Below, piece after piece: positions 1 through 64,000 of a DNA stretch of 64,000 nucleotides. The notes under the pieces were generated by a model. It made no database searches, was not told the origin of the DNA, and saw only the letters and a program-made list of their open reading frames with translations. This stretch comes from Chryseobacterium gleum (GTDB lineage: Bacteria; Bacteroidota; Bacteroidia; Flavobacteriales; Schleiferiaceae): NCBI GenBank assembly GCA_945883565.1, contig CAMCXO010000004.1, positions 62,001 to 126,000 of the forward strand, given 5' to 3'. How positions within the stretch are numbered: the stretch's first letter is position 1; each line of letters starts with the position of its first letter. The translations under genes and the position numbers were made by a program.

Positions 1-1
1 C

Positions 2-2629
2 CGGGTATTAACTGATACTTTACAACTCACCTTGGTTAATATCCCGAATTTACCGAACCATATTGTTTTGCTGCGCTGCCCCGGTCAAAACTTAAATTAC
101 CAGTTGCCCAACCCTTTACCCGGAACAACCTACACTTGGTCTAATACCTCTCTCACAGGCACTTCGGTTACTTTTACCCAAGATGGCAATTTTACTTTAT
201 ACGCCAGCAATGCTTGTGGAATAGATTCTACCCTTTACACCATTAGCGGTACTGCCACGGCTGTTCAGCCCAATTTAGGCCCCAATCGGGTGGTTTGCAG
301 CCGGGTTTGGCTCAATCCCAGGGTCTCTAACTACAACAGTATTTTATGGAGCAACGGCAGTACAGCCGATAGCATAAGGATTCTTAACGGCACCTATTGG
401 GTGCAGGTTAATACGGGCTGCGGGGTTTACAGCGATACAGTGGTTATTACTTCTCAAGCGCTTCCTGCCATAAACGTGCACGATACGTTGCGCCTTTGCA
501 GCGGACAAGCGGCCACTGCTGCCATGCCTTTTCGCTCTTTTGCTTCTTACCTATGGTCGAATGGCGATACCAATTTTAGCACCAGCTTTAATGTTCAAGG
601 CAGCCATTGGGCGCAAATGCAGGGACCATGCGATACCGTAACCGTAAACTTTTATGTTTTCGACGAAACCTTGCCCCAAAACCCACCCAATTTAGGACCT
701 TTTAATATTTGTTTGGGAGATACGGCTGTTGCCCAACTTCAAATTAATTGGCCCGAAAGCCAAATAAGCTGGAGCAATGGGCAATTAGGGAGAAATTTCT
801 CGACCACCCAAGCCGGAACTTACTCTTATACTTTAAACGGCATGTGCGGGAATTTGAATAGAACCTTTGTGGTTAATGTTGTTAACCCACCTGTTCAAGT
901 TTTGGCCGATACGGTATTCTTTTGTCCGGGAAACCAAGCCACCTTAGATGCGTCCTCTTCAAATGCCAGCACCTATTTATGGAACAATGGAAGCACCCAA
1001 AGCACCTTAACCACCCAATCTAGCGGCTGGCATTGGGTAAGCATGACCAATAATTGTGGCAGCACCATAGATTCCGTTTTCGTGGAAACCGATGTGGCCT
1101 TAAGCCCCATTTTTTTGGGAAACGACACCATAGTTTGTGGAAATCCAAACCTTATGCTCCATTCTGGTTTGAATGGCCCCTTCCAATACCTCTGGAGCAA
1201 TGGGGCCACCACACCTTCTATTCAAGTTCAACAAGGAGGCACCTATTGGGTGCAGGCCAGCAATTCTTGCGAAACAGTGGGCGATACCATTCAAATTAGC
1301 TTTCAAAATGCTCCTCAGCTTTTTTTGGCCAATGCCCTGCAGTTTTGTGTGGGCAGTACACTAAACGTAAGCGCCGCCTCGCCCGGAGCATCTTATTTAT
1401 GGAGTACCGGCGATGTTAGCCCGGTGGTTTCTCTCAATACCCCAGGCACTTACTGGGTACAAGTTAGCAATGCCTGCGGCAGTTTGGTGGATACATTCAA
1501 TTTAAACTTTGCCCCGCCTGTTATCATCAATTTGGGGCCCGATACTGCCATTTGCGAAGGCGATAGCCTGATAATAAACGCCGGAACCGGTTATGTAAGC
1601 CGTCAATGGTTCAATGGGCAAACCGGACAGTTCATAACAGTCAGAAATCCCGGTATATATTGGGTAGACGCCACCGGTTTTTGCAATACACGACGAGATA
1701 GCATAGTGGTAAGCCATATCGACACCCCCTTTTACAGCCTTGGGCACAACCAATTAATTTGCGCCCAAGGGGGGCAAACCGTTCTACATGGCCCTCCCGG
1801 CATGCGCAGCTATTTGTGGAGCGATGGTTCAACTGCCGACTCATTGGTGGTAAGTAACGGTGGAACCTATTGGCTCACCATAAGCAACCGCTGTTTTAGT
1901 TATACCGACACTTTGGAGGTTTTGGAAGAAGCCGTCCCCATAGTGTCTTTAGGCCGCGATACAACCCTTTGCCAAGGCGAAAGTCTTGAACTGGGCAGCA
2001 ATAGCCATTTGCTTGATTGGGAAGATGGCAGTCAGCAAACCCTTAGGCTCATTAACCAACCTGGCACCTATTGGGCCAGTTTTGCCAATACCTGTGGATT
2101 GTTTTCCGACACCTTGGTTGTAGACTACGTAGAACCACTTCTCTTGAATCCGATTGATACAGTGGTTTGTTTAAACGATACCGTTTTTATTGGTCTACCC
2201 GAATTGGGAGATAGTACCTGGTGGGCCGATGGATTAACTGCAAACCCTAGGCGCTTTACATCGCCTACCGAATTAGATTTCATGGTCCAAAATACCTGTG
2301 GAATCGAAACCTCTGCCTTAACCATAAACATGGTGGATTGCGAATGCGAGGTATATATACCCAATGCCTTCACTCCCGACCAGGATGGCCTTAACGACCA
2401 CTTTGAGGTTAAACAAGCTTGTGTTCTGGCCGCTTTTCACTTGTTCATTTACAACCGATGGGGACAATTGGTGTTCGAATCTTCCGATCCTGACTTTAAA
2501 TGGGATGGCACTTTTCAAGGTCAACTGTTGCCCCAAGGGGTGTACCAAACCGTGGTTCAAGTGGAAATTGAAACAGGAAACCTGAGGCGATTCCGCGAAT
2601 GGCAAAATTTACTGAACTTGCTGCGATGA
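2..2629 (+). CDS. T9SS type B sorting domain (CHU_C) repeat protein, 5'-truncated by window
   Basis: The reading frame is open to the left window edge, so the true N-terminus lies outside. About nine repeats of roughly 80-90 residues each carry the pattern 'YLWSNG.T...GTYWV...N.CG...DT', an all-beta PKD/Ig-like surface repeat. The last 95 residues form the gliding-motility-associated CHU_C domain, recognisable by 'VYIPNAFTPDQDGLNDHF', 'FIYNRWGQLVFES' and 'WDGTFQG..LPQGVY'. In the family this domain directs export by the type IX system and attachment or release at the cell surface, so a secreted adhesin-like role is inferred. Its stop overlaps the start codon of thiL as ATGA. Substrate or partner is unknown. 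Confidence 0.9.
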   Translation, partial: RVLTDTLQLTLVNIPNLPNHIVLLRCPGQNLNYQLPNPLPGTTYTWSNTSLTGTSVTFTQDGNFTLYASNACGIDSTLYTISGTATAVQPNLGPNRVVCSRVWLNPRVSNYNSILWSNGSTADSIRILNGTYWVQVNTGCGVYSDTVVITSQALPAINVHDTLRLCSGQAATAAMPFRSFASYLWSNGDTNFSTSFNVQGSHWAQMQGPCDTVTVNFYVFDETLPQNPPNLGPFNICLGDTAVAQLQINWPESQISWSNGQLGRNFSTTQAGTYSYTLNGMCGNLNRTFVVNVVNPPVQVLADTVFFCPGNQATLDASSSNASTYLWNNGSTQSTLTTQSSGWHWVSMTNNCGSTIDSVFVETDVALSPIFLGNDTIVCGNPNLMLHSGLNGPFQYLWSNGATTPSIQVQQGGTYWVQASNSCETVGDTIQISFQNAPQLFLANALQFCVGSTLNVSAASPGASYLWSTGDVSPVVSLNTPGTYWVQVSNACGSLVDTFNLNFAPPVIINLGPDTAICEGDSLIINAGTGYVSRQWFNGQTGQFITVRNPGIYWVDATGFCNTRRDSIVVSHIDTPFYSLGHNQLICAQGGQTVLHGPPGMRSYLWSDGSTADSLVVSNGGTYWLTISNRCFSYTDTLEVLEEAVPIVSLGRDTTLCQGESLELGSNSHLLDWEDGSQQTLRLINQPGTYWASFANTCGLFSDTLVVDYVEPLLLNPIDTVVCLNDTVFIGLPELGDSTWWADGLTANPRRFTSPTELDFMVQNTCGIETSALTINMVDCECEVYIPNAFTPDQDGLNDHFEVKQACVLAAFHLFIYNRWGQLVFESSDPDFKWDGTFQGQLLPQGVYQTVVQVEIETGNLRRFREWQNLLNLLR

Positions 2630-3663
2630 ATTCTAACCCTCTGCAACCCCTTAGTGACTTAGGTGAATTTGGTTTAATCGAGCGCCTGAGCAACAATTTT
2701 CCATTAACCAATAAAAGCAGCTTAATAGGAATTGGCGATGATGCAGCCTTGCTCGATTTCAAAAACAAGCAAGTTCTGGTCTCTACCGATATGCTGGTAG
2801 AAGGCATCCATTTCGACATCGCTTATACGCCTTTGAAATACTTGGGCTTCAAGGCCTGCACAGTAAATTTTAGCGACGTGGTGGCCATGGGCGGAAAACC
2901 CACCCAAATTCTGGTTAGCATGGCCTTAAGCAACCGATATACGGTACAAGCTATAGATGATTTGTATGAAGGAATTAAAAGAGCCTGCCTCGATTATGAG
3001 GTCGATCTTGTTGGTGGAGACACCACTTCATCTACCTCCGGACTCATACTAAACATCACCGTTTTGGGAGATGTTTACCTTGATCATGCCATTGGCCGGA
3101 ATGGTGCCAAGCCAAACGAGCTCTTGGTGGTTAGTGGCGATTTGGGCTCTGCTTTTATGGGGCTTCAAGTACTTGAACGAGAAAAAATGGTGTTTAAATC
3201 AACCGAAAACCAACCCGACCTTAGCCATTATTCCTATATTCTAAACCGTTTGCTAAAGCCCGAGGCCCGATTTAATATTTTAGAAACTTTTAAAAAAATA
3301 GATTTACTGCCCACTTCCATGATTGATATCTCGGATGGTTTATCATCAGAAGCCTTGCACTTGTCTCAAAAATCTAATGTCGGCATGGTTATTTATGAAG
3401 AGAAATTGCCCATTGCCGAAGAAACTTTTATGGCTTGCGAAGAGTTTCGGTTAAATGCCAGTACCATTGCCTTAAACGGAGGTGAAGATTACGAACTCTT
3501 GTTTACCATCCCTTTAAGCGAAAAAGACAAAGTGAAAGACCACCCATTCTTCACCATTATTGGGCATACGAAAGAAGCCGAAAAGGGAAACATTTTCGTT
3601 ACCAACGTTGGACAACAACTCGAGCTTATTGCTCAAGGCTGGAATTCGTTTCAAAACAAATAG
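2626..3663 (+). CDS. thiL: Thiamine-monophosphate kinase ThiL
   Basis: Phosphorylates thiamine monophosphate to the cofactor thiamine diphosphate with ATP, in the cytoplasm. The AIR-synthase/selD-like N-domain shows the ThiL signatures GIGDDAALL (about residues 34-42), STDMLVEGIHFD (about 53-64) and VGGDTTSS (about 132-139); ISDGLSSEAL and the GGEDYELLF motif follow in the C-domain. I chose ATG 2626, which makes a 4-bp ATGA overlap with the preceding stop and begins just ahead of the conserved 'LGEFGLIERL'; an in-frame ATG at 2599 would add nine residues. Length, 345 residues, is normal. Coupling to a CHU_C adhesin looks like chance gene packing and not a pathway link. Confidence 0.95.
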   Translation: MNSNPLQPLSDLGEFGLIERLSNNFPLTNKSSLIGIGDDAALLDFKNKQVLVSTDMLVEGIHFDIAYTPLKYLGFKACTVNFSDVVAMGGKPTQILVSMALSNRYTVQAIDDLYEGIKRACLDYEVDLVGGDTTSSTSGLILNITVLGDVYLDHAIGRNGAKPNELLVVSGDLGSAFMGLQVLEREKMVFKSTENQPDLSHYSYILNRLLKPEARFNILETFKKIDLLPTSMIDISDGLSSEALHLSQKSNVGMVIYEEKLPIAEETFMACEEFRLNASTIALNGGEDYELLFTIPLSEKDKVKDHPFFTIIGHTKEAEKGNIFVTNVGQQLELIAQGWNSFQNK

Positions 3664-3685
3664 CCATTTTTCAGGTTAAATACCT

Positions 3686-4258
3686 ATGACCTTTCCCTTA
3701 AACATCCTTGTGGTTTCGGGCGCCAGCCGCAGCGGAAGCTACTCATTTAAAGTGGCCGAGTATTTAGAACAAGAACTCCGAAATACAGAAAATGTCGCCA
3801 CCGACTTTATAAATGTGCACCTATTATCTCTCCCTCTTTACTGCCCTTCCAGCGAACGTTCCGACGATTTAAACAAATTGGTGGCTCAATTAAGCGAGAA
3901 ATTTAATCAAGCACATGCCATCGTATTGGTAAGTCCCGAATACAATGGTGGTATAGCAGGATCGCTCAAAAATCTGCTCGACTACTTCAGAAAAGAATAT
4001 GAACGCAAGCCAATTGGGGTAGTAAGCGTAAGCAGCGGAACCTTTGGCGGGTTAAATGCCCTGCATCAACTTATCGCCTTTACCAGTTATGTAGGCGCCT
4101 TCCTTTCCAATACACGCCTAACTGTAAGCGAGGTTGAAAAGGTGTTTCAAGCAGAAGACTCGGTGCCTGCCGAACGATTTGCCCGCAATGCCAAAAAGTT
4201 TTGCCAAGATTTGGTTTGGCTTACCCAAGCCATTCAAGCCAAAAAAACACAGGCTTAA
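3686..4258 (+). CDS. NADPH-dependent FMN reductase family protein
   Basis: Flavodoxin-like fold of the NAD(P)H-dependent FMN reductase family (azoreductase/chromate reductase type). The N-terminal 'VVSGASRSGSYSFKVAEYL' is the phosphate-binding loop for FMN, and 'VSPEYNGGIAGSLKNLLDYF' (about residues 85-104) is the diagnostic second motif. At 190 residues it has the usual length. The physiological electron acceptor cannot be read from sequence. It starts 22 bp after thiL on the same strand and may be co-transcribed with it. Confidence 0.9.
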   Translation: MTFPLNILVVSGASRSGSYSFKVAEYLEQELRNTENVATDFINVHLLSLPLYCPSSERSDDLNKLVAQLSEKFNQAHAIVLVSPEYNGGIAGSLKNLLDYFRKEYERKPIGVVSVSSGTFGGLNALHQLIAFTSYVGAFLSNTRLTVSEVEKVFQAEDSVPAERFARNAKKFCQDLVWLTQAIQAKKTQA

Positions 4259-4345
4259 CCGCCATTTCCTTCCTTTATAATACCAAGCGAGGGTTCGTTT
4301 TTTTATGTATGCCTGCTCTAAGGCTTTGTTTACTTTTGGCCCACC

Positions 4346-5296
4346 ATGATGCGCTGCCTGTTTCAAAAGAACAACGAACTCCTGCACACCAAAGATCCAG
4401 CAGAATTGTATGCCATTTCGAGCGACGATTTTGTTTGGATTGACCTTTACAATGCCGGTACCGAAGAGCAGCACATAATAGAAGAGAAATTCCAAATAGA
4501 ACTCTTTACCAGGCAGGAAGCCGAAGAAATAGAAAGCTCTTCTAAATACGCCGAAATAGGAGGCGAAATAAACATCAACTCCAACTTTTTGGTCAAAACA
4601 GCCGATAGTTACCGAAACGAGCCTGTTTCCTTTATTCTGCGCGAAGACCTGCTGATTACCCAGCGAAATGTGGAGCTCAAAACCTTCGACGATATGCACC
4701 GAAGGCTAAAGCCAAAAGCGGCCAACGAAAACACAAACTACCAGATTTTCCTCGGTCTTTTCGAAACCCGAATTGATTTCGATGCCGACTTCCTTGAAAG
4801 CATAGCCCGGGATATTGCCGAAATTAGCCGCGAATTGGCCCTTGACCACAACCTCGACGAAGAAATGCTTATTCGCATAAACCGCTTGCAGGAAGTTACC
4901 ATGCTTATTCGCGAAAACATTGTTGATAAACAACGCATTATTTCGAGCATATTAAAAAGCACTCTCTTTCCACAAAACGATTTCGCCAAACTGCGTGTTA
5001 TGATGAAAGACGTGAGTTCGTTGCTTGAGCACACTCAATTCAATTTTGAACGTCTGGAATACCTCCAAAACACTTTTCTAGGCCTCCTCGATATTGAACA
5101 GAGTAAAATCATCAAAATATTTACGGTAGTTACTGTAGTATTCATGCCCCCGACGCTCATTGCCAGTTTATATGGCATGAATTTCAGGGTAATGCCTGAA
5201 CTAAATTGGTCGCTTGGCTATCCTTTTGCCTTGATTTTAATGGTGCTGTCAAGTGGGCTAACTCTTCTGTATTTCAAACGCAATAAGTGGCTCTAG
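4346..5296 (+). CDS. corA: CorA-family magnesium/divalent cation transporter
   Basis: Inner-membrane pentameric channel for Mg2+ (or Co2+/Ni2+/Zn2+ in relatives). A long acidic, helical cytoplasmic N-domain is followed by two C-terminal membrane helices (about residues 254-276 and 291-308). The invariant pore motif GMN, here YGMNF, is at 277-279. The C-terminus 'FKRNKWL' is typical of the family. Two adjacent ATGs (4346, 4349) are possible starts; I kept the first. The 3' end overlaps the opposite-strand TOTE remnant by 23 bp and marks the left border between core genes and the island. Confidence 0.93.
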   Translation: MMRCLFQKNNELLHTKDPAELYAISSDDFVWIDLYNAGTEEQHIIEEKFQIELFTRQEAEEIESSSKYAEIGGEININSNFLVKTADSYRNEPVSFILREDLLITQRNVELKTFDDMHRRLKPKAANENTNYQIFLGLFETRIDFDADFLESIARDIAEISRELALDHNLDEEMLIRINRLQEVTMLIRENIVDKQRIISSILKSTLFPQNDFAKLRVMMKDVSSLLEHTQFNFERLEYLQNTFLGLLDIEQSKIIKIFTVVTVVFMPPTLIASLYGMNFRVMPELNWSLGYPFALILMVLSSGLTLLYFKRNKWL

Positions 5297-5633
5297 CCGA
5301 ATCTTCTGCTGTTTTTTGGATTCGAATTTTGGGCGCCTCAATCGCTGGCGAGGGGCTCCCTACTTTTTGCAGTAAGGGATAAATTCCAATATGGTGAAAA
5401 CCATCTAAATGCCTTTGAATTTGTTCATCAGTTAGTTTGAAATAAGATTTCTCGGTGAAATTCTGAAATGTACCTCCAATCATTTTATGTGCCCGAAGAC
5501 GATACGGGTCATAAAAATAGGCTGGCATATAGCCCGATTTGCTTCCTTTCTCCCAACGAACTGCAAACACATCTTCACGCCCTTTGAAGAGGGAGCGGAG
5601 GATTTTAGCTTGTTCAGAATAAAAATAATTCAT
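5274..5633 (-). pseudogene. N-terminal fragment of a TOTE-type archaeo-eukaryotic primase protein
   Basis: Residues 1-89 ('LRSLFKGREDVFAVRWE', 'GGTFQNF', 'YFKLTDEQIQRHL', 'IGIYPLLQ') match the N-terminus of primase-like proteins of TOTE conflict systems as I remember them. In full proteins a strand ending 'ADFD' of the active site follows 'YPLLQ'. Here the sequence becomes unrelated at about position 5366 ('KVGSPSPAIEAPK') and stops after 30 more residues, so the catalytic core is absent. The tail overlaps the corA 3' end. I interpret it as a deletion remnant of a mobile conflict system; an expressed 119-residue peptide is unlikely to be active. Confidence 0.7.
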
Positions 5634-5681
5634 AAAATATCAAATACATTACTAATCTATAACCATTTGAAGTCAATTACA

Positions 5682-5810
5682 TTATTTTTCAATTCTTTTT
5701 AGAGAATCTGTATAACATACAATTGCTAAACTTTCTTTTGCTCGGCTACAAGCGACATAAAACAACCTTATTGTTCTATCAATTCCAGTTTCTTTTCCCT
5801 TCGGGGCCAT
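5682..5810 (-). pseudogene. C-terminal tail of a UvrD/Rep-like helicase (remnant)
   Basis: A 42-codon open stretch encodes 'TGIDRTIRLFYVACSRAKES' and then 'LAIVCYTDSLKRIEK' before a stop. 'RLFYVACSRAK' is superfamily 1 helicase motif VI (UvrD/PcrA, also GajB-type defence helicases), which lies near the C-terminus of those proteins. The rest of the gene is missing: immediately upstream on this strand lies the hairpin repeat at 5811-5883 and then a broken transposase. It sits 49 bp upstream of the TOTE remnant on the same strand, so both may come from one deleted defence locus. Confidence 0.6.
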
Positions 5811-5883
5811 AAGGGGAAGCCCTGAAAGGGCTGCATATCTTAACATAGGGTGTAATAGCCCTATGAAGTGGCAAAGCCACGAA
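5811..5883. repeat. Triple-hairpin interspersed repeat
   Basis: Three consecutive perfect short palindromes lie within about 65 bp: GCCCTGAAAGGGC (5819-5831), CATAGGG...CCCTATG (5844-5865) and GTGGCAAAGCCAC (5868-5880). The arrangement resembles REP-like repeats scattered through many Bacteroidota genomes. It separates the helicase tail from the transposase remnant and probably marks the junction. Confidence 0.6.
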
Positions 5884-5924
5884 ACACAAGACGTGAAAGG
5901 GCGAAATTGTGAATGGTGTTATCA

Positions 5925-6233
5925 TTCATCTACATCGTACTTCAAAAACAGACGATCATCGAAGCAATTGGAGCAGTATTCTATAAGCTATCTAACGCTG
6001 CTTATGTTGTTTAAATAACCCACCAAAAGAATCTTAAAAAACACCACGGGGTCAATGCTCTTTTGCCCTTCCGACCCAAAGTAATGAGCGGTTTCTTTAC
6101 GCAGGAAACCCCAGTCAAACAAGCCCGATAATCGTCTATAATAATTATCACTAGGCACCAAACTCTCTAACGAGATTTGATACATTAATTTAGGTACTAA
6201 ATCCTTTTCTCCTTGCATACCCAAAGGTAGCAA
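5925..6233 (-). pseudogene. IS1182-like transposase N-terminus, broken by nonsense codons
   Basis: The first 81 residues match the DUF772-type N-terminal domain of IS1182-family transposases: 'YQISLESLVPSDNYYRRL', 'FDWGFLRKETAHYFG', 'SIDPVVFFKILLVGYLNNI'. A TAG at 5988-5990 interrupts what continues in frame as 'LIEYCSNCFDDRLFLKYDVDE', the expected next segment of the family, before a TGA at 5922-5924. The DDE catalytic core is absent. No terminal inverted repeats were recognised. It is a dead insertion sequence at the left end of the island. Confidence 0.8.
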
Positions 6234-6339
6234 AAAAGAATTAAAAACACAAATTAACTATTGATATACAAGCAATTAGACTCCATTTTTAGAAAACTGT
6301 ACAATCAGAAATTATCTATTAAGCTTACACCATTCGAGT

Positions 6340-6394
6340 TGTGCAACAGGCACGGCTGTTATAAGTAGTGCGTTTCGTGTACTTTAAAAAACGT
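6340..6394. other. Possible degraded cassette recombination site downstream of the toxin
   Basis: Contains GTTGTGCAAC (self-complementary) and CTGTTATAAG. Read on the minus strand after the toxin stop, this gives TTATAACAGC, similar to CCATAACAGC at the 3' end of the 25.3-26.5 kb unit. No matching 7-mer was found upstream of the antitoxin, so assignment is weak. Confidence 0.3.
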
Positions 6395-6709
6395 TCAATA
6401 ACCTAATGGCTCTCTGCTTGTGTGTCGAACTCTTAATATTCGAATTTCCTGGGAATCATAATCTATCTGATATGTAACCCGATAACTAAATACAATAAAT
6501 GCACGATAATCGTCGCTTATTGGCAATCTCAATTTATCCGCTTCACAAATCAGTGGATTCTTCTGTATGACTTTAATTCGATCCAATATTCCTTTCTTTA
6601 CAATCTTTGGAGCTTGAACACTTTGCTCTTCGAGATAATTTAAAATGTCTTTGAATTGCTCAAAGGCAAGAATGTCCCAGACTACCTTGAGCTGAGAGGA
6701 TTTCACCAT
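6395..6709 (-). CDS. RelE/ParE-family toxin
   Basis: 104 residues with the RelE/ParE fold pattern: N-terminal helices ('AFEQFKDILNYLEEQS'), a central 'KLRLPISDDYRAFIVFSYRVTYQID', and the characteristic C-terminal beta-strand motif 'IRILRVRHTSREPLGY'. Family members are either ribosome-dependent mRNA interferases or gyrase poisons; the ending RVRHTSREPL is commonest in the ParE branch. The gene overlaps the 3' end of the upstream antitoxin by 7 bp, the usual coupled arrangement. The 3' flank contains a possible cassette-type core (see 6340-6394). Confidence 0.85.
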   Translation of the reverse strand: MVKSSQLKVVWDILAFEQFKDILNYLEEQSVQAPKIVKKGILDRIKVIQKNPLICEADKLRLPISDDYRAFIVFSYRVTYQIDYDSQEIRILRVRHTSREPLGY

Positions 6710-6939
6710 TTTGATAATTCCTTGGTCACTTGTTCATTTGAAATTGAAGTTCCTTGTTCAATCCTTTGAATAGCGTCGTCAAGTTCTTTATTATATTCTT
6801 CAGCGGTAATTCTTAAACTCTGGGATTCCGTTTCCACATTTAGAAAACTCTTAATCATTTCCAATACAAGCGTCTGCTGTCTGGGTGAAAGCATTGGTAA
6901 ATAATCAATTACCTGATTCTTTATTTTTGAAGTTCTCAT
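6703..6939 (-). CDS. Antitoxin of the ParE-like pair
   Basis: 78-residue, charged, mostly helical protein directly upstream of and overlapping the ParE-like toxin. There is no classic HTH or ribbon-helix-helix that I can assign; the C-terminal half 'EEYNKELDDAIQRIEQGTSISNEQVTKELSKW' is the pattern of small antitoxins that wrap a RelE/ParE partner. Function is assigned from operon position and size. The upstream region is interrupted 70 bp away by a fragment copied from the TonB-like gene at 17.6 kb. Confidence 0.75.
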   Translation of the reverse strand: MRTSKIKNQVIDYLPMLSPRQQTLVLEMIKSFLNVETESQSLRITAEEYNKELDDAIQRIEQGTSISNEQVTKELSKW

Positions 6940-7010
6940 ATTATTATCATAAAACTTTACTACAAATTTACTAAATTCTGTCGTCTATTCATACTTTACT
7001 GAGCATTGAA

Positions 7011-7096
7011 CGAGTCGGTCGCTTTATCAAATAATGGCTTTTGGTCGACTGAAGAGTAGTTATAAGTGTCCGAAGTTGCATTTGGATCAATTGGAA
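7011..7096 (-). pseudogene. 86-bp fragment of a TonB-like gene, copy of 17612-17697
   Basis: Differs from 17612-17697 at two positions (G/A and A/C) by direct reading, in the same orientation, and corresponds to the N-terminal 'PNATSDTYNYSSVDQKP' part of the small TonB-domain protein. No other part of that gene is here. The copy ends abruptly at 7096, where the repeat block shared with 25018 begins. This is recombination debris and not a gene. Confidence 0.9.
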
Positions 7097-7172
7097 TGGT
7101 TCACTTTCGTTCAGCTCATTGTATTCATACCTACAGAGATTCTTATCCCCGTTTTTCCTTATCGCTCACCAC
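7097..7172. repeat. 76-bp block shared with 25018-25093
   Basis: Matches 25018-25093 with one visible mismatch (CTACAG against CGACAG), in the same orientation. The left neighbours differ completely (a TonB-gene fragment here, a group II intron remnant there), so the edge TGGTTCAC is a true junction. Both copies lie about 130-170 bp left of a 120-bp palindromic element. No coding function was recognised. Confidence 0.9.
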
Positions 7173-7338
7173 CCTGTGGTTTCCCAACAACGCAGCATGA
7201 TGCGGTTTGCTCACTACGCTTGACCTTCGTAAGCGAGAGACCATTACAATTCCTCCTAAGAGATATTGACTCACATGTACTTTATAGCACTCCCTTTCAT
7301 TGTTCCCTTGGAAAGAGATTCAAGACACACCACGGTTT
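7173..7338. other. Non-coding accessory spacer
   Basis: Between the 76-bp shared block and element A I see no supportable gene. A long plus-strand open frame runs through 7034-7678, but it is built from pieces of other elements and shows no protein family. Confidence 0.6.
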
Positions 7339-7458
7339 GCAGCTACCCGAAGGTGGTGATTTAGAAGCACTTCACTGTCAACCTGCACAAAAGTTTGATA
7401 GGAGCACGCAGCTTCAATTTTGCACGTCACCGCCAATTGAGGCAACACGTTGTTGGCA
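7339..7458 (-). repeat. attC-like palindromic element A (120 bp)
   Basis: Starts GCAGCTACCCGAAGG and ends GTTGGCA on the plus strand. Outer arms pair imperfectly (GCAGCTACCC...GGTGGTGA with TCACCGCC...GGCAGC just outside). Same length and same conserved ends as elements at 16376 and 25226; the first about 85 bp are clearly homologous to the 25226 copy. The variable 7-mer GTTGGCA occupies the position expected of an integron core site. No intact cassette gene adjoins it. Confidence 0.7.
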
Positions 7459-7616
7459 GCTGGTGTTCTGTCTGTCCGTCCTTGTAAACCATTGTATGTG
7501 TAGGGTTTCCGTGTCATTCTCCGTTTACTTTTTTTGTCTTTCTGTGTCGGGTTGTGTGTTGCGTTTTTTATTTTTTTTGAAGGGTCGGGAAATTTTTTTA
7601 AAAACAATTTTGTACT

Positions 7617-7701
7617 GCGTTGGCTTTGCAAGCTCTTTGACAAAGCTTTGGTTGGGCGTAGGCTCGTGCGGCTTTTAAATGTGCTTGCAAATAGCGTGGG
7701 C
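7617..7701. repeat. Inverted repeat at the 3' end of hsdR
   Basis: GGCTTTGCAAGC (7622-7633) pairs with GCTTGCAAATAGC (7683-7695) around a 49-nt spacer, directly after the hsdR stop. It contains GCGTTGG, also seen in hairpins at 17.8 and 24.5 kb. It could be a terminator-like structure or a degraded cassette site; no 7-mer core pair was found. Confidence 0.45.
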
Positions 7702-10700
7702 TAATATTGTCCGTAAATACTCATTCCTCCTCTAAAATATTGATGTTTTAAATGTTCATATACCAAATTCGTTTTTAAGTCAATGTCGTCTGTCTGATAA
7801 GTCGGGTAAGGCAATGTTTCAAATAAGGTCTTACTAACCGTATTAAAAACTGCCGCTGCTGTTACTGATTTGTCTGCCCATTGCTCAACTTTCAATTTCT
7901 CTTGTTTGAGTTCTTCGAGTAACGCAACCGATATTTTTTTGATTTCATTTTTCTCTTTTTCCTCTAACTTCTTCCCATGTCTTAGAATATCGAATATGGC
8001 TTTTTGCTCGTCTGTCAGTCCTTCTCTTTTAGTGTCGGCTTCTTCTTCTGAATAGGAGTTTACGAGTTCAATTAGCTTTCTGAATGTTTCTTTGATAACT
8101 ACTTCGTCTTTGCCTCTGTTGTACTCTTCAATGATTTCCTGATAGCGTTTGTAATAGTCAACCGTCAAAGGATTGCGTTCTACCATTCGTTTCAATTGCT
8201 TTTCAACTTTGTCTTTGAGTGACTGAACGGCAGCATTTTTATTTTTAGTCTTTAGGAAGTATTGCTCTAATAAGTCAAAATCCAGTCCGCTTAGGTCAAT
8301 GATTTTTTCTTCATTGTGTCCGGGTTCAGCAACCATATGTTCTATGGATTCATCTACCACGTTTTGAATTTTTCGCATTATGTCGGCAACATCTGCACTT
8401 TCAATATTGTCCTCTATAGCTGTGTAGATTACATCAATGGCGTTCTTTTTCGGTGCATATTGATTTAATGCTTTGTCGGGTTGCAGGGCTTTGTATTTCT
8501 TAAAAACCTCTCTTGCCAAAACCTGAAATTTCCGTTTGGTCTCGTCATTGGTGTAAACAGCGTTCACAGCTTTTTCCATTGCAGCCAATTTGTGCAAGCC
8601 GTCTGCTTTGATGAGTTCCTGTAAATCGAAATTCACTTCATCTTGCAAAAATGTTTCGGTGGCTTCTAATGCTTCTTCCAATTGCTTGATGAGATCTTCT
8701 TTTGGCTTATCGGGTGGTTCAGGTTTTTCGCCTCCACCGCCTTCGCCATCTTCTCCACCTGAACCATAAATTGCCAAAGCATCCAGCAAGGCAGTGTAAG
8801 TTTCAATGTAGTCCACAATCAAACCGTTGTTTTTGCCTTCGCTTATTCGGTTGGCTCTTGCAATGGCTTGCATTAACGTATGGGATTTCAGTGGCTTGTC
8901 AATGTACAAGGTTGATAGCGTTGGCACATCAAAACCAGTAATCCACATTGCACAAACTATCACGAAGCGGAAAGGGTCATCTTCATCCTTAAACCTTGCT
9001 TCAAGGTCTCCTTTATTCATTTTCTCCCGGTGTGGTTCAATATCTAAATCCCATTTCTGAAACTTTTGTATTTCGTTTTGTTCAGAACTCACCACTACAC
9101 ATATTTCGGTTTCCTTTATCCATTGCAGTTCACGGCTTTTTTCCAACAATTCTTGGTCGCCATATTTTCCTTTGGAAACTTCTTTTTCTAGTTGGTCAAC
9201 TGTCAGTTTCCAATGATGCGTAATTAAATCATACATTCTTACGGCTGTGAGTTTATCTAATGCGATAAACATTCCTTTGCCTTTATAGCCACGGTTACAA
9301 AAATGCCAAACGGCATCTTTGGCTATAGCATCTAATCGTTTCTTAGAAGTAAGTATCGGATATTCCCTTGCAAAAAGTTGTTCGACTCTACTGCGTTGGT
9401 CACTGTCTAAATCTTCGCTTTCAGCATCTATTACGGCTCTTATTTGGTCATTGATAACAGGGTTTTTCAATCCTAAATACTCGCCTCTGTTTTCGTAGTA
9501 AAGTGGAACGGTTGCTCCATCATCCACACTTCGTTTGAAATCGTAACGAGAAACATAATCACCAAAAATCCGCTTGGTAATTTCATCATCTTTGAAAAGC
9601 GGTGTTCCTGTAAATCCAATAAATGAAGCGTTCGGCAAGGCATTACGCAAATTCATTGCTAAATTTCCGCCTTGTGTTCTGTGTGCTTCGTCTGAAATGA
9701 CAATTATATTATCCCGCTTGGTTATTTCTTCTTCAAAGTTGAATTTGTGAATGAGAGTAAACAAATAGCGGTGTTCCGAACTTAGCAACTCTTTCAAATG
9801 CTTTCCACTATTGGCTTTCAATGAATCTTTTGAGCCTGATTTTACTTGCGGCACAGCACCAATTCCGCTAAATGTGCCGTAAATCTGTGTATCTAATTCG
9901 TTGCGGTCGGTAACAATCAGAAAAGTATAGCTGCCTGTAAATTTGTGGTGGATTTTTTGGCAGAAGAAAACCATTGAGTATGATTTTCCGCTTCCCTGAG
10001 TATGCCAAAACACACCCAATTTTTGTTTCTCCTCTAAACTGATTTTGCCCAGTTTGTAGAGTTGTTCTTTGTGCTGTATGTTCTCGATGGCTTTGTTAAC
10101 CCCAATAAACTGATGGTTTCGGGCAATGAGTTTTACCACCTTGCCTAATGAATTATCAAACAGAATGAAGTTCTCAAACAAATCTAAAAAGCGTTTCTTT
10201 TCGCAAACACCTACAATAATTCTATCTAAGGCAACAATGCCTTCGTCTTCTTCGGTGATACGTTTCCATTCGTGAAAGTGTTGATACTTGCCCGTAACAC
10301 TACCAATGCGGCTTTCAATGCCGTTGCTCAACATTACAAAGGCGTTGTAATAAAAAAGTTTTGGAATTACGTCTTTGTAATCAGTGAAATTATCGTTGTA
10401 GGCGTTTTCTAATTTGCGATGGGCTGCTTTTAGTTCAATGAACAGCATCGGAATCCCATTTATAAAACCAATAATATCGGGTCTGCGTTCACGGTTGCTC
10501 TTGCCCTGAATCCACAGTTGGCGAACGGCTAAAAAGTTGTTGTTACCGGCATTGTCAAAATCAAAAACTTTGAGGGTTACTATCCTCACCCCCTGCCCCT
10601 CTCCAGATGGAGAGGGGAGCTGAACGGGAATACCATTGCGGAGCAATTGGTGTTTTTCATAGTTTATTTCAGCTAATGATTTGGTAATGCTTTCTTCAAT

Positions 10701-10871
10701 CAGTTTTTCGTAGGCTTGGTTGTATGCTTGTTCGGGCAAGTTGGGATTGAACTGTATCAGCTTTTCAAAAAATATCTTTTTGAGCACGACTTCTTTTTTG
10801 TTCTGTCTGCCCAATGTGCTGCCTTCGCCAAAGCCTTCTTTGTTGTAAGCCACTAGCGTATCCCAATCCAA
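7701..10871 (-). CDS. hsdR: Type I restriction endonuclease subunit R, orphan, start codon damaged
   Basis: ATP-dependent translocase/nuclease of type I restriction systems. In order: PD-(D/E)xK nuclease 'RPDIIGFINGIPMLFIELKA' (about residues 130-149), Walker A TQGSGKS (291-297), DEAH (394-397), motif III TGTP (421-424), and a helical C-terminus for HsdM contact. Length is normal. The frame begins at a TTG (10871) in mid-domain: the codons upstream still read 'LVEQTAIDLFFNQ', but the ancestral ATG is now ATA (10935-10937) and a TAA lies at 10917-10919. Translation therefore needs the TTG or another non-ATG start, and the gene may be inactive. No hsdM or hsdS is present in the window. A palindromic repeat is inserted in frame at 10583-10624. 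Confidence 0.85.
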   Translation of the reverse strand: MDWDTLVAYNKEGFGEGSTLGRQNKKEVVLKKIFFEKLIQFNPNLPEQAYNQAYEKLIEESITKSLAEINYEKHQLLRNGIPVQLPSPSGEGQGVRIVTLKVFDFDNAGNNNFLAVRQLWIQGKSNRERRPDIIGFINGIPMLFIELKAAHRKLENAYNDNFTDYKDVIPKLFYYNAFVMLSNGIESRIGSVTGKYQHFHEWKRITEEDEGIVALDRIIVGVCEKKRFLDLFENFILFDNSLGKVVKLIARNHQFIGVNKAIENIQHKEQLYKLGKISLEEKQKLGVFWHTQGSGKSYSMVFFCQKIHHKFTGSYTFLIVTDRNELDTQIYGTFSGIGAVPQVKSGSKDSLKANSGKHLKELLSSEHRYLFTLIHKFNFEEEITKRDNIIVISDEAHRTQGGNLAMNLRNALPNASFIGFTGTPLFKDDEITKRIFGDYVSRYDFKRSVDDGATVPLYYENRGEYLGLKNPVINDQIRAVIDAESEDLDSDQRSRVEQLFAREYPILTSKKRLDAIAKDAVWHFCNRGYKGKGMFIALDKLTAVRMYDLITHHWKLTVDQLEKEVSKGKYGDQELLEKSRELQWIKETEICVVVSSEQNEIQKFQKWDLDIEPHREKMNKGDLEARFKDEDDPFRFVIVCAMWITGFDVPTLSTLYIDKPLKSHTLMQAIARANRISEGKNNGLIVDYIETYTALLDALAIYGSGGEDGEGGGGEKPEPPDKPKEDLIKQLEEALEATETFLQDEVNFDLQELIKADGLHKLAAMEKAVNAVYTNDETKRKFQVLAREVFKKYKALQPDKALNQYAPKKNAIDVIYTAIEDNIESADVADIMRKIQNVVDESIEHMVAEPGHNEEKIIDLSGLDFDLLEQYFLKTKNKNAAVQSLKDKVEKQLKRMVERNPLTVDYYKRYQEIIEEYNRGKDEVVIKETFRKLIELVNSYSEEEADTKREGLTDEQKAIFDILRHGKKLEEKEKNEIKKISVALLEELKQEKLKVEQWADKSVTAAAVFNTVSKTLFETLPYPTYQTDDIDLKTNLVYEHLKHQYFRGGMSIYGQY
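10583..10624. repeat. Palindromic interspersed repeat inserted in frame in hsdR
   Basis: CCCCTCTCCA (10596-10605) and TGGAGAGGGG (10608-10617) form a perfect stem with a 2-nt loop, inside a CCTCACCCCCTGCCCC context familiar from dispersed repeats of several bacterial phyla. It encodes 'LPSPSGEGQGVRI' (about residues 85-97) where HsdR proteins normally have a short charged linker before 'VFDFDN'. Confidence 0.8.
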
Positions 10872-10937
10872 CTGATTGAAAAATAAATCAATCGCTGTTT
10901 GTTCAACTAAATTATCTTATGAATATTCCCAAGTTAT
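10834..10937. repeat. hsdR 5'-end direct repeat, copy 1
   Basis: 104 bp matching 12458-12561; the first about 70 bp are nearly identical and the last 30 bp are diverged. It is joined to the intact hsdR body. Its ATG is ATA and the frame carries TAA at 10917-10919. The stop codon of the chaperone gene (10934-10936) overlaps the lost start. Confidence 0.9.
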
Positions 10938-11407
10938 CCATTATTCTTATTATGAAGCAAATTGTTCGGATTGATAATGGGCAACATAAAATTTTGCAAT
11001 GCCGTGCCTTGCAGTCGGGTTAAAAGAATGCCTCTTGATGTAGAATAGGTTACAGTTGAAAGTGCATTTGCCAATCCCGGATGCAGATTCAAACGCTTGT
11101 TTTTTTCGGGTGTGGCAAGCTCTTCTAAATTTTCAATTCGATAAATAAATATCAAATGAAAATTTCCCGTTGCTTCGACTTCGTTTTCGCCTTTGCTATC
11201 GGTTTTTATGCTAACAGTAAAATCGGCCTTAGCCAATTTATCGTCAAGGTTAAAGCCCAATTGTAAGGAGTTGTCTAATTGGTGTCCGACAACTTTGCTA
11301 ATTTCAAAATTTTCAGGTGTGTCCACCTGTCCTTTAATCATTTTGAAATCAATCAAAGTAATCTTTTCCGGGTCGAAAACAATTTTATCCTGCATTGCTC
11401 CATTCAT
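10934..11407 (-). CDS. SecB-like chaperone of a putative toxin-antitoxin-chaperone module
   Basis: 157 residues with the beta-rich layout of SecB-like proteins: 'DNSLQLGFNLDD.....FTVSIKTD', 'FHLIFIYRIENL', and a C-terminal helix ending 'ILLTRLQGTALQNFMLPIIN', comparable with the family's '..G.PP..LPPINF' ending. The assignment rests on this pattern and on gene order (toxin-like, XRE antitoxin, SecB-like), as in known TAC modules where the chaperone protects the antitoxin. The start overlaps the antitoxin 3' end by 23 bp (ATG 11407) or 11 bp (ATG 11395). Remote similarity only; a different beta-sandwich protein is possible. Confidence 0.55.
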   Translation of the reverse strand: MNGAMQDKIVFDPEKITLIDFKMIKGQVDTPENFEISKVVGHQLDNSLQLGFNLDDKLAKADFTVSIKTDSKGENEVEATGNFHLIFIYRIENLEELATPEKNKRLNLHPGLANALSTVTYSTSRGILLTRLQGTALQNFMLPIINPNNLLHNKNNG

Positions 11408-11798
11408 TGTAAGGTTCAGTTACTTCAGCAAATTGCCAAACCTTTCCACTCGTTTTTGTATCGAGATTTGTGTAACTCACATTGGTGTGCACCCTGCACA
11501 TAAAACCGTCTACTACAAATGCTGTCTGTGCTTTTTTCTTCGGCACTTCTAATAATGGCTCACCCAGTTCAGCAGACAATTTTGCCAGCGAACGCAAGGT
11601 GAAATTGTGCTCACCGCTCAGCCATTTGGAAATTTCAGATGGTTTTTTATCCATTTTCTCTGCGAGTTTCTTTTTGCTGATGTTATTTTCAAGCAATAGC
11701 TGATTGATACGAACGACTAGGTCGGCATAAAGCCTCACGAAGATTTCTACATCTTCAGGGGTTTCATCCAATATTTCTTGAAAGATCTTACTTCTCAT
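11385..11798 (-). CDS. XRE-family HTH antitoxin with C-terminal extension
   Basis: 137 residues. A Cro/C1-type helix-turn-helix occupies about residues 29-80 ('LLLENNISKKKLAEKMDKKP', 'SEISKWLSGEHNFTLRSLAKLSAELG'). An extension of about 50 residues rich in aromatic and beta-forming positions follows ('FVVDGFMCRVHTNVSYTN', 'KVWQFAEV'). In TAC modules such an extension is the chaperone-addiction segment that a SecB-like partner binds; that role is inferred. It lies 12 bp downstream of the putative toxin and overlaps the chaperone gene. It probably autoregulates the three-gene operon. Confidence 0.75.
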   Translation of the reverse strand: MRSKIFQEILDETPEDVEIFVRLYADLVVRINQLLLENNISKKKLAEKMDKKPSEISKWLSGEHNFTLRSLAKLSAELGEPLLEVPKKKAQTAFVVDGFMCRVHTNVSYTNLDTKTSGKVWQFAEVTEPYNEWSNAG

Positions 11799-11810
11799 TT
11801 TGTTTGTCTT

Positions 11811-12329
11811 TTATATCATTATGTCATCGCTACCATCGTAATATCGAAATGATCTTTGGTCAGCGGTAATGAAAATGTCTTTGTCTCTCAATGCATCCAA
11901 AATGCGTTTGGCAAAAATGTTGGCTTCTTGAAATGCCATACTTGTTTTTCCTCCTTGTGCTGTATCGGCTGTTTTCTCACCTCCGTTAAACAGCACCACC
12001 AAGGTTTCTGAAATTCGCAAACAATATAATCGAAGCGGAAAATTGCCGAAACGGATGTAAAGGTCCTCCACTTGGTAAGTGCCTGAAGGGGGAAGTGCCT
12101 CTGCATTGTTTTCGAACCTGAAGAAGTCGGGCCGTGCTCCATATTCATCTCCGATGACCACTTCAAGAAAGCTTGCCAGTTCTCGTAAGGGATGTTTGAG
12201 TTGCTCATCGTATATGAATTTTTGAAAAAACTTATCCGTTTCCGAAAGGGCAGCATCTTCCCACCTTACGGTGTAAAAGGTGCAAACCTTCCCTTGGTCG
12301 TCAAATATTTTAAGTTCAAATGTATTCAC
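11811..12329 (-). CDS. Putative toxin, first gene of the TAC-like operon
   Basis: 172-residue protein with no family I can name. The N-terminus 'MNTFELKIFDDQGKVCTFYTVRWED' and the core 'YIRFGNFPLRLYCLRISETLVVLFNGGEKTADTAQ' give alternating strands ending in a 'lR(L)...LVVLFNGG.K' motif reminiscent of HigB/RelE-like and Gp49-like toxins. 'FQEANIFAKRILDAL' follows as a helix. A toxin role is inferred from position directly upstream of an XRE protein and a SecB-like protein. Start ATG 12329 is preceded by an AT-rich stretch, suitable for the operon promoter. Confidence 0.5.
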   Translation of the reverse strand: MNTFELKIFDDQGKVCTFYTVRWEDAALSETDKFFQKFIYDEQLKHPLRELASFLEVVIGDEYGARPDFFRFENNAEALPPSGTYQVEDLYIRFGNFPLRLYCLRISETLVVLFNGGEKTADTAQGGKTSMAFQEANIFAKRILDALRDKDIFITADQRSFRYYDGSDDIMI

Positions 12330-12457
12330 TTATAACTGAATTACGCAAGCCTTTGTTTCACTTTTAAGTTAATTCACGTTTATACTATACCATATTTGTA
12401 TACAAATTAATGTTATAATATTTAATTTTCTTGTCAATCGATGCTCTTTAATAAAAA

Positions 12458-12561
12458 CCTTCTTTGTTGTAAGCCACTAGCGTATCCCAATCCAACTGAT
12501 TGAAAAATAAATCAATCGCTGTTTGTTCAACCAAACAATCTTCTGACTATTCCCAAGTCAT
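12458..12561. repeat. hsdR 5'-end direct repeat, copy 2 (stub)
   Basis: Retains the ancestral hsdR start: on the minus strand ATG (12559-12561) then 'TWE', a TAG at 12547-12549, then 'SEDCLVEQTAIDLFFNQLDW' and on to 'DTLVAYNKEGF'. It then breaks off at about 12458, where the toxin-operon flank begins. It lies directly downstream of the dprA-like stop, showing the original gene order dprA-like to hsdR. Confidence 0.9.
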
Positions 12562-12562
12562 A

Positions 12563-13735
12563 CTATCCGAATAAAGTAAGAGATATTACATCGGTTCTGG
12601 TAAATTTTGCAGGCTTTCCGGCTACTGTTTTTACGTTCGGATTCTTCTTTAAGAAACTGGTCAGTTTCCTGCTGTCCCAATCCAATTTCAAGCCGAGCAA
12701 TATTTCCTTTGATGTATATGTTCCTTTATTTAAAAATTCTAATATTTCTTTCTCGATATTTCTTTTTCCGCTTTCCATGTCATTAGTAGGTTCATTTACT
12801 TCATTTTTTTGTACAAGTTCAAATAACTCGGATGGTGCTTTTATTTTTTTATCAACTACTTCACCGTACATGTTTACTGCTAAAGCACCCAATTCTACTA
12901 ATTTAAGGTTGGCATTTTTCTCTTTGGGTTCAGGGTAACGAACATAGATTTTCCGACCTCGTTTTAATCCATCCATAGCTCCTTCCCATGTGCCGCCTTT
13001 GCTGTCTGATTCCGCCACATAAATTTCTTTAGCCAAACCATAGATGTATGCATTTCTGGCCATGGCCAAGCCGACATCCCAACCTGCTTTTGGAAAGAAT
13101 GTGCTCAATACTAAAACATCCCCGTTTACAATAGGCTCATAGTATTTCTTAAAACCTGACTGAAAAGTCAAAATGCCTTGTGGTAAAACAATTATGCTCT
13201 TTCCATTGAATTCTATTGTGCTGTCTAAAGCCTGTTTATCCACTCCTTTTGCAAAACCACTCACCACAACTTTAAATTCTTTTACACTTTTCTTTGCTAC
13301 ATGGTCAGTAAACATTAATGCTTTATCTCCGGCATTTCTAGAACCAACAATCGCTACTGCATCCTCTTGTAGCAAACCTTTTCTGCCTTTGATGTAAAGG
13401 ACAGGCGGAGAACTTTTAATTTTCAAATTCTCTTTTAAAACCACGGGGTAATCCGGAGAATTAATAGGAATAATTTGAAAACCTTCATTTTGCAATTGCT
13501 CGGCAATGAAAGCTAATTGAGGCATATCCGTTTTAGCATACTCCAAGTCAGCCAACTCCTTGTCGGTGAAGGCAAATAATTCTTTCCATCCCTTTTTATC
13601 TATGGCAAAGAAATCAGCCCACAACATTTTGTTTTCGTGAATGACTTGAATGATGAAGCGATTTGTCCTCTCAACCGACCATTTAGGCAAGTGAGCTATC
13701 GCAATCCAATAAGTTTTATCTATGTATTCGTTCAT
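12563..13735 (-). CDS. DprA/Smf-like protein in a defence context
   Basis: 390 residues. A DprA Rossmann-type domain is clear: 'VAIVGSRNAGDKALMF' (about 127-142), 'VVSGFAKGVDKQALDSTI' (157-174), 'IIVLPQGI' (181-188). Further on, 'SDSKGGTWEGAMDGLKRGR' resembles the family's 'S...SGSL.TA..A...GR' end. The C-terminus 'EILEFLNKGTYTSKEILLGL' looks like a winged helix, as in DprA. DprA proteins bind single-stranded DNA and load RecA in transformation. Here the close link to the RecQ-phosphoribosyltransferase gene (11 bp apart), and originally to hsdR, suggests a role in DNA-directed immunity. That role is inference. Confidence 0.85.
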   Translation of the reverse strand: MNEYIDKTYWIAIAHLPKWSVERTNRFIIQVIHENKMLWADFFAIDKKGWKELFAFTDKELADLEYAKTDMPQLAFIAEQLQNEGFQIIPINSPDYPVVLKENLKIKSSPPVLYIKGRKGLLQEDAVAIVGSRNAGDKALMFTDHVAKKSVKEFKVVVSGFAKGVDKQALDSTIEFNGKSIIVLPQGILTFQSGFKKYYEPIVNGDVLVLSTFFPKAGWDVGLAMARNAYIYGLAKEIYVAESDSKGGTWEGAMDGLKRGRKIYVRYPEPKEKNANLKLVELGALAVNMYGEVVDKKIKAPSELFELVQKNEVNEPTNDMESGKRNIEKEILEFLNKGTYTSKEILLGLKLDWDSRKLTSFLKKNPNVKTVAGKPAKFTRTDVISLTLFG

Positions 13736-13746
13736 GTCAATGCTTC

Positions 13747-15762
13747 TTAAATGTCGCCTCCTACCGTTCTTGCAATTACAAGCGGTGCAATGGTGGTGGT
13801 TCCTATGTTTGTCAAATATTGTCCAATCTCTTTGATTGTATAACCGCTATCAAAGATGTCATCAATCAGTAAAATGCTTTTTCCCGCCATCTCATCAGGA
13901 TTTTGGTATGCAAACTTCCCATGCACATTGTCCTTTTTAGAAATTCCGCTTTGAAATACTTTTTGAGGTGAAGTTGCTGCCGTTTTAATCAACTTATGTG
14001 AAATCGGGATGCTCAGTGTTCTTGAAATTTTCTCGGCAAAGTTCTTAACCAATTCACCTGATTCTGTTGGCGGAACATAAAGTATCATATCAAACGTGGT
14101 ATTCCCGTAATACTTCTTGAATGCCATTAGCGTTAGACGAAGCAACCAGTCGGGGAAATCCCCACCGCCTTCGTATTTTGAATGTCTTAAGGCAGCACCC
14201 ACATTTGAAACTCCGTAGTAAGATGCAGCCACGCCATTAACGATTTTGCTCTTAGTGGTTTCTACTTCCAACACCGGAAAAAAGGTTTCCCTGAATTCCT
14301 TCAATTGCTGTTTCATGGCTTCAGTAGCCATCACCCGCATATGTTGACGTGCATCATTATCACATACGCTACAAGCTCCCTGCCTTTCATCTCCCAAATA
14401 ATTGCACAGGTATTGCATTCTGCATGTCGAAATACCTGTGTATTCCAACATCTTTTCCAATTCCTGTTTCTGGGCGTTTCTCAGAGTTTCAAAGGCAGTA
14501 AGGTCTAATGCCGGGGCATCAGGATTGAAAAAGTATTTTTTGCTTTTACCGCTTAACTGCTCATTGATAATTTTTTGGTCAATTAAGTCTGCAAGGATGA
14601 CACTTACCTGCGTTTGTTTCAAATTGGTTGCTTTGATAATCTCGTTTCTGCCTAACAAAGCTTTTTTAGTCACAGCAATTACTTTTTCATACTTGGCAAC
14701 AGCAGGTTTACTTCCATCAATAAACGCCCTTGGCAATTCCGAATCTTCATTGGGGTTATATAAGAGAATGGCAAATGCTTCCTCACCATCACGACCGGCG
14801 CGACCAATTTCCTGATAGTAATGAATAGGTGATTGCGGAACTTGTGTGTGAATGATAAACCGAATATCGGGCTTGTCAATACCCATACCCAATGCATTGG
14901 TGGAAACAACGCAATCGTATTTATTATTGATGAAGTCGGTTTCTACCCGCATACGACTTTCTGCATCTAGCCTTCCGCTGTAAGCTGCTGAGTTGAATTT
15001 TAAGAACTGCAACCAGTTGGAGAAAATATCCGTGTTGGCTTGCGTTCCGGTATAAACTATGCCAGTTTTTTTCAGTTTGGGAAAATATTCTGCCAACCAA
15101 AAGAATTTTTCATCTTCACTTTCCACATGTACCACAAACAAGCGAATGTTAGAACGCATCAATTGCCCACGAATGGGTATCAAATCGGTGCCAACTTGTT
15201 GAATAATATCTTCCTGCACCCGTGGGGTGGCTGTAGCGGTGGTTGCCAATACCGGGAAATTCTTGGGCAATAATCGAACAAGGTTTACAATCCTACGGTA
15301 ATTAGGGCGGAAACTTTGTCCCCACATGGAAATACAATGTGCTTCGTCAATCACCACCATTGCCATTTTCATTTCCCTTGCGGCCATTATCCACGCAGCA
15401 TTCTCCATGCGTTCAGGGGCTATATATAGAATATCTAACTGGTTATTTTGGGCTTTGGAAATGACATCGGCATTCTCTGTATCGTCCTGGTTGGAATTAA
15501 TCGCTGCCGCACGGATACCCTTGGCTTGCATACTCCTCACCTGATCTCTCATCAAGGCTATAAGTGGAGAAAACACAATGGTAACACCTTGTAGTTGGGT
15601 GGCCGGAAACTGAAAGCACAATGATTTGCCAAATCCTGTTTTCTCAATGAACAGCACACGTCTGCCAGCCAACAGATTTTCAATAACCTGCCATTGCAAA
15701 TCGTGAAACTGCTTGAATCCAAACAGTTTTTGTAATTGTACTTCGGCTTGTTGTCGCGTCAT
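13747..15762 (-). CDS. RecQ-family helicase fused to a phosphoribosyltransferase domain
   Basis: 671 residues. The RecQ helicase core has Walker A 'EKTGFGKS' (40-47), 'DEAHCISMWGQSFRP' (139-153), motif V/VI 'GMGIDKPDIRFIIH' and 'QEIGRAGRDGE', and a four-cysteine zinc site 'CRMQYLCN...GACSVCDND'. The last about 170 residues form a type I phosphoribosyltransferase domain with the PRPP loop 'SILLIDDIFDSGYT' (629-642) and a 'KSKIVNGVAASYYGVSNVGAA' helical linker before it. The fusion is known in several phyla, often near DprA-like genes. The nucleotide substrate is unknown. Probably co-transcribed with the DprA-like gene that follows. Confidence 0.9.
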   Translation of the reverse strand: MTRQQAEVQLQKLFGFKQFHDLQWQVIENLLAGRRVLFIEKTGFGKSLCFQFPATQLQGVTIVFSPLIALMRDQVRSMQAKGIRAAAINSNQDDTENADVISKAQNNQLDILYIAPERMENAAWIMAAREMKMAMVVIDEAHCISMWGQSFRPNYRRIVNLVRLLPKNFPVLATTATATPRVQEDIIQQVGTDLIPIRGQLMRSNIRLFVVHVESEDEKFFWLAEYFPKLKKTGIVYTGTQANTDIFSNWLQFLKFNSAAYSGRLDAESRMRVETDFINNKYDCVVSTNALGMGIDKPDIRFIIHTQVPQSPIHYYQEIGRAGRDGEEAFAILLYNPNEDSELPRAFIDGSKPAVAKYEKVIAVTKKALLGRNEIIKATNLKQTQVSVILADLIDQKIINEQLSGKSKKYFFNPDAPALDLTAFETLRNAQKQELEKMLEYTGISTCRMQYLCNYLGDERQGACSVCDNDARQHMRVMATEAMKQQLKEFRETFFPVLEVETTKSKIVNGVAASYYGVSNVGAALRHSKYEGGGDFPDWLLRLTLMAFKKYYGNTTFDMILYVPPTESGELVKNFAEKISRTLSIPISHKLIKTAATSPQKVFQSGISKKDNVHGKFAYQNPDEMAGKSILLIDDIFDSGYTIKEIGQYLTNIGTTTIAPLVIARTVGGDI

Positions 15763-15833
15763 TTGTCTGAACTATGATTTTTAATGATTTTTGGATTACC
15801 TTGATTTCTTTGTTTGAACTAGCTTTTAAGTAA

Positions 15834-16184
15834 TCATTTAAACTCTAAACTTTTAGCAACTAAATTAATTAACAGTCCCACCTCTAAGTCATACGCTTCC
15901 AAATAGTTGGTGGCTTGTGCCAGGTGCACTTCTTCTAGTATAATGAGTGCCTTCAGCTCCACATTACGACATCTTCCACAAAAAAAATCAACCCTGCGGG
16001 TGCCAATATCAATGACTTCGTAGCAAAAACACATTCCCATTTCACGCTGCTTGCCCAGCCACTGCCTTTCCATTTCTATAGCCAATGCTCGCTGATATAT
16101 TACTTCCTGAAAACCATTGTCTAAGGCACTATGAACCTTCAAGGAACAGCCGACCATTATATGTTTCACTTCTTCGTATTTCAT
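15834..16184 (-). CDS. GxxExxY family protein
   Basis: The family signature is 'GFQEVIYQRAL' (G-x-x-E-x-x-Y), followed by 'VDFFCGRCRNVELKALIIL' and 'QATNYLEAYDLEVGLLINL', the PD-(D/E)xK-like half of the family. I prefer ATG 16184 ('MKYEEVKHIMVGCSLKVH'), which matches family N-termini; an upstream in-frame ATG at 16232 would add 16 residues of atypical sequence. Members are common in accessory regions of Bacteroidota; molecular function is unproven, though a nuclease-like fold is suspected. Confidence 0.85.
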   Translation of the reverse strand: MKYEEVKHIMVGCSLKVHSALDNGFQEVIYQRALAIEMERQWLGKQREMGMCFCYEVIDIGTRRVDFFCGRCRNVELKALIILEEVHLAQATNYLEAYDLEVGLLINLVAKSLEFK

Positions 16185-16375
16185 ACTAATCCTATTATTA
16201 ATGTATATGTTCTTCTGGACAAAAGGATTCAAAATAAATACGCTCAGCGCCTTGAATGTATTTCATGTGTTGAAAATACTGAATAACAAGGAATTATGCA
16301 ACTTTTCGGCACATATATTATTAACAATCAATTAATTAAAGAAAGCAATAGGGCTTTTAGACAGATTGACGTCAT

Positions 16376-16495
16376 GCAGCTACCCGAAGATGGCGATTTT
16401 CACCACAAATGCTGATGCGGAGAACCACACATTAATTAACCAGAAATGTGTCTGCGGAGCACTGAACCGCCATTTTTGCCAAACCGGTGTTAGCG
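16376..16495 (-). repeat. attC-like palindromic element B (120 bp)
   Basis: Starts GCAGCTACCCGAAGATGGCG and ends GTTAGCG on the plus strand. Inner arms ATGGCG (about 16389) and CGCCAT (about 16469) pair, and CACTGAACCGCCA is identical to element C. It lies directly 3' of the gene 16531-17202. The terminal GTTAGCG is the reverse complement of CGCTAAC at 17211-17217 on the other side of that gene, as required for an integron cassette. Confidence 0.75.
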
Positions 16496-16530
16496 GTTCG
16501 GGCTTTTTTCTCAATCGTCATTTTCCTTAG

Positions 16531-17202
16531 TTATTGAAAGTTTTGTGCTTCTTTTACTGTAAATGCTTTGATGTCATTTGTTGGTGCGAAATATATCTTT
16601 TTTGGTGCAGGTAAAAGTTGCTTTTCTTCTCCCATTGCAAAGCCGAGTTTATAGCCAACATTATCGTCTGTTGTCAAGAATACGTTGTCGTGTTCGGTAT
16701 CGTCTTCTGGAATGAACAACATAACTTTTTTATTTGCTGACTTTTCAGTTATCCAACCTTTAGCTTGTCCAGTCGTTTCCCAAGCTGTAACATCAAATGA
16801 CTTGTCAAAACCCATCGGACTATGAACATAGTTAACGAAGTAACAATAAATTTCAAATTCAATGTCATAGGGAAATGTTATAGCAAATTGTCTTTCGCTT
16901 AACATATAAAGTCGTGGTAGTGCCTGAAAACTTTTCTTGTTATACATATTACAAAAGCCAGTCAAAATACTGTCCATTTCTGACTTGGATATCTTGTCAA
17001 CGATTACAAGTTTGTCATTTGGTTTTTCTTGTGTTGGCAAGTGTTTATTTGATGGTCTGGTTGTGTATCTGTCGGCTTCTGGTTTTTGTCCCGCTGGCAT
17101 AAAAGCCTTAAATGCAAAAATTAAAACTGCCACACCGATTATTATTAAAACCATTATCATATTCTTTTCTTTATTTGGTTGTTCGTTGGATTGTATCGTC
17201 AT
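16531..17202 (-). CDS. Membrane-anchored hypothetical protein (cassette gene)
   Basis: 223 residues, no family recognised. One N-terminal membrane helix (about residues 15-36, 'MIMVLIIIGVAVLIFAFKAF') is followed by a Pro/Lys-rich linker and a soluble domain of mixed alpha/beta character. The orientation is probably a periplasmic domain with an inner-membrane anchor. The start is 8 bp inside the unit boundary at 17211. The whole unit 16489-17217 is bounded by inverted GTTAGCG/CGCTAAC, so I regard it as a mobile gene cassette. Function unknown. Confidence 0.7.
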   Translation of the reverse strand: MTIQSNEQPNKEKNMIMVLIIIGVAVLIFAFKAFMPAGQKPEADRYTTRPSNKHLPTQEKPNDKLVIVDKISKSEMDSILTGFCNMYNKKSFQALPRLYMLSERQFAITFPYDIEFEIYCYFVNYVHSPMGFDKSFDVTAWETTGQAKGWITEKSANKKVMLFIPEDDTEHDNVFLTTDDNVGYKLGFAMGEEKQLLPAPKKIYFAPTNDIKAFTVKEAQNFQ

Positions 17203-17210
17203 AACCGGAC

Positions 17211-17342
17211 CGCTAACGGTTCTTAATAAACATCAGTGCAGCTTCGCCCAACGTAGGTTAAAATTACGGAACATGTTTTTATTGACCGCGAGCACGAAAC
17301 GAAGGAAGGTTAAAGCCGTATTGCGTTTATTTTGTGTTAGGC
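17211..17342 (-). repeat. attC-like site between two cassette genes (132 bp)
   Basis: Read on the minus strand it begins with GCCTAAC (17336-17342), a perfect fit to the attC R'' consensus RYYYAAC, and ends with GTTAGCG (17211-17217). An internal GTTGGGC (17246-17252) fits GTTRRRY. Internal arms TTACGG and CCGTAT pair. Length is within the range of attC sites. It is not a sequence homologue of the 120-bp elements. Confidence 0.6.
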
Positions 17343-17353
17343 ACACGTTTTTT

Positions 17354-17761
17354 TTAATTTTTCACGTCAATCGTAAACGATGTCTTCACTTTTTCTCCTT
17401 TGTGAACAGCGGGTCGCCAGCGAGGCATGTTTTTAATAATTCCAGCTGCTATTTTATTGAAGTCTGCATTCTTACCGTAGGATACTTCTACATTACTAAC
17501 AGTTCCATCTTTCTCAATCACGAAGGTGATGAAAGATTTAAGTCCTTTCTCGAGATCTAGTGAATCAAGCTGTTCCTTGCAGTACTCATAAATCAGTTTT
17601 CTGTTTTCTTCCGAATCGGTCGCTTTATCAAATACTGGCTTTTGGTCGACTGAAGAGTAGTTATAAGTGTCCGAAGTTGCATTTGGATCAATTGGAACAA
17701 CCTGGGAGTTCGCTGAAAATGTTATGAATATGATTGTCAATATTGTCAGTAAGTATTTCAT
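17354..17761 (-). CDS. Small secreted TonB C-terminal-domain protein
   Basis: 135 residues. Signal peptide 'MKYLLTILTIIFITFSANSQ', then a short linker and a TonB C-terminal-like domain: 'GLKSFITFVIEKDGTVSNVE' and 'IIKNMPRWRPAVHKGEKVKT', the core of Bacteroidota 'energy transducer TonB' proteins. It lacks the N-terminal membrane helix plus proline-rich span that true TonB needs to reach ExbBD, so an energy-transducing role is doubtful. It lies between two attC-like intervals; an 86-bp piece is duplicated at 7011. Confidence 0.8.
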   Translation of the reverse strand: MKYLLTILTIIFITFSANSQVVPIDPNATSDTYNYSSVDQKPVFDKATDSEENRKLIYEYCKEQLDSLDLEKGLKSFITFVIEKDGTVSNVEVSYGKNADFNKIAAGIIKNMPRWRPAVHKGEKVKTSFTIDVKN

Positions 17762-17782
17762 AGTAATGTTTTTTCAAATGTT

Positions 17783-17920
17783 TGCCAACGGTTTGGCACT
17801 TCTTTTCTTCGTCCATTTGTTGGTCAGTCGTGCGTTGGGACAGACACACTTTTTGCCAAGTTTTGGCTTGCGTGTCGGCTTGATCAACTTGGCAATGTGT
17901 GTGGCTGTGAGGGGTTGGGT
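17783..17920 (-). repeat. attC-like site at the 3' end of the jet operon (138 bp)
   Basis: On the minus strand it starts ACCCAAC (17914-17920, fits RYYYAAC) overlapping the jetD stop and ends GTTGGCA (17783-17789). A strong stem lies inside: ACACACTTTTTGCCAAG on the plus strand pairs with CTTGGCAATGTGTGT, extended by ACAG/CTGT. It could double as a jet transcription terminator. Confidence 0.55.
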
Positions 17921-19068
17921 TATTCATTGTCAAAGTATTTGTTTACATAGTCTAATGGGATTTTTTCTTGTTCAAATCTCCAGTTGTTTGTTTTCAAAAT
18001 CTCGTAAAGCTCTTGTTCTTCGTCTGACAAGTTAAGTTTTACGGAAATATTTGTTGGCGTTCCATTATCGTCTTCAAAAAAAGTGTCAAAGGCTTTCTTG
18101 TCCATTAAAACACTTCTTGTATGCGGAAAGTAAGTCCTGAATTGTGAAAGAATTTCAAAGCCTTGAACGTCTATGTCTCCCCAATAAAGTAATTTAAGAT
18201 TGTCAAGCCAACGTACATTTTTAAGATTGAAAACACTAAATCCACTACCAAAAATTGCAATGGTGTCATTCATTTTTGGAAGTGTCAAAGTGGTGTAAAG
18301 TGTTGTCTTGTTCTCTACGACCAATACTTTTTTAATTGATAAGTTAAGCTTTTCAAATTGGCTAACTGGAACAGCAATATCATCAATTCCCGAAAAAAAT
18401 CTTTCCGATATTGTTTTGTCAAGAACCTTAAACCGAATTTGAGGTTCAGCATATTTTAAATTAAACCTATTTTCAAATTCTTTTTCTTCACTTTTTACGT
18501 GTTCCGAGATTAGAACATCTAGCAGTTCCCTGATAATGCTTTTGTTTCTCTCGATAAATTTTGTGTGAACTTTTATCGGCAATTCTCTAATATATAAATT
18601 TGGTTTTGGATTTTGTTTAAAGTATTGACACACTTGCAAAATGTTTTTCCATTCGATCCCATTCTCAATAATCTTTCTAGGACTTTTAATTATCCAATCT
18701 TTGAGTTCAGGGAATTCCAGAAGGATTATCTCAACATTTGATTTGAAAGAATCTACTTCATTCTCTTTACCTAAAAATTTCAAAAAATCATTTTCATTAT
18801 CAAAGTAAATTGAAATTGGCAAATCTTGAGTTCCTAAATGCTTGGTCTTTATTTTTTGAAATTCCAATGTATAGCCAAAACCCTTTTTCTCCTTTGAATG
18901 GCTATGAATTTGTTGAATTTCTCTTTCAAATTCCGACAGTGAAGATTTGGTGTACGACTTATCGCCACGAATAACCAATTTCTCAAAAGGTCGCTGTTCA
19001 ACCAAAGATTGAAGAAATGAAATGTACTTTCTTTCTGTTTTATCCTTTATTTCCTTTGGTGTAATCAT
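17920..19068 (-). CDS. jetD: Wadjet nuclease subunit JetD
   Basis: Toprim/TopoVI-A-like nuclease of the Wadjet system, which cleaves small circular plasmid DNA after JetABC loop extrusion. The N-domain (DUF3322) shows 'LYIRELPIKVHTKFIERNK'; the C-domain (DUF2220) shows 'LLYWGDIDVQGFEILSQF', the acidic Toprim-like DxD site, then 'FPHTRSVLMDKKAF'. ATG 19068 gives a 4-bp ATGA overlap with jetC and reads 'MITPKEI'; a longer start at 19080 is a TTG and is less likely. Last gene of the jetABCD operon. Confidence 0.92.
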   Translation of the reverse strand: MITPKEIKDKTERKYISFLQSLVEQRPFEKLVIRGDKSYTKSSLSEFEREIQQIHSHSKEKKGFGYTLEFQKIKTKHLGTQDLPISIYFDNENDFLKFLGKENEVDSFKSNVEIILLEFPELKDWIIKSPRKIIENGIEWKNILQVCQYFKQNPKPNLYIRELPIKVHTKFIERNKSIIRELLDVLISEHVKSEEKEFENRFNLKYAEPQIRFKVLDKTISERFFSGIDDIAVPVSQFEKLNLSIKKVLVVENKTTLYTTLTLPKMNDTIAIFGSGFSVFNLKNVRWLDNLKLLYWGDIDVQGFEILSQFRTYFPHTRSVLMDKKAFDTFFEDDNGTPTNISVKLNLSDEEQELYEILKTNNWRFEQEKIPLDYVNKYFDNE

Positions 19069-22000
19069 TGAGTCATACAATTCGCTTTTTCTTCTTTGAA
19101 TTGTTCAATTGGCATATCATAGAGCCAAGATTGTTTTTCGTCTTTTATTTCAACATAATGAACATAGGAAATATTATCTTCAACGATATGTAAGTCATTC
19201 AAGGGGGTTACAACAAGTAGTTGAAGGTGCAGCTGCTTGCAAAGTGAAAGTAAATATTTGGCTTTCTCTTCATCTTGTGCCTTGAAGGCTTCATCAATAG
19301 CGACAAACCGAAAAGATTTAGACTCTAAACCCTGATTATATTTAGTTAAGCCAAATTGATAAGCTATGGCAGAACCTAATATTGTGTATGTCAACTGTGC
19401 TTTTTGTCCGCCAGATAATGCACCCATTCCTTCATAAGTTTTGAATTTGGCATTTGTTTCCTTGTAAAATTCTTCGGCTTTGTAACTAAACCAAGAACGA
19501 ACGTCCATTACTTTTATACGCCATTCTATTTTGTCTAATTTCTCAATAAATGGTTGAACATGATTATTAAAATGATGCTTTCTGCCTTCATTGTTTTTCT
19601 CCATTTGGTAAACATTTGGTACGGCTTCTTCTAAAAGCTTTCTAAATTCCTTTACTTCATCATTAATCTTGTTAGGAGCAACAAGTTGGATATAGGTTTC
19701 GGGTTTACTTTTGAAGTCAATCTCTTTTAAAGATTCATTCAAATGTTTGATGTTTTCTTTGATTGAATCTGACCAGTTTTCAAAGAACATTCTGAAATCA
19801 CCAACTTTGTTGGTAATTGTTTCTTGCAAATAATCGTTGAATTTCTTTTCAAACTTTGGAAGGTTATCATTCTCCAACTTAGCAAGGAAGTTTTGATATT
19901 CACTGATTAACTCTAAATGTGTTGAATCGGGTAGAGAATTAACATCAGAACGCCAATCCTTGAATTTGCTTAATATAGCTTCTGAAGGCTGTTTAAAATC
20001 GTTTATCTTGTTGATTACTTCTCTTTCTTTCCTTTGCTTCTGTTCTTCAAGTTCTCTTGTTTGTTTTGAATTTTCCATTTGGAATCTCTCACGACTTGAT
20101 TCAAAGGTTGCGTATTCAATATTCAGCAAATCGGAATGTTGTTTTTCAAACATTGAAACATCAACAATTCCCAATGGCTCATAAATAGATTTGTTACTCC
20201 TGATTGATTTTTCAATAGAACCAACTTCATTTTTCTTGGTAAATATTTCTTGCTCCTTATCGGAAATTTGAACTTTTGAAAGTTGGTTTAAAGAGTCTTG
20301 AACCTTTTTTAAATCCTCTTGTAATTGCTTTAGACGATTGTTCGTTTTTTCTAATTTTTCTTTCTGTTCTGTTTTTTCTTGTATATCGTTCGCATACGAT
20401 TGCCAGTTTATGTCATCATATTTTTCAAACTTTGAAAACAGGTTATGGCATTCATCCTTGAATATGCCTAAGTTTTTTATCTCGATATTTTTGTTTGCAA
20501 TCGCTTTCTTCTTTTCTGTTTGTTGATTTTGAAGATTGATTAATTCTTTCTTTAGAGAGGAGAGTTTTTCTTTGTTATCCCATCCCAATACAAAATTTTC
20601 CTTTCGAGTTATATGAGGCCGGTCGTCTTTTTCGTGTTTGCCCCTTTTGAATTTTATCAATCCATTTTGAGTAATTGCCATTTCGTGGAATTGCTCAAAT
20701 TCCGAAAGATTCTCTACGCAAACAAAATCAAATTGAGATTCCAAATAGTTCTCAATCCAATCGCAATATTGTGTTTTTGGCTTAATTTCAATTTTATTGA
20801 TTAATGACTTTTCGTTAAGTATTTTGTTCTTGAAATTTTTAAGATAGTCTTGGTCTTCATATTTGTCGTAACGAATTCTACCTTTCAAATTATTGCTGTT
20901 CACATATTGATTCACTGATGAATAGTACTTTTGTGGAACAATCAATCGTAATGCAAAATTGTGAAGTACTTTCTCAATTGATGATTCCCACTTCATTTCA
21001 TCATCCTTTACTTTAATCAATTCTCCAATAAATGGGATTTCTTCTCGATTTGCCCCAATGTGTGAAATGATTTCATCTCGTATTTCGGCTTCACGCCCTG
21101 CTATATTATTTTTGTTTTCTTGAAGAGTTTTTATAGTTTTTACTAAATCTTCGGTGTCTTGTTTTAGTTTATCTTCTTCATTCTTAAATGCACGGAGATT
21201 TTCAATTTCTATATCAATATTATTTTGCGTGATTTGTTTTAACTTCTTCGCACTTTCTCTGTTCGTGTTAAAAGTTTCTTCACTTGGGTTGGTGATGAAG
21301 TCGATGTTTTGGGCAATTTTATTGTAATCATCAAGTTTTCGACTTCTGTTGTCTTTAAGGGTTTGAAGATTTTTAATATCCTTCTCTAAATCTTTGATTT
21401 TACTTCCTACTTCATCTTTTTCAATCGAAATCGAGATAGTTCGTTCTTCTTGTTTTAGTTTTTCCTCCTTATCACGTAAATCAGTTAACTCATCATTTAA
21501 TCTTTGCAACTCTTCTTTACATTTCTCCAGTTCTTTTTCACCCAACTCAACACCTTTAGTTGCAAACCAATAAACTGCCGTTTCTTTCGACTTTTCCAAT
21601 CGAAATAAATCCGCTTTGATATTGGTCAGTTCTATTGCAATCTCATTAATTGGCCTTAGTTGTTCAATTTGTTCTTTAGCCTTTTCAATGTTGGTTTTAG
21701 CATCCATTAAAGTCAAGAAACTTTCTTTAAGTTGAATGAATTCTGCTTCCGCATCTTGTTCTTCCAACATATTGGTTCTTATGAAATCATCTAAGTCTTC
21801 CAATACTTTTACCCCAACAACTTGATTGAACAAAGTCAACGCTTTTGTTGAACGCATACCAAATAAGTCCGCCATTCTTTCTGCATAAGCAGTAGGTCCA
21901 TCTATGAACTCAATTTTCTTCTTCGTGACATTCGAGTTGTACTTTTTATCTAAAACCTTTTTCCAATTTCCTTTTGAATCGAATTGATCAAAATCAGATT

Positions 22001-22469
22001 CTACTTCCAGAGGAACGTGAGCAATTCCGAATTGCCGCCTTAATTCATTATTCGAAAACCAACGTACTTGAAAAAGTGTAATTTGTTTTTGGTCTGCATT
22101 GGAGAATGAAGCAAGAATTACTGAATAGGTGTTTGTATCACGCAATTTTTGTGTAGAAGTAGAAGTTTTTCCTTCTTCTTGAATGTTTCCGTAATGCCCC
22201 AACACATAGGTTTCTTCGGTACGGTCGCCTTTCTTCTCAACACCCGAAGATTGATTGTAAAAACGGTCTTTCTTTGCAGGAACAATTAGAGTAAGCAATG
22301 CATCAATGTATGTGCTCTTTCCAGATGCGTTTGCACCAGTCAAAAGTGAATTATTCCCATTCGGATTTATTCTAAAAACCTTTTCATTAAATGTTCCCCA
22401 GTTGTAAACTTCCATATATTGAAGTCTGAACCCCGCTTTGTCGGAACTTGTACTAAACAGACTCAACAT
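19065..22469 (-). CDS. jetC: Wadjet SMC-like ATPase JetC
   Basis: 1134 residues; MukB/SbcC-like motor. Walker A 'GANASGKST' (about 45-53) follows the strand 'YNWGTFNEKVFRI'. Two long coiled-coil stretches (about 270-480 and 650-900) flank a hinge region with 'IPFIGELIKVKDDEMKWESS'. The C-terminal ATPase half carries the signature 'LSGGQKAQL' and Walker B 'FVAIDEAF'. ATP hydrolysis by JetC dimers drives DNA loop extrusion that measures plasmid topology. It overlaps jetB by 17 bp and jetD by 4 bp. Confidence 0.93.
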   Translation of the reverse strand: MLSLFSTSSDKAGFRLQYMEVYNWGTFNEKVFRINPNGNNSLLTGANASGKSTYIDALLTLIVPAKKDRFYNQSSGVEKKGDRTEETYVLGHYGNIQEEGKTSTSTQKLRDTNTYSVILASFSNADQKQITLFQVRWFSNNELRRQFGIAHVPLEVESDFDQFDSKGNWKKVLDKKYNSNVTKKKIEFIDGPTAYAERMADLFGMRSTKALTLFNQVVGVKVLEDLDDFIRTNMLEEQDAEAEFIQLKESFLTLMDAKTNIEKAKEQIEQLRPINEIAIELTNIKADLFRLEKSKETAVYWFATKGVELGEKELEKCKEELQRLNDELTDLRDKEEKLKQEERTISISIEKDEVGSKIKDLEKDIKNLQTLKDNRSRKLDDYNKIAQNIDFITNPSEETFNTNRESAKKLKQITQNNIDIEIENLRAFKNEEDKLKQDTEDLVKTIKTLQENKNNIAGREAEIRDEIISHIGANREEIPFIGELIKVKDDEMKWESSIEKVLHNFALRLIVPQKYYSSVNQYVNSNNLKGRIRYDKYEDQDYLKNFKNKILNEKSLINKIEIKPKTQYCDWIENYLESQFDFVCVENLSEFEQFHEMAITQNGLIKFKRGKHEKDDRPHITRKENFVLGWDNKEKLSSLKKELINLQNQQTEKKKAIANKNIEIKNLGIFKDECHNLFSKFEKYDDINWQSYANDIQEKTEQKEKLEKTNNRLKQLQEDLKKVQDSLNQLSKVQISDKEQEIFTKKNEVGSIEKSIRSNKSIYEPLGIVDVSMFEKQHSDLLNIEYATFESSRERFQMENSKQTRELEEQKQRKEREVINKINDFKQPSEAILSKFKDWRSDVNSLPDSTHLELISEYQNFLAKLENDNLPKFEKKFNDYLQETITNKVGDFRMFFENWSDSIKENIKHLNESLKEIDFKSKPETYIQLVAPNKINDEVKEFRKLLEEAVPNVYQMEKNNEGRKHHFNNHVQPFIEKLDKIEWRIKVMDVRSWFSYKAEEFYKETNAKFKTYEGMGALSGGQKAQLTYTILGSAIAYQFGLTKYNQGLESKSFRFVAIDEAFKAQDEEKAKYLLSLCKQLHLQLLVVTPLNDLHIVEDNISYVHYVEIKDEKQSWLYDMPIEQFKEEKANCMTQ

Positions 22470-23031
22470 AATCTTTTAACTTATTTTCAAATTCTTGTAA
22501 AATATCAAGAGTGATTTTTTCTTTGATAATTCTATGTATTTGGTATTTCGTTTCATTGTCTTTCTTGTTTATTTCTTTTAAGTAGCCCAAATCAACAGCC
22601 GCATTGATATACTTATCAAGTTCTTTTATGAATTTGACTTTGTTATATTTTTCTGGAAGAAATAATTCTAACTCCTCGTTTATTTCTGTATTTGTGATAA
22701 ATTTTTCGGTTGCCAATTGTGTAGGATTGCTGTCAAAATCTTCTAGGCTTTGTCTTAGAACAACAAGCACAATAGAGGTTTCAAAGCCGATTTGTCGTCT
22801 TTGTACTAATCCGAGAGTGTTACCTTCACTATCTTCAAGTTGCTTTACAAAAGCAAATCCTTCATCTTTTTTAACGATTAACTCTAAACCAATTTTACTA
22901 ATGTAGTCCTGGATTTCAGTTTGATAATTTATTACATCATCCCATACATTGGAGTTTCGTTCTACGGTTGCTTTTAATAACCTTACAATGACTTTGCTAT
23001 AAGGAGTAATATGCTTTTCTAAACTGCTCAT
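22453..23031 (-). CDS. jetB: Wadjet subunit JetB (DUF4194)
   Basis: 192 residues; MukE-like winged-helix subunit (DUF4194). 'VIVRLLKATVERNSNVWDDV' and 'QDYISKIGLELIVKKDEGFAF' and 'LGLVQRRQIGFETSIVLVVL' match the family pattern. JetB bridges the kleisin JetA and DNA. It overlaps jetA by 4 bp (ATGA) and jetC by 17 bp, showing translational coupling. Confidence 0.92.
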   Translation of the reverse strand: MSSLEKHITPYSKVIVRLLKATVERNSNVWDDVINYQTEIQDYISKIGLELIVKKDEGFAFVKQLEDSEGNTLGLVQRRQIGFETSIVLVVLRQSLEDFDSNPTQLATEKFITNTEINEELELFLPEKYNKVKFIKELDKYINAAVDLGYLKEINKKDNETKYQIHRIIKEKITLDILQEFENKLKDYVESV

Positions 23032-24488
23032 TTGGTCAAAATAATTTCAGGGATTTTAATTTGTTTGCGGTTGTCCGCATCAAAAATGATACTTTGGGTT
23101 TTATCAGGATTGATAATGTGTTTGAATTCCTTCACAATGCCTATGTAACCGAACAACTCAGGCAACCCTTTTTCAAGACCACCATAATTTTCGACAATTT
23201 CTAAAAGTGTGGACTGCGACTTTTCTTTAAGTACATCTTTCACCCTTTTTCTCAACAATTCTTTATCAATATTAGACTGTGAAAACAGTCGTCCTAATTG
23301 ATTAGATGATGTAATGTCTTCATTAGCAATTTTGGGTCTATTGGTGTATGTAACTTCTTCAGATTGCTCTTTCGTGAGTTTGCGTTCAAATGGAATATTT
23401 ATATCTGTTGCTGTTTCTAATTCAAATGAAATATCAGGCTTGTTCTTGGATTTACTGATTTCTACAAGTTGCTTCTTAATGTCTTGAATTATTTTTTTCG
23501 TGGCTTCTGATTTAGAACTTTCATTCTCACGAATTATGCGGCTTAGTTTTTCAGCCATTTTATCATTGGCTTTGTAAACTTTTTGTCCTGAACTATGGAG
23601 ATGTTTTTTCATTCCTATCAGGAATGTATCCCTTACTGAGATTGATTTTTCTTCTAAGGTTGTGTATAAATCTTTGGTCAGGCTTTCCCATTTGTGCTGT
23701 AAATCTGGATTCAATATGAATGACCAGAAGGCGTAAAAGCTTTTTCCTTGTTGGCTTTCTTTTAATGATTCAAGTGCATCAAAAGTAAATTCCAGTATGT
23801 CACTCTTGGATAAGCTTCCATCAGCGTGTTTTTGATAAATCCCTTTTGTAATTTCTTTAAAGTTGTCTTCAACTTCTTTAAAGTCGGATAATAATTCTTT
23901 AGCGGATTGATTGAGTTGATTAAAACGGGGTACGATTTCAAATTCTTCAAATACTTTTACGTCTTCTCCGATTTTTATTCGTTGAATTTGTTGTTCAATT
24001 TCTAATTTTTTCTCTTCCAACAACTCTATACGCTTTTCGGCATCTTCATTAGTGAACTCAACCAACTCTTTTAATTGATTCAGTATGTTGTTGAATTTGG
24101 ATTCAGTACCAACAAACTCTTCCTTTTTTAAACTTGCCAACCAATCTATGGTTTTACTTGAATGTGAAGATAGTTCATAAAAAATTTCACCTTGTTCATC
24201 AGGATAATTCGTCAAAAAGCCATTGTTAGTCCAGTTTTGAATATACTTTTTGGCTTTATCTTCATAGGTGTCAAAAAAATTAATTTCATTTTCTTCATCG
24301 ATTTCAATTCTCTGTCCTTCTAAAAAGTCCGCTAATTGAGAATGAATATTCTCAGATGAAATGGAGTTTTGTTTATTAACGAAAGTTCTTACTAGAAATT
24401 CAATAATCATTTCTCTGTTTCGTAAACGTAACAAACCAACACTTGGAGAAGTGTTTAGCGTGTTTAGTATTTGAGAAATGTCTGCCAT
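23028..24488 (-). CDS. jetA: Wadjet kleisin subunit JetA (DUF3375)
   Basis: 486 residues; MukF-like kleisin, DUF3375, which defines type I Wadjet. N-terminal winged-helix 'SVGLLRLRNREMIIEFLVR' and 'LADFLEGQRIEI', central helical and coiled region, C-terminal 'GGLEKGLPELFGYIGIVKEF' domain. First gene of the operon. The upstream region (24489-24600) contains a strong hairpin and no clear TAnnTTTG promoter. Confidence 0.92.
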   Translation of the reverse strand: MADISQILNTLNTSPSVGLLRLRNREMIIEFLVRTFVNKQNSISSENIHSQLADFLEGQRIEIDEENEINFFDTYEDKAKKYIQNWTNNGFLTNYPDEQGEIFYELSSHSSKTIDWLASLKKEEFVGTESKFNNILNQLKELVEFTNEDAEKRIELLEEKKLEIEQQIQRIKIGEDVKVFEEFEIVPRFNQLNQSAKELLSDFKEVEDNFKEITKGIYQKHADGSLSKSDILEFTFDALESLKESQQGKSFYAFWSFILNPDLQHKWESLTKDLYTTLEEKSISVRDTFLIGMKKHLHSSGQKVYKANDKMAEKLSRIIRENESSKSEATKKIIQDIKKQLVEISKSKNKPDISFELETATDINIPFERKLTKEQSEEVTYTNRPKIANEDITSSNQLGRLFSQSNIDKELLRKRVKDVLKEKSQSTLLEIVENYGGLEKGLPELFGYIGIVKEFKHIINPDKTQSIIFDADNRKQIKIPEIILTK

Positions 24489-24499
24489 TTATAATTACT

Positions 24500-24590
24500 T
24501 TCTGTGCGTTGGAAAAAATTCAGGCTCTTTTGCTTGCGAAGCGGTCGCCCGTGCGTTGGGGCAAGCAAATGCCTGAATGTGCGGTTGGCA
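24500..24590. repeat. Hairpin with cassette-type core upstream of jetA
   Basis: CAGGC(TC)TTTTGCTTGC pairs with GCAAGCAAATGCCTG. The element ends in GTTGGCA (24584-24590), the same 7-mer as in element A and at the 5' side of the TonB-like gene. GTGCGTTGG occurs twice, and also in the hairpin at 17.8 kb. It may be an attC-like site or a structured leader. Confidence 0.45.
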
Positions 24591-24639
24591 TTTTATTTCT
24601 GTCGTTCATTTTGTTCACTGTCGTTGTCTTTTTAGCATT

Positions 24640-25017
24640 GGTGGTAATCGGGTCATACAGGGGAATCTCACCACTACCTTCCCACAGAACCGTGCGTGAA
24701 AGTCTCCCTTCACACGGCTCTTCATGTTGTTAAGTCACTAAAGATATTCAGCTTCACGGACATACCAATAACCAAAGTGCAAATTAATTGGGTCGTTCCC
24801 TGTATTTCGTGCGCAGGTATTGTAAACCCGCTTTCTTATACAGCCCCTTTTCCCATTTTACCCATTTCAGTAGTCGTAAGTTCAGTTGCCACCATACTGC
24901 CAACTTAACCCCGGATGCCATGTGTTCAGTAATCAGGCTCCTAACACACTCTGTCATAGGCACAAACGTAACCACCTACTTTCGACATCGCTTTTTGCGC
25001 TTACGAGGCTTCTTCAT
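24640..25017 (-). mobile_element. 3' remnant of a group II intron (RT C-terminus, domains V and VI)
   Basis: On the minus strand, an open stretch ends 'LLKWVKWEKGLYKKAGLQYL' and then 'RTKYRERPN', typical of the maturase/C-terminal end of group II reverse transcriptases. A TAA replaces the expected Leu before 'FALWLLV'. Downstream, about 24686-24722 folds as domain V: AGCCGTGTGAA...GAGA tetraloop...TTCACGCACGGTT with the AGC triad. A domain VI-like stem follows (GGGAAGG...), ending near TATGACCCG. The 5' part of the intron and the reverse transcriptase active site are missing. Confidence 0.75.
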
Positions 25018-25093
25018 TGGTTCACTTTCGTTCAGCTCATTGTATTCATACCGACAGAGATTCTTATCCCCGTTTTTCCTTATCGCTCACCAC
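25018..25093. repeat. 76-bp block shared with 7097-7172
   Basis: One mismatch against the copy at 7097. Here it abuts the truncated 5' side of the group II intron remnant and lies 132 bp left of element C. The intervening 25094-25225 holds no recognisable gene. Confidence 0.9.
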
Positions 25094-25225
25094 AAGTTTG
25101 TTTCCATATCAAGCAGCATAAGGTGGTTTGGCAACTACTCCTGGAAGTCGTCGCCGAGAGCCCTACTCTCATCTGTTCTAAAGCACCAACAATCCGCTGA
25201 TTGTTGTTCAAGCCACACACGGTTC

Positions 25226-25345
25226 GCAGCTACCCGAAGGTGGCGATTTCGGAGCACTTCACTGTCAACCAAGCAGAAACTTTGATAGAAGCACAAAGCT
25301 TGATTTAACCACTGAACCGCCACTTTTGGGTAGGTGCTGTTATGG
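25226..25345 (-). repeat. attC-like palindromic element C (120 bp)
   Basis: Starts GCAGCTACCCGAAGGTGGCG and ends GTTATGG. GCAGCTACCC-GAAG-GTGGCGAT pairs with ACCGCCAC-TTTT-GGGTA-GGTGCTG. It lies directly 3' of the gene at 25359-25865. The terminal GTTATGGCTC (25339-25348) is the perfect reverse complement of GAGCCATAAC at 26589-26598, on the far side of the two-gene unit. Confidence 0.8.
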
Positions 25346-25358
25346 CTCGTTTTTCTTG

Positions 25359-25865
25359 TCATTCGTCTGTCATTAGTTGGTTTAAGTATTCTCCAAATTC
25401 ACCTTTTATCTTTTTTGTCAATATCAATTCTCGGTTAAGAGTATCTTTTAAATAATAGTCTTTTAAAGTTTCTATTGATTGCTCGTGTCCCTTTATTGCA
25501 CCCATAATTAAATATTCGATTGCTAAATTTCTTGTTTTTAAATCTATCCTGTCAAGCAGTTTGTCTGGCGAATAAACTCCATTGTAATCTAAAATAGCCA
25601 TATAACAGTCAAAATATGCTTGTGTGTAGTCATACTTATTTGCCATTTTTAGAGCAATTGGAAAAAAGTCTCCGCTCGGATAATCTAAATAAGCAATTGA
25701 TAAAGTTTCATAGGCATTTGTGTCGCCTTTTTCTAAAGCAAGTTCTTTCAGTTCGCTTATTGGTCTGCCTGGATCATTCATAGACCTTTCTGTATTGTCG
25801 CTTCTTTTTGAATTACAAGAAGAAACAACAAAAAGCAAGAATACAATTATGTGATTTATCTGCAT
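25359..25865 (-). CDS. Hypothetical lipoprotein (cassette gene)
   Basis: 168 residues. Lipoprotein signal 'IIVFLLFVVSSC' with lipobox cysteine at about residue 17, then a helical domain with 'ALEKGDTNAYETLSIAYLDY' and 'LIMGAIKGHEQSIETLKDYY', which hints at short TPR/Sel1-like helical hairpins but does not reach a clear family match. The 5' end overlaps the upstream membrane-protein gene by 10 bp, so the two are co-expressed. Second gene of the unit bounded by GTTATGG/CCATAAC. Confidence 0.75.
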   Translation of the reverse strand: MQINHIIVFLLFVVSSCNSKRSDNTERSMNDPGRPISELKELALEKGDTNAYETLSIAYLDYPSGDFFPIALKMANKYDYTQAYFDCYMAILDYNGVYSPDKLLDRIDLKTRNLAIEYLIMGAIKGHEQSIETLKDYYLKDTLNRELILTKKIKGEFGEYLNQLMTDE

Positions 25866-26548
25866 CGTTTCATTGTTTCAAATTTTATACTGTCAACTTG
25901 TTTGTTGTAATTAAAGTAGTAATATTTTTCTAAACTGTCTTTTGAAGATACTATCATTTGTAAAAAATCATAGTCTCTAAGTCCCTCAGGCGGAAATTGT
26001 GCAGCCATACCCATACCTTCAAACCAAACGCCTATTTCAGAACTGATCGTTACTTTTTTAGCATCGTCCCAAAACATATAGTTTGCTCGTTCAGGAATTT
26101 TAATTCTGTCTCCCGTATTTGTTACATAAAAATATTGGTGATTTATGTAGCCGCTTTCTATTTTTCCCTTATATAATAAAATTCCGCTTTCAGGAAAGTT
26201 TAGTTGTTCTCTCCTGTCCTTTTTGATAATTTCTTGTCCACAGTCGATTTGTTGAACTACAATTGCCTTTCCCTTAAAATTATCAGGAAAGTTAAAGTCA
26301 AGTTTTTGAGCGGTCGCAGTCCCTATAGTGCCTATCAGATACATAAAAACATAAAAAGAAGGATACCAAAATATTACTGGTAAAACTGTCCAAAGTGTTT
26401 TGTTTAAAATCTTTGTCTTACTAAACCATAAAATTCCAACTCCGACAAGAAAAACAGGAACAGTAAAAATTAGCAAATACGGATTGAGTGAAACCAAAAA
26501 GGTTAGGATAATTATTCTCAGTCCTATTATGTATTTTTTATCTTTCAA
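25856..26548 (-). CDS. Hypothetical membrane protein (cassette gene)
   Basis: 230 residues. Two or three N-terminal membrane helices (about residues 8-42 and 52-75) are followed by a soluble beta-rich domain ('FPDNFKGKAIVVQQIDCGQE', 'GILLYKGKIESGYINHQYFY', 'YMFWDDAKKVTISSEIGVWF'). I do not recognise the family with certainty; it resembles small Bacteroidota proteins whose soluble part contains a 'F.IP..f.G...V' strand. First gene of the two-gene cassette-like unit; the boundary 7-mer lies 40 bp upstream of the start. Confidence 0.7.
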   Translation of the reverse strand: MKDKKYIIGLRIIILTFLVSLNPYLLIFTVPVFLVGVGILWFSKTKILNKTLWTVLPVIFWYPSFYVFMYLIGTIGTATAQKLDFNFPDNFKGKAIVVQQIDCGQEIIKKDRREQLNFPESGILLYKGKIESGYINHQYFYVTNTGDRIKIPERANYMFWDDAKKVTISSEIGVWFEGMGMAAQFPPEGLRDYDFLQMIVSSKDSLEKYYYFNYNKQVDSIKFETMKRCR

Positions 26549-26635
26549 TTCAGTGTCGTTTTGTCGTTTCGTGTCGGTCTTTTAAAATGAGCCATAACTT
26601 ATATATATACGAAAAAATACTGTACTTTCTCTAGC

Positions 26636-26834
26636 TTATTGTGGTTTGATGATTTGCGCAGCATATTCATTATTAGCGGTTTTATTGGCTTTGGTAAAAT
26701 TAGCTGCATTTTGTGTCAATTGATCTAAGGTGCTGTTTATTTTATTTACTTTGACTTGGGTTAAGTGGGTATAAAGGGTAATGGTCTTGATGCTTTGGTG
26801 GCCTTAAAATCTGATGAATCCGGTTGCGAACCTT
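26636..26834 (-). pseudogene. C-terminal remnant of a tyrosine recombinase at the head of the cassette array
   Basis: On the minus strand, 'GHQSIKTITLYTHLTQVKVN' followed by 'KINSTLDQLTQNA' and a stop at 26636-26638 matches the end of phage-type integrases (the LGHxSIKTT...YTH box with the catalytic Tyr). Just upstream the frame is broken: an extra A gives TAA where 'IL-GHQ' should join 'RNRIHQ'. Arg, Lys and the first His boxes are absent. It sits about 40 bp from the outer boundary of the first cassette-like unit, on the same strand as the cassettes. Confidence 0.65.
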
Positions 26835-27360
26835 CACATTTTGAAAGGCCCTATAACACATGTGCGAAGCATTCCAATAGACTCCTTTTGCGTTTTTAAG
26901 TTCTTGTACCCATTTTTGTCGGTAATGAAGTTAAAAAACCCGGTACCGACCTTCTGCGAAGATATCAGGGCTGCGCTGGAAAAGCCTTCGGCAAATTGAC
27001 GAAAACCAGCGTCAATAAAGGGTTTTAATACAAGCGTGATTTTGACAAAATTGGTGTTCTTTGATGGATTTTTTTGATTTGGCATTAAAACCGCCCTGCT
27101 CCTTGCTAGTTGTCTGCAATTGCCCAGAAGATTTTGCCTAATGGTTGTTGGTTTTTTTTGTGTCATTGAAAAAAGTTATCATTCTACGAATTGGCGGGGT
27201 TATTTATAATGTAATTGTAAATGGTTTGATATGATTTATAATTAGGAATGATGTGAAATCGGGATTGCCATTGAAAATCATGCCCTAGATGGTTGGCATG
27301 TTTTGTTACGTCAGATTTATAGGAATATATATTGGATGAAATGGGATTTTTGCCAATGTT
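26835..27360. other. Region without a supportable gene
   Basis: A minus-strand open frame (26834-27166, 110 codons) shows no recognisable family and lies against the recombinase remnant; it may be a decayed gene. The rest is AT-rich. No RNA gene or promoter was recognised. Confidence 0.5.
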
Positions 27361-27439
27361 TTGAAACCGTTGTTGTGCAATGGTTGGGGGTGGATTGGTG
27401 TTTTGTTGGATGATTGTATGGACGATTGTAGAGGCGATT

Positions 27440-27467
27440 GTAGAGACAGGGCATGCCCTGTCTCTAC
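27440..27467. repeat. 28-bp perfect palindrome
   Basis: Perfect inverted repeat centred on GGGCATGCCC with arms GTAGAGACAGGGCA and TGCCCTGTCTCTAC, no loop. This sequence type recurs as a dispersed element in Bacteroidota and cyanobacterial genomes. It sits 65 bp before the start of the tandem array. Confidence 0.8.
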
Positions 27468-27504
27468 GTTATCGGTGTGGGGCGTTGAACATTCGAAGGT
27501 TGTA

Positions 27505-28197
27505 GATAATTTGAAAACTCCGGTAAAAAAATTGAAAATGCCTATTAATGAATGCTCGAAGCCAAATAATGGCTGTTTGATGCCGGCGCGGGAAGGTTTG
27601 AAGTCCATTGATAATTTGAAAACGCTGGTAAGAAAATTGAAAATGCCTATTAATGAATGCTCGAAGCCAAACAATGGCTGTTCGATGCCGGCGCGGGAAG
27701 GTTTGAAGTTTATTGATAATTTGAAAACTCCGGTAAAAAAATTGAAAATGCCTATTAATGAATGCTCGAAGCCAAACAATGGCTGTTTGATGCCGGCGCG
27801 GGAGGGTTTGAAGTCTGTCGAAAATTTGAAAACGCTGGTAAAAAAATTGAAAATGCCCATAAATGAATGCTCGAAGCCAAATAATGGGTGTTGGATGCCG
27901 GCGTGGGAAGGTTTGATGACTGTTGATAATTTGAAAACGCCGGTAAAAAAATTGAAAATGCCTATTAACGAATGCTCGAAGCCAAATAATGGCTGTTCGA
28001 TGCCAGTGCGGGAAGGTTTGAAGTCTATTTATAATTTGAAAACTCCGGTAAAAAAATTGAAAATGCCTATTAATGAATGCTCGAAGCCAAACAATGACTG
28101 TTCGATGCCGGTGCGGGAAGGTTTGAAGTCTGTTGAAAATTTGGGAACGTTGGTAAAAAAATTGAAGAAGCCGACTGATTAATGCTCAAAGCGGGCG
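27505..28197. repeat. 105-bp tandem repeat (5 x 21-bp higher-order units)
   Basis: Six complete 105-bp copies begin at 27505, 27610, 27715, 27820, 27925 and 28030, with a diverged partial seventh from 28135. Each contains five 21-bp subunits with a TTGAA/TCGAAG core (TTGAAAACTCC, TTGAAAATGCC, TCGAAGCC, TTGATGCC, TTGAAGTC). Both strands stay open for long stretches because the period is a multiple of three. The plus frame reads heptads such as 'NLKTPVK', 'KLKMPIN', 'EGLKSID'. Confidence 0.9.
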
Positions 28198-28659
28198 GTT
28201 GAACGTTTGAAGTCGGCGGTTGAACGTTGGAAGCGGGCGGTTGAACGTTTGAAGTCGACGGTTTAACGTTTGAAGTCAGCGGTTTAACGTTTGAAGCGGG
28301 CAGTTGAATGTTTGAAGCGGGCAGTTGAACGTTTGAAGCGGGCAGTTGAATGTTTGAAGCGGGCGGTTGAATGTTTGAAGCGGGCGGTTGAACGTATGAC
28401 GCGGGCGGTTGAATGTTTGAAGCGGGCGGTTGAACGGTTGAAGCGGGCGGTTGAACGTTTGAAGCCGGCGGTTGAACGCTTGAAGCGGGCGGTTGAATGT
28501 TTGAAGCGGGCAGTTGAACGTTTGAAGCCGGCGGTTGAACGTTTGAAGCGGGCAGTTGAATGTTTGAAGCCGGCAGTTGAACGCTTGAAGTCGTCGGTTG
28601 AACGTTTGAAGCCGGCGGTTGAACGTTTGAAGCGGGTAGTTGAACGTTTGAAGCCGCGC
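28198..28659. repeat. 21-bp minisatellite (22 units)
   Basis: Units of the type GTTGAACGTTTGAAGCGGGCG start at 28198 and recur without a single indel to 28659. The phase is the same as the 105-bp array (28198 minus 27505 is 33 x 21). The plus frame reads 'VERLKRA' heptads with TAA at 28264-28266 and 28285-28287; the minus strand reads 'PASNVQP' heptads without stops to 28723. No spacers, so not CRISPR. No coding evidence beyond openness. Confidence 0.9.
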
Positions 28660-28861
28660 CAGGGATTGCAGCGGAAAGCCCGCAGCCGCCATTACCATAG
28701 CCTTTTGAATTAATCATGCCCATCCTTAAATCCGGTAAATCATGGTTCAGACAATGGCGGCGAGGACTTGGAGCGCAAAGCCCGGCCCGCGTGGGGCAGG
28801 AAAATGTCTTGGCTATGCTAAAACCTTCTGCCCCGCTCGGGGGCGCCTAAATGGTTTGTAT

Positions 28862-28887
28862 AAAAAAAAACCGCCCCAGGGGGCGGC
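28862..28887 (-). terminator. Rho-independent terminator of the susCD operon
   Basis: On the minus strand GCCGCCCC-CT-GGGGCGGT is followed by nine T residues, 22 bp beyond the susD stop. The plus-strand reading also has a short T-run, so it may act in both directions. Confidence 0.85.
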
Positions 28888-28908
28888 TTCTTTTGGGTGT
28901 AACCCGGC

Positions 28909-30258
28909 TTAACGGTCCCACCATAAACGGTAAGTAGGATCTACACCAAATTTTTCTGAAGGTGAGGCAGTTAATGGCATAGGCACATTGCTGCTGTTAT
29001 ACAAATACTCGTTTTGTGGATAAGGCATTCTGCGAGGAATAGCCGATAGGTTGGCATTTGGATACACCGTAAGTGTGGGGTAATCGGTACGCCTCCAATC
29101 GGTCCAAGCTTCGGCCTGGGTAAACATGGCCACATATTTTTCATTCATTATGGTTTCAAGGTTAGCAGTGGTGATACCGGCTAAATACGCATCGCGGTCG
29201 CTGGCCGAAACACCTAGGAAATCCATATTGGCCCCTATGGCTTCTAAAAGGGTATTAAGGGCGTTTTGCCCGGCTCTTTGTTCGGCTTCTGCTTTAATGT
29301 AAAGCAGCTCGAAATGGGTAAGAACAGGCAGAGGTGAAGTGGCGCTTCCACCCCAAAAACCCATGAGTGAAGAATCGGCGGCATCGCGGTAAACATCTAC
29401 CCGTGGATCGTTGGCGTCTTCCATCATGGTGTACATGGTTCCAAAGTTGGCCATGTAGCCATTTCGATCTACAGCGGTAAACTGGTACCAGGTATTGGCT
29501 TGGTTGGTGCTGCTTCCAAATGGGAAAAGGGCGTCTTCGCCTGCGGCTAATGCGGCGTTTACTTCGCTTATTACCTCAGTTGGGCTGTAGGTCGATTTCT
29601 TGCTCAGGTGATTCAGGTAACGGGCTTTCATGCCGTGGGCAAGTTTAACCCAAAGTGCCATATCGCCTCCATAAATAAGGTCATTGCTGCCGGGGCTGTC
29701 GTTGCTGTTCGCTTCGTTGCAGTTGGCAATACCTTCATCCAACAGACCAAAAATGGTATTGTAAATTTCCTGCTGAGAATCGAAAGCGGGTTTAAGGTTG
29801 GCTTCACCCTGAAAAGCCTGAGAGTATGGGATGTCTCCGAACAAATCGGTAAACATACCCAAGTACATGGCCATCATAATTTTGGCCACCCCGGCATAAT
29901 GCGGCGAAGTGCCTTCGGTTTTGTCGATAACGAGCTTTAAATCGTACATACCACCCGCATAACCGGCCAGTCCGTAAGGTGAGTCGAAATCGGCTTCACC
30001 TATTTGAGCGTAGCGGTTATGTGCAAGACTTTGGCGGTCGGTGCCGGTCATTTGCTGAAGGAAGATGGTGGTTAAACGAGGCACCACATCGCCCGAGGCC
30101 ATAGCAAAATAGGCTTGTGCTGAGGTTAACAGCACATCGGCGGTAACGTCTTGTGGACGAGTTGGATCGACTTTATAGTCTTCCAACCATTCTTTAGAAC
30201 AGGCCAGGGCCATGAAAAGCACGAGGGCCCAAGCGCTAAGAACAGATAGTTTCTTCAT
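28909..30258 (-). CDS. SusD/RagB-family outer membrane lipoprotein
   Basis: 449 residues; lipoprotein signal 'LSAWALVLFMALACSKEWL' with Cys at about residue 20. It belongs to the SusD-like 2 group: 'DPTRPQDVTADVLLTSAQAY', 'YLGMFTDLFGDIPYSQAFQG', 'YGGDMALWVKLAHGMKARYL' and a C-terminal 'WTDWRRTDYPTL'. It caps the TonB-linked porin encoded just upstream (11-bp gap) to capture a glycan, peptide or other nutrient. No glycoside hydrolase or regulator lies beside it, so the substrate is open. Confidence 0.93.
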   Translation of the reverse strand: MKKLSVLSAWALVLFMALACSKEWLEDYKVDPTRPQDVTADVLLTSAQAYFAMASGDVVPRLTTIFLQQMTGTDRQSLAHNRYAQIGEADFDSPYGLAGYAGGMYDLKLVIDKTEGTSPHYAGVAKIMMAMYLGMFTDLFGDIPYSQAFQGEANLKPAFDSQQEIYNTIFGLLDEGIANCNEANSNDSPGSNDLIYGGDMALWVKLAHGMKARYLNHLSKKSTYSPTEVISEVNAALAAGEDALFPFGSSTNQANTWYQFTAVDRNGYMANFGTMYTMMEDANDPRVDVYRDAADSSLMGFWGGSATSPLPVLTHFELLYIKAEAEQRAGQNALNTLLEAIGANMDFLGVSASDRDAYLAGITTANLETIMNEKYVAMFTQAEAWTDWRRTDYPTLTVYPNANLSAIPRRMPYPQNEYLYNSSNVPMPLTASPSEKFGVDPTYRLWWDR

Positions 30259-30269
30259 TTTGGTATCGA

Positions 30270-33200
30270 TTAAAAGTTAGCGCGCAAGCCGAAGATGTAA
30301 CCTCGGGTATTGGGCATATTAAAGTAATCGGCGCCTTGGCTGTTGGTGGCACCGCTTAGGTTGGTTTCTGGGTCAATGCCGGTATAGTCGGTAAACAACA
30401 AAAGGTTACGCCCCTGAGCAAAAAGGCTAAGGCCTTTAACAAAGGTTTTTCCGAATAATTCGGGTTTGAAGGTATAGGTAATACCCACTTGACGTAAGCG
30501 CACCCAATTGCCTTCTTCTATAAACGGACGTGAAGCGCCGGTAAAGCCACTCAATGGTCCTACTACATAAGAATTTTCGTCGCGTGTAATGGGGGTAGTA
30601 TTGGGTTGCCCGGAGATATCGTTGCCATTGGCATCCACCGTACCCGGCGCATAAACCCCACTATTGCCCATTACTTCGTCTTGCCAAACGAAGGTCTCAC
30701 CTCGTCCCTCGGCCACGTCGGTGTGGGTTCCAAAGTAGTAAAGTGCACCACGTGTTCCATTCCAAATATTACCACCTTGACGAATGTCCCAAAGCATATC
30801 GAAACTCCAGTTCTTATAAGTCAGCGTATTGTTGATACCCATAAGCCAATCGGGGTTTGGATCGCCTACAACCACTTCAGTAGAACTGTAAACTGGGTAA
30901 CCACTGGCATCAACCAAAGCATTTCCGCTTTCGTCGCGGGCCCAGTCGTCTCCATAAAGTGTTCCATAAGCTTGTCCGGCAACCAAGCGTTGGTTGGCAC
31001 CAAAGAAACCCCAAGGAAGGTCTATTACATCTACACCAGGCGCAAGTTCAAGCACTTTGTTTCGGTTGCGGGTGAAGTTGGCAGAAAAATCCCAACGAAA
31101 ATTGTCGTTTACAATTGGGGTTACATTCAATACCATTTCTATACCGCGGTTTTCCATGGTACCGGCGTTGCGCCATTGTTCTACATATCCGGTTGAGTTG
31201 GCAATGGGTACCCGTACCAAAAGATCCTGAGATTGTTGGTTGTAGTAAGTAAATTCAAAACCAATACGGTTTTTGAAGAAACCAAGGTCGAGTCCAAACT
31301 CGGTGGTGGTGGTAAACTCCGGACGCAAATCGGCAGAACCGATGGTATTGTCTTGGGTAAATCCGGCCTGACCTAAGAAAGGAAAATCGAGACCGTTGAT
31401 CCAACCCGAAGTGGAACCACTGCCGGTAGCGGTTTGAGCAAAGTAGGTGGCGTTAGAACCAAAGGTAGGTTCGATGCCCACTTTGGCCCAGCTGGCGCGA
31501 ACCTTACCCATGCTTAGCCATTCGTTGGCGCCATCTTTCTTCAGCAAATCGCTGAAAACGTAGCCCAAACTTACAGAAGGATAGAAAATGCCCTGTCCAA
31601 CATCGCCAAAAGTAGAGGCTTGGTCGCGACGAGCGGTTAGGGTTAGAAACAGTTGGTTGTCGTAACCCACCGTAGCTTCTCCGTACATGCCCCAAATTCT
31701 TCTTTGATCGGCATCAACGGTTGAGGTAATGGTTGAAGCGTTAGACATATTGTAGAAACCCGAAAGCACCAAAGCATCACCTTGGGTATACAACTCGTTT
31801 AAATTGCGCTGATTGGCATTAAAGCCCAACAATAAGCTAATGTCGAGCTTATCGTATTTGCGGTTGGCTTGGGCTGTAAGATCGTGGTTGTATTCGGTGT
31901 AGTTAACGGTATGCTCAATTATTTGGCCGGCAGGCAAAGCGCGTGAACCAATGGCGTAAACCTGCTTGCGACGATCGCTGTAGCTGTCTACCCCACCCTT
32001 ATAGTTAAACTTCAACCATTCGTAAGGCAAATAAGTAAGCTCTCCGTATCCGAAAACACGGTTCACCTCGTCGGTAAAAGGGTTTTGGTTAATGGTCCAG
32101 TAAGGGTTGTCGTAACCACCTCCACCACGATAGTTGCGCTGAGTGCCATCCGCGTTAAGGTATGCTTTAGGGTCGGTTGGGTCGCTTACGCCATTCGAAT
32201 TGTCGAATGAAGCTGGTGTGCGCACCAAACCAAGCATTAAACCGCTTAGGTTAGAGCCTTGCTGAATACGCTGCCCCCCTGAACGGGTATAAGCCAAAGA
32301 ACCCCCTACTTTAAATTTGTCGCTTACATTAGAAGTGGCACTTAAGCGGGCCGATGAACGGGCAAAATCGTTTAGAGGCACAATACCGGTTTCGCGTAAA
32401 TCGCTGAAAGAAGCATAAAAATTACTTCTGGCATTTCCGCCCTGGAAAGAGATGTTGTTGTTTAAACGGGTTCCGTTTTGGAAGAAAATATCGGGGTTGT
32501 CGTATGAAGGCACCGTTCCGAGGGTTCCGGCACGCATTTGAGCAGGATCGTCGGTTATGTTATTAGCAGCATCATAGCCCAAAGCGCTAATTCTTGGTCC
32601 CCAGGAAAAAGGTGACCCGCTGCTTGGAGAGCTGTAAGCGCCAAAAAGACCTTGCGCATAAGTGGTTTGGTAACCGGGCAGTTTATTTACTTGGGTAATT
32701 TCGAGTGAAGAGTTGAAATTAACGCTGAAAGCCTGGTTGTTGCGCCCTTTTTTGGTGGTGATTAATATAACCCCATTGGCACCTCGTGTTCCGTAAAGCG
32801 CAGCAGCAGCTCCACCTTTTAAAACGGTAAGGCTTTCAATGTCGTCGGGGTTAATATCGATGGCACGGTTAGAGAGTGACACCCCATCGCGTAAGTCTTG
32901 GGACTCGGTTTGAGAGTTATCGATGGGTACTCCATCTACCACAAACAGGGGTTGGTTATTGCCCAGGAAAGTGGCATTACCCCGAATGCGGATAAACGAA
33001 GCCGCACCGGCTGCCCCGGAGGAATTGATAACCTGTACACCCGAAACTTTGGCACTTAGGCCCGAAACGAGGTTTACTTCGCCTGATTCTTTTAAGGCAT
33101 CGCCACCCACTGTTTCTACCCCATAGCCAAGGGCCCTTTTGCTTCGCTCCTGCCCCAAGGCGGTTACCACCACCTCTTCGAGGGTTTCACTTGAAGGTTT

Positions 33201-33479
33201 AAGACCAATGTTCATGGAGGCTCCTGTCACGAGAATTTCGCGACTTACCATACCCATTCCGCTCACCACAAGAATCGGTTTTGCAGATTGCAAATTCAAC
33301 CGATAATTGCCGTTCATGTCGGTAACAGTTCCGTTAGCTGTTCCCTTTTCAATTACAGCCACCCCGGGTAAAGGCTCTCCTTTTTCCGAAGTCACTGTTC
33401 CGCTTACTTGTTTTACCTGCGCAATGGCCCATTGGCAGCTAAACACGAGAAGCAGACTCAGCAGTAGTTTTCTAAGCAT
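30270..33479 (-). CDS. SusC/RagA-family TonB-linked outer membrane protein
   Basis: 1069 residues. Signal peptide 'MLRKLLLSLLLVFSCQWAIAQ', carboxypeptidase-regulatory-like domain ('VSGTVTSEKGEPLPGVAV', about 24-100), TonB box region, plug with 'LVSGLSAKVSGVQVINSSG' and 'DIESLTVLKGGAAAALYGTR', and a 22-strand barrel ending 'NMPNTRGYIFGLRANF'. It imports a ligand held by the SusD partner. The upstream 33480-33631 region carries TTAAACTTG, near the TAnnTTTG consensus, as a possible promoter. Confidence 0.95.
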   Translation of the reverse strand: MLRKLLLSLLLVFSCQWAIAQVKQVSGTVTSEKGEPLPGVAVIEKGTANGTVTDMNGNYRLNLQSAKPILVVSGMGMVSREILVTGASMNIGLKPSSETLEEVVVTALGQERSKRALGYGVETVGGDALKESGEVNLVSGLSAKVSGVQVINSSGAAGAASFIRIRGNATFLGNNQPLFVVDGVPIDNSQTESQDLRDGVSLSNRAIDINPDDIESLTVLKGGAAAALYGTRGANGVILITTKKGRNNQAFSVNFNSSLEITQVNKLPGYQTTYAQGLFGAYSSPSSGSPFSWGPRISALGYDAANNITDDPAQMRAGTLGTVPSYDNPDIFFQNGTRLNNNISFQGGNARSNFYASFSDLRETGIVPLNDFARSSARLSATSNVSDKFKVGGSLAYTRSGGQRIQQGSNLSGLMLGLVRTPASFDNSNGVSDPTDPKAYLNADGTQRNYRGGGGYDNPYWTINQNPFTDEVNRVFGYGELTYLPYEWLKFNYKGGVDSYSDRRKQVYAIGSRALPAGQIIEHTVNYTEYNHDLTAQANRKYDKLDISLLLGFNANQRNLNELYTQGDALVLSGFYNMSNASTITSTVDADQRRIWGMYGEATVGYDNQLFLTLTARRDQASTFGDVGQGIFYPSVSLGYVFSDLLKKDGANEWLSMGKVRASWAKVGIEPTFGSNATYFAQTATGSGSTSGWINGLDFPFLGQAGFTQDNTIGSADLRPEFTTTTEFGLDLGFFKNRIGFEFTYYNQQSQDLLVRVPIANSTGYVEQWRNAGTMENRGIEMVLNVTPIVNDNFRWDFSANFTRNRNKVLELAPGVDVIDLPWGFFGANQRLVAGQAYGTLYGDDWARDESGNALVDASGYPVYSSTEVVVGDPNPDWLMGINNTLTYKNWSFDMLWDIRQGGNIWNGTRGALYYFGTHTDVAEGRGETFVWQDEVMGNSGVYAPGTVDANGNDISGQPNTTPITRDENSYVVGPLSGFTGASRPFIEEGNWVRLRQVGITYTFKPELFGKTFVKGLSLFAQGRNLLLFTDYTGIDPETNLSGATNSQGADYFNMPNTRGYIFGLRANF

Positions 33480-33631
33480 GCATTTTGGTTATTTGGTTAA
33501 ACATGCGGCAAGTTTAACAAATTGTTAAGTGTTACGCCCATGTTTTGTAAAAGTTATTTAACTAATTGTTGTGCTTTTTTTAACAGGCACTGAGTTTGCA
33601 GCCTTTACAAGCGCCTTAGAGTGTTTGAACA

Positions 33632-34297
33632 ATGGCCACTTATATTTGCTCTATGGAAATTTGGGCAGATAGCTCTGAAAAAATTGAACAGGTTAATTCA
33701 GGAAAATGGCTTCCGCTTATGGAAGCTTTTTATACCATACAAGGCGAAGGTGCATTTACTGGAACGCCCTCCTATTTTGTTCGCATTGGTGGCTGCGATG
33801 TGGGCTGCCATTGGTGCGATGTTAAAGAGAGTTGGAACGCCAAACTTCATCCGGTAACCCCCACCGAAAACATAGCCCAAATGGCTGCCGAAAAAGCCAA
33901 AATGGTAGTGGTTACAGGTGGTGAACCTCTAACCTGGAATATGCTGCCCCTTACACAGGCCCTAAAAAATTCCGGATTAAGCATACATTTAGAAACCAGT
34001 GGGGCTTATCCTCTAAGTGGTGTTTGGGATTGGATTTGTCTTTCGCCCAAAAAAACAGCCAAACCTCAGGCTGATATTTATCCGTTGGTAAACGAATTAA
34101 AAGTGATTGTTTACAACCACGACGACTTTAAGTGGGCCGAAATGCATGCCGACAAGGTTGGCCCCGATTGTAAGCTTTACCTTCAGCCAGAATGGAGTCG
34201 ACGCGAAAAGATGATTCCGCTTATAACTGATTATGTAATGAATCATCCTAAATGGCGCATTTCGCTTCAAACCCATAAATACCTTGGAATACCTTGA
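33632..34297 (+). CDS. queE: 7-carboxy-7-deazaguanine synthase QueE
   Basis: Radical SAM enzyme of queuosine/7-deazaguanine synthesis, converting 6-carboxytetrahydropterin to 7-carboxy-7-deazaguanine. 'MEAFYTIQGEGAFTGTPSYF' precedes the cluster motif 'GGCDVGCHWCDVKESW' (C-x3-C-x2-C). 'VVVTGGEPL' is the SAM-binding GGEP. The C-terminal 'ISLQTHKYLGIP' is the usual QueE end. ATG 33632 or 33653 can serve as start. No queC, queD or queF neighbours in the window. Confidence 0.95.
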   Translation: MATYICSMEIWADSSEKIEQVNSGKWLPLMEAFYTIQGEGAFTGTPSYFVRIGGCDVGCHWCDVKESWNAKLHPVTPTENIAQMAAEKAKMVVVTGGEPLTWNMLPLTQALKNSGLSIHLETSGAYPLSGVWDWICLSPKKTAKPQADIYPLVNELKVIVYNHDDFKWAEMHADKVGPDCKLYLQPEWSRREKMIPLITDYVMNHPKWRISLQTHKYLGIP

Positions 34298-36195
34298 AAA
34301 AAGCTCTAAAAACAAAGGGAATAGGATTGGCCTTGGTATTTCTTTTTTTGGCATTTAATGCTTGCGCTCAAAGCAAAAATGCCCTGAAACAATATGAAAA
34401 AGCCCGAGTAGCCATTTCGCAAAATCGTGACGATGACGCCCTTGTTTTGCTTGATAAAGCCTTAAAATCCAGTCCCGATTTTGCCGATGCGGCAGGACTT
34501 GCCGGAGAAATCATGGCAAAAAAAGGAAAAATGCCAGAAGCCAATTCCTATTTCAGAGCGGCTTACGAGGCCCAACAATCGCCCTTTATGGCGTTTAGAT
34601 TTGGTAGTCTTAATTATCAAAAAGGCCTTTATTCTGAAGCCCTTTATTTTATAAACTTTTATTTAGAAAGCGATAAACAGAAAGAACCTTATACTTTAAA
34701 GGCTAAAAACATGCAACAAAGTTGTTTGTTTGCCATAGAAGCCATTAAGAATACCAAGCCTTTTAAAAGCTGGAATTTAGGACCGAACATAAACACCGAA
34801 GCCGCCGAATATTTTCCGGGTATTATGCCGGATAACCGGATGTTGGTATTTACCCGCAGGGCTTTTGAAGGACCTAGGCAGGATGAAAATTTTTTCTACT
34901 CATCCAAAGACGACCAACTTCAATGGGAAAGGGCCTTACCTCTGCCCGGTAAATTAAACTCGCCATTAAACGAGGGAGCTCAAACGGTAAGAGCCGATGG
35001 CAAAGAACTTATTTTCGTGGGATGCAACCGACAAGACAGTTATGGAAGCTGCGATTTATATGTTTCTAATTGGTTGGAAAATGAGGGGTGGTCTGTACCA
35101 AAAAATCTTGGCGACAGCCTCAACACCGCAAATTGGGAAACCCAACCATGTTTTTCGCCCGATGGCAATAGTCTGGTTTTTATAAGAGGCAAGAAGCTCG
35201 ATGGCGATGGAGCCGACATTTACATCAGTCATAGAAAAAACAACGGCCAATGGTCAAAAGCCAGAAAATTACCCGGTTCTGTAAATTCTTCAGGGCGAGA
35301 ATCTTCTCCATTTTGGCATTTCGATAACCAAACCTTGTATTTTAGTTCTGATGGCCATTTAGGTATGGGGGGGTACGATTTTTTTGTTTCCCGAAAAGAC
35401 AGTGCAGGACATTGGGGAGAGCCAAAGAACTTGGGACATCCTATAAATTCATTTGCCGATGAAATTGGATTAAGTGTTGGACCTGATGGTAAAACGGCCT
35501 ACTACAATACCAATTTGCCTGGGGGCTTTGGCGAACAGGATATTTATGGCTTCGAATTGCTTTCTGAATTCAGACCTATGGCCATAGCGTTTGTAAAAGG
35601 TCGAATTCGAGATGCCAAAACGGCTAAGCCTCTTCAAGCCAATTTGAAGTTTACCGATTTGGTGAATGGGGAAAGTTTTTTAAACACCCTTAGCGATGTT
35701 AACGGAGAGTTCTGGGCCATACTTCCTGCCAATCACCGCTATTCTCTCAATGTAGAAAGCCCAAATTACCTCTTTCACTCGGAATTGTTTGAATTAAAAA
35801 ACCAAACTGCAGACAGTGCTTTAAGCCTTATTGTAAATCTTCAGGCGCTTGAAAGTGGCAGCGTTTTGGTTTTGAAGAACGTTTTTTTCGAAACCGCTTC
35901 TTTCGAACTTAAAAACGAATCAAGCATCGAGCTATTGCAGGTGGTAAGCATGATGAAATCGAACCCAAAAATTAGGATTTCGGTAGAGGGCCATACCGAT
36001 TCTGAGGGCAATGCAGCCGACAACCAAAAACTGAGCGAAAACAGGGCTAAATCGGTTAGACAGTTTCTTATTAAACAAGGCATTGAGGCCACTCGTATTC
36101 AATGGAAGGGTTTTGGACAAGACCGACCTATAGATGATAATTCTACCGAACTGGGACGCAGTCGAAACCGTAGAACGGAGCTTCGTATTCTCTAA
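34294..36195 (+). CDS. OmpA-family protein with TPR and PD40 beta-propeller
   Basis: 633 residues. The only reasonable start is TTG 34294, in a TTGA overlap with the queE stop; it is followed by a signal peptide ending 'NACAQS'. In order: TPR helices (about 28-150), a PD40/WD40-like propeller ('TRRAFEGPRQDENFFYS', 'SPDGNSLVFIRGKK', 'YFSSDGHLGMGGYDFF'), a carboxypeptidase-regulatory-like strand domain (about 430-510) and a C-terminal OmpA peptidoglycan-binding domain 'SVEGHTDSEGNAADNQKLSE' with 'SRNRRTELRI'. Resembles the SprE/PorE-like envelope proteins of T9SS bacteria; exact role unproven. Confidence 0.9.
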   Translation: MKKALKTKGIGLALVFLFLAFNACAQSKNALKQYEKARVAISQNRDDDALVLLDKALKSSPDFADAAGLAGEIMAKKGKMPEANSYFRAAYEAQQSPFMAFRFGSLNYQKGLYSEALYFINFYLESDKQKEPYTLKAKNMQQSCLFAIEAIKNTKPFKSWNLGPNINTEAAEYFPGIMPDNRMLVFTRRAFEGPRQDENFFYSSKDDQLQWERALPLPGKLNSPLNEGAQTVRADGKELIFVGCNRQDSYGSCDLYVSNWLENEGWSVPKNLGDSLNTANWETQPCFSPDGNSLVFIRGKKLDGDGADIYISHRKNNGQWSKARKLPGSVNSSGRESSPFWHFDNQTLYFSSDGHLGMGGYDFFVSRKDSAGHWGEPKNLGHPINSFADEIGLSVGPDGKTAYYNTNLPGGFGEQDIYGFELLSEFRPMAIAFVKGRIRDAKTAKPLQANLKFTDLVNGESFLNTLSDVNGEFWAILPANHRYSLNVESPNYLFHSELFELKNQTADSALSLIVNLQALESGSVLVLKNVFFETASFELKNESSIELLQVVSMMKSNPKIRISVEGHTDSEGNAADNQKLSENRAKSVRQFLIKQGIEATRIQWKGFGQDRPIDDNSTELGRSRNRRTELRIL

Positions 36196-36206
36196 TTTAA
36201 TTTGTT

Positions 36207-37286
36207 TTAAAGCGAAAAGCCGACTCTAAAGTCTAGGAATTCAGCTACATGACCGTGTACGCGAATATTGGTACCAATGCTAAGGGGCCCCCAGACGTAG
36301 TAATGCAATCCATACCGTTGAAACCAATCAGGCGTATTGTTAAAATCGCGGTAAACGTAAATCCCGGCTTGTTGGCTAAAAACGAATTTGCCCAATGTAA
36401 AAGCATGTCCCAACAAAAGATTCAACTGTTGGTGCAATTGTTTTTCGGGAAGTAAAGCGATGCGTTGCCTGTTTGCGCCATGCCAAACGCCTTCTAAACC
36501 CACATCAAAAGCTGAAATGCGATTTAGTTGGTGTAGATAACCCAACTCCAATCCACTTATTAAATAGGTAACCCGGCTGTTGTCTATGGCTTTTCCTGCA
36601 AAAAATGCCTGGATTTCAAAATGTTTTCTGGACTCCGGACGGGCTTTTCGAAGAAGTTGGGTTTCAATATTAGGAATTCCTTTGGGCGAATAACTGCCAC
36701 CAATTTGCCAAGTTGGATAGTTAAGCCCTTTATTTGGCTCTTGTAAGCCTCCATTTGAGGTATGGTTATACATAAAAGCCAAATTGGCTCGCCATTTATC
36801 CGATAATCGGTATTCGAACCCCAAACCCAACTGAATAAAAGTGTTGATATATAGACTGTACGACAAGTTCAGAGGGTTAGATTCAACATCGTATGGGCTG
36901 CTTTGATACGCCAAACCCATACCCCCTCTTAAGAAAAACGCAGTGCGCGAACCCAATTTATAGTGTGGCTCTAAAAATCCGTAAACAGGTAAAGCCATGC
37001 CCAATATACCAGGTTTATCAAGGTAATGGTAGTTAACGGAAAGTCCCAGTCTGGGTAGGCACAAACAATTCGCATAATGCTTAGCTGGATCTAGCAACAC
37101 ACTCCAATCTAAGCCTAAGCCCAAAGGTTGAGCAGAGCCAATGGGTGCAATGTCTTGAGAATGTAGGATTAAAAACCCTTGTTCGGCCTTAAATTGCCAT
37201 AATGAGGTATTTTGGGCGGTAATGCTTTGGGCATTGAATAAATAAATCGAGCTCACCCAAATGCTTATGAACCATTTTCTTTTCAT
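36207..37286 (-). CDS. PagL-like acyloxyacyl hydrolase (lipid A 3-O-deacylase family)
   Basis: 359 residues with a signal peptide and an outer-membrane barrel. The family catalytic motif His-x-Ser is seen in 'FMYNHTSNGGLQEPNKGLNY' (about residues 170-189). The barrel is longer than classical PagL, as is usual in Bacteroidota. Probably remodels lipid A at the outer membrane; substrate specificity is inferred. Convergent with the OmpA gene, 11 bp apart. Confidence 0.8.
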   Translation of the reverse strand: MKRKWFISIWVSSIYLFNAQSITAQNTSLWQFKAEQGFLILHSQDIAPIGSAQPLGLGLDWSVLLDPAKHYANCLCLPRLGLSVNYHYLDKPGILGMALPVYGFLEPHYKLGSRTAFFLRGGMGLAYQSSPYDVESNPLNLSYSLYINTFIQLGLGFEYRLSDKWRANLAFMYNHTSNGGLQEPNKGLNYPTWQIGGSYSPKGIPNIETQLLRKARPESRKHFEIQAFFAGKAIDNSRVTYLISGLELGYLHQLNRISAFDVGLEGVWHGANRQRIALLPEKQLHQQLNLLLGHAFTLGKFVFSQQAGIYVYRDFNNTPDWFQRYGLHYYVWGPLSIGTNIRVHGHVAEFLDFRVGFSL

Positions 37287-37396
37287 GCTGATGTGAAGTA
37301 AGGGCTAAAATACAGATTGAACTTCTCAAGCCTAAACTAAGCTTTACAACTTCAAAATTGTAATTTCGGCCCAATCAGAACCTGATTTATTGTTTT

Positions 37397-38005
37397 ATGA
37401 AAACACGTTTTTTAAGCCTTCTATTTGTTGTGACTTTTACCCTCGGATTGGGGGAACTTCGAGGCCAAAACCACAAGAAGTTAATTAAAGTGCATCGTGC
37501 GGAGTTGAATGCCGAATTTGCCGATCCCAAGAAGAGTCCTTTAACTGCGGAAGACTTAAAATCATTTAAAGGCTTGCCTTTTTATCCGTTTTCGGAGGTT
37601 TTTAGGGTAGAAGCCCGGTTTATCAGATCTGATAGTGTTGTTAGTGTTGCCTTTGCCACAACCACAGCGCGAATGCCACTTTACGATGTTTATGGGTATT
37701 TGGAATTTGACTTAGGGGGGCTTAAACACCGGTTAACGGTATACCAAAGTCAAGACCTTCGCAACAAGCCTGAATATCAAGATTATTTGTTTCTTCCCTT
37801 TACAGATCAAACAAATGGAGATGAAACCTACGGAGGAGGACGTTACCTCGATTTGCGAATTTTTGAAGGAAATACGGTTTGGTTGGACTTCAATAAAGCT
37901 TATAGCCCCTATTGTGCTTTTAACAGCCGATATTCTTGCCCCTTGGTGCCCGCATCAAATCATTTAGCCTTGCCTATCAGGGCCGGAATGAAGAACTGGA
38001 AGTAA
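37397..38005 (+). CDS. DUF1684 family protein, secreted
   Basis: 202 residues; signal peptide 'LSLLFVVTFTLGLGELRGQN'. DUF1684 pattern: 'HRAELNAEFADPKKSPLTAE', 'FKGLPFYPFSEVFRV', 'YGYLEFDLGGLKHRL', 'LFLPFTDQTNGDETYGGGRY', 'NKAYSPYCAFNSRYSCPLVP' and a C-terminal 'LPIRAGMK'. Widespread in Bacteroidota and actinobacteria; biochemical role unknown. Followed after 20 bp by the carbonic anhydrase-like gene. Confidence 0.88.
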   Translation: MKTRFLSLLFVVTFTLGLGELRGQNHKKLIKVHRAELNAEFADPKKSPLTAEDLKSFKGLPFYPFSEVFRVEARFIRSDSVVSVAFATTTARMPLYDVYGYLEFDLGGLKHRLTVYQSQDLRNKPEYQDYLFLPFTDQTNGDETYGGGRYLDLRIFEGNTVWLDFNKAYSPYCAFNSRYSCPLVPASNHLALPIRAGMKNWK

Positions 38006-38025
38006 ATCATATTAAATAAAGCAAA

Positions 38026-38538
38026 ATGGCACTTGTAAAACCGGTAAATGGCTTAAGCCCTCGATTTGGTGAAAATATTTATTTAGCCGAAAACGCCACT
38101 GTGGTAGGTGACGTTGAAATGGGCAATGACTGCAGCGTTTGGTTTAATGCCGTTATTCGAGGCGATGTTAATTTTATTCGAATCGGCCATAAAGTAAATG
38201 TGCAAGACAATGCGGTTATTCACTGTACCTATCAAAAACACCCCACAATTATTGGCGATAATGTGTCTATCGGACACAATGCCATTGTTCATGGCTGCAC
38301 TTTACAAAACAATATTTTGATAGGAATGGGGGCTATTGTAATGGATGGCTGTTTAATAGAATCTAACAGTTTAATAGCTGCGGGCTCAGTGGTTCTTGAA
38401 GGCACGCATGTTTTGTCGGGGAGCGTTTTTGCCGGAGTTCCTGCTCGCAAAGTAAAGGACTTAAATCCCGAACTTTTTGAAGGCGAAATAATGCGCATAG
38501 CCAACAACTACCTTAAGTATTCGTCGTGGTTTAAATAA
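38026..38538 (+). CDS. Gamma carbonic anhydrase-like left-handed beta-helix protein
   Basis: 170 residues of hexapeptide repeats ('VVGDVEMGNDCSVWFNAVIR', 'IGHKVNVQDNAVIHCTY', 'IGDNVSIGHNAIVHGC') with the three zinc-ligand histidines expected in YrdA/CaiE-type gamma carbonic anhydrases (His in 'VIHC', 'SIGHNAIVHGC'). Trimer in the cytoplasm. Activity is not demonstrated for most family members; an acyl/acetyl-transfer role is the alternative. Confidence 0.88.
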   Translation: MALVKPVNGLSPRFGENIYLAENATVVGDVEMGNDCSVWFNAVIRGDVNFIRIGHKVNVQDNAVIHCTYQKHPTIIGDNVSIGHNAIVHGCTLQNNILIGMGAIVMDGCLIESNSLIAAGSVVLEGTHVLSGSVFAGVPARKVKDLNPELFEGEIMRIANNYLKYSSWFK

Positions 38539-38546
38539 GGTGGTTC

Positions 38547-38554
38547 TACCTTTG
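38547..38554 (+). promoter_or_regulatory. Bacteroidota -7 promoter box TACCTTTG
   Basis: Exact match to TAnnTTTG, 20 bp before the M3 peptidase ATG and followed by CGCC. The same ACCTTTGCGCC stands before the TonB receptor at 40734. A -33 TTTG-like element is only weak (GGTTTAAA around 38529). Confidence 0.55.
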
Positions 38555-38574
38555 CGCCCTCAAATTTTACAGGC

Positions 38575-40584
38575 ATGAATCCTTTATTAGAAGCTTTTGA
38601 AGTTCCTCCTTTCCATTTAATTAAAACCGGGCATTTTGAAGAGGCCATAAATGAGGCCTTGAATGAGGCCTACACCGAAATTGGAGCCATAGCCGATTTG
38701 CACGAAGAGGCAAACTTCGCCAACACAATTGAAGCTTTGGAGTTTGCCGGAATGGGGCTGAATAGAGTTTCTAACATTTTATTTAATCTGCATTCGGCTG
38801 AAACGAACGATGATTTAGAATTGGTGGTTCAGGAAGCATCGCCAAAATTGGCAAAATTTGGAAACGATGTTTTGTTGAATCCAAAATTGTTTAGTCGGGT
38901 TAAATCGGTTTACGATCGCCGGCATGAAGAATTATTAACCAATGAGCAGCTGCGACTTCTCGAAAAAACCTTTAAGTCATTTGTTAGAAACGGAGCACTT
39001 TTAAGTGAAGGTGACCAAGAGAAATTAAGAGAATTAGACCAGTTATTGTCTTTAGAAAGCGTGTACTTCGGTCAAGCGGTACTAAAGTCAACCAATGCTT
39101 TTCATTTGCATATTACTACAGATGAGCTCGCTGGCATGCCCGAATCCGCTATTAAAGCCGCCACCGAAGAAGCAAAGGCCCGAAACTATAAACATGGAGG
39201 TGTAATAACTCTCCAACAGCCGAGTTACGTTCCGGCTATGACCTATTTAAAAAACCGGGAGCTGCGAGAAAAACTGTTTTTGGCATTTAACAGCCGTGCT
39301 TACAACCAAGAGGATAACAACCAAGAAAGGGTTTTTAAAATTGCACAATATCGCCATCAAAGGGCGCAATTGCTGGGTTACCCATCGCACGCACACTTTG
39401 TTTTAGAAGAGCGTATGGCCGAAAAACCTGAAAAGGTGATGGAATTTATGCAAGATTTACTCCAAAAAGCAGGTCCGTTTGCCAAACAAGAACTGGCCGA
39501 ACTCGAGCATCTGGCCCATGAAGATGGATTGGAAAGCTTGCAGAAATGGGATGTAGCCTATTATGCCGAAAAGCATAAGCAAGCCCGTTTTGCTTTGGAA
39601 TCGGAAAAATTAAAGCCCTACTTCTTGCTTGAGAATGTAGTGGATGGCATTTTTAAGGTTGCCTATAATTTATACGGTTTGCAGTTTATAGAAAGGCCTG
39701 ACATTCCGGTTTACCACAAAGATGTAAATGTATTTGAAGTGAAAGACGGGGATCGGCATATGGCACTGCTGTATCTTGATTTTTTTCCCAGACAGGGCAA
39801 ACGCGCTGGCGCCTGGATGACTTCATTTAGGGAGCAACACATACTAAATGGGGAGGAAAAAAGACCTTTGGTATCTATCGTTTGTAACTTTACCCCACCT
39901 AGTCTTGAACACCCTTCCTTATTGGGATTTGAAGAAGTAACCACTTTGTTTCACGAATTTGGACATGCCTTGCATGGCATTCTGGCAGAAGGGTCGTATG
40001 CTTCCATTAATGGCACCAATGTTTTTTGGGATTTTGTCGAACTTCCATCCCAGATTTTGGAAAACTGGTGCTATGAAGCTGAATGTTTAAGCTTGTTTGC
40101 ACGCCATTATAAAACAAGGGAGGCCTTGCCACAGTTGGAAGTTGAAAGAATTAAGGCGGCTTCGGCACATATGGAAGCTTTTCAAACCTTAAGACAATTG
40201 GGCTTTGCTTTTCTGGATATGGCATGGCATAACCAAGAACCAGTTGTTCAAGACCTTGAGTCCTTCGAAAATGGGATTTTAGGAAGTATAGACCCTCTTC
40301 CCAAACCTTCACAAACCTCTGTTTCATGTGCTTTCAGCCACATTTTCCAAGGTGGTTATTCAGCGGCCTATTACAGTTATAAATGGGCAGAGGTACTAGA
40401 TGCCGATGCTTTTGAGCGTTTTAAAGAAGAAGGAATTTTCAATTCGCAAGTAGCAGCCGATTTTAGAAGACTATTAAGTCTTGGAGGGCAAGTACATCCA
40501 GCTGAGCTCTATAGAGCTTTCCGAGGACGCGATGCACAAAACTTGGCACTTTTAAAAAGAGCGAAACTTGTAGCGAGCCATTAA
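38575..40584 (+). CDS. M3-family metallopeptidase (Dcp/oligopeptidase A type)
   Basis: 669 residues; cytosolic zinc peptidase that degrades short peptides. The HExxH motif is in 'VTTLFHEFGHALHGILAEGS' (about residues 456-475), with the downstream glutamate in 'FVELPSQILENW'. 'FPRQGKRAGAWMTSF' and 'SVSCAFSHIFQGGYSAAYYSY' are family signatures. No signal peptide, so cytoplasmic. Own promoter box at 38547. Confidence 0.95.
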   Translation: MNPLLEAFEVPPFHLIKTGHFEEAINEALNEAYTEIGAIADLHEEANFANTIEALEFAGMGLNRVSNILFNLHSAETNDDLELVVQEASPKLAKFGNDVLLNPKLFSRVKSVYDRRHEELLTNEQLRLLEKTFKSFVRNGALLSEGDQEKLRELDQLLSLESVYFGQAVLKSTNAFHLHITTDELAGMPESAIKAATEEAKARNYKHGGVITLQQPSYVPAMTYLKNRELREKLFLAFNSRAYNQEDNNQERVFKIAQYRHQRAQLLGYPSHAHFVLEERMAEKPEKVMEFMQDLLQKAGPFAKQELAELEHLAHEDGLESLQKWDVAYYAEKHKQARFALESEKLKPYFLLENVVDGIFKVAYNLYGLQFIERPDIPVYHKDVNVFEVKDGDRHMALLYLDFFPRQGKRAGAWMTSFREQHILNGEEKRPLVSIVCNFTPPSLEHPSLLGFEEVTTLFHEFGHALHGILAEGSYASINGTNVFWDFVELPSQILENWCYEAECLSLFARHYKTREALPQLEVERIKAASAHMEAFQTLRQLGFAFLDMAWHNQEPVVQDLESFENGILGSIDPLPKPSQTSVSCAFSHIFQGGYSAAYYSYKWAEVLDADAFERFKEEGIFNSQVAADFRRLLSLGGQVHPAELYRAFRGRDAQNLALLKRAKLVASH

Positions 40585-40711
40585 TTATTGCTACACACAA
40601 ACGTGAAATTGTAAACTCCCCTTTAGATTAGACATTAAAAAGGTTCAAAACCTGCCTATTATTTTAATGTAATTTAACAATTGACCATGTTTTTAATAGG
40701 GCATAGGCATT

Positions 40712-40719
40712 CACCTTTG
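40712..40719 (+). promoter_or_regulatory. Bacteroidota -7 promoter box, near-match CACCTTTG
   Basis: One mismatch to TAnnTTTG; embedded in ACCTTTGCGCC as at 38548-38558. A TGTTTTT -33-like element lies about 20 bp upstream. The transcript would begin about 8 nt before the ATG at 40734. Confidence 0.45.
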
Positions 40720-40733
40720 CGCCTCTATTCTTC

Positions 40734-43118
40734 ATGATGATAATGGTTATTTTGAAAACCTTAAGACACTTCGTTTTTTTACTTCTCGCCTTTCCTTTTT
40801 GGCTTGGAGCCCAAAATTCGTTTACGATAAGCGGAACCATTCGCGATGCGGCTACAGGCGAACAACTTATTGGGGTAAGCGTAGCTGAAGTTAATTTGAG
40901 AAAAGGCACTGTAACCAATGAATACGGTTACTATGCTTTAAACTTACCAGCTGGCAAACACACTATAAGTGTACGCTATTTAGGCTATGAAGATCGCAAT
41001 CTGGAAATAGTACTCGATAAAAATGCTCGAATAGATCTTGAGCTTGCAGAGAGCAGTACGACTTTGAAAGAAGTGGTCGTTACAGAAAGTGCCCTCGATA
41101 ATCCCGTAAGAAACACCGAGATGGGTGTAAATAAACTCCAAACCAAGGAGGTTAAAAAGATACCCCAGCTTATGGGCGAGGTGGATATTTTACGCACTCT
41201 CACTTTAATGCCTGGCATCAGCACGGTTGGTGAGGGTGCAAGTGGATTTAATGTTAGGGGAGGTAATGCCGATCAAAACCTTATTTTAGGTGATGAGGCT
41301 CCTGTTTACAACGCTTCGCATTTGGCCGGCTTTTTTTCAATATTTAATGCCGATGCAGTTAGAGAAATGAAAATCTTTAAAGGCGGGATTCCCGCCGAAT
41401 ATGGAGGAAGACTTTCATCGGTACTCGACATTAGGTTGAGAGAAGGCAATAATAAACGGTTTTCAGGTACAGGTGGAATTGGAACCATTTCGAGCAGATT
41501 GCTGCTTGAAGGACCTATCATTAAGGATCGATTATCGTGGCTGGTTTCGGCGAGAAGGTCATATGCCGATTTGTTTATAAGAATGAGCAGCGATCCTCAA
41601 ATCAACACCAGTATTTTGTATTTCTACGATTTGAATTCAAAAATCAATTTCAAATTAAACGACAAAAACACGTTTTACTTAAGTGCTTATTTCGGACGCG
41701 ATGTTTTTGGTATTCAGAATGCATTCGGTTTCGATTGGGGCAATTCTACAGCTACACTGCGATGGAACAGTATTTTAAATGCCAAGCACTTTGCAAATTT
41801 CACCTTGGTTTATAGCGACTATCGTTATAATCTTGGAACTCCAGAAAACAGCGATTTTAACTTCAATTGGCAATCGCGAATTCAGAATTACCTAAGCACT
41901 GCTGCTTTCACTTGGTATTTATCGCCTGAAACGCAAGTAAAGTATGGTATTACCAATACCTATTATCAATTCGATCCGGCGGTTATTACGGGCGATGTTC
42001 AAAATCAACTTGAACGGCAAATTGCCACTGAACCAGCGTTGTACATTGGTATAGATCAAAAATTAAGTACGAGATGGTCTGTGAACTACGGATTGAGGTA
42101 CAGCAGTTTCTTCCGGTTTGGACCAGGCACCGAGTTTGACTACAGAACCGGTGAAACATTAAATGACAGCAGCATAATTGGAAGCCGTTCTTACTCAAAT
42201 GGAGAGGTAATTAAAAGTTTTCTGGATGCCAATGGTTTCGAACCTCGCTTGGCTGCAACGTATTTATTAAATGAAGAGCAAAGCTTAAAATTAAGCTATA
42301 ACCGTATGCGTCAATACATACATCTTATTTCGAATACCACATCGGCCACACCCATAGATGTTTGGCGCCCATCTGGCACTTATATAGAGCCGGCTACTTC
42401 TGACCAGGTTAGCATAGGGTATTTCAGAAAAATTGATATAGGTAAGTCCCAATTTGACTTTTCGTTGGAAACCTATTATAAAGACATGAGAAACATAGTC
42501 GAGTATAAAGATGGTGCGGAATTGATTTTCAAGGAAAATATAGAAACAGAACTCATTGCCGGTCTTGGAAGAGCCTATGGTTTAGAAGTTTTGTTCAGAA
42601 AAAACAATGGTAAGCTTACCGGTTGGATAGCCTACACCTGGGCAAGAACTGAAAGATTGATAAAAGGACAATTTGTTGGTGAACAAATTAACAGTGGAGA
42701 ATGGTTTCCTTCTAATTACGATAAAACCCACGACATAAGTATTGTAGCTACTTTTCAAATAAATGAAAAATGGGATGTCGGTGCGGTTTGGGTTTTTCAA
42801 ACCGGACGGCCGATTACACCTCCATCAGGAAGAGGCGAATTTGAAGGTATTGTTTACCCAATTTATTTCGACAGAAACAGCGCCAGAACGCCAAACTTTC
42901 ATAGACTTGACTTAAGTGCCAATTATACACCCAATCCAAAACCCGATGGGAAATGGGAATCTTCCTGGGCATTTAGTATATACAACGCTTATAACCGCCG
43001 AAATCCGTATTCCGTGTTTTTCAGGCAAAATCAAGATTTAAGCTTTGTAACAGAAGCTATTCAGCTCAGCATTTTCGGGAGCATAGTACCAGCTGTAACC
43101 TATAACTTTAAATTCTAA
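40734..43118 (+). CDS. TonB-dependent receptor with carboxypeptidase-regulatory-like domain
   Basis: 794 residues. Signal peptide, then 'FTISGTIRDAATGEQLIGVS' regulatory domain, TonB-box/plug 'NTEMGVNKLQTKEVKKIPQL', 'VGEGASGFNVRGGNADQNLI', 'EMKIFKGGIPAEYGGRLSSV', and a beta-barrel ending in the aromatic 'VPAVTYNFKF'. Always-paired DUF4249 lipoprotein gene follows with a 1-bp overlap (TAATG). Substrate unknown; family members with DUF4249 are distinct from SusCD. Confidence 0.95.
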   Translation: MMIMVILKTLRHFVFLLLAFPFWLGAQNSFTISGTIRDAATGEQLIGVSVAEVNLRKGTVTNEYGYYALNLPAGKHTISVRYLGYEDRNLEIVLDKNARIDLELAESSTTLKEVVVTESALDNPVRNTEMGVNKLQTKEVKKIPQLMGEVDILRTLTLMPGISTVGEGASGFNVRGGNADQNLILGDEAPVYNASHLAGFFSIFNADAVREMKIFKGGIPAEYGGRLSSVLDIRLREGNNKRFSGTGGIGTISSRLLLEGPIIKDRLSWLVSARRSYADLFIRMSSDPQINTSILYFYDLNSKINFKLNDKNTFYLSAYFGRDVFGIQNAFGFDWGNSTATLRWNSILNAKHFANFTLVYSDYRYNLGTPENSDFNFNWQSRIQNYLSTAAFTWYLSPETQVKYGITNTYYQFDPAVITGDVQNQLERQIATEPALYIGIDQKLSTRWSVNYGLRYSSFFRFGPGTEFDYRTGETLNDSSIIGSRSYSNGEVIKSFLDANGFEPRLAATYLLNEEQSLKLSYNRMRQYIHLISNTTSATPIDVWRPSGTYIEPATSDQVSIGYFRKIDIGKSQFDFSLETYYKDMRNIVEYKDGAELIFKENIETELIAGLGRAYGLEVLFRKNNGKLTGWIAYTWARTERLIKGQFVGEQINSGEWFPSNYDKTHDISIVATFQINEKWDVGAVWVFQTGRPITPPSGRGEFEGIVYPIYFDRNSARTPNFHRLDLSANYTPNPKPDGKWESSWAFSIYNAYNRRNPYSVFFRQNQDLSFVTEAIQLSIFGSIVPAVTYNFKF

Positions 43119-43978
43119 TGAAAGCCACTACCTGGACACTTGCCTTAATTATAGCAGGCTTGTTTACCGCTTGTGAGGATGTTATAGAATTAGAAGTTCC
43201 GGAAGGTGAACCACTTATTGTAATTAATGGGCGCATTACCGACAGCGATAGCACTGGAATTGTATTAATGGCTACCGCCCCTTATTTTTCTAATACGGCC
43301 TTACCTAAGATTTCGGGCGCTAATGTTAGATTGTTTGAAAACAATGAACTTGTAGACGAACTAAAAGAAGATTCGGCTGGATATTATCGTCTTGATTACA
43401 GAGGGGTAGTTGGAAACGTTTACCACATTCGAGTTGAAGTGCCGGATGGCAATCCTTGGTTACCTGGTGGAGTTTGGCAAAGTTTAGGTGAAGAGCTCCG
43501 TCGCATTCCAGAAATTGACTCTGTTTTTTCTCAGTACCGTGAAAATAGGCCTCCTTTTTTAGATGGCATTTATCCTTACTTTATGTTTAACGACCCAGTT
43601 GGAGAAGGAGATAGATACCGCTTGCGATTATGGCGAAATGATTCGCTTTTAACACGCCCGCAGGAACTTACAACTTACGAAGACCGGTTTTGGGATGGAC
43701 GAAGTTTCGATAACATCGACTTGCCTGCCCCTCAAATTTCGGGCACTCCATTTCCGGCTGGAACCACATTCAGAATCGAAAAAAGTTCTATTTCCAAACG
43801 ATACTTCGACTATTTGGAACTTTTATTTCAGCAAACAGTACAGGTTGGAAGTACATTCGACCCGCCCCCTGCCCCATTATTGGGCAACATTAAATGCGTA
43901 TCAGACCCCAATCGCATTTCGATGGGTTACTTTAACGCCAGCGCCATCCGCATTGCCGGTTTGGAACTTAAAGAATAA
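43118..43978 (+). CDS. DUF4249 lipoprotein
   Basis: 286 residues; lipoprotein signal with Cys in 'LIIAGLFTACEDVIELEVPE' and the family opening 'LVINGRITDSDSTGIVLMAT'. 'ISGANVRLFENNELVDELKE', 'NVYHIRVEVPDG', 'DSVFSQY' are DUF4249 hallmarks. Probably a surface partner of the receptor encoded just upstream, by analogy with SusD. Function in uptake is inferred from constant pairing. Confidence 0.9.
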   Translation: MKATTWTLALIIAGLFTACEDVIELEVPEGEPLIVINGRITDSDSTGIVLMATAPYFSNTALPKISGANVRLFENNELVDELKEDSAGYYRLDYRGVVGNVYHIRVEVPDGNPWLPGGVWQSLGEELRRIPEIDSVFSQYRENRPPFLDGIYPYFMFNDPVGEGDRYRLRLWRNDSLLTRPQELTTYEDRFWDGRSFDNIDLPAPQISGTPFPAGTTFRIEKSSISKRYFDYLELLFQQTVQVGSTFDPPPAPLLGNIKCVSDPNRISMGYFNASAIRIAGLELKE

Positions 43979-44111
43979 GATAAAGCGGTTGTAAGGATTG
44001 CATTTTGATTTAAAGTCGTTAATTTAGGGTTAATGCGCACAAAATAGGTAGATTAGACGTTTAAGGGTACAAACTTTGAATGGTTACACCTGTCTAATTA
44101 AAAACAATCCT

Positions 44112-45563
44112 ATGAAGCGAATTCTGAGCGTAATTGGCCTTGCCGTTTTGAGTTCTTTGATTACTCTCGCAGCCTATGTGTATTTTTTTCAACCAAAAAA
44201 TCTTTCTCTTAATCAATCTGTTGGCACTTCAGTAAGCCATAACGGGCCAGAGTATAACCGTTTGGTAACTTATACCACGCCTTTTGAGGCCGACTTTACA
44301 AAGGCTGCCGAAATGACAGTTCATGCCGTTGTGCATGTCAAAACGGCCATGCAACGAACCGTTGCCAACAGTCCTTTTGAGTTTTTCTTTGGCATGCCTG
44401 GCGGAACTCAGCAACAAATTGTTGAAGGTACTGGTTCGGGCGTTATTATAAGTGGCGACGGCTTTATTTTAACGAATAACCATGTTATCGAAAATGCTCA
44501 AACCATTACCGTTAGTTTAAATGATGAGCGTGAATATGAAGCCGAACTAATTGGTCGTGATCCTGCTACTGATTTGGCGCTTTTAAAAATCAAGGCCGAA
44601 AGTTTGCCACATTTACAGTTTACAAATTCAGATGAGGTAAAAGTTGGCGAATGGGTATTGGCTGTAGGAAATCCATTTAATTTAACTTCAACGGTTACTG
44701 CCGGAATTGTAAGCGCTAAAGGAAGAAACATTGGCATTATTCCTGATCAGGCTGCCATTGAAAGCTTTATTCAAACCGATGCAGCTGTAAACCCTGGAAA
44801 CAGTGGAGGCGCGTTGGTTAATATAGCTGGTGAGTTGATTGGTATTAACACGGCCATAAGTACGCGAACCGGAAGCTTTGAAGGGTATTCGTTTGCGGTA
44901 CCCAGCAATATTGCGCGCAAAGTGGTAGAAGATTTGAAAAAATACGGAACAGTTCAGCGTGCATTTATTGGTGTAAACATTGGCGATGTTAACCCTAAAA
45001 TGGCTGAAGAGTTGAAGTTAAGTGTAGAAAACGGTGTATATGTTGGCGGTGTAGTACCTAATGGTGCAGCGGCCGATGCTGGCTTACTAGAAGGCGATGT
45101 GATTATTTCGATTGATGGGAAAACTGTAAATAAAAGTTCTCAACTTCAAGAACTTATTGGTCGAAAACGTCCTGGTGACAAAGTGAATGTTACTGTAAAC
45201 CGAAAAGGAGAGGAACGGATTTTTGATGTTGAGTTGCGCAATAGACAAGGTACAACTGAGCTTTTATCGGGCGAAGATTTAAAGTTTGGCGGTAGTCTAG
45301 GAGCCAAGTTGCAAAACATTGGCCGCGACGATATGCGGAAATTTGGTATTAACCGTGGATTGAAAGTGGTTGAATTGAAAGACGGTAAACTGAAAAAAGC
45401 CGGTATTCCACAAGGCTTTATTATTACTAAAGTAAACAACCGTGTGGTTAATAATGCTGAAGAATTTTTGGCCATGGTGGAACGTTTACAACCTGGCGAT
45501 GGCGTGCTCATCCAGGGGTATCTGCCCAACGGCCGTCCCGATTATTTTGCCTTCGGATGGTAA
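44112..45563 (+). CDS. HtrA/DegQ-type periplasmic serine protease
   Basis: About 483 residues from ATG 44112, which begins the signal anchor 'MKRILSVIGLAVLSSLITLA'; an in-frame ATG at 44076 adds twelve polar residues ahead of it and is disfavoured. Catalytic triad: His in 'ILTNNHVIENA', Asp in 'ATDLALLKI', Ser in 'VNPGNSGGALVN'. Two PDZ domains follow ('VVPNGAAADAGLLEGDVI' and 'KAGIPQGFIITKVNNRVVNN'). Protein quality control in the periplasm. Converges with dinB, 10 bp apart. Confidence 0.95.
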   Translation: MKRILSVIGLAVLSSLITLAAYVYFFQPKNLSLNQSVGTSVSHNGPEYNRLVTYTTPFEADFTKAAEMTVHAVVHVKTAMQRTVANSPFEFFFGMPGGTQQQIVEGTGSGVIISGDGFILTNNHVIENAQTITVSLNDEREYEAELIGRDPATDLALLKIKAESLPHLQFTNSDEVKVGEWVLAVGNPFNLTSTVTAGIVSAKGRNIGIIPDQAAIESFIQTDAAVNPGNSGGALVNIAGELIGINTAISTRTGSFEGYSFAVPSNIARKVVEDLKKYGTVQRAFIGVNIGDVNPKMAEELKLSVENGVYVGGVVPNGAAADAGLLEGDVIISIDGKTVNKSSQLQELIGRKRPGDKVNVTVNRKGEERIFDVELRNRQGTTELLSGEDLKFGGSLGAKLQNIGRDDMRKFGINRGLKVVELKDGKLKKAGIPQGFIITKVNNRVVNNAEEFLAMVERLQPGDGVLIQGYLPNGRPDYFAFGW

Positions 45564-45573
45564 TTATATTTTT

Positions 45574-46794
45574 TTATTGACGTCTATTGGCTAATAAGGG
45601 CGGAGGTTCTCCATTAAAGGGGTTACTCCGCCCTATTGTTTTGGCATCCATACCCGAAGCCCGCACCACTGCACGGTCGCCATATCGAATTCTAATTCGG
45701 TCCATGGCTTGGTAAAGCCGAATGCGCTCTTCGGTGTCTTCGAAAAGATTAATTTGCTGAGCCCCGCCCACCAAATCGCTAAACCGCACACCAATAAGCC
45801 TTACCCTCAAGCGACGGTTATACAATTTGTTAAACATTTCGCGGATACGTGGTATAAGCAAGTGGTCGGCGGAAGTATACGGTATTTTGTTTTGAAGACT
45901 TTGGGTATCGAAATCAGAATAGCGGATTTTGACTGCTATACAAGCTGTAAGTTTTTTTGCGCGCCTTAGCTGAAAAGCCAGATTTTCTGTCATAGCCGTA
46001 AGAATACCTTCCAGCCTGTGAACATCTATGGTATCTTGGTCGAAAGTGCGTTCGGTCGAAATAGATTTTCGTTCATGAAAGGGGATGACAGGGCTTGGGT
46101 CGATGCCTTGTGCTTTCTCCCAAATTTGCCGACCATTTTTACCCATTACTTTTTCCACCAAATCCGGAGGCATTTCTTGCAGGGTTTGTATGCGTCTAAC
46201 CCCCAAATCACAGAGCATCTGGTAAGTTTTCTCTCCCACCATGGGTATCTTTTGAACCGATAAAGGAGCGAGGAAAATTTTTTCTTTTCCAGACTCTATG
46301 CGCATTTGGTTGTTGGGTTTTGCTTCTCCTGTGGCTACTTTAGACACTGTTTTATTAACCGAAAGCCCAAAAGAAATGGGCAGGCCCGACTGGCTTATAA
46401 TTTTTTGCCTCAACTCAGACGCGTATTGATAGGTTCCAAAGAATCGGTCCATGCCTGTAAAATCCATGTAAAATTCATCTACCGAAGTTTTTTCGAACAA
46501 GGGTACCGATTCGCGAATGATATCGGTAACCACTTGTGAATATTTGCTGTATGTAGCGGTATTTCCACGAAGTACAATAGCTTCTGGACATAATTGTCGG
46601 GCCATTTTCATGGGCATGGCCGAGTGTATGCCAAAGGCCCTTGCCTCGTAACTGCAAGCCGCTACCACTCCGCGGCTGCTCACCCCCCCAATAAGTATGG
46701 GTTTGCAATTGAGACGGCTGTCGAGCAAACGTTCTACCGAAACAAAGAAGCTATCGAGGTCCATATGCACAATTTGTCTTTCGTATGTATTCAT
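45574..46794 (-). CDS. dinB: Y-family DNA polymerase IV
   Basis: 406 residues. Palm motifs 'VHMDLDSFFVSVERLL' (9-24) and 'SVDEFYMDFTG' (104-114) carry the catalytic acids; 'SFGLSVNKTVSKVATGEAKP' is the thumb/finger signature. Near the C-terminus 'QINLF' is a beta-clamp binding motif. Translesion synthesis. Its ATG overlaps the stop of the DnaE-type polymerase gene as ATGA, so the two polymerases are translationally coupled. Confidence 0.95.
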   Translation of the reverse strand: MNTYERQIVHMDLDSFFVSVERLLDSRLNCKPILIGGVSSRGVVAACSYEARAFGIHSAMPMKMARQLCPEAIVLRGNTATYSKYSQVVTDIIRESVPLFEKTSVDEFYMDFTGMDRFFGTYQYASELRQKIISQSGLPISFGLSVNKTVSKVATGEAKPNNQMRIESGKEKIFLAPLSVQKIPMVGEKTYQMLCDLGVRRIQTLQEMPPDLVEKVMGKNGRQIWEKAQGIDPSPVIPFHERKSISTERTFDQDTIDVHRLEGILTAMTENLAFQLRRAKKLTACIAVKIRYSDFDTQSLQNKIPYTSADHLLIPRIREMFNKLYNRRLRVRLIGVRFSDLVGGAQQINLFEDTEERIRLYQAMDRIRIRYGDRAVVRASGMDAKTIGRSNPFNGEPPPLLANRRQ

Positions 46795-49775
46795 GCAAAA
46801 GGCGTTTTATCGATCGGTTTTTTTCGTTTGATATCGGCGTAACGGGGGTCTGGTTTCATAGAAACCTTTTCCATCCAATCTACCTCTATGCTATAACAAT
46901 CAAATTCTTCGGTAACCCTTCCGCTAAAGGCATATACCCCCTTTCCTCTAAAAGGATGTTTGGCAGCCACAGGCGGGAAATGAACCGTATCTATAAATTG
47001 GCCTTCCAAATCGAGAAAGGTACCAAACAGCATGGCCTGACCTTTGGTTGTACGGGTAGTTTTAACCGTAACCAAATAGCCAATGCAATGAACTCTTTTA
47101 TTTCTATATTCGGGCAAGTCGGCCGCTTTTAATGAGCCTTCTTTGATATTATACAGAGCAAAAGGCGAGCAAAGCGGGAAACCCAAAAGCTCTATTTGAT
47201 CGAAAGCGTCTTCCAAATCAACCTGATCCAGTTCGGGTAAATGGTATTTTTTTGGCTGTATTTGAAAGAGCTCGGGTAAGGGCGGGGCTTTTTGTGCCGG
47301 AGCCATCATAAGGTGTAAGTCCCATAAAAGCTGCTTTTTATTTCGTTGGCAAAATCGGAAAGCTCCTGCCCGTACCAACAAGCGGGTTTGTTCGATAGGC
47401 GCCCCACAACGCTTTACAAAGTTAGATAGCGATTTAAATGGACCATCGCTTCGGCGAACGTTCAACAGGTGTTCTACAAATCCTTGCTCAAGAGCCTGAA
47501 TCATGCTTAAGCCCAAATACAGACGGTTATTAACAAGGTTGCACAGAGCCATACTGTTGTTCACACAGGGGGCTTCAACAATAGCCCCAAGCATTCGGGC
47601 TTCGTGCAAATACAGTTCGGGGCTGTAAAATCCTCCGCCATTATTTAGGGTAGCCGTCATGTACTCAAGTGGATAATGGGCCTTCAAAAACAAGCTTTGG
47701 TAGCTTTCTACGGCGTAAGAAGCTGAATGCCCTTTGGCAAAAGCATAACCGGCGAAGCTCTCAATTTGTCGCCAAACCTCACTGCTTAATTCGATGCTAT
47801 AGCCCTTTAAATCACAACAATCAAAGAATCGCTTTCGTGCTTTTTCAAACTCTTCGCGCCCTCTAAACTTTCCCGACATACCCCTCCTTAAAACATCGGC
47901 CTCGGCCAAACTTAGGCCGGCAAAATAATGGGCTACTTTAATCACATCTTCCTGGTACACCATTACCCCGAAAGTTTCGGGCATAATATCCAGCATTTGA
48001 GGATGGGCATCGGCCCGTCGTTCAGGATAACGGTAGCGTAAAATGTACTGTCGCATCATCCCCGATTTGGCCACACCCGGACGAATAACCGAGCTGGCCG
48101 CCACCAAGCCAAGATAGTCGTCGACCCGGAGCTTTTTCATTAACATTCGCATAGCCGGCGATTCTACATAAAAACACCCTATGGCGCGAGCATTTCTCAA
48201 CATATCCTGTATAAGCGGGTCGTTTTTAAATGGCCGTATATCGTGTATATCGGGCAATTTTACCTCGGGATAGCGGGCTTTAACCCAAACCAAAGCTTCG
48301 CGTATTTTACCCAATCCCCGTTGACTTAATATATCGAACTTATAAATGGAAGCATCTTCGGCCACTACCATATCAAATTGGGTTGTTGCGTAGCCTTTGG
48401 GTGGTAAAAACGTGGCTGTAAAATGCTGAATAGGCTTTTCGGTAATCAAAATGCCGCCAGCATGAACGCTTAAATAATTTGGAAAATCTTGAATATAGGC
48501 TCCATAGCGCAGAATGCTTTTACCTACATCATCAAGACTTTGAGGATCCACACGTCCTTCGGCAAGCCGGTCTATATCCAACTTAGGCAGTCCGAAAACC
48601 TTTCCCAACTCACGCACAACAGCCCGATACTGAAAGCTTACATATGTTCCCAGTAAACTCACATTCGGGAAACGAGAAAAAATAAAGCGCGTAATGTCGT
48701 CGCGGTCGGTCCACGAAAAGTCTATATCAAAATCGGGTGGGTTTACCCGGTAAAGATTAATGAATCGTTCAAAATACAAGTCGAGCTCTACGGGGTCTAC
48801 ATCTGTAATGCGCATCAAATAGGCCACAATGCTGTTGGCGCCGCTTCCTCTTCCTACATAAAAATAGCCCTTACTTCGTGCGTACTTCAATATGCGCCAA
48901 TTAATAAGGAAATAAGAAACGAAACGCTTTTGACGAATAATTTCCAACTCCTTTTCGAGGCGCTTGCGCACCTCAACATCGGCTTGTGGATAGCGATACG
49001 GAAGGTTTTTTTGGCAGATGTAACGCATCAACCGGTAATCTAAATCTTCGTTTCCGGTATACTGTTTTAAATTGTGGTGCGCATCGGCACGCCCAAACTC
49101 GAAATAAATGCTGCAAAGGTTCAGTAAATCCAAACTTTGCTCAATTAAGTACGGAAAGTCTTCAAGCTGAAGAAACAGCGCATCGCGTTTTGGCAATATT
49201 TGGTTGATGTCGGCAATTTGATCGGAGGGCAATTTGCTAAGCAAACAATTTTGATTTATTGCCCGAAGTAAACGATGGGCGTTAAAATCTCGGCGACTTC
49301 TAAATGTTGCTGCATTTAGCCAAACCAACCGCTCTTTTGGCACATCTATGCGTTTTAAACCCAATCTAATTAAATCAGCCTGTCCAACCCCTATGTACTC
49401 GTTTTCGCGCAATGGCCTTAAGGGCCTATTAGCCAAAGGATAAACCCAATACACCTGCTCAAGCAGAGGCGGCTGTTCGGGCTCTATGCCCTCGTGCAAG
49501 CGTTCAGTAAGATGCTTGTTTAGCTCATACCATCCCTCATTGTTCTTGGCTAAGCCCACATATTGTTGCTTAATTCCCTCTCGGAAGTCGATACCCAACA
49601 CTGGCTTTAATCCATAGCCGGGAGCCAAACGCACAAAATCGAGAGCCGCCGATGTGCTATTAATATCGGTAAGGGTTGCCGATTTCCAATTCCCATCGCG
49701 AAGCGACTTAAGCAGTTCTACAGGCGAAATCACGCCATAACGAAGGCTATAATAGCTGTGTACGTTTAAGAGCAT
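46791..49775 (-). CDS. DnaE-type polymerase III alpha subunit, short error-prone (DnaE2/ImuC-like) form
   Basis: 994 residues, shorter than replicative DnaE. N-terminal PHP domain starts 'NVHSYYSL', with Asn where the first metal-binding His of 'HxHxxYS' stands, suggesting a weakened metal site. Catalytic palm: 'GRGSGANSIVAYLMRI' (308-323) and 'PPDFDIDF' (346-353); 'YLSVHAGGILI' follows; helix-hairpin-helix and an OB domain 'LVTVKTTRTTKGQAMLF' near the end. Coupling to dinB and nearness of a LexA-like repressor argue for SOS mutagenesis. The replicative DnaE is presumably elsewhere. Confidence 0.88.
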   Translation of the reverse strand: MLLNVHSYYSLRYGVISPVELLKSLRDGNWKSATLTDINSTSAALDFVRLAPGYGLKPVLGIDFREGIKQQYVGLAKNNEGWYELNKHLTERLHEGIEPEQPPLLEQVYWVYPLANRPLRPLRENEYIGVGQADLIRLGLKRIDVPKERLVWLNAATFRSRRDFNAHRLLRAINQNCLLSKLPSDQIADINQILPKRDALFLQLEDFPYLIEQSLDLLNLCSIYFEFGRADAHHNLKQYTGNEDLDYRLMRYICQKNLPYRYPQADVEVRKRLEKELEIIRQKRFVSYFLINWRILKYARSKGYFYVGRGSGANSIVAYLMRITDVDPVELDLYFERFINLYRVNPPDFDIDFSWTDRDDITRFIFSRFPNVSLLGTYVSFQYRAVVRELGKVFGLPKLDIDRLAEGRVDPQSLDDVGKSILRYGAYIQDFPNYLSVHAGGILITEKPIQHFTATFLPPKGYATTQFDMVVAEDASIYKFDILSQRGLGKIREALVWVKARYPEVKLPDIHDIRPFKNDPLIQDMLRNARAIGCFYVESPAMRMLMKKLRVDDYLGLVAASSVIRPGVAKSGMMRQYILRYRYPERRADAHPQMLDIMPETFGVMVYQEDVIKVAHYFAGLSLAEADVLRRGMSGKFRGREEFEKARKRFFDCCDLKGYSIELSSEVWRQIESFAGYAFAKGHSASYAVESYQSLFLKAHYPLEYMTATLNNGGGFYSPELYLHEARMLGAIVEAPCVNNSMALCNLVNNRLYLGLSMIQALEQGFVEHLLNVRRSDGPFKSLSNFVKRCGAPIEQTRLLVRAGAFRFCQRNKKQLLWDLHLMMAPAQKAPPLPELFQIQPKKYHLPELDQVDLEDAFDQIELLGFPLCSPFALYNIKEGSLKAADLPEYRNKRVHCIGYLVTVKTTRTTKGQAMLFGTFLDLEGQFIDTVHFPPVAAKHPFRGKGVYAFSGRVTEEFDCYSIEVDWMEKVSMKPDPRYADIKRKKPIDKTPFA

Positions 49776-50215
49776 GACTCTAAATATTAATGAACTATAA
49801 AAACCCTGTGTCCAACTGACTATAAAAGCTATTGTCTCTTCGTTTTAATTGGACTTTAGTACTCAATTCGCCTTAAAAACCGAAGTACCGCACTGCACAC
49901 TAAAACACCCTTACAGAACCCAAGGCTCCCATATAATTTGGAAAACAGGGCCATTTGCAGTGACAGCTTTATAATTTAAAACTTCAACAGGCTTTGTTAC
50001 AAAACACGGCAGGTTGTGAACGTTTTGTAGAATAGCCAAGGCCTTAATAAAAAAAGCCAAGGAGCGAGTCTAAATTGCCTAAAGCCTCTCTTATTTAAAG
50101 CATAAAAAGCCATAAATCCACACCTAAGTCTAATCCAAAGCAAACTGAAAAGCGCCTTACAACATAAATATTTCCTCAGGCATTCAAAGGAGCAAGCCTG
50201 GCTTCAGCTGCCATT
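49776..50215. other. 440-bp intergenic region
   Basis: Carries the promoter of the polymerase operon. CTAAATATTAATG at about 49782 resembles half of the palindrome found before the LexA-like gene, but loosely. No tRNA, small RNA or gene is evident. Confidence 0.4.
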
Positions 50216-51028
50216 CTATTCTTCCTCTTTCATTTTCCTGATTCTGGCCGAGGTATGGCCCATGCCCTGTAGTTTAAGATCTTCAAATACCCTAAACTGC
50301 ACATCGCGGTAAACCGGATCACCTATTGGATTAAGAACCTGTACATCTTTAAAACCCGGCTTTTTAATATCGGCAGAAATGGGCCATGCATTAAGCTCAG
50401 ACTCCGGATAGGGATTCAAAGCACCCAATACCTCGTTTAAATCGAGCCCATTATTTAGCCATGCGCGCTCCCATTCTGGTTTTAGAATTATTGGGCTTCG
50501 GTGATGGCCTATGCGCTGCATAAGCGCGTTGGCCACTGTGGTTAAAATGGCAAAGCTGTACACAATTTCACCTGTAGAAGGGTCTGTCCAATGATCCCAT
50601 ATGCCCGCCATGGCAAAAAGTTTTTTTTCGCCTCTAAGATGAACGTAGTAAGGCTTGCTAAGCTTCTCTTTTTCGGGACCTTCAATAAAACCATCGGCCA
50701 GTACCAGACAACGCTGGCTTCTAATTGGCTTGCGAAAAGCTGGTTTTTGAAGTATGCCCGGTGCCCCCCTGTAAGTGGGGTTATTGTCAAGATTGTGATC
50801 GCCTTCTAAGCGCGCATTAATTAAATACATTCGTTTCTTAGCCCAAAAAGGACTTAATCCAAAGCGAAAGAATTGTATGATGTTGGGTCTCTGATTTGTA
50901 ATTACCGGCGCCCGTTCGCTCGGCGAAACATTGGGATTGGGCATATACAAACCCGGTTTTTCTACCTTGGCCCCAAAACGTTCTTCCACAACTTCAATTC
51001 GGCTTATGGTGGTATAGCGTCCGCACAT
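50216..51028 (-). CDS. SRAP (YedK/HMCES) domain protein
   Basis: 270 residues. Met1 is removed to expose the catalytic Cys2 of 'MCGRYT', which crosslinks covalently to abasic sites in single-stranded DNA. Further family marks: 'LINARLEG' (Asn), 'CLVLADGFIEG' (Glu), 'IGHHRSPIIL' (His). The C-terminus is an acidic tail. It follows the LexA-like gene by 59 bp on the same strand, consistent with SOS-type co-regulation. Confidence 0.94.
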   Translation of the reverse strand: MCGRYTTISRIEVVEERFGAKVEKPGLYMPNPNVSPSERAPVITNQRPNIIQFFRFGLSPFWAKKRMYLINARLEGDHNLDNNPTYRGAPGILQKPAFRKPIRSQRCLVLADGFIEGPEKEKLSKPYYVHLRGEKKLFAMAGIWDHWTDPSTGEIVYSFAILTTVANALMQRIGHHRSPIILKPEWERAWLNNGLDLNEVLGALNPYPESELNAWPISADIKKPGFKDVQVLNPIGDPVYRDVQFRVFEDLKLQGMGHTSARIRKMKEEE

Positions 51029-51087
51029 AATGGTTCTCGAATTCCTATTTTTTGATTTTCATATTCTTTAAACAACTGCCTCGAAAC

Positions 51088-51864
51088 CTAATCACCTACA
51101 ATGCGTTGACGGATATCGCGAACATCTTCGCGTATTTCGCGCAATACCTCACTCACGTGCTTCACCTGACCTGCTCCCTCGCCTGCTTCCGGCAAGCGAA
51201 AACTCACAAACCCCTTAGCCCTCCAAACCTCTGAAATCTGATCGGCTAAAACAGCATACGGCTCATAAGCAGGGTTGTCTGACTTTAGTAAAAAAAAACC
51301 ATCTTGCTGCAAGCGGTTAATCACCCTTTTGTACACCACCCCATCGTCTTTGGTAACTACCACATGGCATTCGTCGCTGTTTACTTCGCGCCAGTCGGTA
51401 ATGTACTCGCACATAATATATGCGCCAGGTGGCACGGGCAGCATGCTATCGCCTTTAATTTGAAATACCCTATATGTGCGATTGGGCGATAACTCTATAA
51501 ATGGCATCCGGAAATGGGGCAGGCGCCTTATAAAATCCACATCACCATAACCACGCGCATAACCCGCCGATGCTTTTATCGGAACCAATGTAAGCTGCTC
51601 TTGATTATCGGCATCTACAGCAACAGGCAATACCCTAAGCATTCTTCCCTGAAGATCGGCTTCGCCCAAGGCACCATCGCCCGCCAATGCATCGAGGCTA
51701 CACCCGAAAATTTGCGCCATTAAACGCAAAATCGAAAGCCGGGGTTCCGCCCTCCCATCTTCATAAGCCCCAATAGCCGAACGGTTTACCCCAAGGCGCT
51801 CCGCCAATTCGCCCTGCGTTAAATCCAGGCGCTTACGAAATGTGCGTATATTGTTTGCTAGCAT
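51088..51864 (-). CDS. LexA/CI-like XRE repressor with S24 peptidase domain
   Basis: 258 residues. XRE helix-turn-helix at about 8-62 ('LDLTQGELAERLGVNRSAIG'). Ala100-Gly101 in 'PIKASAGYARGYGD' is the likely autocleavage site, Ser140 in 'IKGDSMLP' the nucleophile and Lys179 in 'GVVYKRV' the base. Bacteroidota often use such a protein in place of classical LexA. Cleavage on RecA filaments would release this gene, the SRAP gene and the polymerases; the regulon is inferred. A palindrome overlies its promoter (51883-51895). Confidence 0.92.
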   Translation of the reverse strand: MLANNIRTFRKRLDLTQGELAERLGVNRSAIGAYEDGRAEPRLSILRLMAQIFGCSLDALAGDGALGEADLQGRMLRVLPVAVDADNQEQLTLVPIKASAGYARGYGDVDFIRRLPHFRMPFIELSPNRTYRVFQIKGDSMLPVPPGAYIMCEYITDWREVNSDECHVVVTKDDGVVYKRVINRLQQDGFFLLKSDNPAYEPYAVLADQISEVWRAKGFVSFRLPEAGEGAGQVKHVSEVLREIREDVRDIRQRIVGD

Positions 51865-51882
51865 AAGTGATTTTTTACACTG

Positions 51883-51895
51883 CTAATATAATTAG
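51883..51895. promoter_or_regulatory. Candidate operator palindrome of the LexA-like repressor
   Basis: CTAAT-ATA-ATTAG lies 19 bp before the repressor ATG. On the minus strand its end TATATTAG sits where a -7 box would be, so repressor binding would block transcription. Confidence 0.4.
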
Positions 51896-52068
51896 AATGT
51901 GAATATAGTTGTCTTTTTAAGAAAACTTTTTTAACCCCTGAAAACCTTCAATAAACAACCATTACCCCCGGCAAACCCACACCAAAAACGGGCATTTTTG
52001 CGTCAACTCGCACAATATTGCCTTCTAAGAACGACCTTTGAAGCAACGCTAACTTTAATTCATTTCAA

Positions 52069-52884
52069 ATGGACCGCAAACGCACCACCCTCATTCTGGC
52101 CCTTGCCATTTCTGTCCTTTTGGTTATTATTCTCTGGTCAAGCCTCACCTTTACCGTAAATACAGGCGAAAAAGCTGTAATCTTCCACACATTTGGAGGA
52201 GGATTAAACAAAGAAAAAGTATACGGACAAGGTTTTCACCTTAAGCTACCATGGGATAAAGTGTTTATTTACGATGTTAAACTAAAAGAAGCCAGTGGAA
52301 ACATGCAGGTGCTCTCGCGCAATGGGCTTACCATAAATACAGATTTAAGCTACCGCTTTAAACCCATGGACAGCAGAATAGGCTATTTGCACGATGAAAT
52401 AGGGCCAGGCTACCACGAACGTATTGTATTGCCGCAAGTACGTTCGGCAACTCGTGAGGTTATTGGCAAGTATTTGCCCGAAGAACTCTATTCAACCAAA
52501 CGAGAGGCCATTCAAGAAGAAATATTTGAAAGCACCGCCAAAGCCTTAGCCGATAAAAACCTCTTACTAGATGCCGTACTTATACGCGAAGTAATCCTGC
52601 CTCAAAAGCTTCAGGCAGCCATAGAGCGAAAACTCGAGCAAGAACAATCGTCGCTCGAATACGAATTTAAACTCGAAAGTGCCCGACGGGAAGCAGACCG
52701 AATAAAAATTGAGGCCGAAGGCAAAGCCATGGCATTCAATATTATAAGCGCTTCATTGAACGATAAAATTCTGCGTGAAAAAGGAATAGAAGCCACCATG
52801 CAATTGGCAAAAAGCGAAAACGCCAAAGTGGTTATTATTGGCGCCGGAAAAGATGGCTTACCCTTAATTCTAGGCAATCAATAA
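52069..52884 (+). CDS. Prohibitin-type SPFH domain protein
   Basis: 271 residues. N-terminal signal anchor (about residues 8-28, 'LILALAISVLLVIILWSSLT') and an SPFH/band 7 domain: 'NTGEKAVIFHTFGGGL', 'GLTINTDLSYRFKP', 'LPQVRSATREVIGKYLPEEL', then a coiled-coil 'ERKLEQEQSSLEYEFKLESA'. Forms membrane microdomain assemblies or chaperones FtsH in relatives. A GACCTTTG box 29 bp upstream is a weak promoter candidate. Confidence 0.9.
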   Translation: MDRKRTTLILALAISVLLVIILWSSLTFTVNTGEKAVIFHTFGGGLNKEKVYGQGFHLKLPWDKVFIYDVKLKEASGNMQVLSRNGLTINTDLSYRFKPMDSRIGYLHDEIGPGYHERIVLPQVRSATREVIGKYLPEELYSTKREAIQEEIFESTAKALADKNLLLDAVLIREVILPQKLQAAIERKLEQEQSSLEYEFKLESARREADRIKIEAEGKAMAFNIISASLNDKILREKGIEATMQLAKSENAKVVIIGAGKDGLPLILGNQ

Positions 52885-52887
52885 TTT

Positions 52888-53646
52888 ATGAGCTTTAAAT
52901 ACCAATTCGACCTACCGCTCGACGATCCGAAGCGAACAGTTCAACATGGCGAAATAATTAGAAAAAAACGATTTACAAGAGAACTTTACACCAAATGGTA
53001 CGCCTTTTTTGAGCGATGCTGGCAAAATTGCCCTAAAGGCCTTATGGTCGAATTGGGAGCCGGAGCCGGTTTCTTCAAAAACATAAAACCTGATGTTATC
53101 ACATCCGACATCATGCCACTTCCGGGCAACGACATGGCCTTCTCGGCACTTGAAATGCCCTTCGAAGATCAATCTTTGGGCGGCATTTTTATGATTGATA
53201 CCTTTCACCACATTCCAAATAGCCAAATATTTTTGCAAGAAGCCTCCCGCTGCCTCAAGCCTAAAGGCCGTGTTTGCATGGTTGAGCCCGCCAATAGCCT
53301 TTGGGGGCGCTTTGTTTACCAAAATTTTCACCACGAACCCTTTTTGCCAAACGCTCAAGATTGGACCATCCCTCCTTCAGGGCCGCTCTCTGGTGCCAAT
53401 GGTGCACTGCCCTGGATAGTGTTTGAGCGCGATAAAACCACATTTAATCAACGTTTTCCAGAGTTCGAAATAAAGAAGGTAAGCTACATAAATCCAATTA
53501 CTTACCTCATTAGTGGGGGGGTAAGCTATAGACAACTTTTGCCCGACTTTAGCTATCCGGTAGTAGCCGCTATTGATGGTATTTTACCCAAAATAAGTCC
53601 CCAATTTTCAATGTTTATGCATATTGAGCTGGTAAAAAACGCGTAA
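52888..53646 (+). CDS. Class I SAM-dependent methyltransferase
   Basis: 252 residues. SAM-binding motif I 'LMVELGAGAGFFKNIKP' and acidic 'ITSDI', then 'IFMIDTFHHIPNSQIFLQEA' and 'KGRVCMVEP', as in type 11 methyltransferases. Substrate unknown; lipid, quinone or small-molecule methylation are all possible. Starts 3 bp after the SPFH gene, so likely co-transcribed. Confidence 0.88.
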   Translation: MSFKYQFDLPLDDPKRTVQHGEIIRKKRFTRELYTKWYAFFERCWQNCPKGLMVELGAGAGFFKNIKPDVITSDIMPLPGNDMAFSALEMPFEDQSLGGIFMIDTFHHIPNSQIFLQEASRCLKPKGRVCMVEPANSLWGRFVYQNFHHEPFLPNAQDWTIPPSGPLSGANGALPWIVFERDKTTFNQRFPEFEIKKVSYINPITYLISGGVSYRQLLPDFSYPVVAAIDGILPKISPQFSMFMHIELVKNA

Positions 53647-53797
53647 ATAATTCATAACCTCATAACCATCAACCAAAATGCCTAGAATTAGCAAATACGC
53701 TTCAATTGCATTAGCCCAAGTGGTTTTAAAACAATTTACCCCATAAACGGAGTTAAAATAGAAGCCATTAACCGAAACTTCTAACAATATTCACCAA

Positions 53798-55825
53798 ATG
53801 AATACTTCTCAAAGCGACTTAGCGGCTTTTAGAGCCGAAATCCTCGCAGGAATTCCTAACCCTTTGCCAGAGCCGAAACCTTTCGACACAATTGTAAACC
53901 ACGCCCCGAAGCGTAAGCGCATTTTAAGTAAAGAAGAAACCATTCTGGCTCTGAAAAATGCTCTGCGATACTTCGAAAAAGATACCCACGAAGTTCTTAT
54001 TCCAGAATTTTTAAACGAACTGGAAAAATACGGTCGAATTTATATGTACCGTCTACGCCCCAATTACGAAATGTATGCGCGCCCGATCGATCATTATCCG
54101 GCAAAATGCAATCAAGCCGCTGCCATTATGCTGATGATACAAAATAACCTCGATCCAAGAGTGGCCCAACACCCTCATGAGCTTATCACCTATGGCGGAA
54201 ATGGCTCCGTTTTTCAAAATTGGGCTCAATACCGATTGTGCATGCAGTATTTGGCTACCATGACAGATGAACAAACCCTTCATATGTATAGCGGCCATCC
54301 TATGGGGCTGTTTCCGAGTAGTAAAGAAGCTCCTCGCGTGGTAGTTACCAATGGTATGATGATTCCTAACTATTCGAAACCCGACGATTGGGAAAGATAT
54401 AATGCTTTAGGGGTTACTCAATACGGGCAAATGACGGCTGGTTCTTATATGTATATTGGCCCACAAGGCATTGTGCATGGCACTACCATTACCGTTCTCA
54501 ACGCAGGTAGAATGATTTCAAAATCGGGTGAAGGATTAGAAGGTAAACTATTTGTTACCAGTGGATTGGGCGGAATGAGCGGTGCCCAGCCCAAAGCGGG
54601 CAATATTGCAGGTTGCATTAGTGTTACGGCCGAAATGAACCCAAAAGCCCTTCATACCCGACACAGCCAAGGTTGGGTAGATGAGGTTATTTTATCCTTG
54701 CCTGAACTGTCACAAAGGGTATTAAAAGCAAAGGCCTCTAAGGAGGTGATTTCTATCGCATTTCTTGGAAATATTGTGGATGTTTGGGAGCATTTCTTGA
54801 AAGAAAACATTTTTGTTGATTTAGGCTCAGACCAAACTTCCCTGCATAATCCATGGGCAGGTGGCTATTATCCAGTTGATTTAAGCTTTGAAGAGAGTAA
54901 TCAACTCATGGCCGAAAATCCTGAGCGTTTTCACGAAGCTGTAGTAAAAAGCTTGAAGCGACACGCCAATGCCATCAATGCCCATACGGCTAATGGCACC
55001 TATTTTTTCGATTATGGCAATGCTTTTTTGCTAGAGGCATCGCGTGCCGGAGCTGATATATTGGCCGAAAACGGAATCGACTTTAAGTACCCATCCTATG
55101 TTCAGGATATTATGGGTCCAATGTGTTTCGATTATGGTTTTGGTCCATTTAGATGGGTTTGCGCTTCAGGCAAAGCAGATGATTTGCGTTTATCTGACCG
55201 AATTGCGGCCGAAGTGTTAAAAAAGCTATCTGAAAAAGCACCTCAAGAGATTAAACAGCAAATGGATGACAATTTGCGTTGGATTTTATCGGCTGAGCAA
55301 AATAATTTAGTGGTTGGGTCTCAAGCGCGTATTTTATACGCCGACTCTGAGGGCCGAATTGAAATTGCCAAAGCTTTCAACCGAGCAATCGCAGAGAATA
55401 AACTTGGCCCCGTTATTTTAGGCAGAGACCATCACGATGTTTCAGGTACCGATTCGCCTTATCGCGAAACCTCCAATATTTACGACGGAAGCCGATTTAC
55501 CGCTGATATGGCCATACACAATGTAATTGGAGATGGGTTTAGAGGTGCCACTTGGGTTAGCATACACAATGGTGGTGGTGTTGGGTGGGGTGAAGTTATA
55601 AATGGTGGTTTTGGAATTCTGTTAGATGGCAGCTATGAAGCCGAAAAACGTCTTGAAAACATGTTGTTTTTTGATGTAAACAATGGCATTGCCCGACGAA
55701 ACTGGGCAAGAAACCCAGCTGCCCGTTTTGCCATTGAGCGCGAAATGTTACGCAGCCCGAACCTGCGTATAACTTTGCCTAATGAAGCTGATGAGGCCTA
55801 CCTTCGCCAATTCTTAAACCATTAA
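53798..55825 (+). CDS. hutU: Urocanate hydratase
   Basis: 675 residues. Converts urocanate to imidazolonepropionate in histidine degradation, using a tightly bound NAD+. Signatures 'YGGNGSVFQNWAQYRL', 'TSGLGGMSGAQPKAG', 'CFDYGFGPFRWVCASG' and 'GDGFRGATWVSIHNGGGVGW'. At about 675 residues it is the longer form found in Bacteroidota, with an N-terminal extension over the about 555-residue E. coli-type enzyme. hutH, hutI and hutG are not nearby. Confidence 0.96.
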   Translation: MNTSQSDLAAFRAEILAGIPNPLPEPKPFDTIVNHAPKRKRILSKEETILALKNALRYFEKDTHEVLIPEFLNELEKYGRIYMYRLRPNYEMYARPIDHYPAKCNQAAAIMLMIQNNLDPRVAQHPHELITYGGNGSVFQNWAQYRLCMQYLATMTDEQTLHMYSGHPMGLFPSSKEAPRVVVTNGMMIPNYSKPDDWERYNALGVTQYGQMTAGSYMYIGPQGIVHGTTITVLNAGRMISKSGEGLEGKLFVTSGLGGMSGAQPKAGNIAGCISVTAEMNPKALHTRHSQGWVDEVILSLPELSQRVLKAKASKEVISIAFLGNIVDVWEHFLKENIFVDLGSDQTSLHNPWAGGYYPVDLSFEESNQLMAENPERFHEAVVKSLKRHANAINAHTANGTYFFDYGNAFLLEASRAGADILAENGIDFKYPSYVQDIMGPMCFDYGFGPFRWVCASGKADDLRLSDRIAAEVLKKLSEKAPQEIKQQMDDNLRWILSAEQNNLVVGSQARILYADSEGRIEIAKAFNRAIAENKLGPVILGRDHHDVSGTDSPYRETSNIYDGSRFTADMAIHNVIGDGFRGATWVSIHNGGGVGWGEVINGGFGILLDGSYEAEKRLENMLFFDVNNGIARRNWARNPAARFAIEREMLRSPNLRITLPNEADEAYLRQFLNH

Positions 55826-55828
55826 AAC

Positions 55829-56464
55829 ATGACACAAAAAATCGGCTTGATTTGGAGCGCCCTTCTCACTTTGGCACTTGCCTTTCTGCTATACAATCAG
55901 TTCAACAAAACAAAAGTAGGTGAAAGCCTTTCTAACCAAGCCATTCTCGATACTAACAGTCAGGTTTCGCCTTATCGTTTGGCATATGTCAATTCCGATA
56001 GTTTGGTGAAAGGCTATATGCAGCACAAAGGCATGCAAGAAAAGTTGGAAAAGAAAGCCATGGGTTTAGAAAAGGAGCTTGAGAGGCGAACACGTATTTT
56101 TCAAGAGAACTATGCCATTCTTGAAAAAGAGGCTCCAAATTTGAGCGAGGCCCAATTGCAATCGGCTCAAGCCGATTTAATGCAAAAGCAACAAGAACTC
56201 ATACAATACCGCGATAGTAAAGCACAAGAATTAGCGCAAGAAGAAGCCGAACTTGTTCAAGTGCTTCAAAGTGAACTCGATTCTGTACTTACTGAAGTAC
56301 GCGACGAACTAAAACTTGATTATGTTTTTTCACTTAACCCTTCTGGTGCTTTATTGAAAGCCGCACCGGCTCATGATATAACAAACTTGGTCCTTGACCG
56401 ATTAAACAATCTTCATAAAAATGCTTCATCTACTAAAAAAGCCAAGAGCGACGATAAAAAATAA
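55829..56464 (+). CDS. OmpH/Skp-family periplasmic chaperone
   Basis: 211 residues. N-terminal signal/anchor 'LIWSALLTLALAFLLYNQF', a strand 'PYRLAYVNSDSLVKGYMQ', and long coiled-coil tentacles (about 65-155) rich in Glu, Gln, Lys, then 'LDYVFSLNPSGALLKAAPAH', the family's final strand. Holds unfolded outer-membrane proteins. Three bp after hutU, but functional linkage is unlikely. Confidence 0.92.
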   Translation: MTQKIGLIWSALLTLALAFLLYNQFNKTKVGESLSNQAILDTNSQVSPYRLAYVNSDSLVKGYMQHKGMQEKLEKKAMGLEKELERRTRIFQENYAILEKEAPNLSEAQLQSAQADLMQKQQELIQYRDSKAQELAQEEAELVQVLQSELDSVLTEVRDELKLDYVFSLNPSGALLKAAPAHDITNLVLDRLNNLHKNASSTKKAKSDDKK

Positions 56465-56489
56465 AACTCTTTAGCTATTGAAATAAACC

Positions 56490-56528
56490 AAAAGCGCCTT
56501 AATACATGAAGACTAAGGCGCTTTTTTT
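56490..56528. terminator. Bidirectional terminator between ompH-like gene and clpS
   Basis: AAAGCGCCTTA (from 56491) pairs with TAAGGCGCTTT (to 56524) around a 12-nt loop; T-run on the plus strand, and A-run at the left edge gives T-run on the minus strand. Serves two convergent genes. Confidence 0.85.
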
Positions 56529-56805
56529 AATGAATTTCAGCGCTTAATCCCCTTTCTAAAAGTGCTGAGCACATGGGTTCAAGTGTTTGATACTCTCCAT
56601 TTTTCACACCGCATTTTCCTTTGGTGTGTACAATATAGGCACATTGTTCGGCTTGTAAAGGCTCATGCTGGCATATTTCAACCAAACACAAAATTACCCA
56701 ATCGAAGGTATTAACGTCGTCGTTATACAAAACCAATTCACTAGATGGCGAATCTTCAACCATCCATTCGGTTTCGCTCTGTGTTTTTTCTTGAAACTTC
56801 ACCAT
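56527..56805 (-). CDS. clpS: ClpS adaptor protein
   Basis: N-degron adaptor for a Clp AAA+ protease. 'LVLYNDDVNTFDWVILCLVE' carries the NDD/N motif, 'QAEQCAYIVHTKGKCGVKNG' the HxxG-like region, and 'LEPMCSALLERGLSAEI' the end of the fold. ATG 56805 ('MVKFQEKTQ') matches family starts; ATG 56820 adds 'MYFCN'. Not next to clpA, as usual in this phylum. Confidence 0.93.
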   Translation of the reverse strand: MVKFQEKTQSETEWMVEDSPSSELVLYNDDVNTFDWVILCLVEICQHEPLQAEQCAYIVHTKGKCGVKNGEYQTLEPMCSALLERGLSAEIH

Positions 56806-56826
56806 ATTGCAAAAATACACCGAAGA

Positions 56827-59800
56827 TTAACGGTTTAAAAAACGGTTCATTTTAGACTTTGATGCAATACTAATGTTGATAAACGTATTATTTGGACCAT
56901 CTATGCGTTTCTTTTTTGGATCCATATCTCGAATAACCGCCAGCAATTCTTCATTGGTTGAGTAGAACTGCAATACATTACGCTTATATTCAAAGTAATA
57001 TGAAATACCACCACTTCTGAAGAAAATGTACAGCTCATCTCCTCTTCGCTTGCGAACGAGTTCTATGGTCCCTTCCAATTTTTGATTAATTGGGTTTTTT
57101 AGAATGCTTCCCATTCCAATATTGCCTTCACTCAAAAATGAATTGCTCAAACTATTCCACACCATTTGCACATCGTTAAAAACAAAAGTGCTTTGGAGTT
57201 CTTTTGGTAAATCATCTGGAGCACCATACAACGCAATTTGCTCATCGAGTTTTGCCTTTTCTTTATCGCTCAGCAATTCATTTACTGCTACTCTGTATGC
57301 CCGACGTCCAATGTTGCTGGCAGCTCCACCTCCAGATGCCTTAACATCTTTGGCAATTCGATTAAGCACCTCTGCTTCAAATGGGAACTCTATTCCAAGG
57401 AGCATATCCAACTCCATCTTATCGTTGTTGAGGTTGTGCTTAGCCACTCCGTAAGCATCGAGTTTTAGCAAACCCGTATTCTGACCGAACCCCAATTTAC
57501 CTTCACCTTCTGTAAAGCATTCGCGGTTATTTAAACGTAAATAATTGCCTTTTACATCGGGATTCTCAATACGCTCTTTTCTCGCTACAACATAACTAAA
57601 AAGATTCTCGTCGTAAAAAAGCTGGCCATCGGAACGAATTATTTCCACATCGGCCTTGGTACTGGCCCGACTTAAAAAAGCCGAATAACCACTAGTGCTA
57701 TCGCTCGAAACAAAAATCCCATTATACAAACGTTCTGCTGCTTTATCCTCTCCAAAAATTGGGAGGTCAATAATAATTTTATAAGGATCAATCTCCATTC
57801 TAAATGGGAACCAAGTTGTTACAATATTATCGCAAGTATTTTGAATAAGTGTTTGCCCGTCAAATGTTAACGGTTTTTGATTGGCATTGAGCTCTACTTT
57901 GCCTTTAAAAGCAAAGAATGGACTCATAAAAAACCCATCTTCTTCTTCCACTTTGGCAAAGGCTACCGTGTTGCCTTCGCGGTTAACTTGGATAGTATGA
58001 AATTGAAGAGGCCAAGGGGTTTGATCTTTATCCAAATATTCTAACAAACCCGAACCACTGTAAGCCTTTCTCGAACGAATTTTAATCTCACTTTCATAAA
58101 ACTCATGAAATTGGTTCATTCTGCTGGCTACCACTTTCGATTGGCTAAGTATCCTCATGTCGGCTGCTGTGTCTATGGTTACTCTGCCATCTTTAGGGAA
58201 AATACGGGCATCGGCTACATCAATTTCCGTCGCTTCGTAAACTTCTAAAACCGTATTAATTAAACTAAATTCGGCATTGCCGGCCATATATTGTAGAGAG
58301 TCTTGAGCTCTGTTTATAGAAACCATTAATGAGTTAATTCCCTCGGCATCTTTTCTAACCTTTATGCTTTTAGCTGTTATGTCCCAATTCGCACGGTCCA
58401 TAAACGCGATGTATTGGTTTAGATCAAACTTAAAATACTGAGCCGGGTCGTTTAATAAAAATTGCCCTTTCATACTGTTAAAATCAACCTGTGATTTAGC
58501 GTTTTTCATGCTAAATCCCCAATTGGCATTGGCACTTGCACGCACTTTAAAGTCACTCGAATCTGCAAGAAAGTCGCGTTCCTTGAATGTAAAGTTTCGG
58601 GAGAACATTTGGGCATCTTGAAAGTCAATTTGGGCATTGCCTTTTAATCGTTTAGGACTTTGGGCCAAAGTGCCAATAGTTTGCATGCCAATTTCGTCGT
58701 ACATAGCAAATGGGCTGTTTCCACTTTTCTGTTCCATCACATCTAGTTTAGGAAGCCAACGCATTTCACTTCCCTTAGCTACTACATGTGGATATTGGGT
58801 TGGAACCGTTTGCGCGGCAATTTCATATTCATCAGTAAGACCTCTTACCGAGTCGGGAAAAAAAGTAAAATCGCGACCTTGTGAAACCGATGTTAAATAA
58901 TCAATTCTACCATCCCCCTTTAAACCTTTGTTGCTCAGGCTTATTTTATTCGTGAACCGACCTTTACCACCATAAGCGGATAGACCATCGGGTGCACTTA
59001 CATCTTCAAATCCAAGAGAATAATCGCGTTGAACTTTTACAGTTTGAAGCATATCCGGAAAAATACCCGCACTTACAAATGTTCCATCGAAACGTAAACC
59101 TTCGGTGGTGGTATTGTCGAGGGAATCTATAGTAAACGGAATCAGTTCTACATAAAAACTGTTTCGTTCATAAACCTTATTGTAAATTTCATTGCGGTCG
59201 TAGTATACATAGCTTTCTTTTCCAGACACAAAAATTGGAAATTCAGGGAAAACTTTTTGACTCGATTTATTGTCGGATTTATCTATAAACAGCTCTCCAT
59301 TTATATCTTGAAGCGTATTTTTAACGTCGACTAATTTTCGAGGACCTCCAAACGGATTTGGTTCGAAAGATTCTACTTTGAATTTCATAGAATCGATTCG
59401 GTTCATATTTACTTTAAATTGATCGTAGTTAAAAAAGTATTCATTTCCGTAATAACGAAAACGACCGGCTTGAATAAGCCCATCGAACTTGAAATTGAAA
59501 TTTTCTTGCATGGTGATGCGATTCCCCTTTGGAAACATGGCCACTTTTTGGGAATCTGAAACCGCAATAAATTCTATGCCCTCAATTTCCAAGTCGAAAT
59601 TTAATAAGCTTAATCGTGCATTCTCGTTACCGCCTGTTGAAGATTTAAATCGAATAACATCATAATCCCGCTTGCCTTCAATATCGAGAATGAATTCAAA
59701 CGTTTTGTTTTTAATTCGGGCTCTTTGATTTACAACATCATAGTCCACAAAACCGGCTACCATCATTTGCATAAAAAAGCGTTCAGCCGAAGAATTTTCC

Positions 59801-61215
59801 ATTCTTAAAAAACGGGCGGCTTCTTTTAACTCGAGATAGTCACTATTAAAATAATCGCGCATTTCTTGTAAGTAATACAATGGGTTGGTGGTATTCAAAC
59901 CTTGCAAGGCCTGCATGCGTTCGGTTCTAAAATATTGCTCTGACTCTACAAAACCATCTTCTTGATTGCCTCCATAACTTCCAAAGGTTATTTGCGGGCC
60001 GCCCATTTTCCAGTTAAGACTTCCAAAATACATTTCTGCATCGTGATAAGAATTACTAATGGGGGTTAGAGCTAAGCCTTCATTACTTCTCAAAAGATTT
60101 AACATTCGATTGGAAATGATATATCGTGCTGCCATTTTAGGGTGAGATATAGAATCGCTCTTCAAATACAGGGTCATTCGAGCTTCTTCTGTGGAAATCA
60201 GGTTATTTAGTAGTCTGAATCGAGAAGAAACCACCTTAAAAAGACCTTTATTTTCGTGTTTAAAAATGAGCCTTGAGGGATGTGAAGACGAGCCGGCCCC
60301 AAAAAGCTTATTGCCCACCATGCTAAAGCCACCCAAATAGTCAACCCCTTCTACTATGTTGTCAATTTTTATTTGCTTATTATATGATTCAAATCTTGGA
60401 AAAGTAGCATTAGCTTCTTGAGTTTTAGAACTCATTTGCTCTTGTAACCTACCTTCAGTCGGGCCGGGCAAGTACAATAAACTGTGTAATACCACACTAT
60501 CGGCCTGATAGCCTGGTTGAGAGAGATCTATGCTAACCCTTTTCAATTCAGCTCTAACCGAATCGCGTCCAAAGCCTGCTCTAGCAAAATATACTGATCC
60601 GCCTGTAATCTGTATCTTTTTTTGAATCGGATAAAAATTAGCACTTGTATTTTCAATCAGAGTACTATCGTCTTTGTAGTTTCCAATTAAATCAAACTCG
60701 GAATAAATAAAATGGGGTTCATTTTCCATAGAAAAGGTGCGAATCCCACCTGCAGCCTTCCAATTAATACTTCGATAATCTGAAATTAAACTGTCATTAA
60801 AATTCAAATAACAAGCTCTTAAATATTCTGCCGATTCACGGTTTGGCGAACTCTTGCTATAGGCCTTAAAGTGGCTAATCCAAGCTTTTCTGTTTTCAAC
60901 ATCTTCTTGAATTTGGAGAGACATTATAGAACTTAAAAGATGCTGCCACGATTCAAAGTCAACAACCCTTTTTTTCAACAGTTGGTTAGCAATATCAGAC
61001 AATTGGCTCTGTTCTTCGGGATATAATTCAGTTTGAAAAACAGGTGCAAAAGCCAAAAACAAGGCTTCTCCCTGCGATTTGTCGGCTTCTTTCAAAAACC
61101 CTTGAAGCTCATTAATAAAAACTTCAGGATTGTTTGAGAATGACTTTATTTTTTGCGCAATGCCCAATAAGCTGCACAAAAGCAGTATGGATAAAATGGC
61201 AACTTTTCTAATCAT
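56827..61215 (-). CDS. Large secreted protein of unknown function (1462 residues)
   Basis: Signal peptide 'MIRKVAILSILLLCSLLGIAQ', then an N-terminal helical region (about 25-140) and very long beta-rich stretches with irregular repeats such as 'DSMKFKVESFEPNPFGG' and 'GRFTNKISLSNKGLKGDGRI'. The last about 100 residues are alkaline ('LVRKRRGDELYIFFRSGGIS'). It resembles AsmA-like or large periplasmic beta-helical proteins only in general shape; I recognise no family. Gene order tpiA-prmA-this-clpS, with 1-bp overlap to prmA, suggests a housekeeping envelope role. Confidence 0.85.
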   Translation of the reverse strand: MIRKVAILSILLLCSLLGIAQKIKSFSNNPEVFINELQGFLKEADKSQGEALFLAFAPVFQTELYPEEQSQLSDIANQLLKKRVVDFESWQHLLSSIMSLQIQEDVENRKAWISHFKAYSKSSPNRESAEYLRACYLNFNDSLISDYRSINWKAAGGIRTFSMENEPHFIYSEFDLIGNYKDDSTLIENTSANFYPIQKKIQITGGSVYFARAGFGRDSVRAELKRVSIDLSQPGYQADSVVLHSLLYLPGPTEGRLQEQMSSKTQEANATFPRFESYNKQIKIDNIVEGVDYLGGFSMVGNKLFGAGSSSHPSRLIFKHENKGLFKVVSSRFRLLNNLISTEEARMTLYLKSDSISHPKMAARYIISNRMLNLLRSNEGLALTPISNSYHDAEMYFGSLNWKMGGPQITFGSYGGNQEDGFVESEQYFRTERMQALQGLNTTNPLYYLQEMRDYFNSDYLELKEAARFLRMENSSAERFFMQMMVAGFVDYDVVNQRARIKNKTFEFILDIEGKRDYDVIRFKSSTGGNENARLSLLNFDLEIEGIEFIAVSDSQKVAMFPKGNRITMQENFNFKFDGLIQAGRFRYYGNEYFFNYDQFKVNMNRIDSMKFKVESFEPNPFGGPRKLVDVKNTLQDINGELFIDKSDNKSSQKVFPEFPIFVSGKESYVYYDRNEIYNKVYERNSFYVELIPFTIDSLDNTTTEGLRFDGTFVSAGIFPDMLQTVKVQRDYSLGFEDVSAPDGLSAYGGKGRFTNKISLSNKGLKGDGRIDYLTSVSQGRDFTFFPDSVRGLTDEYEIAAQTVPTQYPHVVAKGSEMRWLPKLDVMEQKSGNSPFAMYDEIGMQTIGTLAQSPKRLKGNAQIDFQDAQMFSRNFTFKERDFLADSSDFKVRASANANWGFSMKNAKSQVDFNSMKGQFLLNDPAQYFKFDLNQYIAFMDRANWDITAKSIKVRKDAEGINSLMVSINRAQDSLQYMAGNAEFSLINTVLEVYEATEIDVADARIFPKDGRVTIDTAADMRILSQSKVVASRMNQFHEFYESEIKIRSRKAYSGSGLLEYLDKDQTPWPLQFHTIQVNREGNTVAFAKVEEEDGFFMSPFFAFKGKVELNANQKPLTFDGQTLIQNTCDNIVTTWFPFRMEIDPYKIIIDLPIFGEDKAAERLYNGIFVSSDSTSGYSAFLSRASTKADVEIIRSDGQLFYDENLFSYVVARKERIENPDVKGNYLRLNNRECFTEGEGKLGFGQNTGLLKLDAYGVAKHNLNNDKMELDMLLGIEFPFEAEVLNRIAKDVKASGGGAASNIGRRAYRVAVNELLSDKEKAKLDEQIALYGAPDDLPKELQSTFVFNDVQMVWNSLSNSFLSEGNIGMGSILKNPINQKLEGTIELVRKRRGDELYIFFRSGGISYYFEYKRNVLQFYSTNEELLAVIRDMDPKKKRIDGPNNTFINISIASKSKMNRFLNR

Positions 61216-62054
61216 CAGCGTTTAAAATGAAGGGCAAACCAGTTATTGCTTTGTGTTGAACGCATAAGTGTCCAATTGTATTTTACGACCTCAGCTATTA
61301 AAACATCACAATCTTCCCCATAAAATCCACTTATTAGCAAATGAGAATTCGAATCTTTAGTCACTTGATTGTAAACTGAAATTTGATCTAGTAAAATATT
61401 CCGGTTGATATTAGCCAATACTACATCGAATATGTTTTTTAATGACTCTAGTTTTTCTGCGCCTCCACATACCATTTCAATTTTTTGACAATGATTTAAT
61501 TCTAGGTTTTCAAGAGCATTATTTACTGCCCATTCATCGCAATCAACCGCCAATACTTTATGAGCACCGAGTTTTTCTGCTAAAATGCCCAATACCCCAC
61601 TGCCCGTGCCCATATCCAACACTTTTAACCCAACAAAACCAACATCTTTCATTAGTTTAATCATACCCGAAGTAGTGGCGTGGTGGCCTGTTCCAAAGGC
61701 CATTCCCGGTTTTATCAGGATTTCATAATCAAAACCTTCGGCAGAATTATGAAAAGGTGCTCTTATATTACAAAATTGGTCTACCACGACTGGTTCATAA
61801 TGACGTTCCCATTCGGCGTTCCAGTTTTCGATAGGTACCAATTCACTGTAACAATTGAGTAAATTCAAATCTTTAAGTAACCTTTTTATATACTCAACTT
61901 CTGGTGCAGTATCGGGCATTTGCCAGAAGGCTTCTAATACATAATTTTCTTTTTCTTCAAAATATTCAAATCCTTCAGACAAAAGCCATGCATTAGCAAT
62001 ATCAAGACTTTCTTGATCTAAAAACTTCAGTTTAAAAACCCGCCATGGACTCAT
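61215..62054 (-). CDS. prmA: Ribosomal protein L11 methyltransferase
   Basis: 279 residues. N-terminal substrate-recognition domain ('WLLSEGFEYFEEKENYVLEA') and a C-terminal SAM domain 'GMAFGTGHHATTSGMIKLMK', 'VLDMGTGSGVLGILAEKLGA', 'DVVLANINRNILLDQI'. Trimethylates L11 in the family. Overlaps tpiA by 4 bp (ATGA). Confidence 0.95.
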   Translation of the reverse strand: MSPWRVFKLKFLDQESLDIANAWLLSEGFEYFEEKENYVLEAFWQMPDTAPEVEYIKRLLKDLNLLNCYSELVPIENWNAEWERHYEPVVVDQFCNIRAPFHNSAEGFDYEILIKPGMAFGTGHHATTSGMIKLMKDVGFVGLKVLDMGTGSGVLGILAEKLGAHKVLAVDCDEWAVNNALENLELNHCQKIEMVCGGAEKLESLKNIFDVVLANINRNILLDQISVYNQVTKDSNSHLLISGFYGEDCDVLIAEVVKYNWTLMRSTQSNNWFALHFKR

Positions 62055-62821
62055 TGCGGCATAGCGTAAATAATATCAATAAAATCTTTGGCATTTAAGC
62101 TTGCACCCCCTACTAAACCACCATCAATTTCAGGATGCGCAAATAAACTGCCAGCATTATCAGGCTTCACACTTCCACCATAGAGAATGCTCACTTTAGT
62201 TGAAATATCTTCTCCAAACATTTGGCTTAATACTGCTCGTATATGCTTGTGCATTTCTCCTGCTTGTTCTACCGAAGCAGTTTCTCCTGTACCTATGGCC
62301 CATACTGGTTCATAAGCCACCACCACATTAGACATATCGGATGGCTTAATAGAGGCCAAAGCTTCTTTAATTTGATTTTCTACTACTTTCAGATGTTCAC
62401 TGGCTTTTCGTTCACTTAAAGTTTCGCCACAACAGAATATACAGACTAATTCCGCCTTCAAAGCAGCATCTATTTTTTTGGCAATCAAAACATCCGTTTC
62501 ACCAAAATATTGACGGCGCTCGCTGTGCCCCAAAATAACAGCGTCTGCATCAATCGATTTAATCATTGCCGCAGAAACTTCTCCTGTGAATGCACCTTGA
62601 ACCGAATCGTGGCAATTTTGTGCTGCAACTGCAATGCCTTCGGTAAACATCAGCATTTCAGTAACAGTTTGCAGATGAACAAAAGGAGGGGCCAAAATGA
62701 CATGGGTGCTTCCAATCCGCTCCATGTCTAACTCATCTAAAAGGTTTTCTACCAATGCAATGGCTTCGTCGTAAACCTTAAACATTTTCCAATTACCGGC
62801 CACAATTTTTTTTCTTGCCAT
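62051..62821 (-). CDS. tpiA: Triosephosphate isomerase
   Basis: 256 residues; glycolytic interconversion of dihydroxyacetone phosphate and glyceraldehyde 3-phosphate. Substrate-loop Asn/Lys in 'VAGNWKMF', His in 'AVILGHSERRQYFGE', catalytic Glu in 'VVAYEPVWAIGTGETA' and phosphate loop 'VSILYGGSVKPDNAG'. First gene of the tpiA-prmA-unknown operon. Confidence 0.97.
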   Translation of the reverse strand: MARKKIVAGNWKMFKVYDEAIALVENLLDELDMERIGSTHVILAPPFVHLQTVTEMLMFTEGIAVAAQNCHDSVQGAFTGEVSAAMIKSIDADAVILGHSERRQYFGETDVLIAKKIDAALKAELVCIFCCGETLSERKASEHLKVVENQIKEALASIKPSDMSNVVVAYEPVWAIGTGETASVEQAGEMHKHIRAVLSQMFGEDISTKVSILYGGSVKPDNAGSLFAHPEIDGGLVGGASLNAKDFIDIIYAMPQ

Positions 62822-63023
62822 GATGTGTAGTGTATTTGTTGAGGCTGAGTGGTAAAGTTAAGGTCCATAGCCTTAGCAAAATGGCTCTATATGGGTTTTT
62901 CAATCATTAATTGTCAACATGTGCATAAGTCTATTTATCTAAAGTTTGATTGAAATAGCGTCAGTTATCAACTCAAAGAGTATCTTCATCGGGTCAAACC
63001 AAACCATCATAAACCTCAAGAAA

Positions 63024-63503
63024 ATGGAAGACATTATTTGGAAAAGTCAAGACGAATCGCTGACTTTTACAAAAGAGCGCATAGTGTACAATACCAAAAC
63101 AGCCTATGCAACAGTGGCCATAGAGCAGGTGAGTTGTTTAAAAATTGAGAAACAAGACAATAGCAAATTTGGCTATATAGGTTTTGGAGTTACTTTAATC
63201 GGCCTTGTTCTATTAACCTTAAATCTTTCGCCTATTATGGTGTTTTCAACCATAGGTTTGGGCGTTGTTTTGTTTTTTGCGTCTTTTTTTATGAGCAAAA
63301 CTATGATTTGCATTGGCGCTTCCGAAGGTGGTATTGTAGTACCCTTGGGCAAAGAAGACCGCACTACTCTCGAAAAAGCCTTTTCCGATTTGGAAGCTGC
63401 TCAGCGAGCAATGCGTCTCAGTCTTATTCCGAAAATCAATATTGATATTGAAGAGATTAAAAAGGTTTTGAACTCAGATATGGAAAACAATTCAGGTTAC
63501 TAA
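63024..63503 (+). CDS. Small membrane protein, hypothetical
   Basis: 160 residues from ATG 63024 ('MEDIIWKSQDESLTFTKERI'), preferred over the ATG-less extension upstream at 62946. A short beta region binds at the N-terminus, two membrane helices (about 55-75 and 78-97) follow, then 'GGIVVPLGKEDRTTLEKAFS' and a helical tail. Family not recognised; resembles membrane-anchored PH-like proteins, without certainty. Precedes the LiaF-like gene by 14 bp. Confidence 0.75.
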   Translation: MEDIIWKSQDESLTFTKERIVYNTKTAYATVAIEQVSCLKIEKQDNSKFGYIGFGVTLIGLVLLTLNLSPIMVFSTIGLGVVLFFASFFMSKTMICIGASEGGIVVPLGKEDRTTLEKAFSDLEAAQRAMRLSLIPKINIDIEEIKKVLNSDMENNSGY

Positions 63504-63517
63504 TTCGCGAAAGACGT

Positions 63518-64000
63518 ATGGACGGTTTTATTTTTTCCAGAGCTTTTTGGGGAATTGTAGTTATCTTAATTGGCTTGAGTATAGTATTAAACGCCATTTT
63601 CAAAATCAACTTACCCATCTTTAAAATTCTGATTGCCTTGTTTTTCATATATATAGGCGTAAGAATGTTAATGGGCGTTGGTGGTGTTAATCAATCGATT
63701 AAAACCAAATCGGTTTTTTCTCAACAAAAAATAGAAATAAAAAATTTAGAAAATAAATCTTTTAAAGCCGTTTTTAGTGACCAAACCCTCGACCTCAGCC
63801 ATATTAAATTATCGTCTTCAGATGCCATAGAAGTGGACGCTGTATTTTCGAGTGTAGAGCTTATTTTGCCAGCGGAAGCCAAGGTGGTTCTTATGCCTGA
63901 AAATGTGATGAGCAGTATTAAAACCATCCGCATTAACTCAAACGACTCTTCTTCTTACGAACTAAGAATAAAGGCCAAAGCCGTTTTTTCAGAAATTATA
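63518..64000 (+). CDS. LiaF-like/DUF5668-type membrane protein, cut by window end
   Basis: Open frame from ATG 63518 ('MDGFIFSRAFWGIVVILIGL') to the last base. Two N-terminal membrane helices (about 8-27 and 33-52) precede a beta-helical C-terminal domain, 'AIEVDAVFSSVELILPAEAK', typical of the LiaF/YvqF cell-envelope stress family. Function in envelope sensing is inferred. The C-terminus lies outside. Confidence 0.8.
   Translation, partial: MDGFIFSRAFWGIVVILIGLSIVLNAIFKINLPIFKILIALFFIYIGVRMLMGVGGVNQSIKTKSVFSQQKIEIKNLENKSFKAVFSDQTLDLSHIKLSSSDAIEVDAVFSSVELILPAEAKVVLMPENVMSSIKTIRINSNDSSSYELRIKAKAVFSEII

Follow-up and report, generated by a model that had tools for sequence, protein, structure and literature searches.

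Three repeat elements in the window (the whole 64 000-nucleotide stretch of DNA that was analysed), here called A, B and C, are very probably attC sites of a decayed chromosomal integron, of a kind that in living relatives is apparently run by a distinct class of IntI-like tyrosine recombinases without the additional domain of integron integrases. Sequence comparison establishes a site structure with covariation, complementarity at the cassette boundaries, an attI, linkage of arrays to the integrase, the lack of a canonical IntI in the genomes searched and one cassette common to two genera.

The elements and the wrecked platform

As a preliminary description had stated, each element measures 120 bp from the start of GCAGCTACCCGAAG, which has no other mismatch-free copy in the window, to the end of a GTT 7-mer, and exactly 16 bases separate CCGCCA from that 7-mer in all three (Table 1). 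The sites function in minus-strand orientation: there the R' box is what the forward-strand 7-mer gives when reverse-complemented, and each copy lies downstream of a gene in the layout R'(..AAC)-stem-TGGCGG...CRCCA-stem-AACCG^T. The site ends at AACCG^T, a few bases past GCAGC (B has GACG^T), and because the copies cease to resemble one another immediately beyond that G, the element as first drawn was a few bases short at one end. Its palindromic character holds for C, over the whole length and with both outer arms paired, but not for A and B, in which the outer arms are unpaired and the inner TGGCGG/CGCCA part is retained. In single-stranded DNA folding against shuffled sequences, C was the best of the three (z −2.3 and −1.4), B was weak (−1.6 and −0.9) and A did no better than the shuffles (−0.5 and +0.5). 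The outer 5' arm of A resembles the arm of a site on contig C5, which pairs with its own 3' arm, and homologous recombination between site types is probably the simplest account of the hybrid sites A and B.

Within the window, Rfam matched only the introns described below and not the elements themselves. We built a covariance model from C and five other copies from the same genome; although A and B were left out of it, the model recovered both (Table 1), so that the elements are more than chance resemblances. The three copies in the window are real, but the family does not end with them, at least six more being present elsewhere in the genome. Their constant length had been taken as something a recombinase would preserve; the elements do have the features of recombination sites, but the shared length is more likely to reflect common descent of the site type than a fixed rule, because the sites of relatives fall into classes of 62–65 and 125–133 nt.

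Table 1. Features of the window, in forward-strand coordinates; elements as first described run from the start of GCAGCTACCCGAAG to the end of the GTT 7-mer.
Feature	Position	Strand	Evidence or remark	Element as first described
Truncated group II intron directly after attC A	7129..7330	-	RF01999, 48.2 bits at 7129-7255	
attC A	7331..7461	-	Covariance match, E 5e-13; hybrid arms	7339-7458
Gene block ending at A: PDDEXK_3 protein, PsyrT-like helicase, PsyrA-like protein, PDC-M64-like genes, HsdR	7701..16232	-		
attC B	16368..16498	-	Covariance match, E 3e-5; hybrid arms	16376-16495
Single-gene cassette between D and B: 223-aa protein	16531..17202	-	No Pfam match	
Probable decayed attC D	17217..17346	-	3' end GAACCG^TTAGCGGT = start of the cassette ending at B	
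Wadjet type I defence operon jetABCD	17920..24488	-	Pfam, PADLOC	
ORF-less group II intron in R'' core of attC C, between GT and TACCACC	24647..25218	-	Rfam RF01999, 84.9 bits; RF00029, 60.7 bits	
attC C	25218..25348	-	Covariance match, 137.6 bits (C itself in the model); fully paired stem with compensatory changes	25226-25345
First cassette: DUF6843 protein gene and 168-aa protein gene	25359..26548	-	Start = exact complement of R' of attC C	
attI-like TCGTATATATATAAG^TTATGGCTC	26589..26612	-	Crossover between 26598 and 26597; recurs before first cassettes on C3, C6, C18 and C48	
Integrase gene remains: N-terminal piece and C-terminus piece, catalytic core lost	26717..26951	-	tblastn	

The remains of the integrase gene were recognized by tblastn, with the integrase of genome G009 against 26951-26805 (47% over 49 aa, E 1e-9) and with the C-terminus of the G017 integrase against 26803-26717 (48% over 29 aa, E 0.002); a fuller copy of the same relic lies on contig C6. 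Next to this wreck, an attI-like TATATATAAG^TT directly precedes the cassette start belonging to C; the first 10 bases of that cassette, 1.25 kb upstream of C, have their perfect complement in its R' box. The same boundary rule holds in nine of 10 bases between the R' box of B and the 3' end of site D, 718 bp upstream of B; the coordinates of D were read from the sequence and not from a model. For the block ending at A and the block from C to D, no clean match of start and R' was found in the window. A gene with a TonB_C domain stands between the Wadjet operon and D in minus-strand order. The cassette-borne genes of the window include Wadjet, a PsyrTA-like pair and a type I restriction subunit; Wadjet and the PsyrTA-like pair, with an AIPR-type abortive-infection gene in the first cassette of contig C6 and, judging by sequence, likewise in G017, suggest that the arrays carry phage defence genes.

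Several smaller observations concern the same region. The HsdR gene (7701-10871, minus strand) has no recognized HsdM or HsdS adjacent to it, and three small genes upstream of it match the PADLOC candidates PDC-M64. After the truncated intron, at 6395-6940 on the minus strand, two small overlapping genes resemble, by eye, a RelE/ParE-type toxin and an antitoxin, and the CTTATAACAGC that comes after them may, again by eye, be one more decayed R' box. Just upstream of the integrase remains, adjoining tandem arrays occupy 27505-28654 (105-bp units × 6.6 and 21-bp units × 22), and on C3 and C18 similar repeats seem to lie ahead of the attI copies.

The genome holds at least five dead platforms of this kind, plus more sites. 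An identical or almost identical attI occurs on contigs C3, C6, C18 and C48, each time behind an apparent 3' stub of the same integrase (for C3, C18 and C48, as judged by eye from the translation), and on C6, C18 and C48 the cassette start that follows attI directly is again exactly complementary to R'. No intact recombinase of the domain-less class was found in this genome, for which reason we regard A, B and C as relics; besides the C6 stub, the only matches to the IntI profile were on C38 and C43, and both group with Xer-like rows of the tree described below. On C3, C18 and C48, the 1.1–1.3 kb upstream of attI are 88–90% identical; with the integrase dead and this upstream stretch yet so alike, some other process seems to have duplicated the platform.

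The introns associated with A and C (that at A having its 5' end read from the sequence rather than from a model) have relatives on contigs C56 and C8. Their 3' exons, TACCACC after attC C and TAGCAGC and TATGGCT on the two contigs, are the remainder of the GTTRRRY core, which places the insertions in the top strand of R'', at GT|TA. Like the group IIC-attC introns, they are group II introns at attC sites, after the hairpin; unlike them, they lie on the top strand, in gene direction, at GT|TA in three copies, whereas IIC-attC introns insert at TTGT/T of the bottom strand, apart from one reported top-strand case (PMC7923331).

Site structure and arrays in related genomes

In a seed alignment of six sites of the same type, seven of 24 pairs change on both sides, a result reached in none of 500 shuffles. 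A larger set gave 319 double changes against 113 when shuffled and at most 80 when slid, but here the alignment had been fitted to the model, so that the counts lean towards structure. Neither the boundary statistics nor the seed alignment depends on that fit. RNAalifold returned no structure for an alignment of mixed types, because the site types were misaligned, and restriction to the six same-type sites resolved this. Judged by covariation, the sites have the imperfect hairpin, the R' box ending in AAC, the R'' box with G^TT and the unpaired spacers of attC.

The boundary rule extends to other genomes. Nine consecutive cassettes in G017 have start and R' complementary in 9–10 of 10 bases, and over all arrays 17 of 32 neighbours match, against 0.9 in shuffled arrays with a maximum of six in 10 000. 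Since the covariance model misses short sites of 62–65 nt, for example those of a Rufibacter plasmid, we wrote a model-free detector based on hairpin plus complementarity, which in its strict form found 68 chained pairs, compared with none in reversed sequence.

The covariance model located sites in 18 of the 40 genomes, the window's own included, and arrays adjoin an intact tyrosine recombinase in G017 (12 sites), G026, G018 and G005. Further loci, in named genomes, were gathered by recombinase search. Several of the genomes analysed are metagenome assembled. Among the loci with at least 1.5 kb of downstream sequence, chained sites follow 10 of 22 domain-less integrases, with none upstream and none on the other strand; the strict detector found no chained sites at the other 12. 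The 10 loci belong to Algoriphagus ornithinivorans, Cyclobacterium sp., Flavobacterium aciduliphilum, F. enshiense, Algibacter onchidii, Winogradskyella ursingii, Flavobacteriaceae S0862, Rufibacter sp., Rufibacter tibetensis (plasmid) and Seonamhaeicola aphaedonensis; Aquiflexum adds a further case. Of 17 array loci, 14 have an attI candidate close to the integrase, 44–211 bp after its stop (in G005, beyond its start), so that the order recombinase, attI, array recurs at this frequency across many genera; the candidates of G022, G026 and L130 are weaker or more distant. The location at gene 3' ends, the boundary rule and these arrays beside a tyrosine recombinase bear out the original designation of the elements as attC-like.

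A cassette of 1833 bp is common to G005 and G017, which belong to different genera, with 92.9% identity running from one G^TT to the next and different neighbours on both sides; it begins at attI in G005 and at an attC in mid-array in G017. This is a single case, but an exact one, and it points indirectly to the site-specific cassette capture that predicts such a pattern.

A recombinase class without the additional domain

Aligned with IntI1, the recombinases of these loci keep the catalytic residues and the SPxD tail and are without the IntI-specific additional domain of about 42 residues around patch III. The spacing from KGKKDR to HxLRHS is 57–63 aa in the class, compared with exactly 100 in five canonical IntIs; in Aquiflexum it is 63. 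The integron-integrase profile TIGR02249 matches the class in two pieces, below its cut-off, and no canonical IntI above the cut-off was found in the 40 relatives and the 10 named array genomes. An AlphaFold model of the integrase has a pLDDT of 84, and its best fold match in the PDB is the integron integrase 2a3v. Most members have an N-terminal extension, which is absent in some; Pfam HARP (PF07443) matches it in four of 25 members at E up to 1 (best 5.7e-6), and the term 'HARP-like' is therefore safe only for part of the class.

In the tree, the canonical IntIs form one clade, with the domain-less class next to it or around it, and 100/100 support separates both from the few Xer-like rows used. 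The hypothesis that the domain-less members from Bacteroidota form a single clade was not rejected (p-AU 0.61), and the tree fits IntI either nested in the class or sister to it. The class shares with XerC, XerD and XerA the catalytic fold, and reaches or comes close to the cut-off of the NCBIfam XerA-type model NF040815, but it differs in its separate branch (100/100 against those few Xer-like rows), in the SPxD tail and in the linkage to attC arrays.

With the canonical-IntI integrons, both class 1 and sedentary chromosomal, the present loci have in common attI, attC with R'/R'' and unpaired spacers, R'-complementary cassette starts, crossover at G^TT and co-oriented arrays. They differ in that the linked integrase is without the additional domain and mostly carries an N-terminal extension, and in that integrase and array mostly run in the same direction. 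The additional domain has been described as a defining and necessary feature of integron integrases (PMC9668308 and the consulted passages of PMC8138268) and has been used to select them (PMC2426708). The integron-like tyrosine recombinase subgroup of Smyshlyaev 2021 is likewise different, as the consulted passages of that paper (PMC8138268) call the insertion essential for integron function and do not tie members without it to cassette arrays. The protein profile used by IntegronFinder 2 is specific to IntI, and one complete integron in Bacteroidetes proper was reported with it (PMC9024848). As integron searches rely on IntI profiles, the class was apparently overlooked; in the open-access literature that we searched, we found no description of integrons with domain-less integrases.

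Origin of the sites and competing explanations

In the intact system, a tyrosine recombinase would exchange strands at G^TT of the R'' core, and cassettes would be excised in circular form and inserted at attI (roughly TATAnnnAnnAG^TT); as this entry point lies mostly 44–211 bp downstream of the integrase, co-oriented gene arrays would grow from there. We infer that the domain-less recombinase itself performs this reaction, presumably on a folded single strand, and the N-terminal domain may help recombination. In the present genome, only fragments of the integrase survive, A and B have become hybrids of two site types, probably through homologous recombination between copies, and group II introns have entered R'' cores, leaving large blocks of defence genes stranded.

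The reported necessity of the additional domain (PMC9668308 and the consulted passages of PMC8138268) speaks against our reading, and would favour instead ordinary attC sites served by a canonical IntI, acting in trans or since lost, with the domain-less recombinase as a bystander; a complete integron has indeed been reported in a member of the Bacteroidetes, Salinibacter ruber (PMC9024848). We consider this unlikely, in view of the recurrent order of recombinase, attI and array in many genera and the failure of any of 50 genomes to yield an IntI above the cut-off. Much less probable still is an origin as ordinary dispersed repeats, REP or MITE-like and intergenic by chance. The several dispersed copies, the imperfect palindromes, the two hybrids and the poor folding of A would suit such repeats, and the preliminary description had itself named REP elements without a link to gene ends as the finding that would overturn it; the sites, however, lie at gene 3' ends and form arrays in relatives, and boundary complementarity, attI, array order, the chained pairs absent from reversed sequence and the transfer of a cassette with exact boundaries all argue against it, so that we rejected it. 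The introns directly after A and C could also be taken to mean that the repeats are intron targets or structural sequences of group II introns rather than recombination sites, but B and almost all other copies are intron-free, and because it is the R'' core that the introns interrupt, at GT|TA, the site must be older than the intron. With the boundary evidence added, this explanation too was rejected as highly improbable.

Beyond the decayed integron that we favour for A, B and C, a wider proposal can be put forward tentatively, with slightly less than even confidence: that a separate integron class, sister or ancestral to the known integrons, is widespread in Bacteroidota and recombines folded attC without the additional domain, whose role would be taken by other parts such as the HARP-like N-terminal domain. 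If the class does recombine attC in this way, the requirement for the domain would be lineage-bound, integrons throughout a major phylum, some of them in type strains and one on a plasmid, would have escaped searches with IntI profiles, and the origin of integrons from Xer-like enzymes would become testable.

Domain-less recombinases were also seen outside Bacteroidota, in metagenome-assembled genomes of an Undinarchaeales archaeon (L127) and a member of the Spirochaetota (L124), where the contigs end soon downstream. The genomes of loci L097 (G041) and L117 (G047) each hold two recombinases with a two-piece match to the IntI profile, which suggests that two platforms may coexist in one genome.

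Follow-up and report, generated by a model that had tools for sequence, protein, structure and literature searches.

A gene unit with complementary ends in Chryseobacterium gleum, read as a decayed cassette of a Bacteroidota-type integron

The stretch of 64,000 nucleotides analysed here (the window) contains a gene enclosed by two complementary 7-mers, and this arrangement raises the question of whether the unit is an integron cassette and, if so, which recombinase handles it. Our answer, held with high though not full confidence, is that positions 16489-17217 are one cassette of a decayed Bacteroidota-type integron, with its own integrase family and its own attC-like sites.

The unit and its boundaries

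The letters were checked and both 7-mers lie where the earlier note had placed them, GTTAGCG at 16489-16495 and CGCTAAC at 17211-17217, with a single open reading frame between them whose start adjoins one core and whose stop is some 36 nt away from the second. Read along the gene strand, the unit is AACCGTTAGCGGTCCGG-gene-GCCCGAACCGCTAACACCGG; it starts at AACC/GTTAGCGGTCCGG and ends at GCCCGAACCGCTAAC/ACCGG (here and below a slash marks the boundary). The two ends are complementary in the manner of integron cassettes, as had been claimed. The gene product, P0001, matched no Pfam family, and its sequence suggests a small membrane-anchored protein (Table 1).

Taken alone, the complementarity of the ends is suggestive only, and we use it as a lead. 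GTTAGCG is not rare, with 4 occurrences in the window against 4.7 expected, while shuffled sequence gave two 60-nt flanks, 700 nt apart, with a complementarity of 12/13 or more in 1 of 400 draws. A plain scan for GTTRRRY gave no signal (161 matches, 141 expected). The unit was accepted as a real cassette because of two other observations, namely the homology boundary with Kaistella at C/GTT and the match at 16359-16500 to R1, a covariance model made from other genomes.

In Kaistella chaponensis (L021) a relative of P0001 with 80% amino acid identity is located inside a cassette array. DNA homology between this locus and the window is limited to 17218-16460; it sets in at C/GTTAGCGG and breaks off within a hairpin region. 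Each unit of the Kaistella array has its own complementary pair (GTTAGCGG and CCGCTAAC, GTTATCTGC and GCAGATAAC, GTTAGGCATA and TATGCCTAAC), with hairpins between the units. Relatives of P0001 are present in many Bacteroidota, and those of Adhaeribacter, Lentimicrobiaceae, Niabella and Flavobacterium are also followed by attC-like sites. Among these loci homology can start exactly at GTT, as in AAC/GTTAGCAGCAAT (L024) and GGTA/GTTACCAGCAAT (L025). Since homology breaks at GTT and the relatives stand in arrays, the P0001 gene is, judging from these alignments, a unit that travels; the different neighbours that the earlier note proposed to look for were found in the Kaistella array and in the loci of the other relatives. 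No relative of P0001 was found on plasmids. The locus of a near-identical strain (L020) was rejected as evidence of movement, it being the same locus.

It is highly improbable that the inverted repeat arose by chance around an ordinary gene of the chromosome. Such a repeat would agree with the expected frequency of GTTAGCG and with the absence of folding energy in the site 16359-16500, but it is contradicted by the homology boundary at the core, by the R1 match (E 5e-6, with a model that holds no window sequence) and by the presence of the gene in different arrays elsewhere.

The folding energy expected of an attC site, which the earlier note had made a test of its reading, is absent from the cassette's own site at 16359-16500 (z 0.02, against z -3.0 for the sister site at 25218-25342). 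Its pairing is lost, and its R'' core reads GACGTCA in place of ACGTTA. Because this site no longer folds, we judge the cassette to be a decayed relic, most likely fixed and immobile now. On the upstream side, the score of a possible decayed site at 17215-17346 is near background for our own scanner, and R1 gave no match there when the window was scanned. A first guess at this upstream site, 17240-17348 (GCCTAAC...GTTGGGC), was dropped as it showed no folding, and so was a longer one ending at 17211 with a score near background.

Table 1. Features of the array remnants in the window.
Feature	Coordinates	Strand	Evidence or remark
C-terminal integrase remnant (pseudogene)	26639..26803	-	HMM of A4, E 1.5e-5
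attI-like end CGTATATATATAA/GTTATGGC	26591..26611	-	end type as after intact integrases; cassette start 26598
Second cassette, two genes (25359-25865, 25856-26548)	25339..26598	-	ends GTTATGGCTCATTTT and AAAACGAGCCATAAC
Well-kept attC-like site of second cassette	25210..25350	-	R1 85.5 bits, E 2e-19; folds, z -3.0
Group II intron, no intact maturase gene	24647..25220	-	Rfam RF01999 and RF00029; ends approximate
TonB_C-domain gene	17354..17761	-	possibly a neighbouring cassette; uncertain
Possible decayed attC-like site upstream of cassette	17215..17346	-	own scanner score 10.0; uncertain
Cassette	16489..17217	-	start core GTTAGCGG to R' CCGCTAAC; L021 homology ends at start core
Cassette gene P0001, 223 aa	16531..17202	-	apparent single N-terminal membrane segment
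Degenerate attC-like site of cassette	16359..16500	-	R1 33.2 bits, E 5e-6
Third attC-like site	7322..7463	-	R1 50.7 bits, E 1.7e-10; adjoins group II intron piece

The site family and its integrase

R1 was made from 14 sites of six loci, window sequence excluded. Its architecture is YAAC, 1 nt, a 10-bp stem, an internal loop, a 6-bp stem, a variable loop, the return strands, a 5-nt spacer (often AAAAC) and GTTR. Core and stem are conserved across the family; compensatory changes are seen in 15 of 20 pairs, a count that is biased as the sites were picked for complementarity. Rfam has no family for sites of this type. Besides the three matches in the window (Table 1), which belong to at least 12 in this genome at E<=1e-4, R1 sites occur in 277 of 395 genomes of the class (70%; 152 of 197 genera) and in 112 of 198 genomes of the phylum sample. 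In 30 loci with 107 sites, every locus had all its sites on one strand.

The ends of single cassettes were then compared over 69 cassettes (median cassette length 920 nt). Of the 7 nt just outside the starting GTTR, 5.1 on average agree with R' at the end of the cassette, against 2.1/7 for R' and R'' flanking one hairpin and 2.2/7 for random pairs; end matching played no part in choosing the sites. Within one cassette the matching of both ends spans about 10 nt, and it is the signature of units that were once circles joined at GTT. The repeats lie directly past stop codons and form hairpins, as would terminators or REP-like elements that separate genes by chance and do not recombine. That explanation is scarcely credible: it is contradicted by the match between start and end of one unit where the sides of one hairpin do not match, and it predicts neither the end matching, nor an attI with an integrase, nor homology breaks at GTT.

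A search of the class genomes showed that recombinases scoring below the TIGR02249 cut-off stand next to the arrays, on their upstream side and on their strand. In 30 integrase loci with about 1.5 kb of flank, 14/14 sites were downstream of the integrase on its strand. These array integrases are 347-371 aa long in the five that were scanned, and longer elsewhere. An additional N-terminal domain, for which there is no Pfam family, is followed in them by a SAM-like domain and a catalytic domain, and they are without the IntI-specific insertion. Their TIGR02249 scores are 206-211 bits for a cut-off of 265, and their best NCBIfam model is NF040815 (213-233 bits, cut-off 220). The predicted structure (pLDDT 77, pTM 0.51) was closest in a fold search to XerA and the integron integrase 2a3v. 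A quick tree built from 57 proteins placed IntI in one group and Xer in another, and the array integrases stood with IntI against Xer with full support; they need two changes on this tree, so that a single origin is not supported for them.

The family is present in 200 of 395 class genomes (E<=1e-60), 186 of which have sites; integrase without sites was seen in 14 genomes and sites without a strong integrase match in 91. Co-occurrence is strong (Fisher p 1.5e-25, with related genomes treated as independent), and 86 of the 88 strong integrase cases have sites. Two congeners carry an intact 389-aa integrase, on contigs that end shortly past the gene.

The genome studied here has sites while only XerC and XerD are intact in it, and one could suppose that these housekeeping enzymes recombine the sites and that the linked integrase is incidental. 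We give this almost no credence, given that a dedicated integrase is strongly linked to the sites in a constant position and that this genome keeps fragments of it; loss accounts for the absence of an intact copy. The recombinases on contigs C38 and C43, our first integrase candidates, turned out to be the housekeeping XerD and XerC.

It is also unlikely, if less so, that IntI serves these sites as ordinary attC sites and that the locus is an integrase-less cluster in an unusual phylum. Common YAAC/GTTR cores, the hairpin, the matching ends and the grouping of the array integrases with IntI would fit, and R1 sites and IntI occur together in some genomes of other classes. Against it, R1 found none in 18 canonical IntI loci, a class 1 integron included, and IntI above cut-off occurs in 1/395 class genomes, far from the number with sites; in the phylum sample it occurs in 46 of 148 genomes, and in our own genome none is above cut-off. 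In one genome that carries both integrases (G399), it is the new-type integrase, on contig C1, and not IntI that is followed by R1 sites, four in number; 17.6 kb at IntI on contig C5 contain none. An IntI integrase with its specific insertion, by which membership of the canonical integrons is judged, is not what the array integrases are. Other marks of integrons are found in the family, which has cored attC sites with a folded stem, mobile cassettes and an attI beside the integrase. Of the integron reading in the earlier note the cassette thus stands, and the canonical IntI integron does not, since R1 has no match at canonical IntI loci and the insertion is absent.

In relatives with an intact integrase, the stretch that separates its stop from the first cassette has a conserved end with the pattern TATAAACAA/GTTA. 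Two Chryseobacterium plasmids have integrase and attI in common, with 90% identity over 3.2 kb, and diverge exactly at the GTT of this end (GACATATAAACAA/GTTGGGAAAAAT in one, GACATATAAACAA/GTTAGCGGTAAG in the other). Between two genomes of different families (G097 and G077) one cassette with its site is 96.5% identical, and the sequence past the core differs.

Taking the relatives as a guide, recombination at GTTR would be the work of a tyrosine recombinase that forms a family of its own and is about 350-420 aa long. Its targets would be the attI-like site shortly past its gene and attC-like hairpins some 125 nt in length. A cassette in circular form would integrate with its GTTR side at the start and R' plus hairpin at the end, and both ends of one cassette would therefore be complementary over about 10 nt. 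The anatomy, the boundaries, the distribution, the linkage with the integrase and the occurrence of exact cassette units in different contexts are seen directly in the sequences; from these we infer the recombination reaction, its exact cut, the use of a folded single strand and the loss of mobility here. In this genome the integrase survives in fragments and a group II intron occupies the core of the best site, and the cassette 16489-17217, with the pairing of its site gone, is most likely fixed.

The rest of the window

The minus strand carries, in order, the integrase remnant, the attI-like end, a two-gene cassette, its site with an intron, a Wadjet operon, a TonB_C gene, the cassette 16489-17217 and its degenerate site. 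R1 sites with a relic A4-type integrase upstream on the same strand, the mark of the Bacteroidota type, are thus found in the window. The earlier note was right that no intact integrase is near, but had missed the remnant and attI-like end at 26803-26591. The match of the remnant is short (29 aa). A second remnant on contig C6 (L049 4025-4414) is 81% identical over 391 bp to window 26580-26955; both its N-terminal domain (E 8e-12) and its C-terminus match, and an attI-like end is present. The genome in this way has two instances of one internally deleted remnant with an attI-like end, as if the deleted form itself had been copied. The ends of the second cassette, 25339-26598, are complementary over at least 10 nt, and the intron interrupts the R'' core of its site.

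At the third site the group II intron piece gives an Rfam match at 7129-7255. At 24647-25220 and 7129-7340 group II introns or pieces of them lie on attC-like cores, in cassette orientation, and an intact maturase gene is missing from both. Next to the third site and the intron piece there, 86 bp at 7011-7096 nearly repeat a part of the TonB_C gene region; they are 97.7% identical to the copy in L020.

The Wadjet operon (17920-24488, minus strand) looks complete, with DUF3375, DUF4194/MksE, an SbcC-like ATPase and JetD, and lies between decayed cassette sites. After it there is a hairpin at 17840-17908 (23-nt arms, 83% complementary, z about -3.2 to -3.6), which folds well but was not counted as a site, since it misfits the model; another in a similar style seems to precede the operon near 24520-24580. 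Two other repeat regions were noted. Direct repeats of about 107 bp (10831-12561) flank a 1.5-kb stretch (10938-12453) with small ORFs that is absent from the near-identical strain L020, and 27480-28660 has tandem-like repeats, in units of about 120 bp (27480-28180) and of 21 bp with GTTGAAC (28198-28650).

Reach of the system and comparison with known systems

In pHH1107 (L171 4998-7120) and in Acinetobacter plasmids (L172 = p34AB), tet(X3) stands directly after a gene named 'tpnF', whose 221-aa product shares 52% identity with the C-terminal portion of the array integrases. Ahead of tet(X3) there is an attI-like end, GGCGTATAGCCACTT/GTTATGTGCC, and past it an apparent truncated attC-like site, CTACTAACAAGCAGTTTTGCAATAGTGGGGC. 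The tet(X3) unit has been treated as carried by ISCR2 (PMC7722449). A Bacteroidota integron origin of the tpnF-tet(X3) unit is possible; tet(X3) as one intact cassette is unsupported, because there is no match between its two ends and R1 reports no site at the unit.

An integron-like capture system thus appears widespread in Bacteroidota. IntegronFinder 2.0 notes earlier finds of In0 only in Bacteroidetes and adds one integron of Salinibacter ruber (PMC9024848), and a review counts the phylum among integron carriers (PMC8618304). Surveys thus treat integrons as nearly absent from Bacteroidetes, where they list integrases lacking cassettes and the one Salinibacter, whereas we see sites in 70% of the sampled class genomes and the dedicated integrase in half. 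The novelty of the system is provisional: no description of these arrays was found in open-access papers, and preprints and most subscription papers were outside the search. On balance we favour, with some reserve, the idea that Bacteroidota use a second integron class, separate from IntI, with an integrase that lacks the insertion and has its own N-terminal domain. It would be present, or have left traces, in most class genomes, would move cassettes between families, and would have given rise to the integrase fragment and the sites on either side of tet(X3) in Acinetobacter plasmids. If this is true, cassette capture would be a main path by which genes flow in a phylum that is dominant in soil, water and gut. 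In a published classification of the tyrosine recombinases the IntI insertion is described as essential for integron function and not fully conserved in an integron-like subgroup (PMC8138268); the present system makes it testable how a recombinase without this insertion recognises its sites.

By comparison with CALIN elements, which are clusters of at least two attC sites less than 4 kb apart that lack an integrase, the genome likewise has sites and cassettes and misses an intact integrase. The window sites, however, at 7.4, 16.4 and 25.3 kb, are about 9 kb apart, beyond the 4-kb limit for these elements (PMC9668308), they are of another type, and a remnant of the integrase is present. Like group IIC-attC introns, the intron 24647-25220 sits at the R'' core past an attC-like hairpin; its orientation is that of the cassettes, whereas those introns are typically opposite (PMC7923331). 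The XerA-like recombinases of NF040815 ('site-specific tyrosine recombinase/integron integrase') give the best NCBIfam scores, under a generic family name, but the array integrases carry the N-terminal extension and are linked to cassette arrays. The closest likeness is to the IntI integron (TIGR02249), with which the arrays share single-gene cassettes on one strand, GTTR/YAAC cores, imperfect hairpin sites, matching cassette ends, an attI beside the integrase and a related tyrosine recombinase. They differ from it in an integrase that has the extra N-terminal domain and lacks the IntI-specific insertion, that is upstream of its cassettes and co-oriented with them, in sites whose model misses the canonical IntI loci, and in an end matching that here reaches about 10 nt.

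Follow-up and report, generated by a model that had tools for sequence, protein, structure and literature searches.

What kind of unit do the two overlapping genes at 25339-26598 belong to, given that this stretch begins and ends with complementary 10-mers? The window, i.e., the whole stretch of DNA analysed here, is 64,000 nucleotides long and covers bases 62001-126000 of contig C4, from an assembly of 2.86 Mb in 64 contigs that is 99.4% complete and has its relatives in the Bacteroidota. The first-pass annotation proposed a mobile cassette with a core of its own, and the 10-mers on which it relied, GTTATGGCTC (25339-25348) and GAGCCATAAC (26589-26598), are correctly placed and exactly complementary, with a pairing that extends to 15 bases when one mismatch is allowed. 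As a bare inverted repeat, the pair is not significantly above chance: the 1.26 kb stretch contains 6 inverted pairs of 10 bp, for 2.7 expected. Genome-wide, the abundance of the 10-mers, which the annotation had singled out for checking, is not high; the cassette-end 10-mer has 8 copies in the 2.86 Mb genome, equal to its backwards control, and the copies elsewhere are at chance level. The pair owes its significance to its context, as it starts exactly at an attI common to five places of the genome and as own-core pairing recurs at other platforms. Judged by the features described below, the stretch is very probably the first gene cassette of a minus-strand integron platform with a HARP-type tyrosine recombinase devoid of patch III.

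A probable integron platform in the window

From 26957 downward on the minus strand, the window displays an integrase remnant, an attI, the two-gene cassette, an attC hairpin, a truncated group II intron, and Wadjet genes (Table 1).

Table 1. Features of the platform and its array, in window coordinates.
Feature	Position	Strand	Description
Tyrosine recombinase remnant	26636-26957	-	End of an N-terminal module fused to the final ~50 codons (GHQSIKTITLYTHLTQVKVNKINSTLDQ), with deletion of the catalytic core
attI	26598-26637	-	AAGCTAGAGAAAGTACAGTATTTTTTCGTATATATATAAG, ~40 bp, ending ATATATATAAG; crossover AG^TT at 26598/26597
R' box	26589-26598	-	GTTATGGCTC, first ten bases of the cassette; complementary to 25339-25348
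Cassette gene 1	25856-26548	-	Membrane protein of 230 aa, hydrophobic N-terminus, DUF6843 (Pfam PF20862, E 1.2e-11)
Cassette gene 2	25359-25865	-	Lipoprotein of 168 aa, lipobox VVSSC read from sequence
Cassette attC	25220-25348	-	R'' box at 25348-25339 (GAGCCATAAC), L'' GCACCTACCC, L' GGGTAGCTGC, end AACCG
Truncated group II intron	24647-25218	-	At the attC; reverse transcriptase is a C-terminal remnant; exact ends inferred
Wadjet type I JetA, JetB, JetC, JetD	17923-24488	-	PADLOC JetA1-JetD1 and Pfam; inside the array
Last cassette	16489-17217	-	R' GTTAGCGGTC at 17217; R'' AACCGCTAAC at 16498-16489, 9/10 complementary
Right boundary of the array	16310-16376	-	GTCAATCTGTCTAAAARCCCTATTGC..., common to contig C18 and a sister MAG

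The recombinase remnant, whose identity is supported by its reading frames and by full-length homologues, is 68% identical to a remnant on contig C6, with one internal stop. The attI that follows aligns with its counterparts on Flavobacterium platforms, and its core, the 14-mer TATATATAAGTTAT, is found at five places in the genome, on C4, C6, C8, C18, and C64. All five copies have the same integrase tail before them and a cassette with 10-bp complementary ends after them; in the window, the cassette start immediately after attI reads TTATGGCTC. The C4 core differs from the others by a compensated change (GTTATGG/CCATAAC versus GTTATAG/CTATAAC), and the two halves of the C8 core lie 9.9 kb apart, enclosing a type I restriction-modification system, so that two genes in one cassette are not the rarity suggested at first. 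The ~120-bp hairpin region of the window attC has homologous sites on C18, C8, C48, C6, C56, and C5, and its bottom strand is predicted to fold with an R box, a four-base spacer, an extrahelical base, and an L box.

The two cassette genes overlap by 10 nt. Gene 2 has no Pfam or PADLOC match, neither gene matches a known PADLOC defence model, and to give the pair a role in the envelope or in interacting with the host would be guesswork. Locus L088, from a different genome of the order, has a DUF6843 homologue between 10-bp complementary ends (GTTGTACACA / TGTGTACAAC) with an attC-like sequence adjoining, which indicates that members of the DUF6843 family are also moved as cassettes outside the window's genome.

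The intron at the attC matches RF01999 at 25050-25170 (84.9 bits) and RF00029 at 24647-24722 (60.7 bits), and the conserved domains D1-D4 and D5-D6 are thus both represented; its ends were deduced by comparing the 3' flanks of related copies. It struck the attC of the two-gene cassette at a later stage. A second group II intron fragment (7129-7255; RF01999, 48.2 bits) comes right after an attC-like site at 7319-7438, hence introns have struck such attC sites at least twice.

Further along the array, no closed set of cassette boundaries was found between 24646 and 17789, nor was an R'' for a Wadjet cassette when sought from the inferred intron exon. At the far end, the attC and R box at 16376-16498 are very similar to those of a Flavobacteriaceae MAG (L079), a likeness that suggests cassette exchange between families. 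A hairpin of a second kind, distinct from the attC and with a stem around GCACAAGCCGACACACAAACC, recurs within cassettes and beside Wadjet genes (17820-17900 and 24520-24600 in the window, ~1600-1680 in L059, and ~3150-3250 in L035).

No intact integrase was found in the window's own genome, the 99.4% complete assembly holding only remnants, and an internal integrase deletion is common to C4 and C6. Since every integrase copy found is broken, the platforms of this genome are relics, fixed, or served in trans; mobility would belong to the past, or would depend in trans on something outside the assembly. The five copies of attI with an integrase tail represent a degenerate platform that has been multiplied. 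Long minisatellites adjoin several degenerate platforms: in the window, they occupy 27387-28720 with units of 105 bp and 21 bp, and similar tracts lie beside the integrase remnants of C18 and C3 (L034, L060).

Defence genes are found as first cassettes or in the array alongside: on C18 a DRT-type reverse transcriptase, on C6 AbiU, on C56 an AbiL-like pair, on C8 the restriction-modification system, and in the window Wadjet. Given this anti-phage cargo of several platforms, the system may pass defence genes around within the Bacteroidota. The first cassette after the C64 attI (L067) encodes a protein of 291 aa with a C-terminal stretch resembling a nucleotide-binding or TIR-like domain, for which no Pfam or PADLOC match was found.

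Full-length systems in relatives

A query with the conserved N-terminal part of the remnant retrieved 17 loci in named genomes, mostly of Flavobacterium. Complete HARP-type integrases, from Flavobacterium and other Bacteroidia, are about 570-620 residues long. A conserved attI, ending TTTACTAG^TT or TATACAAG^TT, directly follows the integrase stop codon and is itself followed by unrelated cassettes. The integrase abuts attI in 12 genomes, and in three loci (L118, L126, L127) the stop codon TAG lies within attI.

No clean empty-site allele was found at the window locus. Two congeners, G001 and G003, in which SusD is followed directly by grpE-dnaJ, were considered as such and rejected, as grpE-dnaJ is absent from the other flank of the window locus. 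Of the alleles sought by the first-pass annotation, the empty ones are therefore missing at this locus, whereas swapped-site alleles exist for the system. Loci L078 and L079, from two genomes, share 94.4% identity over 3182 bp that run through integrase and attI and stop 3 bp past AG^TT, beyond which identity falls to 31%; the exchange occurs at G^TT, and the pair is, by its sequence, a cassette-swap allele. A break right after AG^TT is also seen in three further pairs, involving L073, L075, L076, and L082.

The first ten bases after attI pair with a downstream R'' over 10 positions in 13/16 platforms, over 9 in two, and over 8 in one, and cross-comparisons used as a control reach 10 in 6/228 cases only. 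Later platforms from other families gave 10 (L127), 9 (L126), and 9 (L129), and L128, which has a full-length integrase and an attI, showed no paired R'' within 11 kb. When arrays are walked, each successive cassette has its own core, with 109-121 nt from R'' to the next G^TT; 31 of 35 cassettes have distinct cores, and a single R box of the 35 fits GTTRRRY.

R and L boxes, an unpaired spacer, and an extrahelical base are the recognised features of integron attC sites. Circular attC sites were rebuilt using the first bases of the cassette itself before folding the bottom strand. Most of them yield a hairpin that comprises R and L boxes, the former 10-11 bp long, together with a short unpaired spacer and, as a rule, a single extrahelical base; in nearly all sites, the cassette's own core folds better than that of its present neighbour. 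The first attC of L083, L074, and L127 gave no clear fold as cut out by the script.

The mobile unit of the first reading is thus borne out as a cassette of integron type, given its attI and attC context, and its private core corresponds to the R'/R'' box pair of the cassette's attC. That core, initially regarded as an oddity, is nevertheless the rule for integron cassettes, both in successive cassettes and in class 1 controls. Own-core pairing was also considered as a special trait of the HARP-type system, and this was rejected: three class 1 integron controls display it over 12, 8, and 9 bp, which makes the key observation made earlier a normal integron trait. The unusual component of the system is the recombinase.

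Identity of the recombinase and weighing of alternatives

Box I and box II are separated by 92 residues in most members of the family (95 in L054, L118, L126, and L127); all measured IntI proteins have 133, and the two Xer-type proteins of the genome have 94-98. The ~41-residue patch III insertion is missing, and the alignment to IntI4 (PDB ID: 2A3V) breaks at the insertion. Four members score 207-217 bits with TIGR02249, below its curated cut-off of 265 bits. In the tree, the IntI clade (100/100) and the HARP-type family (99/99) are separate, and their sister relation has a weaker support (92/82) and carries a long-branch warning.

The predicted structure displays three N-terminal β-β-α-β-β-α modules, in a region covered by no Pfam family. 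The third one resembles the N-terminus of T4 UvsW (1rif_A; Z 7.5, rmsd 1.9 over 64 residues), a modest match and the only entry to touch the N-terminal half in a list of fold matches otherwise filled by the catalytic domain. The UvsW N-terminus has been described as a HARP domain (PMC4666394), and the HARP fold of SMARCAL1 and UvsW, a β-sheet packed on two helices, was compared with the integrase modules. The integrase belongs to a Bacteroidota family of its own, combining three predicted HARP-like modules with an Xer/IntI-like catalytic domain lacking patch III. It is rare, being found in 2/395 genomes of the order and 7/395 of the class, counts that were obtained with different thresholds and include remnants and one single-module match. 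Searches of viral contigs with the N-terminal profile, and of plasmids for the N-terminal half, returned none.

Could a canonical IntI, lost or residing elsewhere, have moved these cassettes, with the HARP-type gene beside attI as a bystander? The attC structure and own-core pairing do resemble those of ordinary integrons, and canonical IntI is frequent in other parts of the phylum, scoring above the cut-off in 84 of the 296 phylum genomes sampled. Against this, the window's genome holds no IntI over the cut-off, the listed genomes of the order none, and those of the class one. Furthermore, a dozen genomes have attI immediately at the end of a HARP-type integrase gene, three of them with the stop codon inside attI. 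An array served by IntI is hence improbable.

The perfect inverted 10-mers at both ends of the unit would also be compatible with a transposon or MITE bounded by 10-bp terminal inverted repeats. Terminal repeats of transposons, however, are constant between copies, and the cores here are mostly distinct; moreover, the left flank is always attI, the right flank always attC, and the unit is devoid of transposase, all of which renders a transposon highly improbable. A fortuitous inverted repeat around two neighbouring genes could draw on the 2.7 pairs expected in such a stretch. The pair nonetheless sits exactly at attI and attC, the pattern is repeated at 15 other platforms, and successive cassettes along the arrays carry their own cores, which leaves chance with next to no credibility. 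The integron platform with a HARP-type recombinase is supported at the level of sequence by its attI, its attC-like hairpins, the private core of each cassette, the swap allele, and the absence of the patch III insertion.

Proposed mechanism and comparison with known integrons

In the mechanism proposed for this platform, the tyrosine recombinase, whose gene adjoins the array, would have cut attI at AG^TT, and a circular cassette would have inserted there with its attC folded as a single-stranded hairpin. R', the first ten bases of the cassette, and R'' would form the two halves of the hairpin base, and would for this reason be complementary to each other and differ between cassettes. The HARP-type integrase family would be the catalyst of this recombination and the folded bottom strand its substrate, with the HARP-like modules presumably taking over the recognition of folded attC. 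We lean slightly toward a second kind of integron, a Bacteroidota system of cassette capture in which a tyrosine recombinase without patch III recognises folded attC via three tandem HARP-like structure-specific DNA-binding modules, and for which integron recombination would predate the IntI insertion or have arisen twice.

The catalytic-domain insertion has been described as essential for integron function, yet incompletely conserved in an integron-like subgroup (PMC8138268), and IntI has been defined via the domain that surrounds patch III (PMC9668308). As integrons are recognised by IntI and patch III, the HARP-type lineage could be taken for lone clusters of cassettes, or overlooked. If its integrase works without patch III, it can no longer be held that this insertion is what enables an integrase to deal with folded attC, and a testable substitute is then available in the HARP-like modules. 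Complete integrons have been reported as only rare in Bacteroidetes (PMC9024848), and no description of a HARP-type integron lineage was found in the searchable, open-access part of the literature, on which no priority can be claimed.

Group II intron insertion at integron attC has been reported for other integrons (PMC7923331). The window intron resembles the integron group II introns (IIC-attC, and group IIB UHB.I2 of PMC7923331) in being a truncated intron at an attC, oriented on the cassette strand as UHB.I2 is.

Among Bacteroidota, single-module proteins named "site-specific tyrosine recombinase/integron integrase" (NF040815 naming) have a similar catalytic domain with a spacing of 91-92 residues; they differ by their single N-terminal module, their length of about 350-400 residues, and their position in a separate clade (100/99). 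Treponema integrons are known in which the integrase gene is read in the direction of attI (PMC3607928). Those integrons, however, were found via intI genes, i.e., IntI proteins, whereas the integrase of the window's lineage is not an IntI. With IntI integrons at large (class 1, sedentary chromosomal; IntI4, 2A3V), the HARP-type platforms share an attI with a G^TT crossover, attC hairpins with R and L boxes, own-core pairing, and arrays of unrelated genes. In contrast with them, the HARP-type integrase is devoid of the ~41-residue patch III insertion and has three N-terminal modules, the R box rarely reads GTTRRRY, and attI follows the integrase gene on its 3' side.
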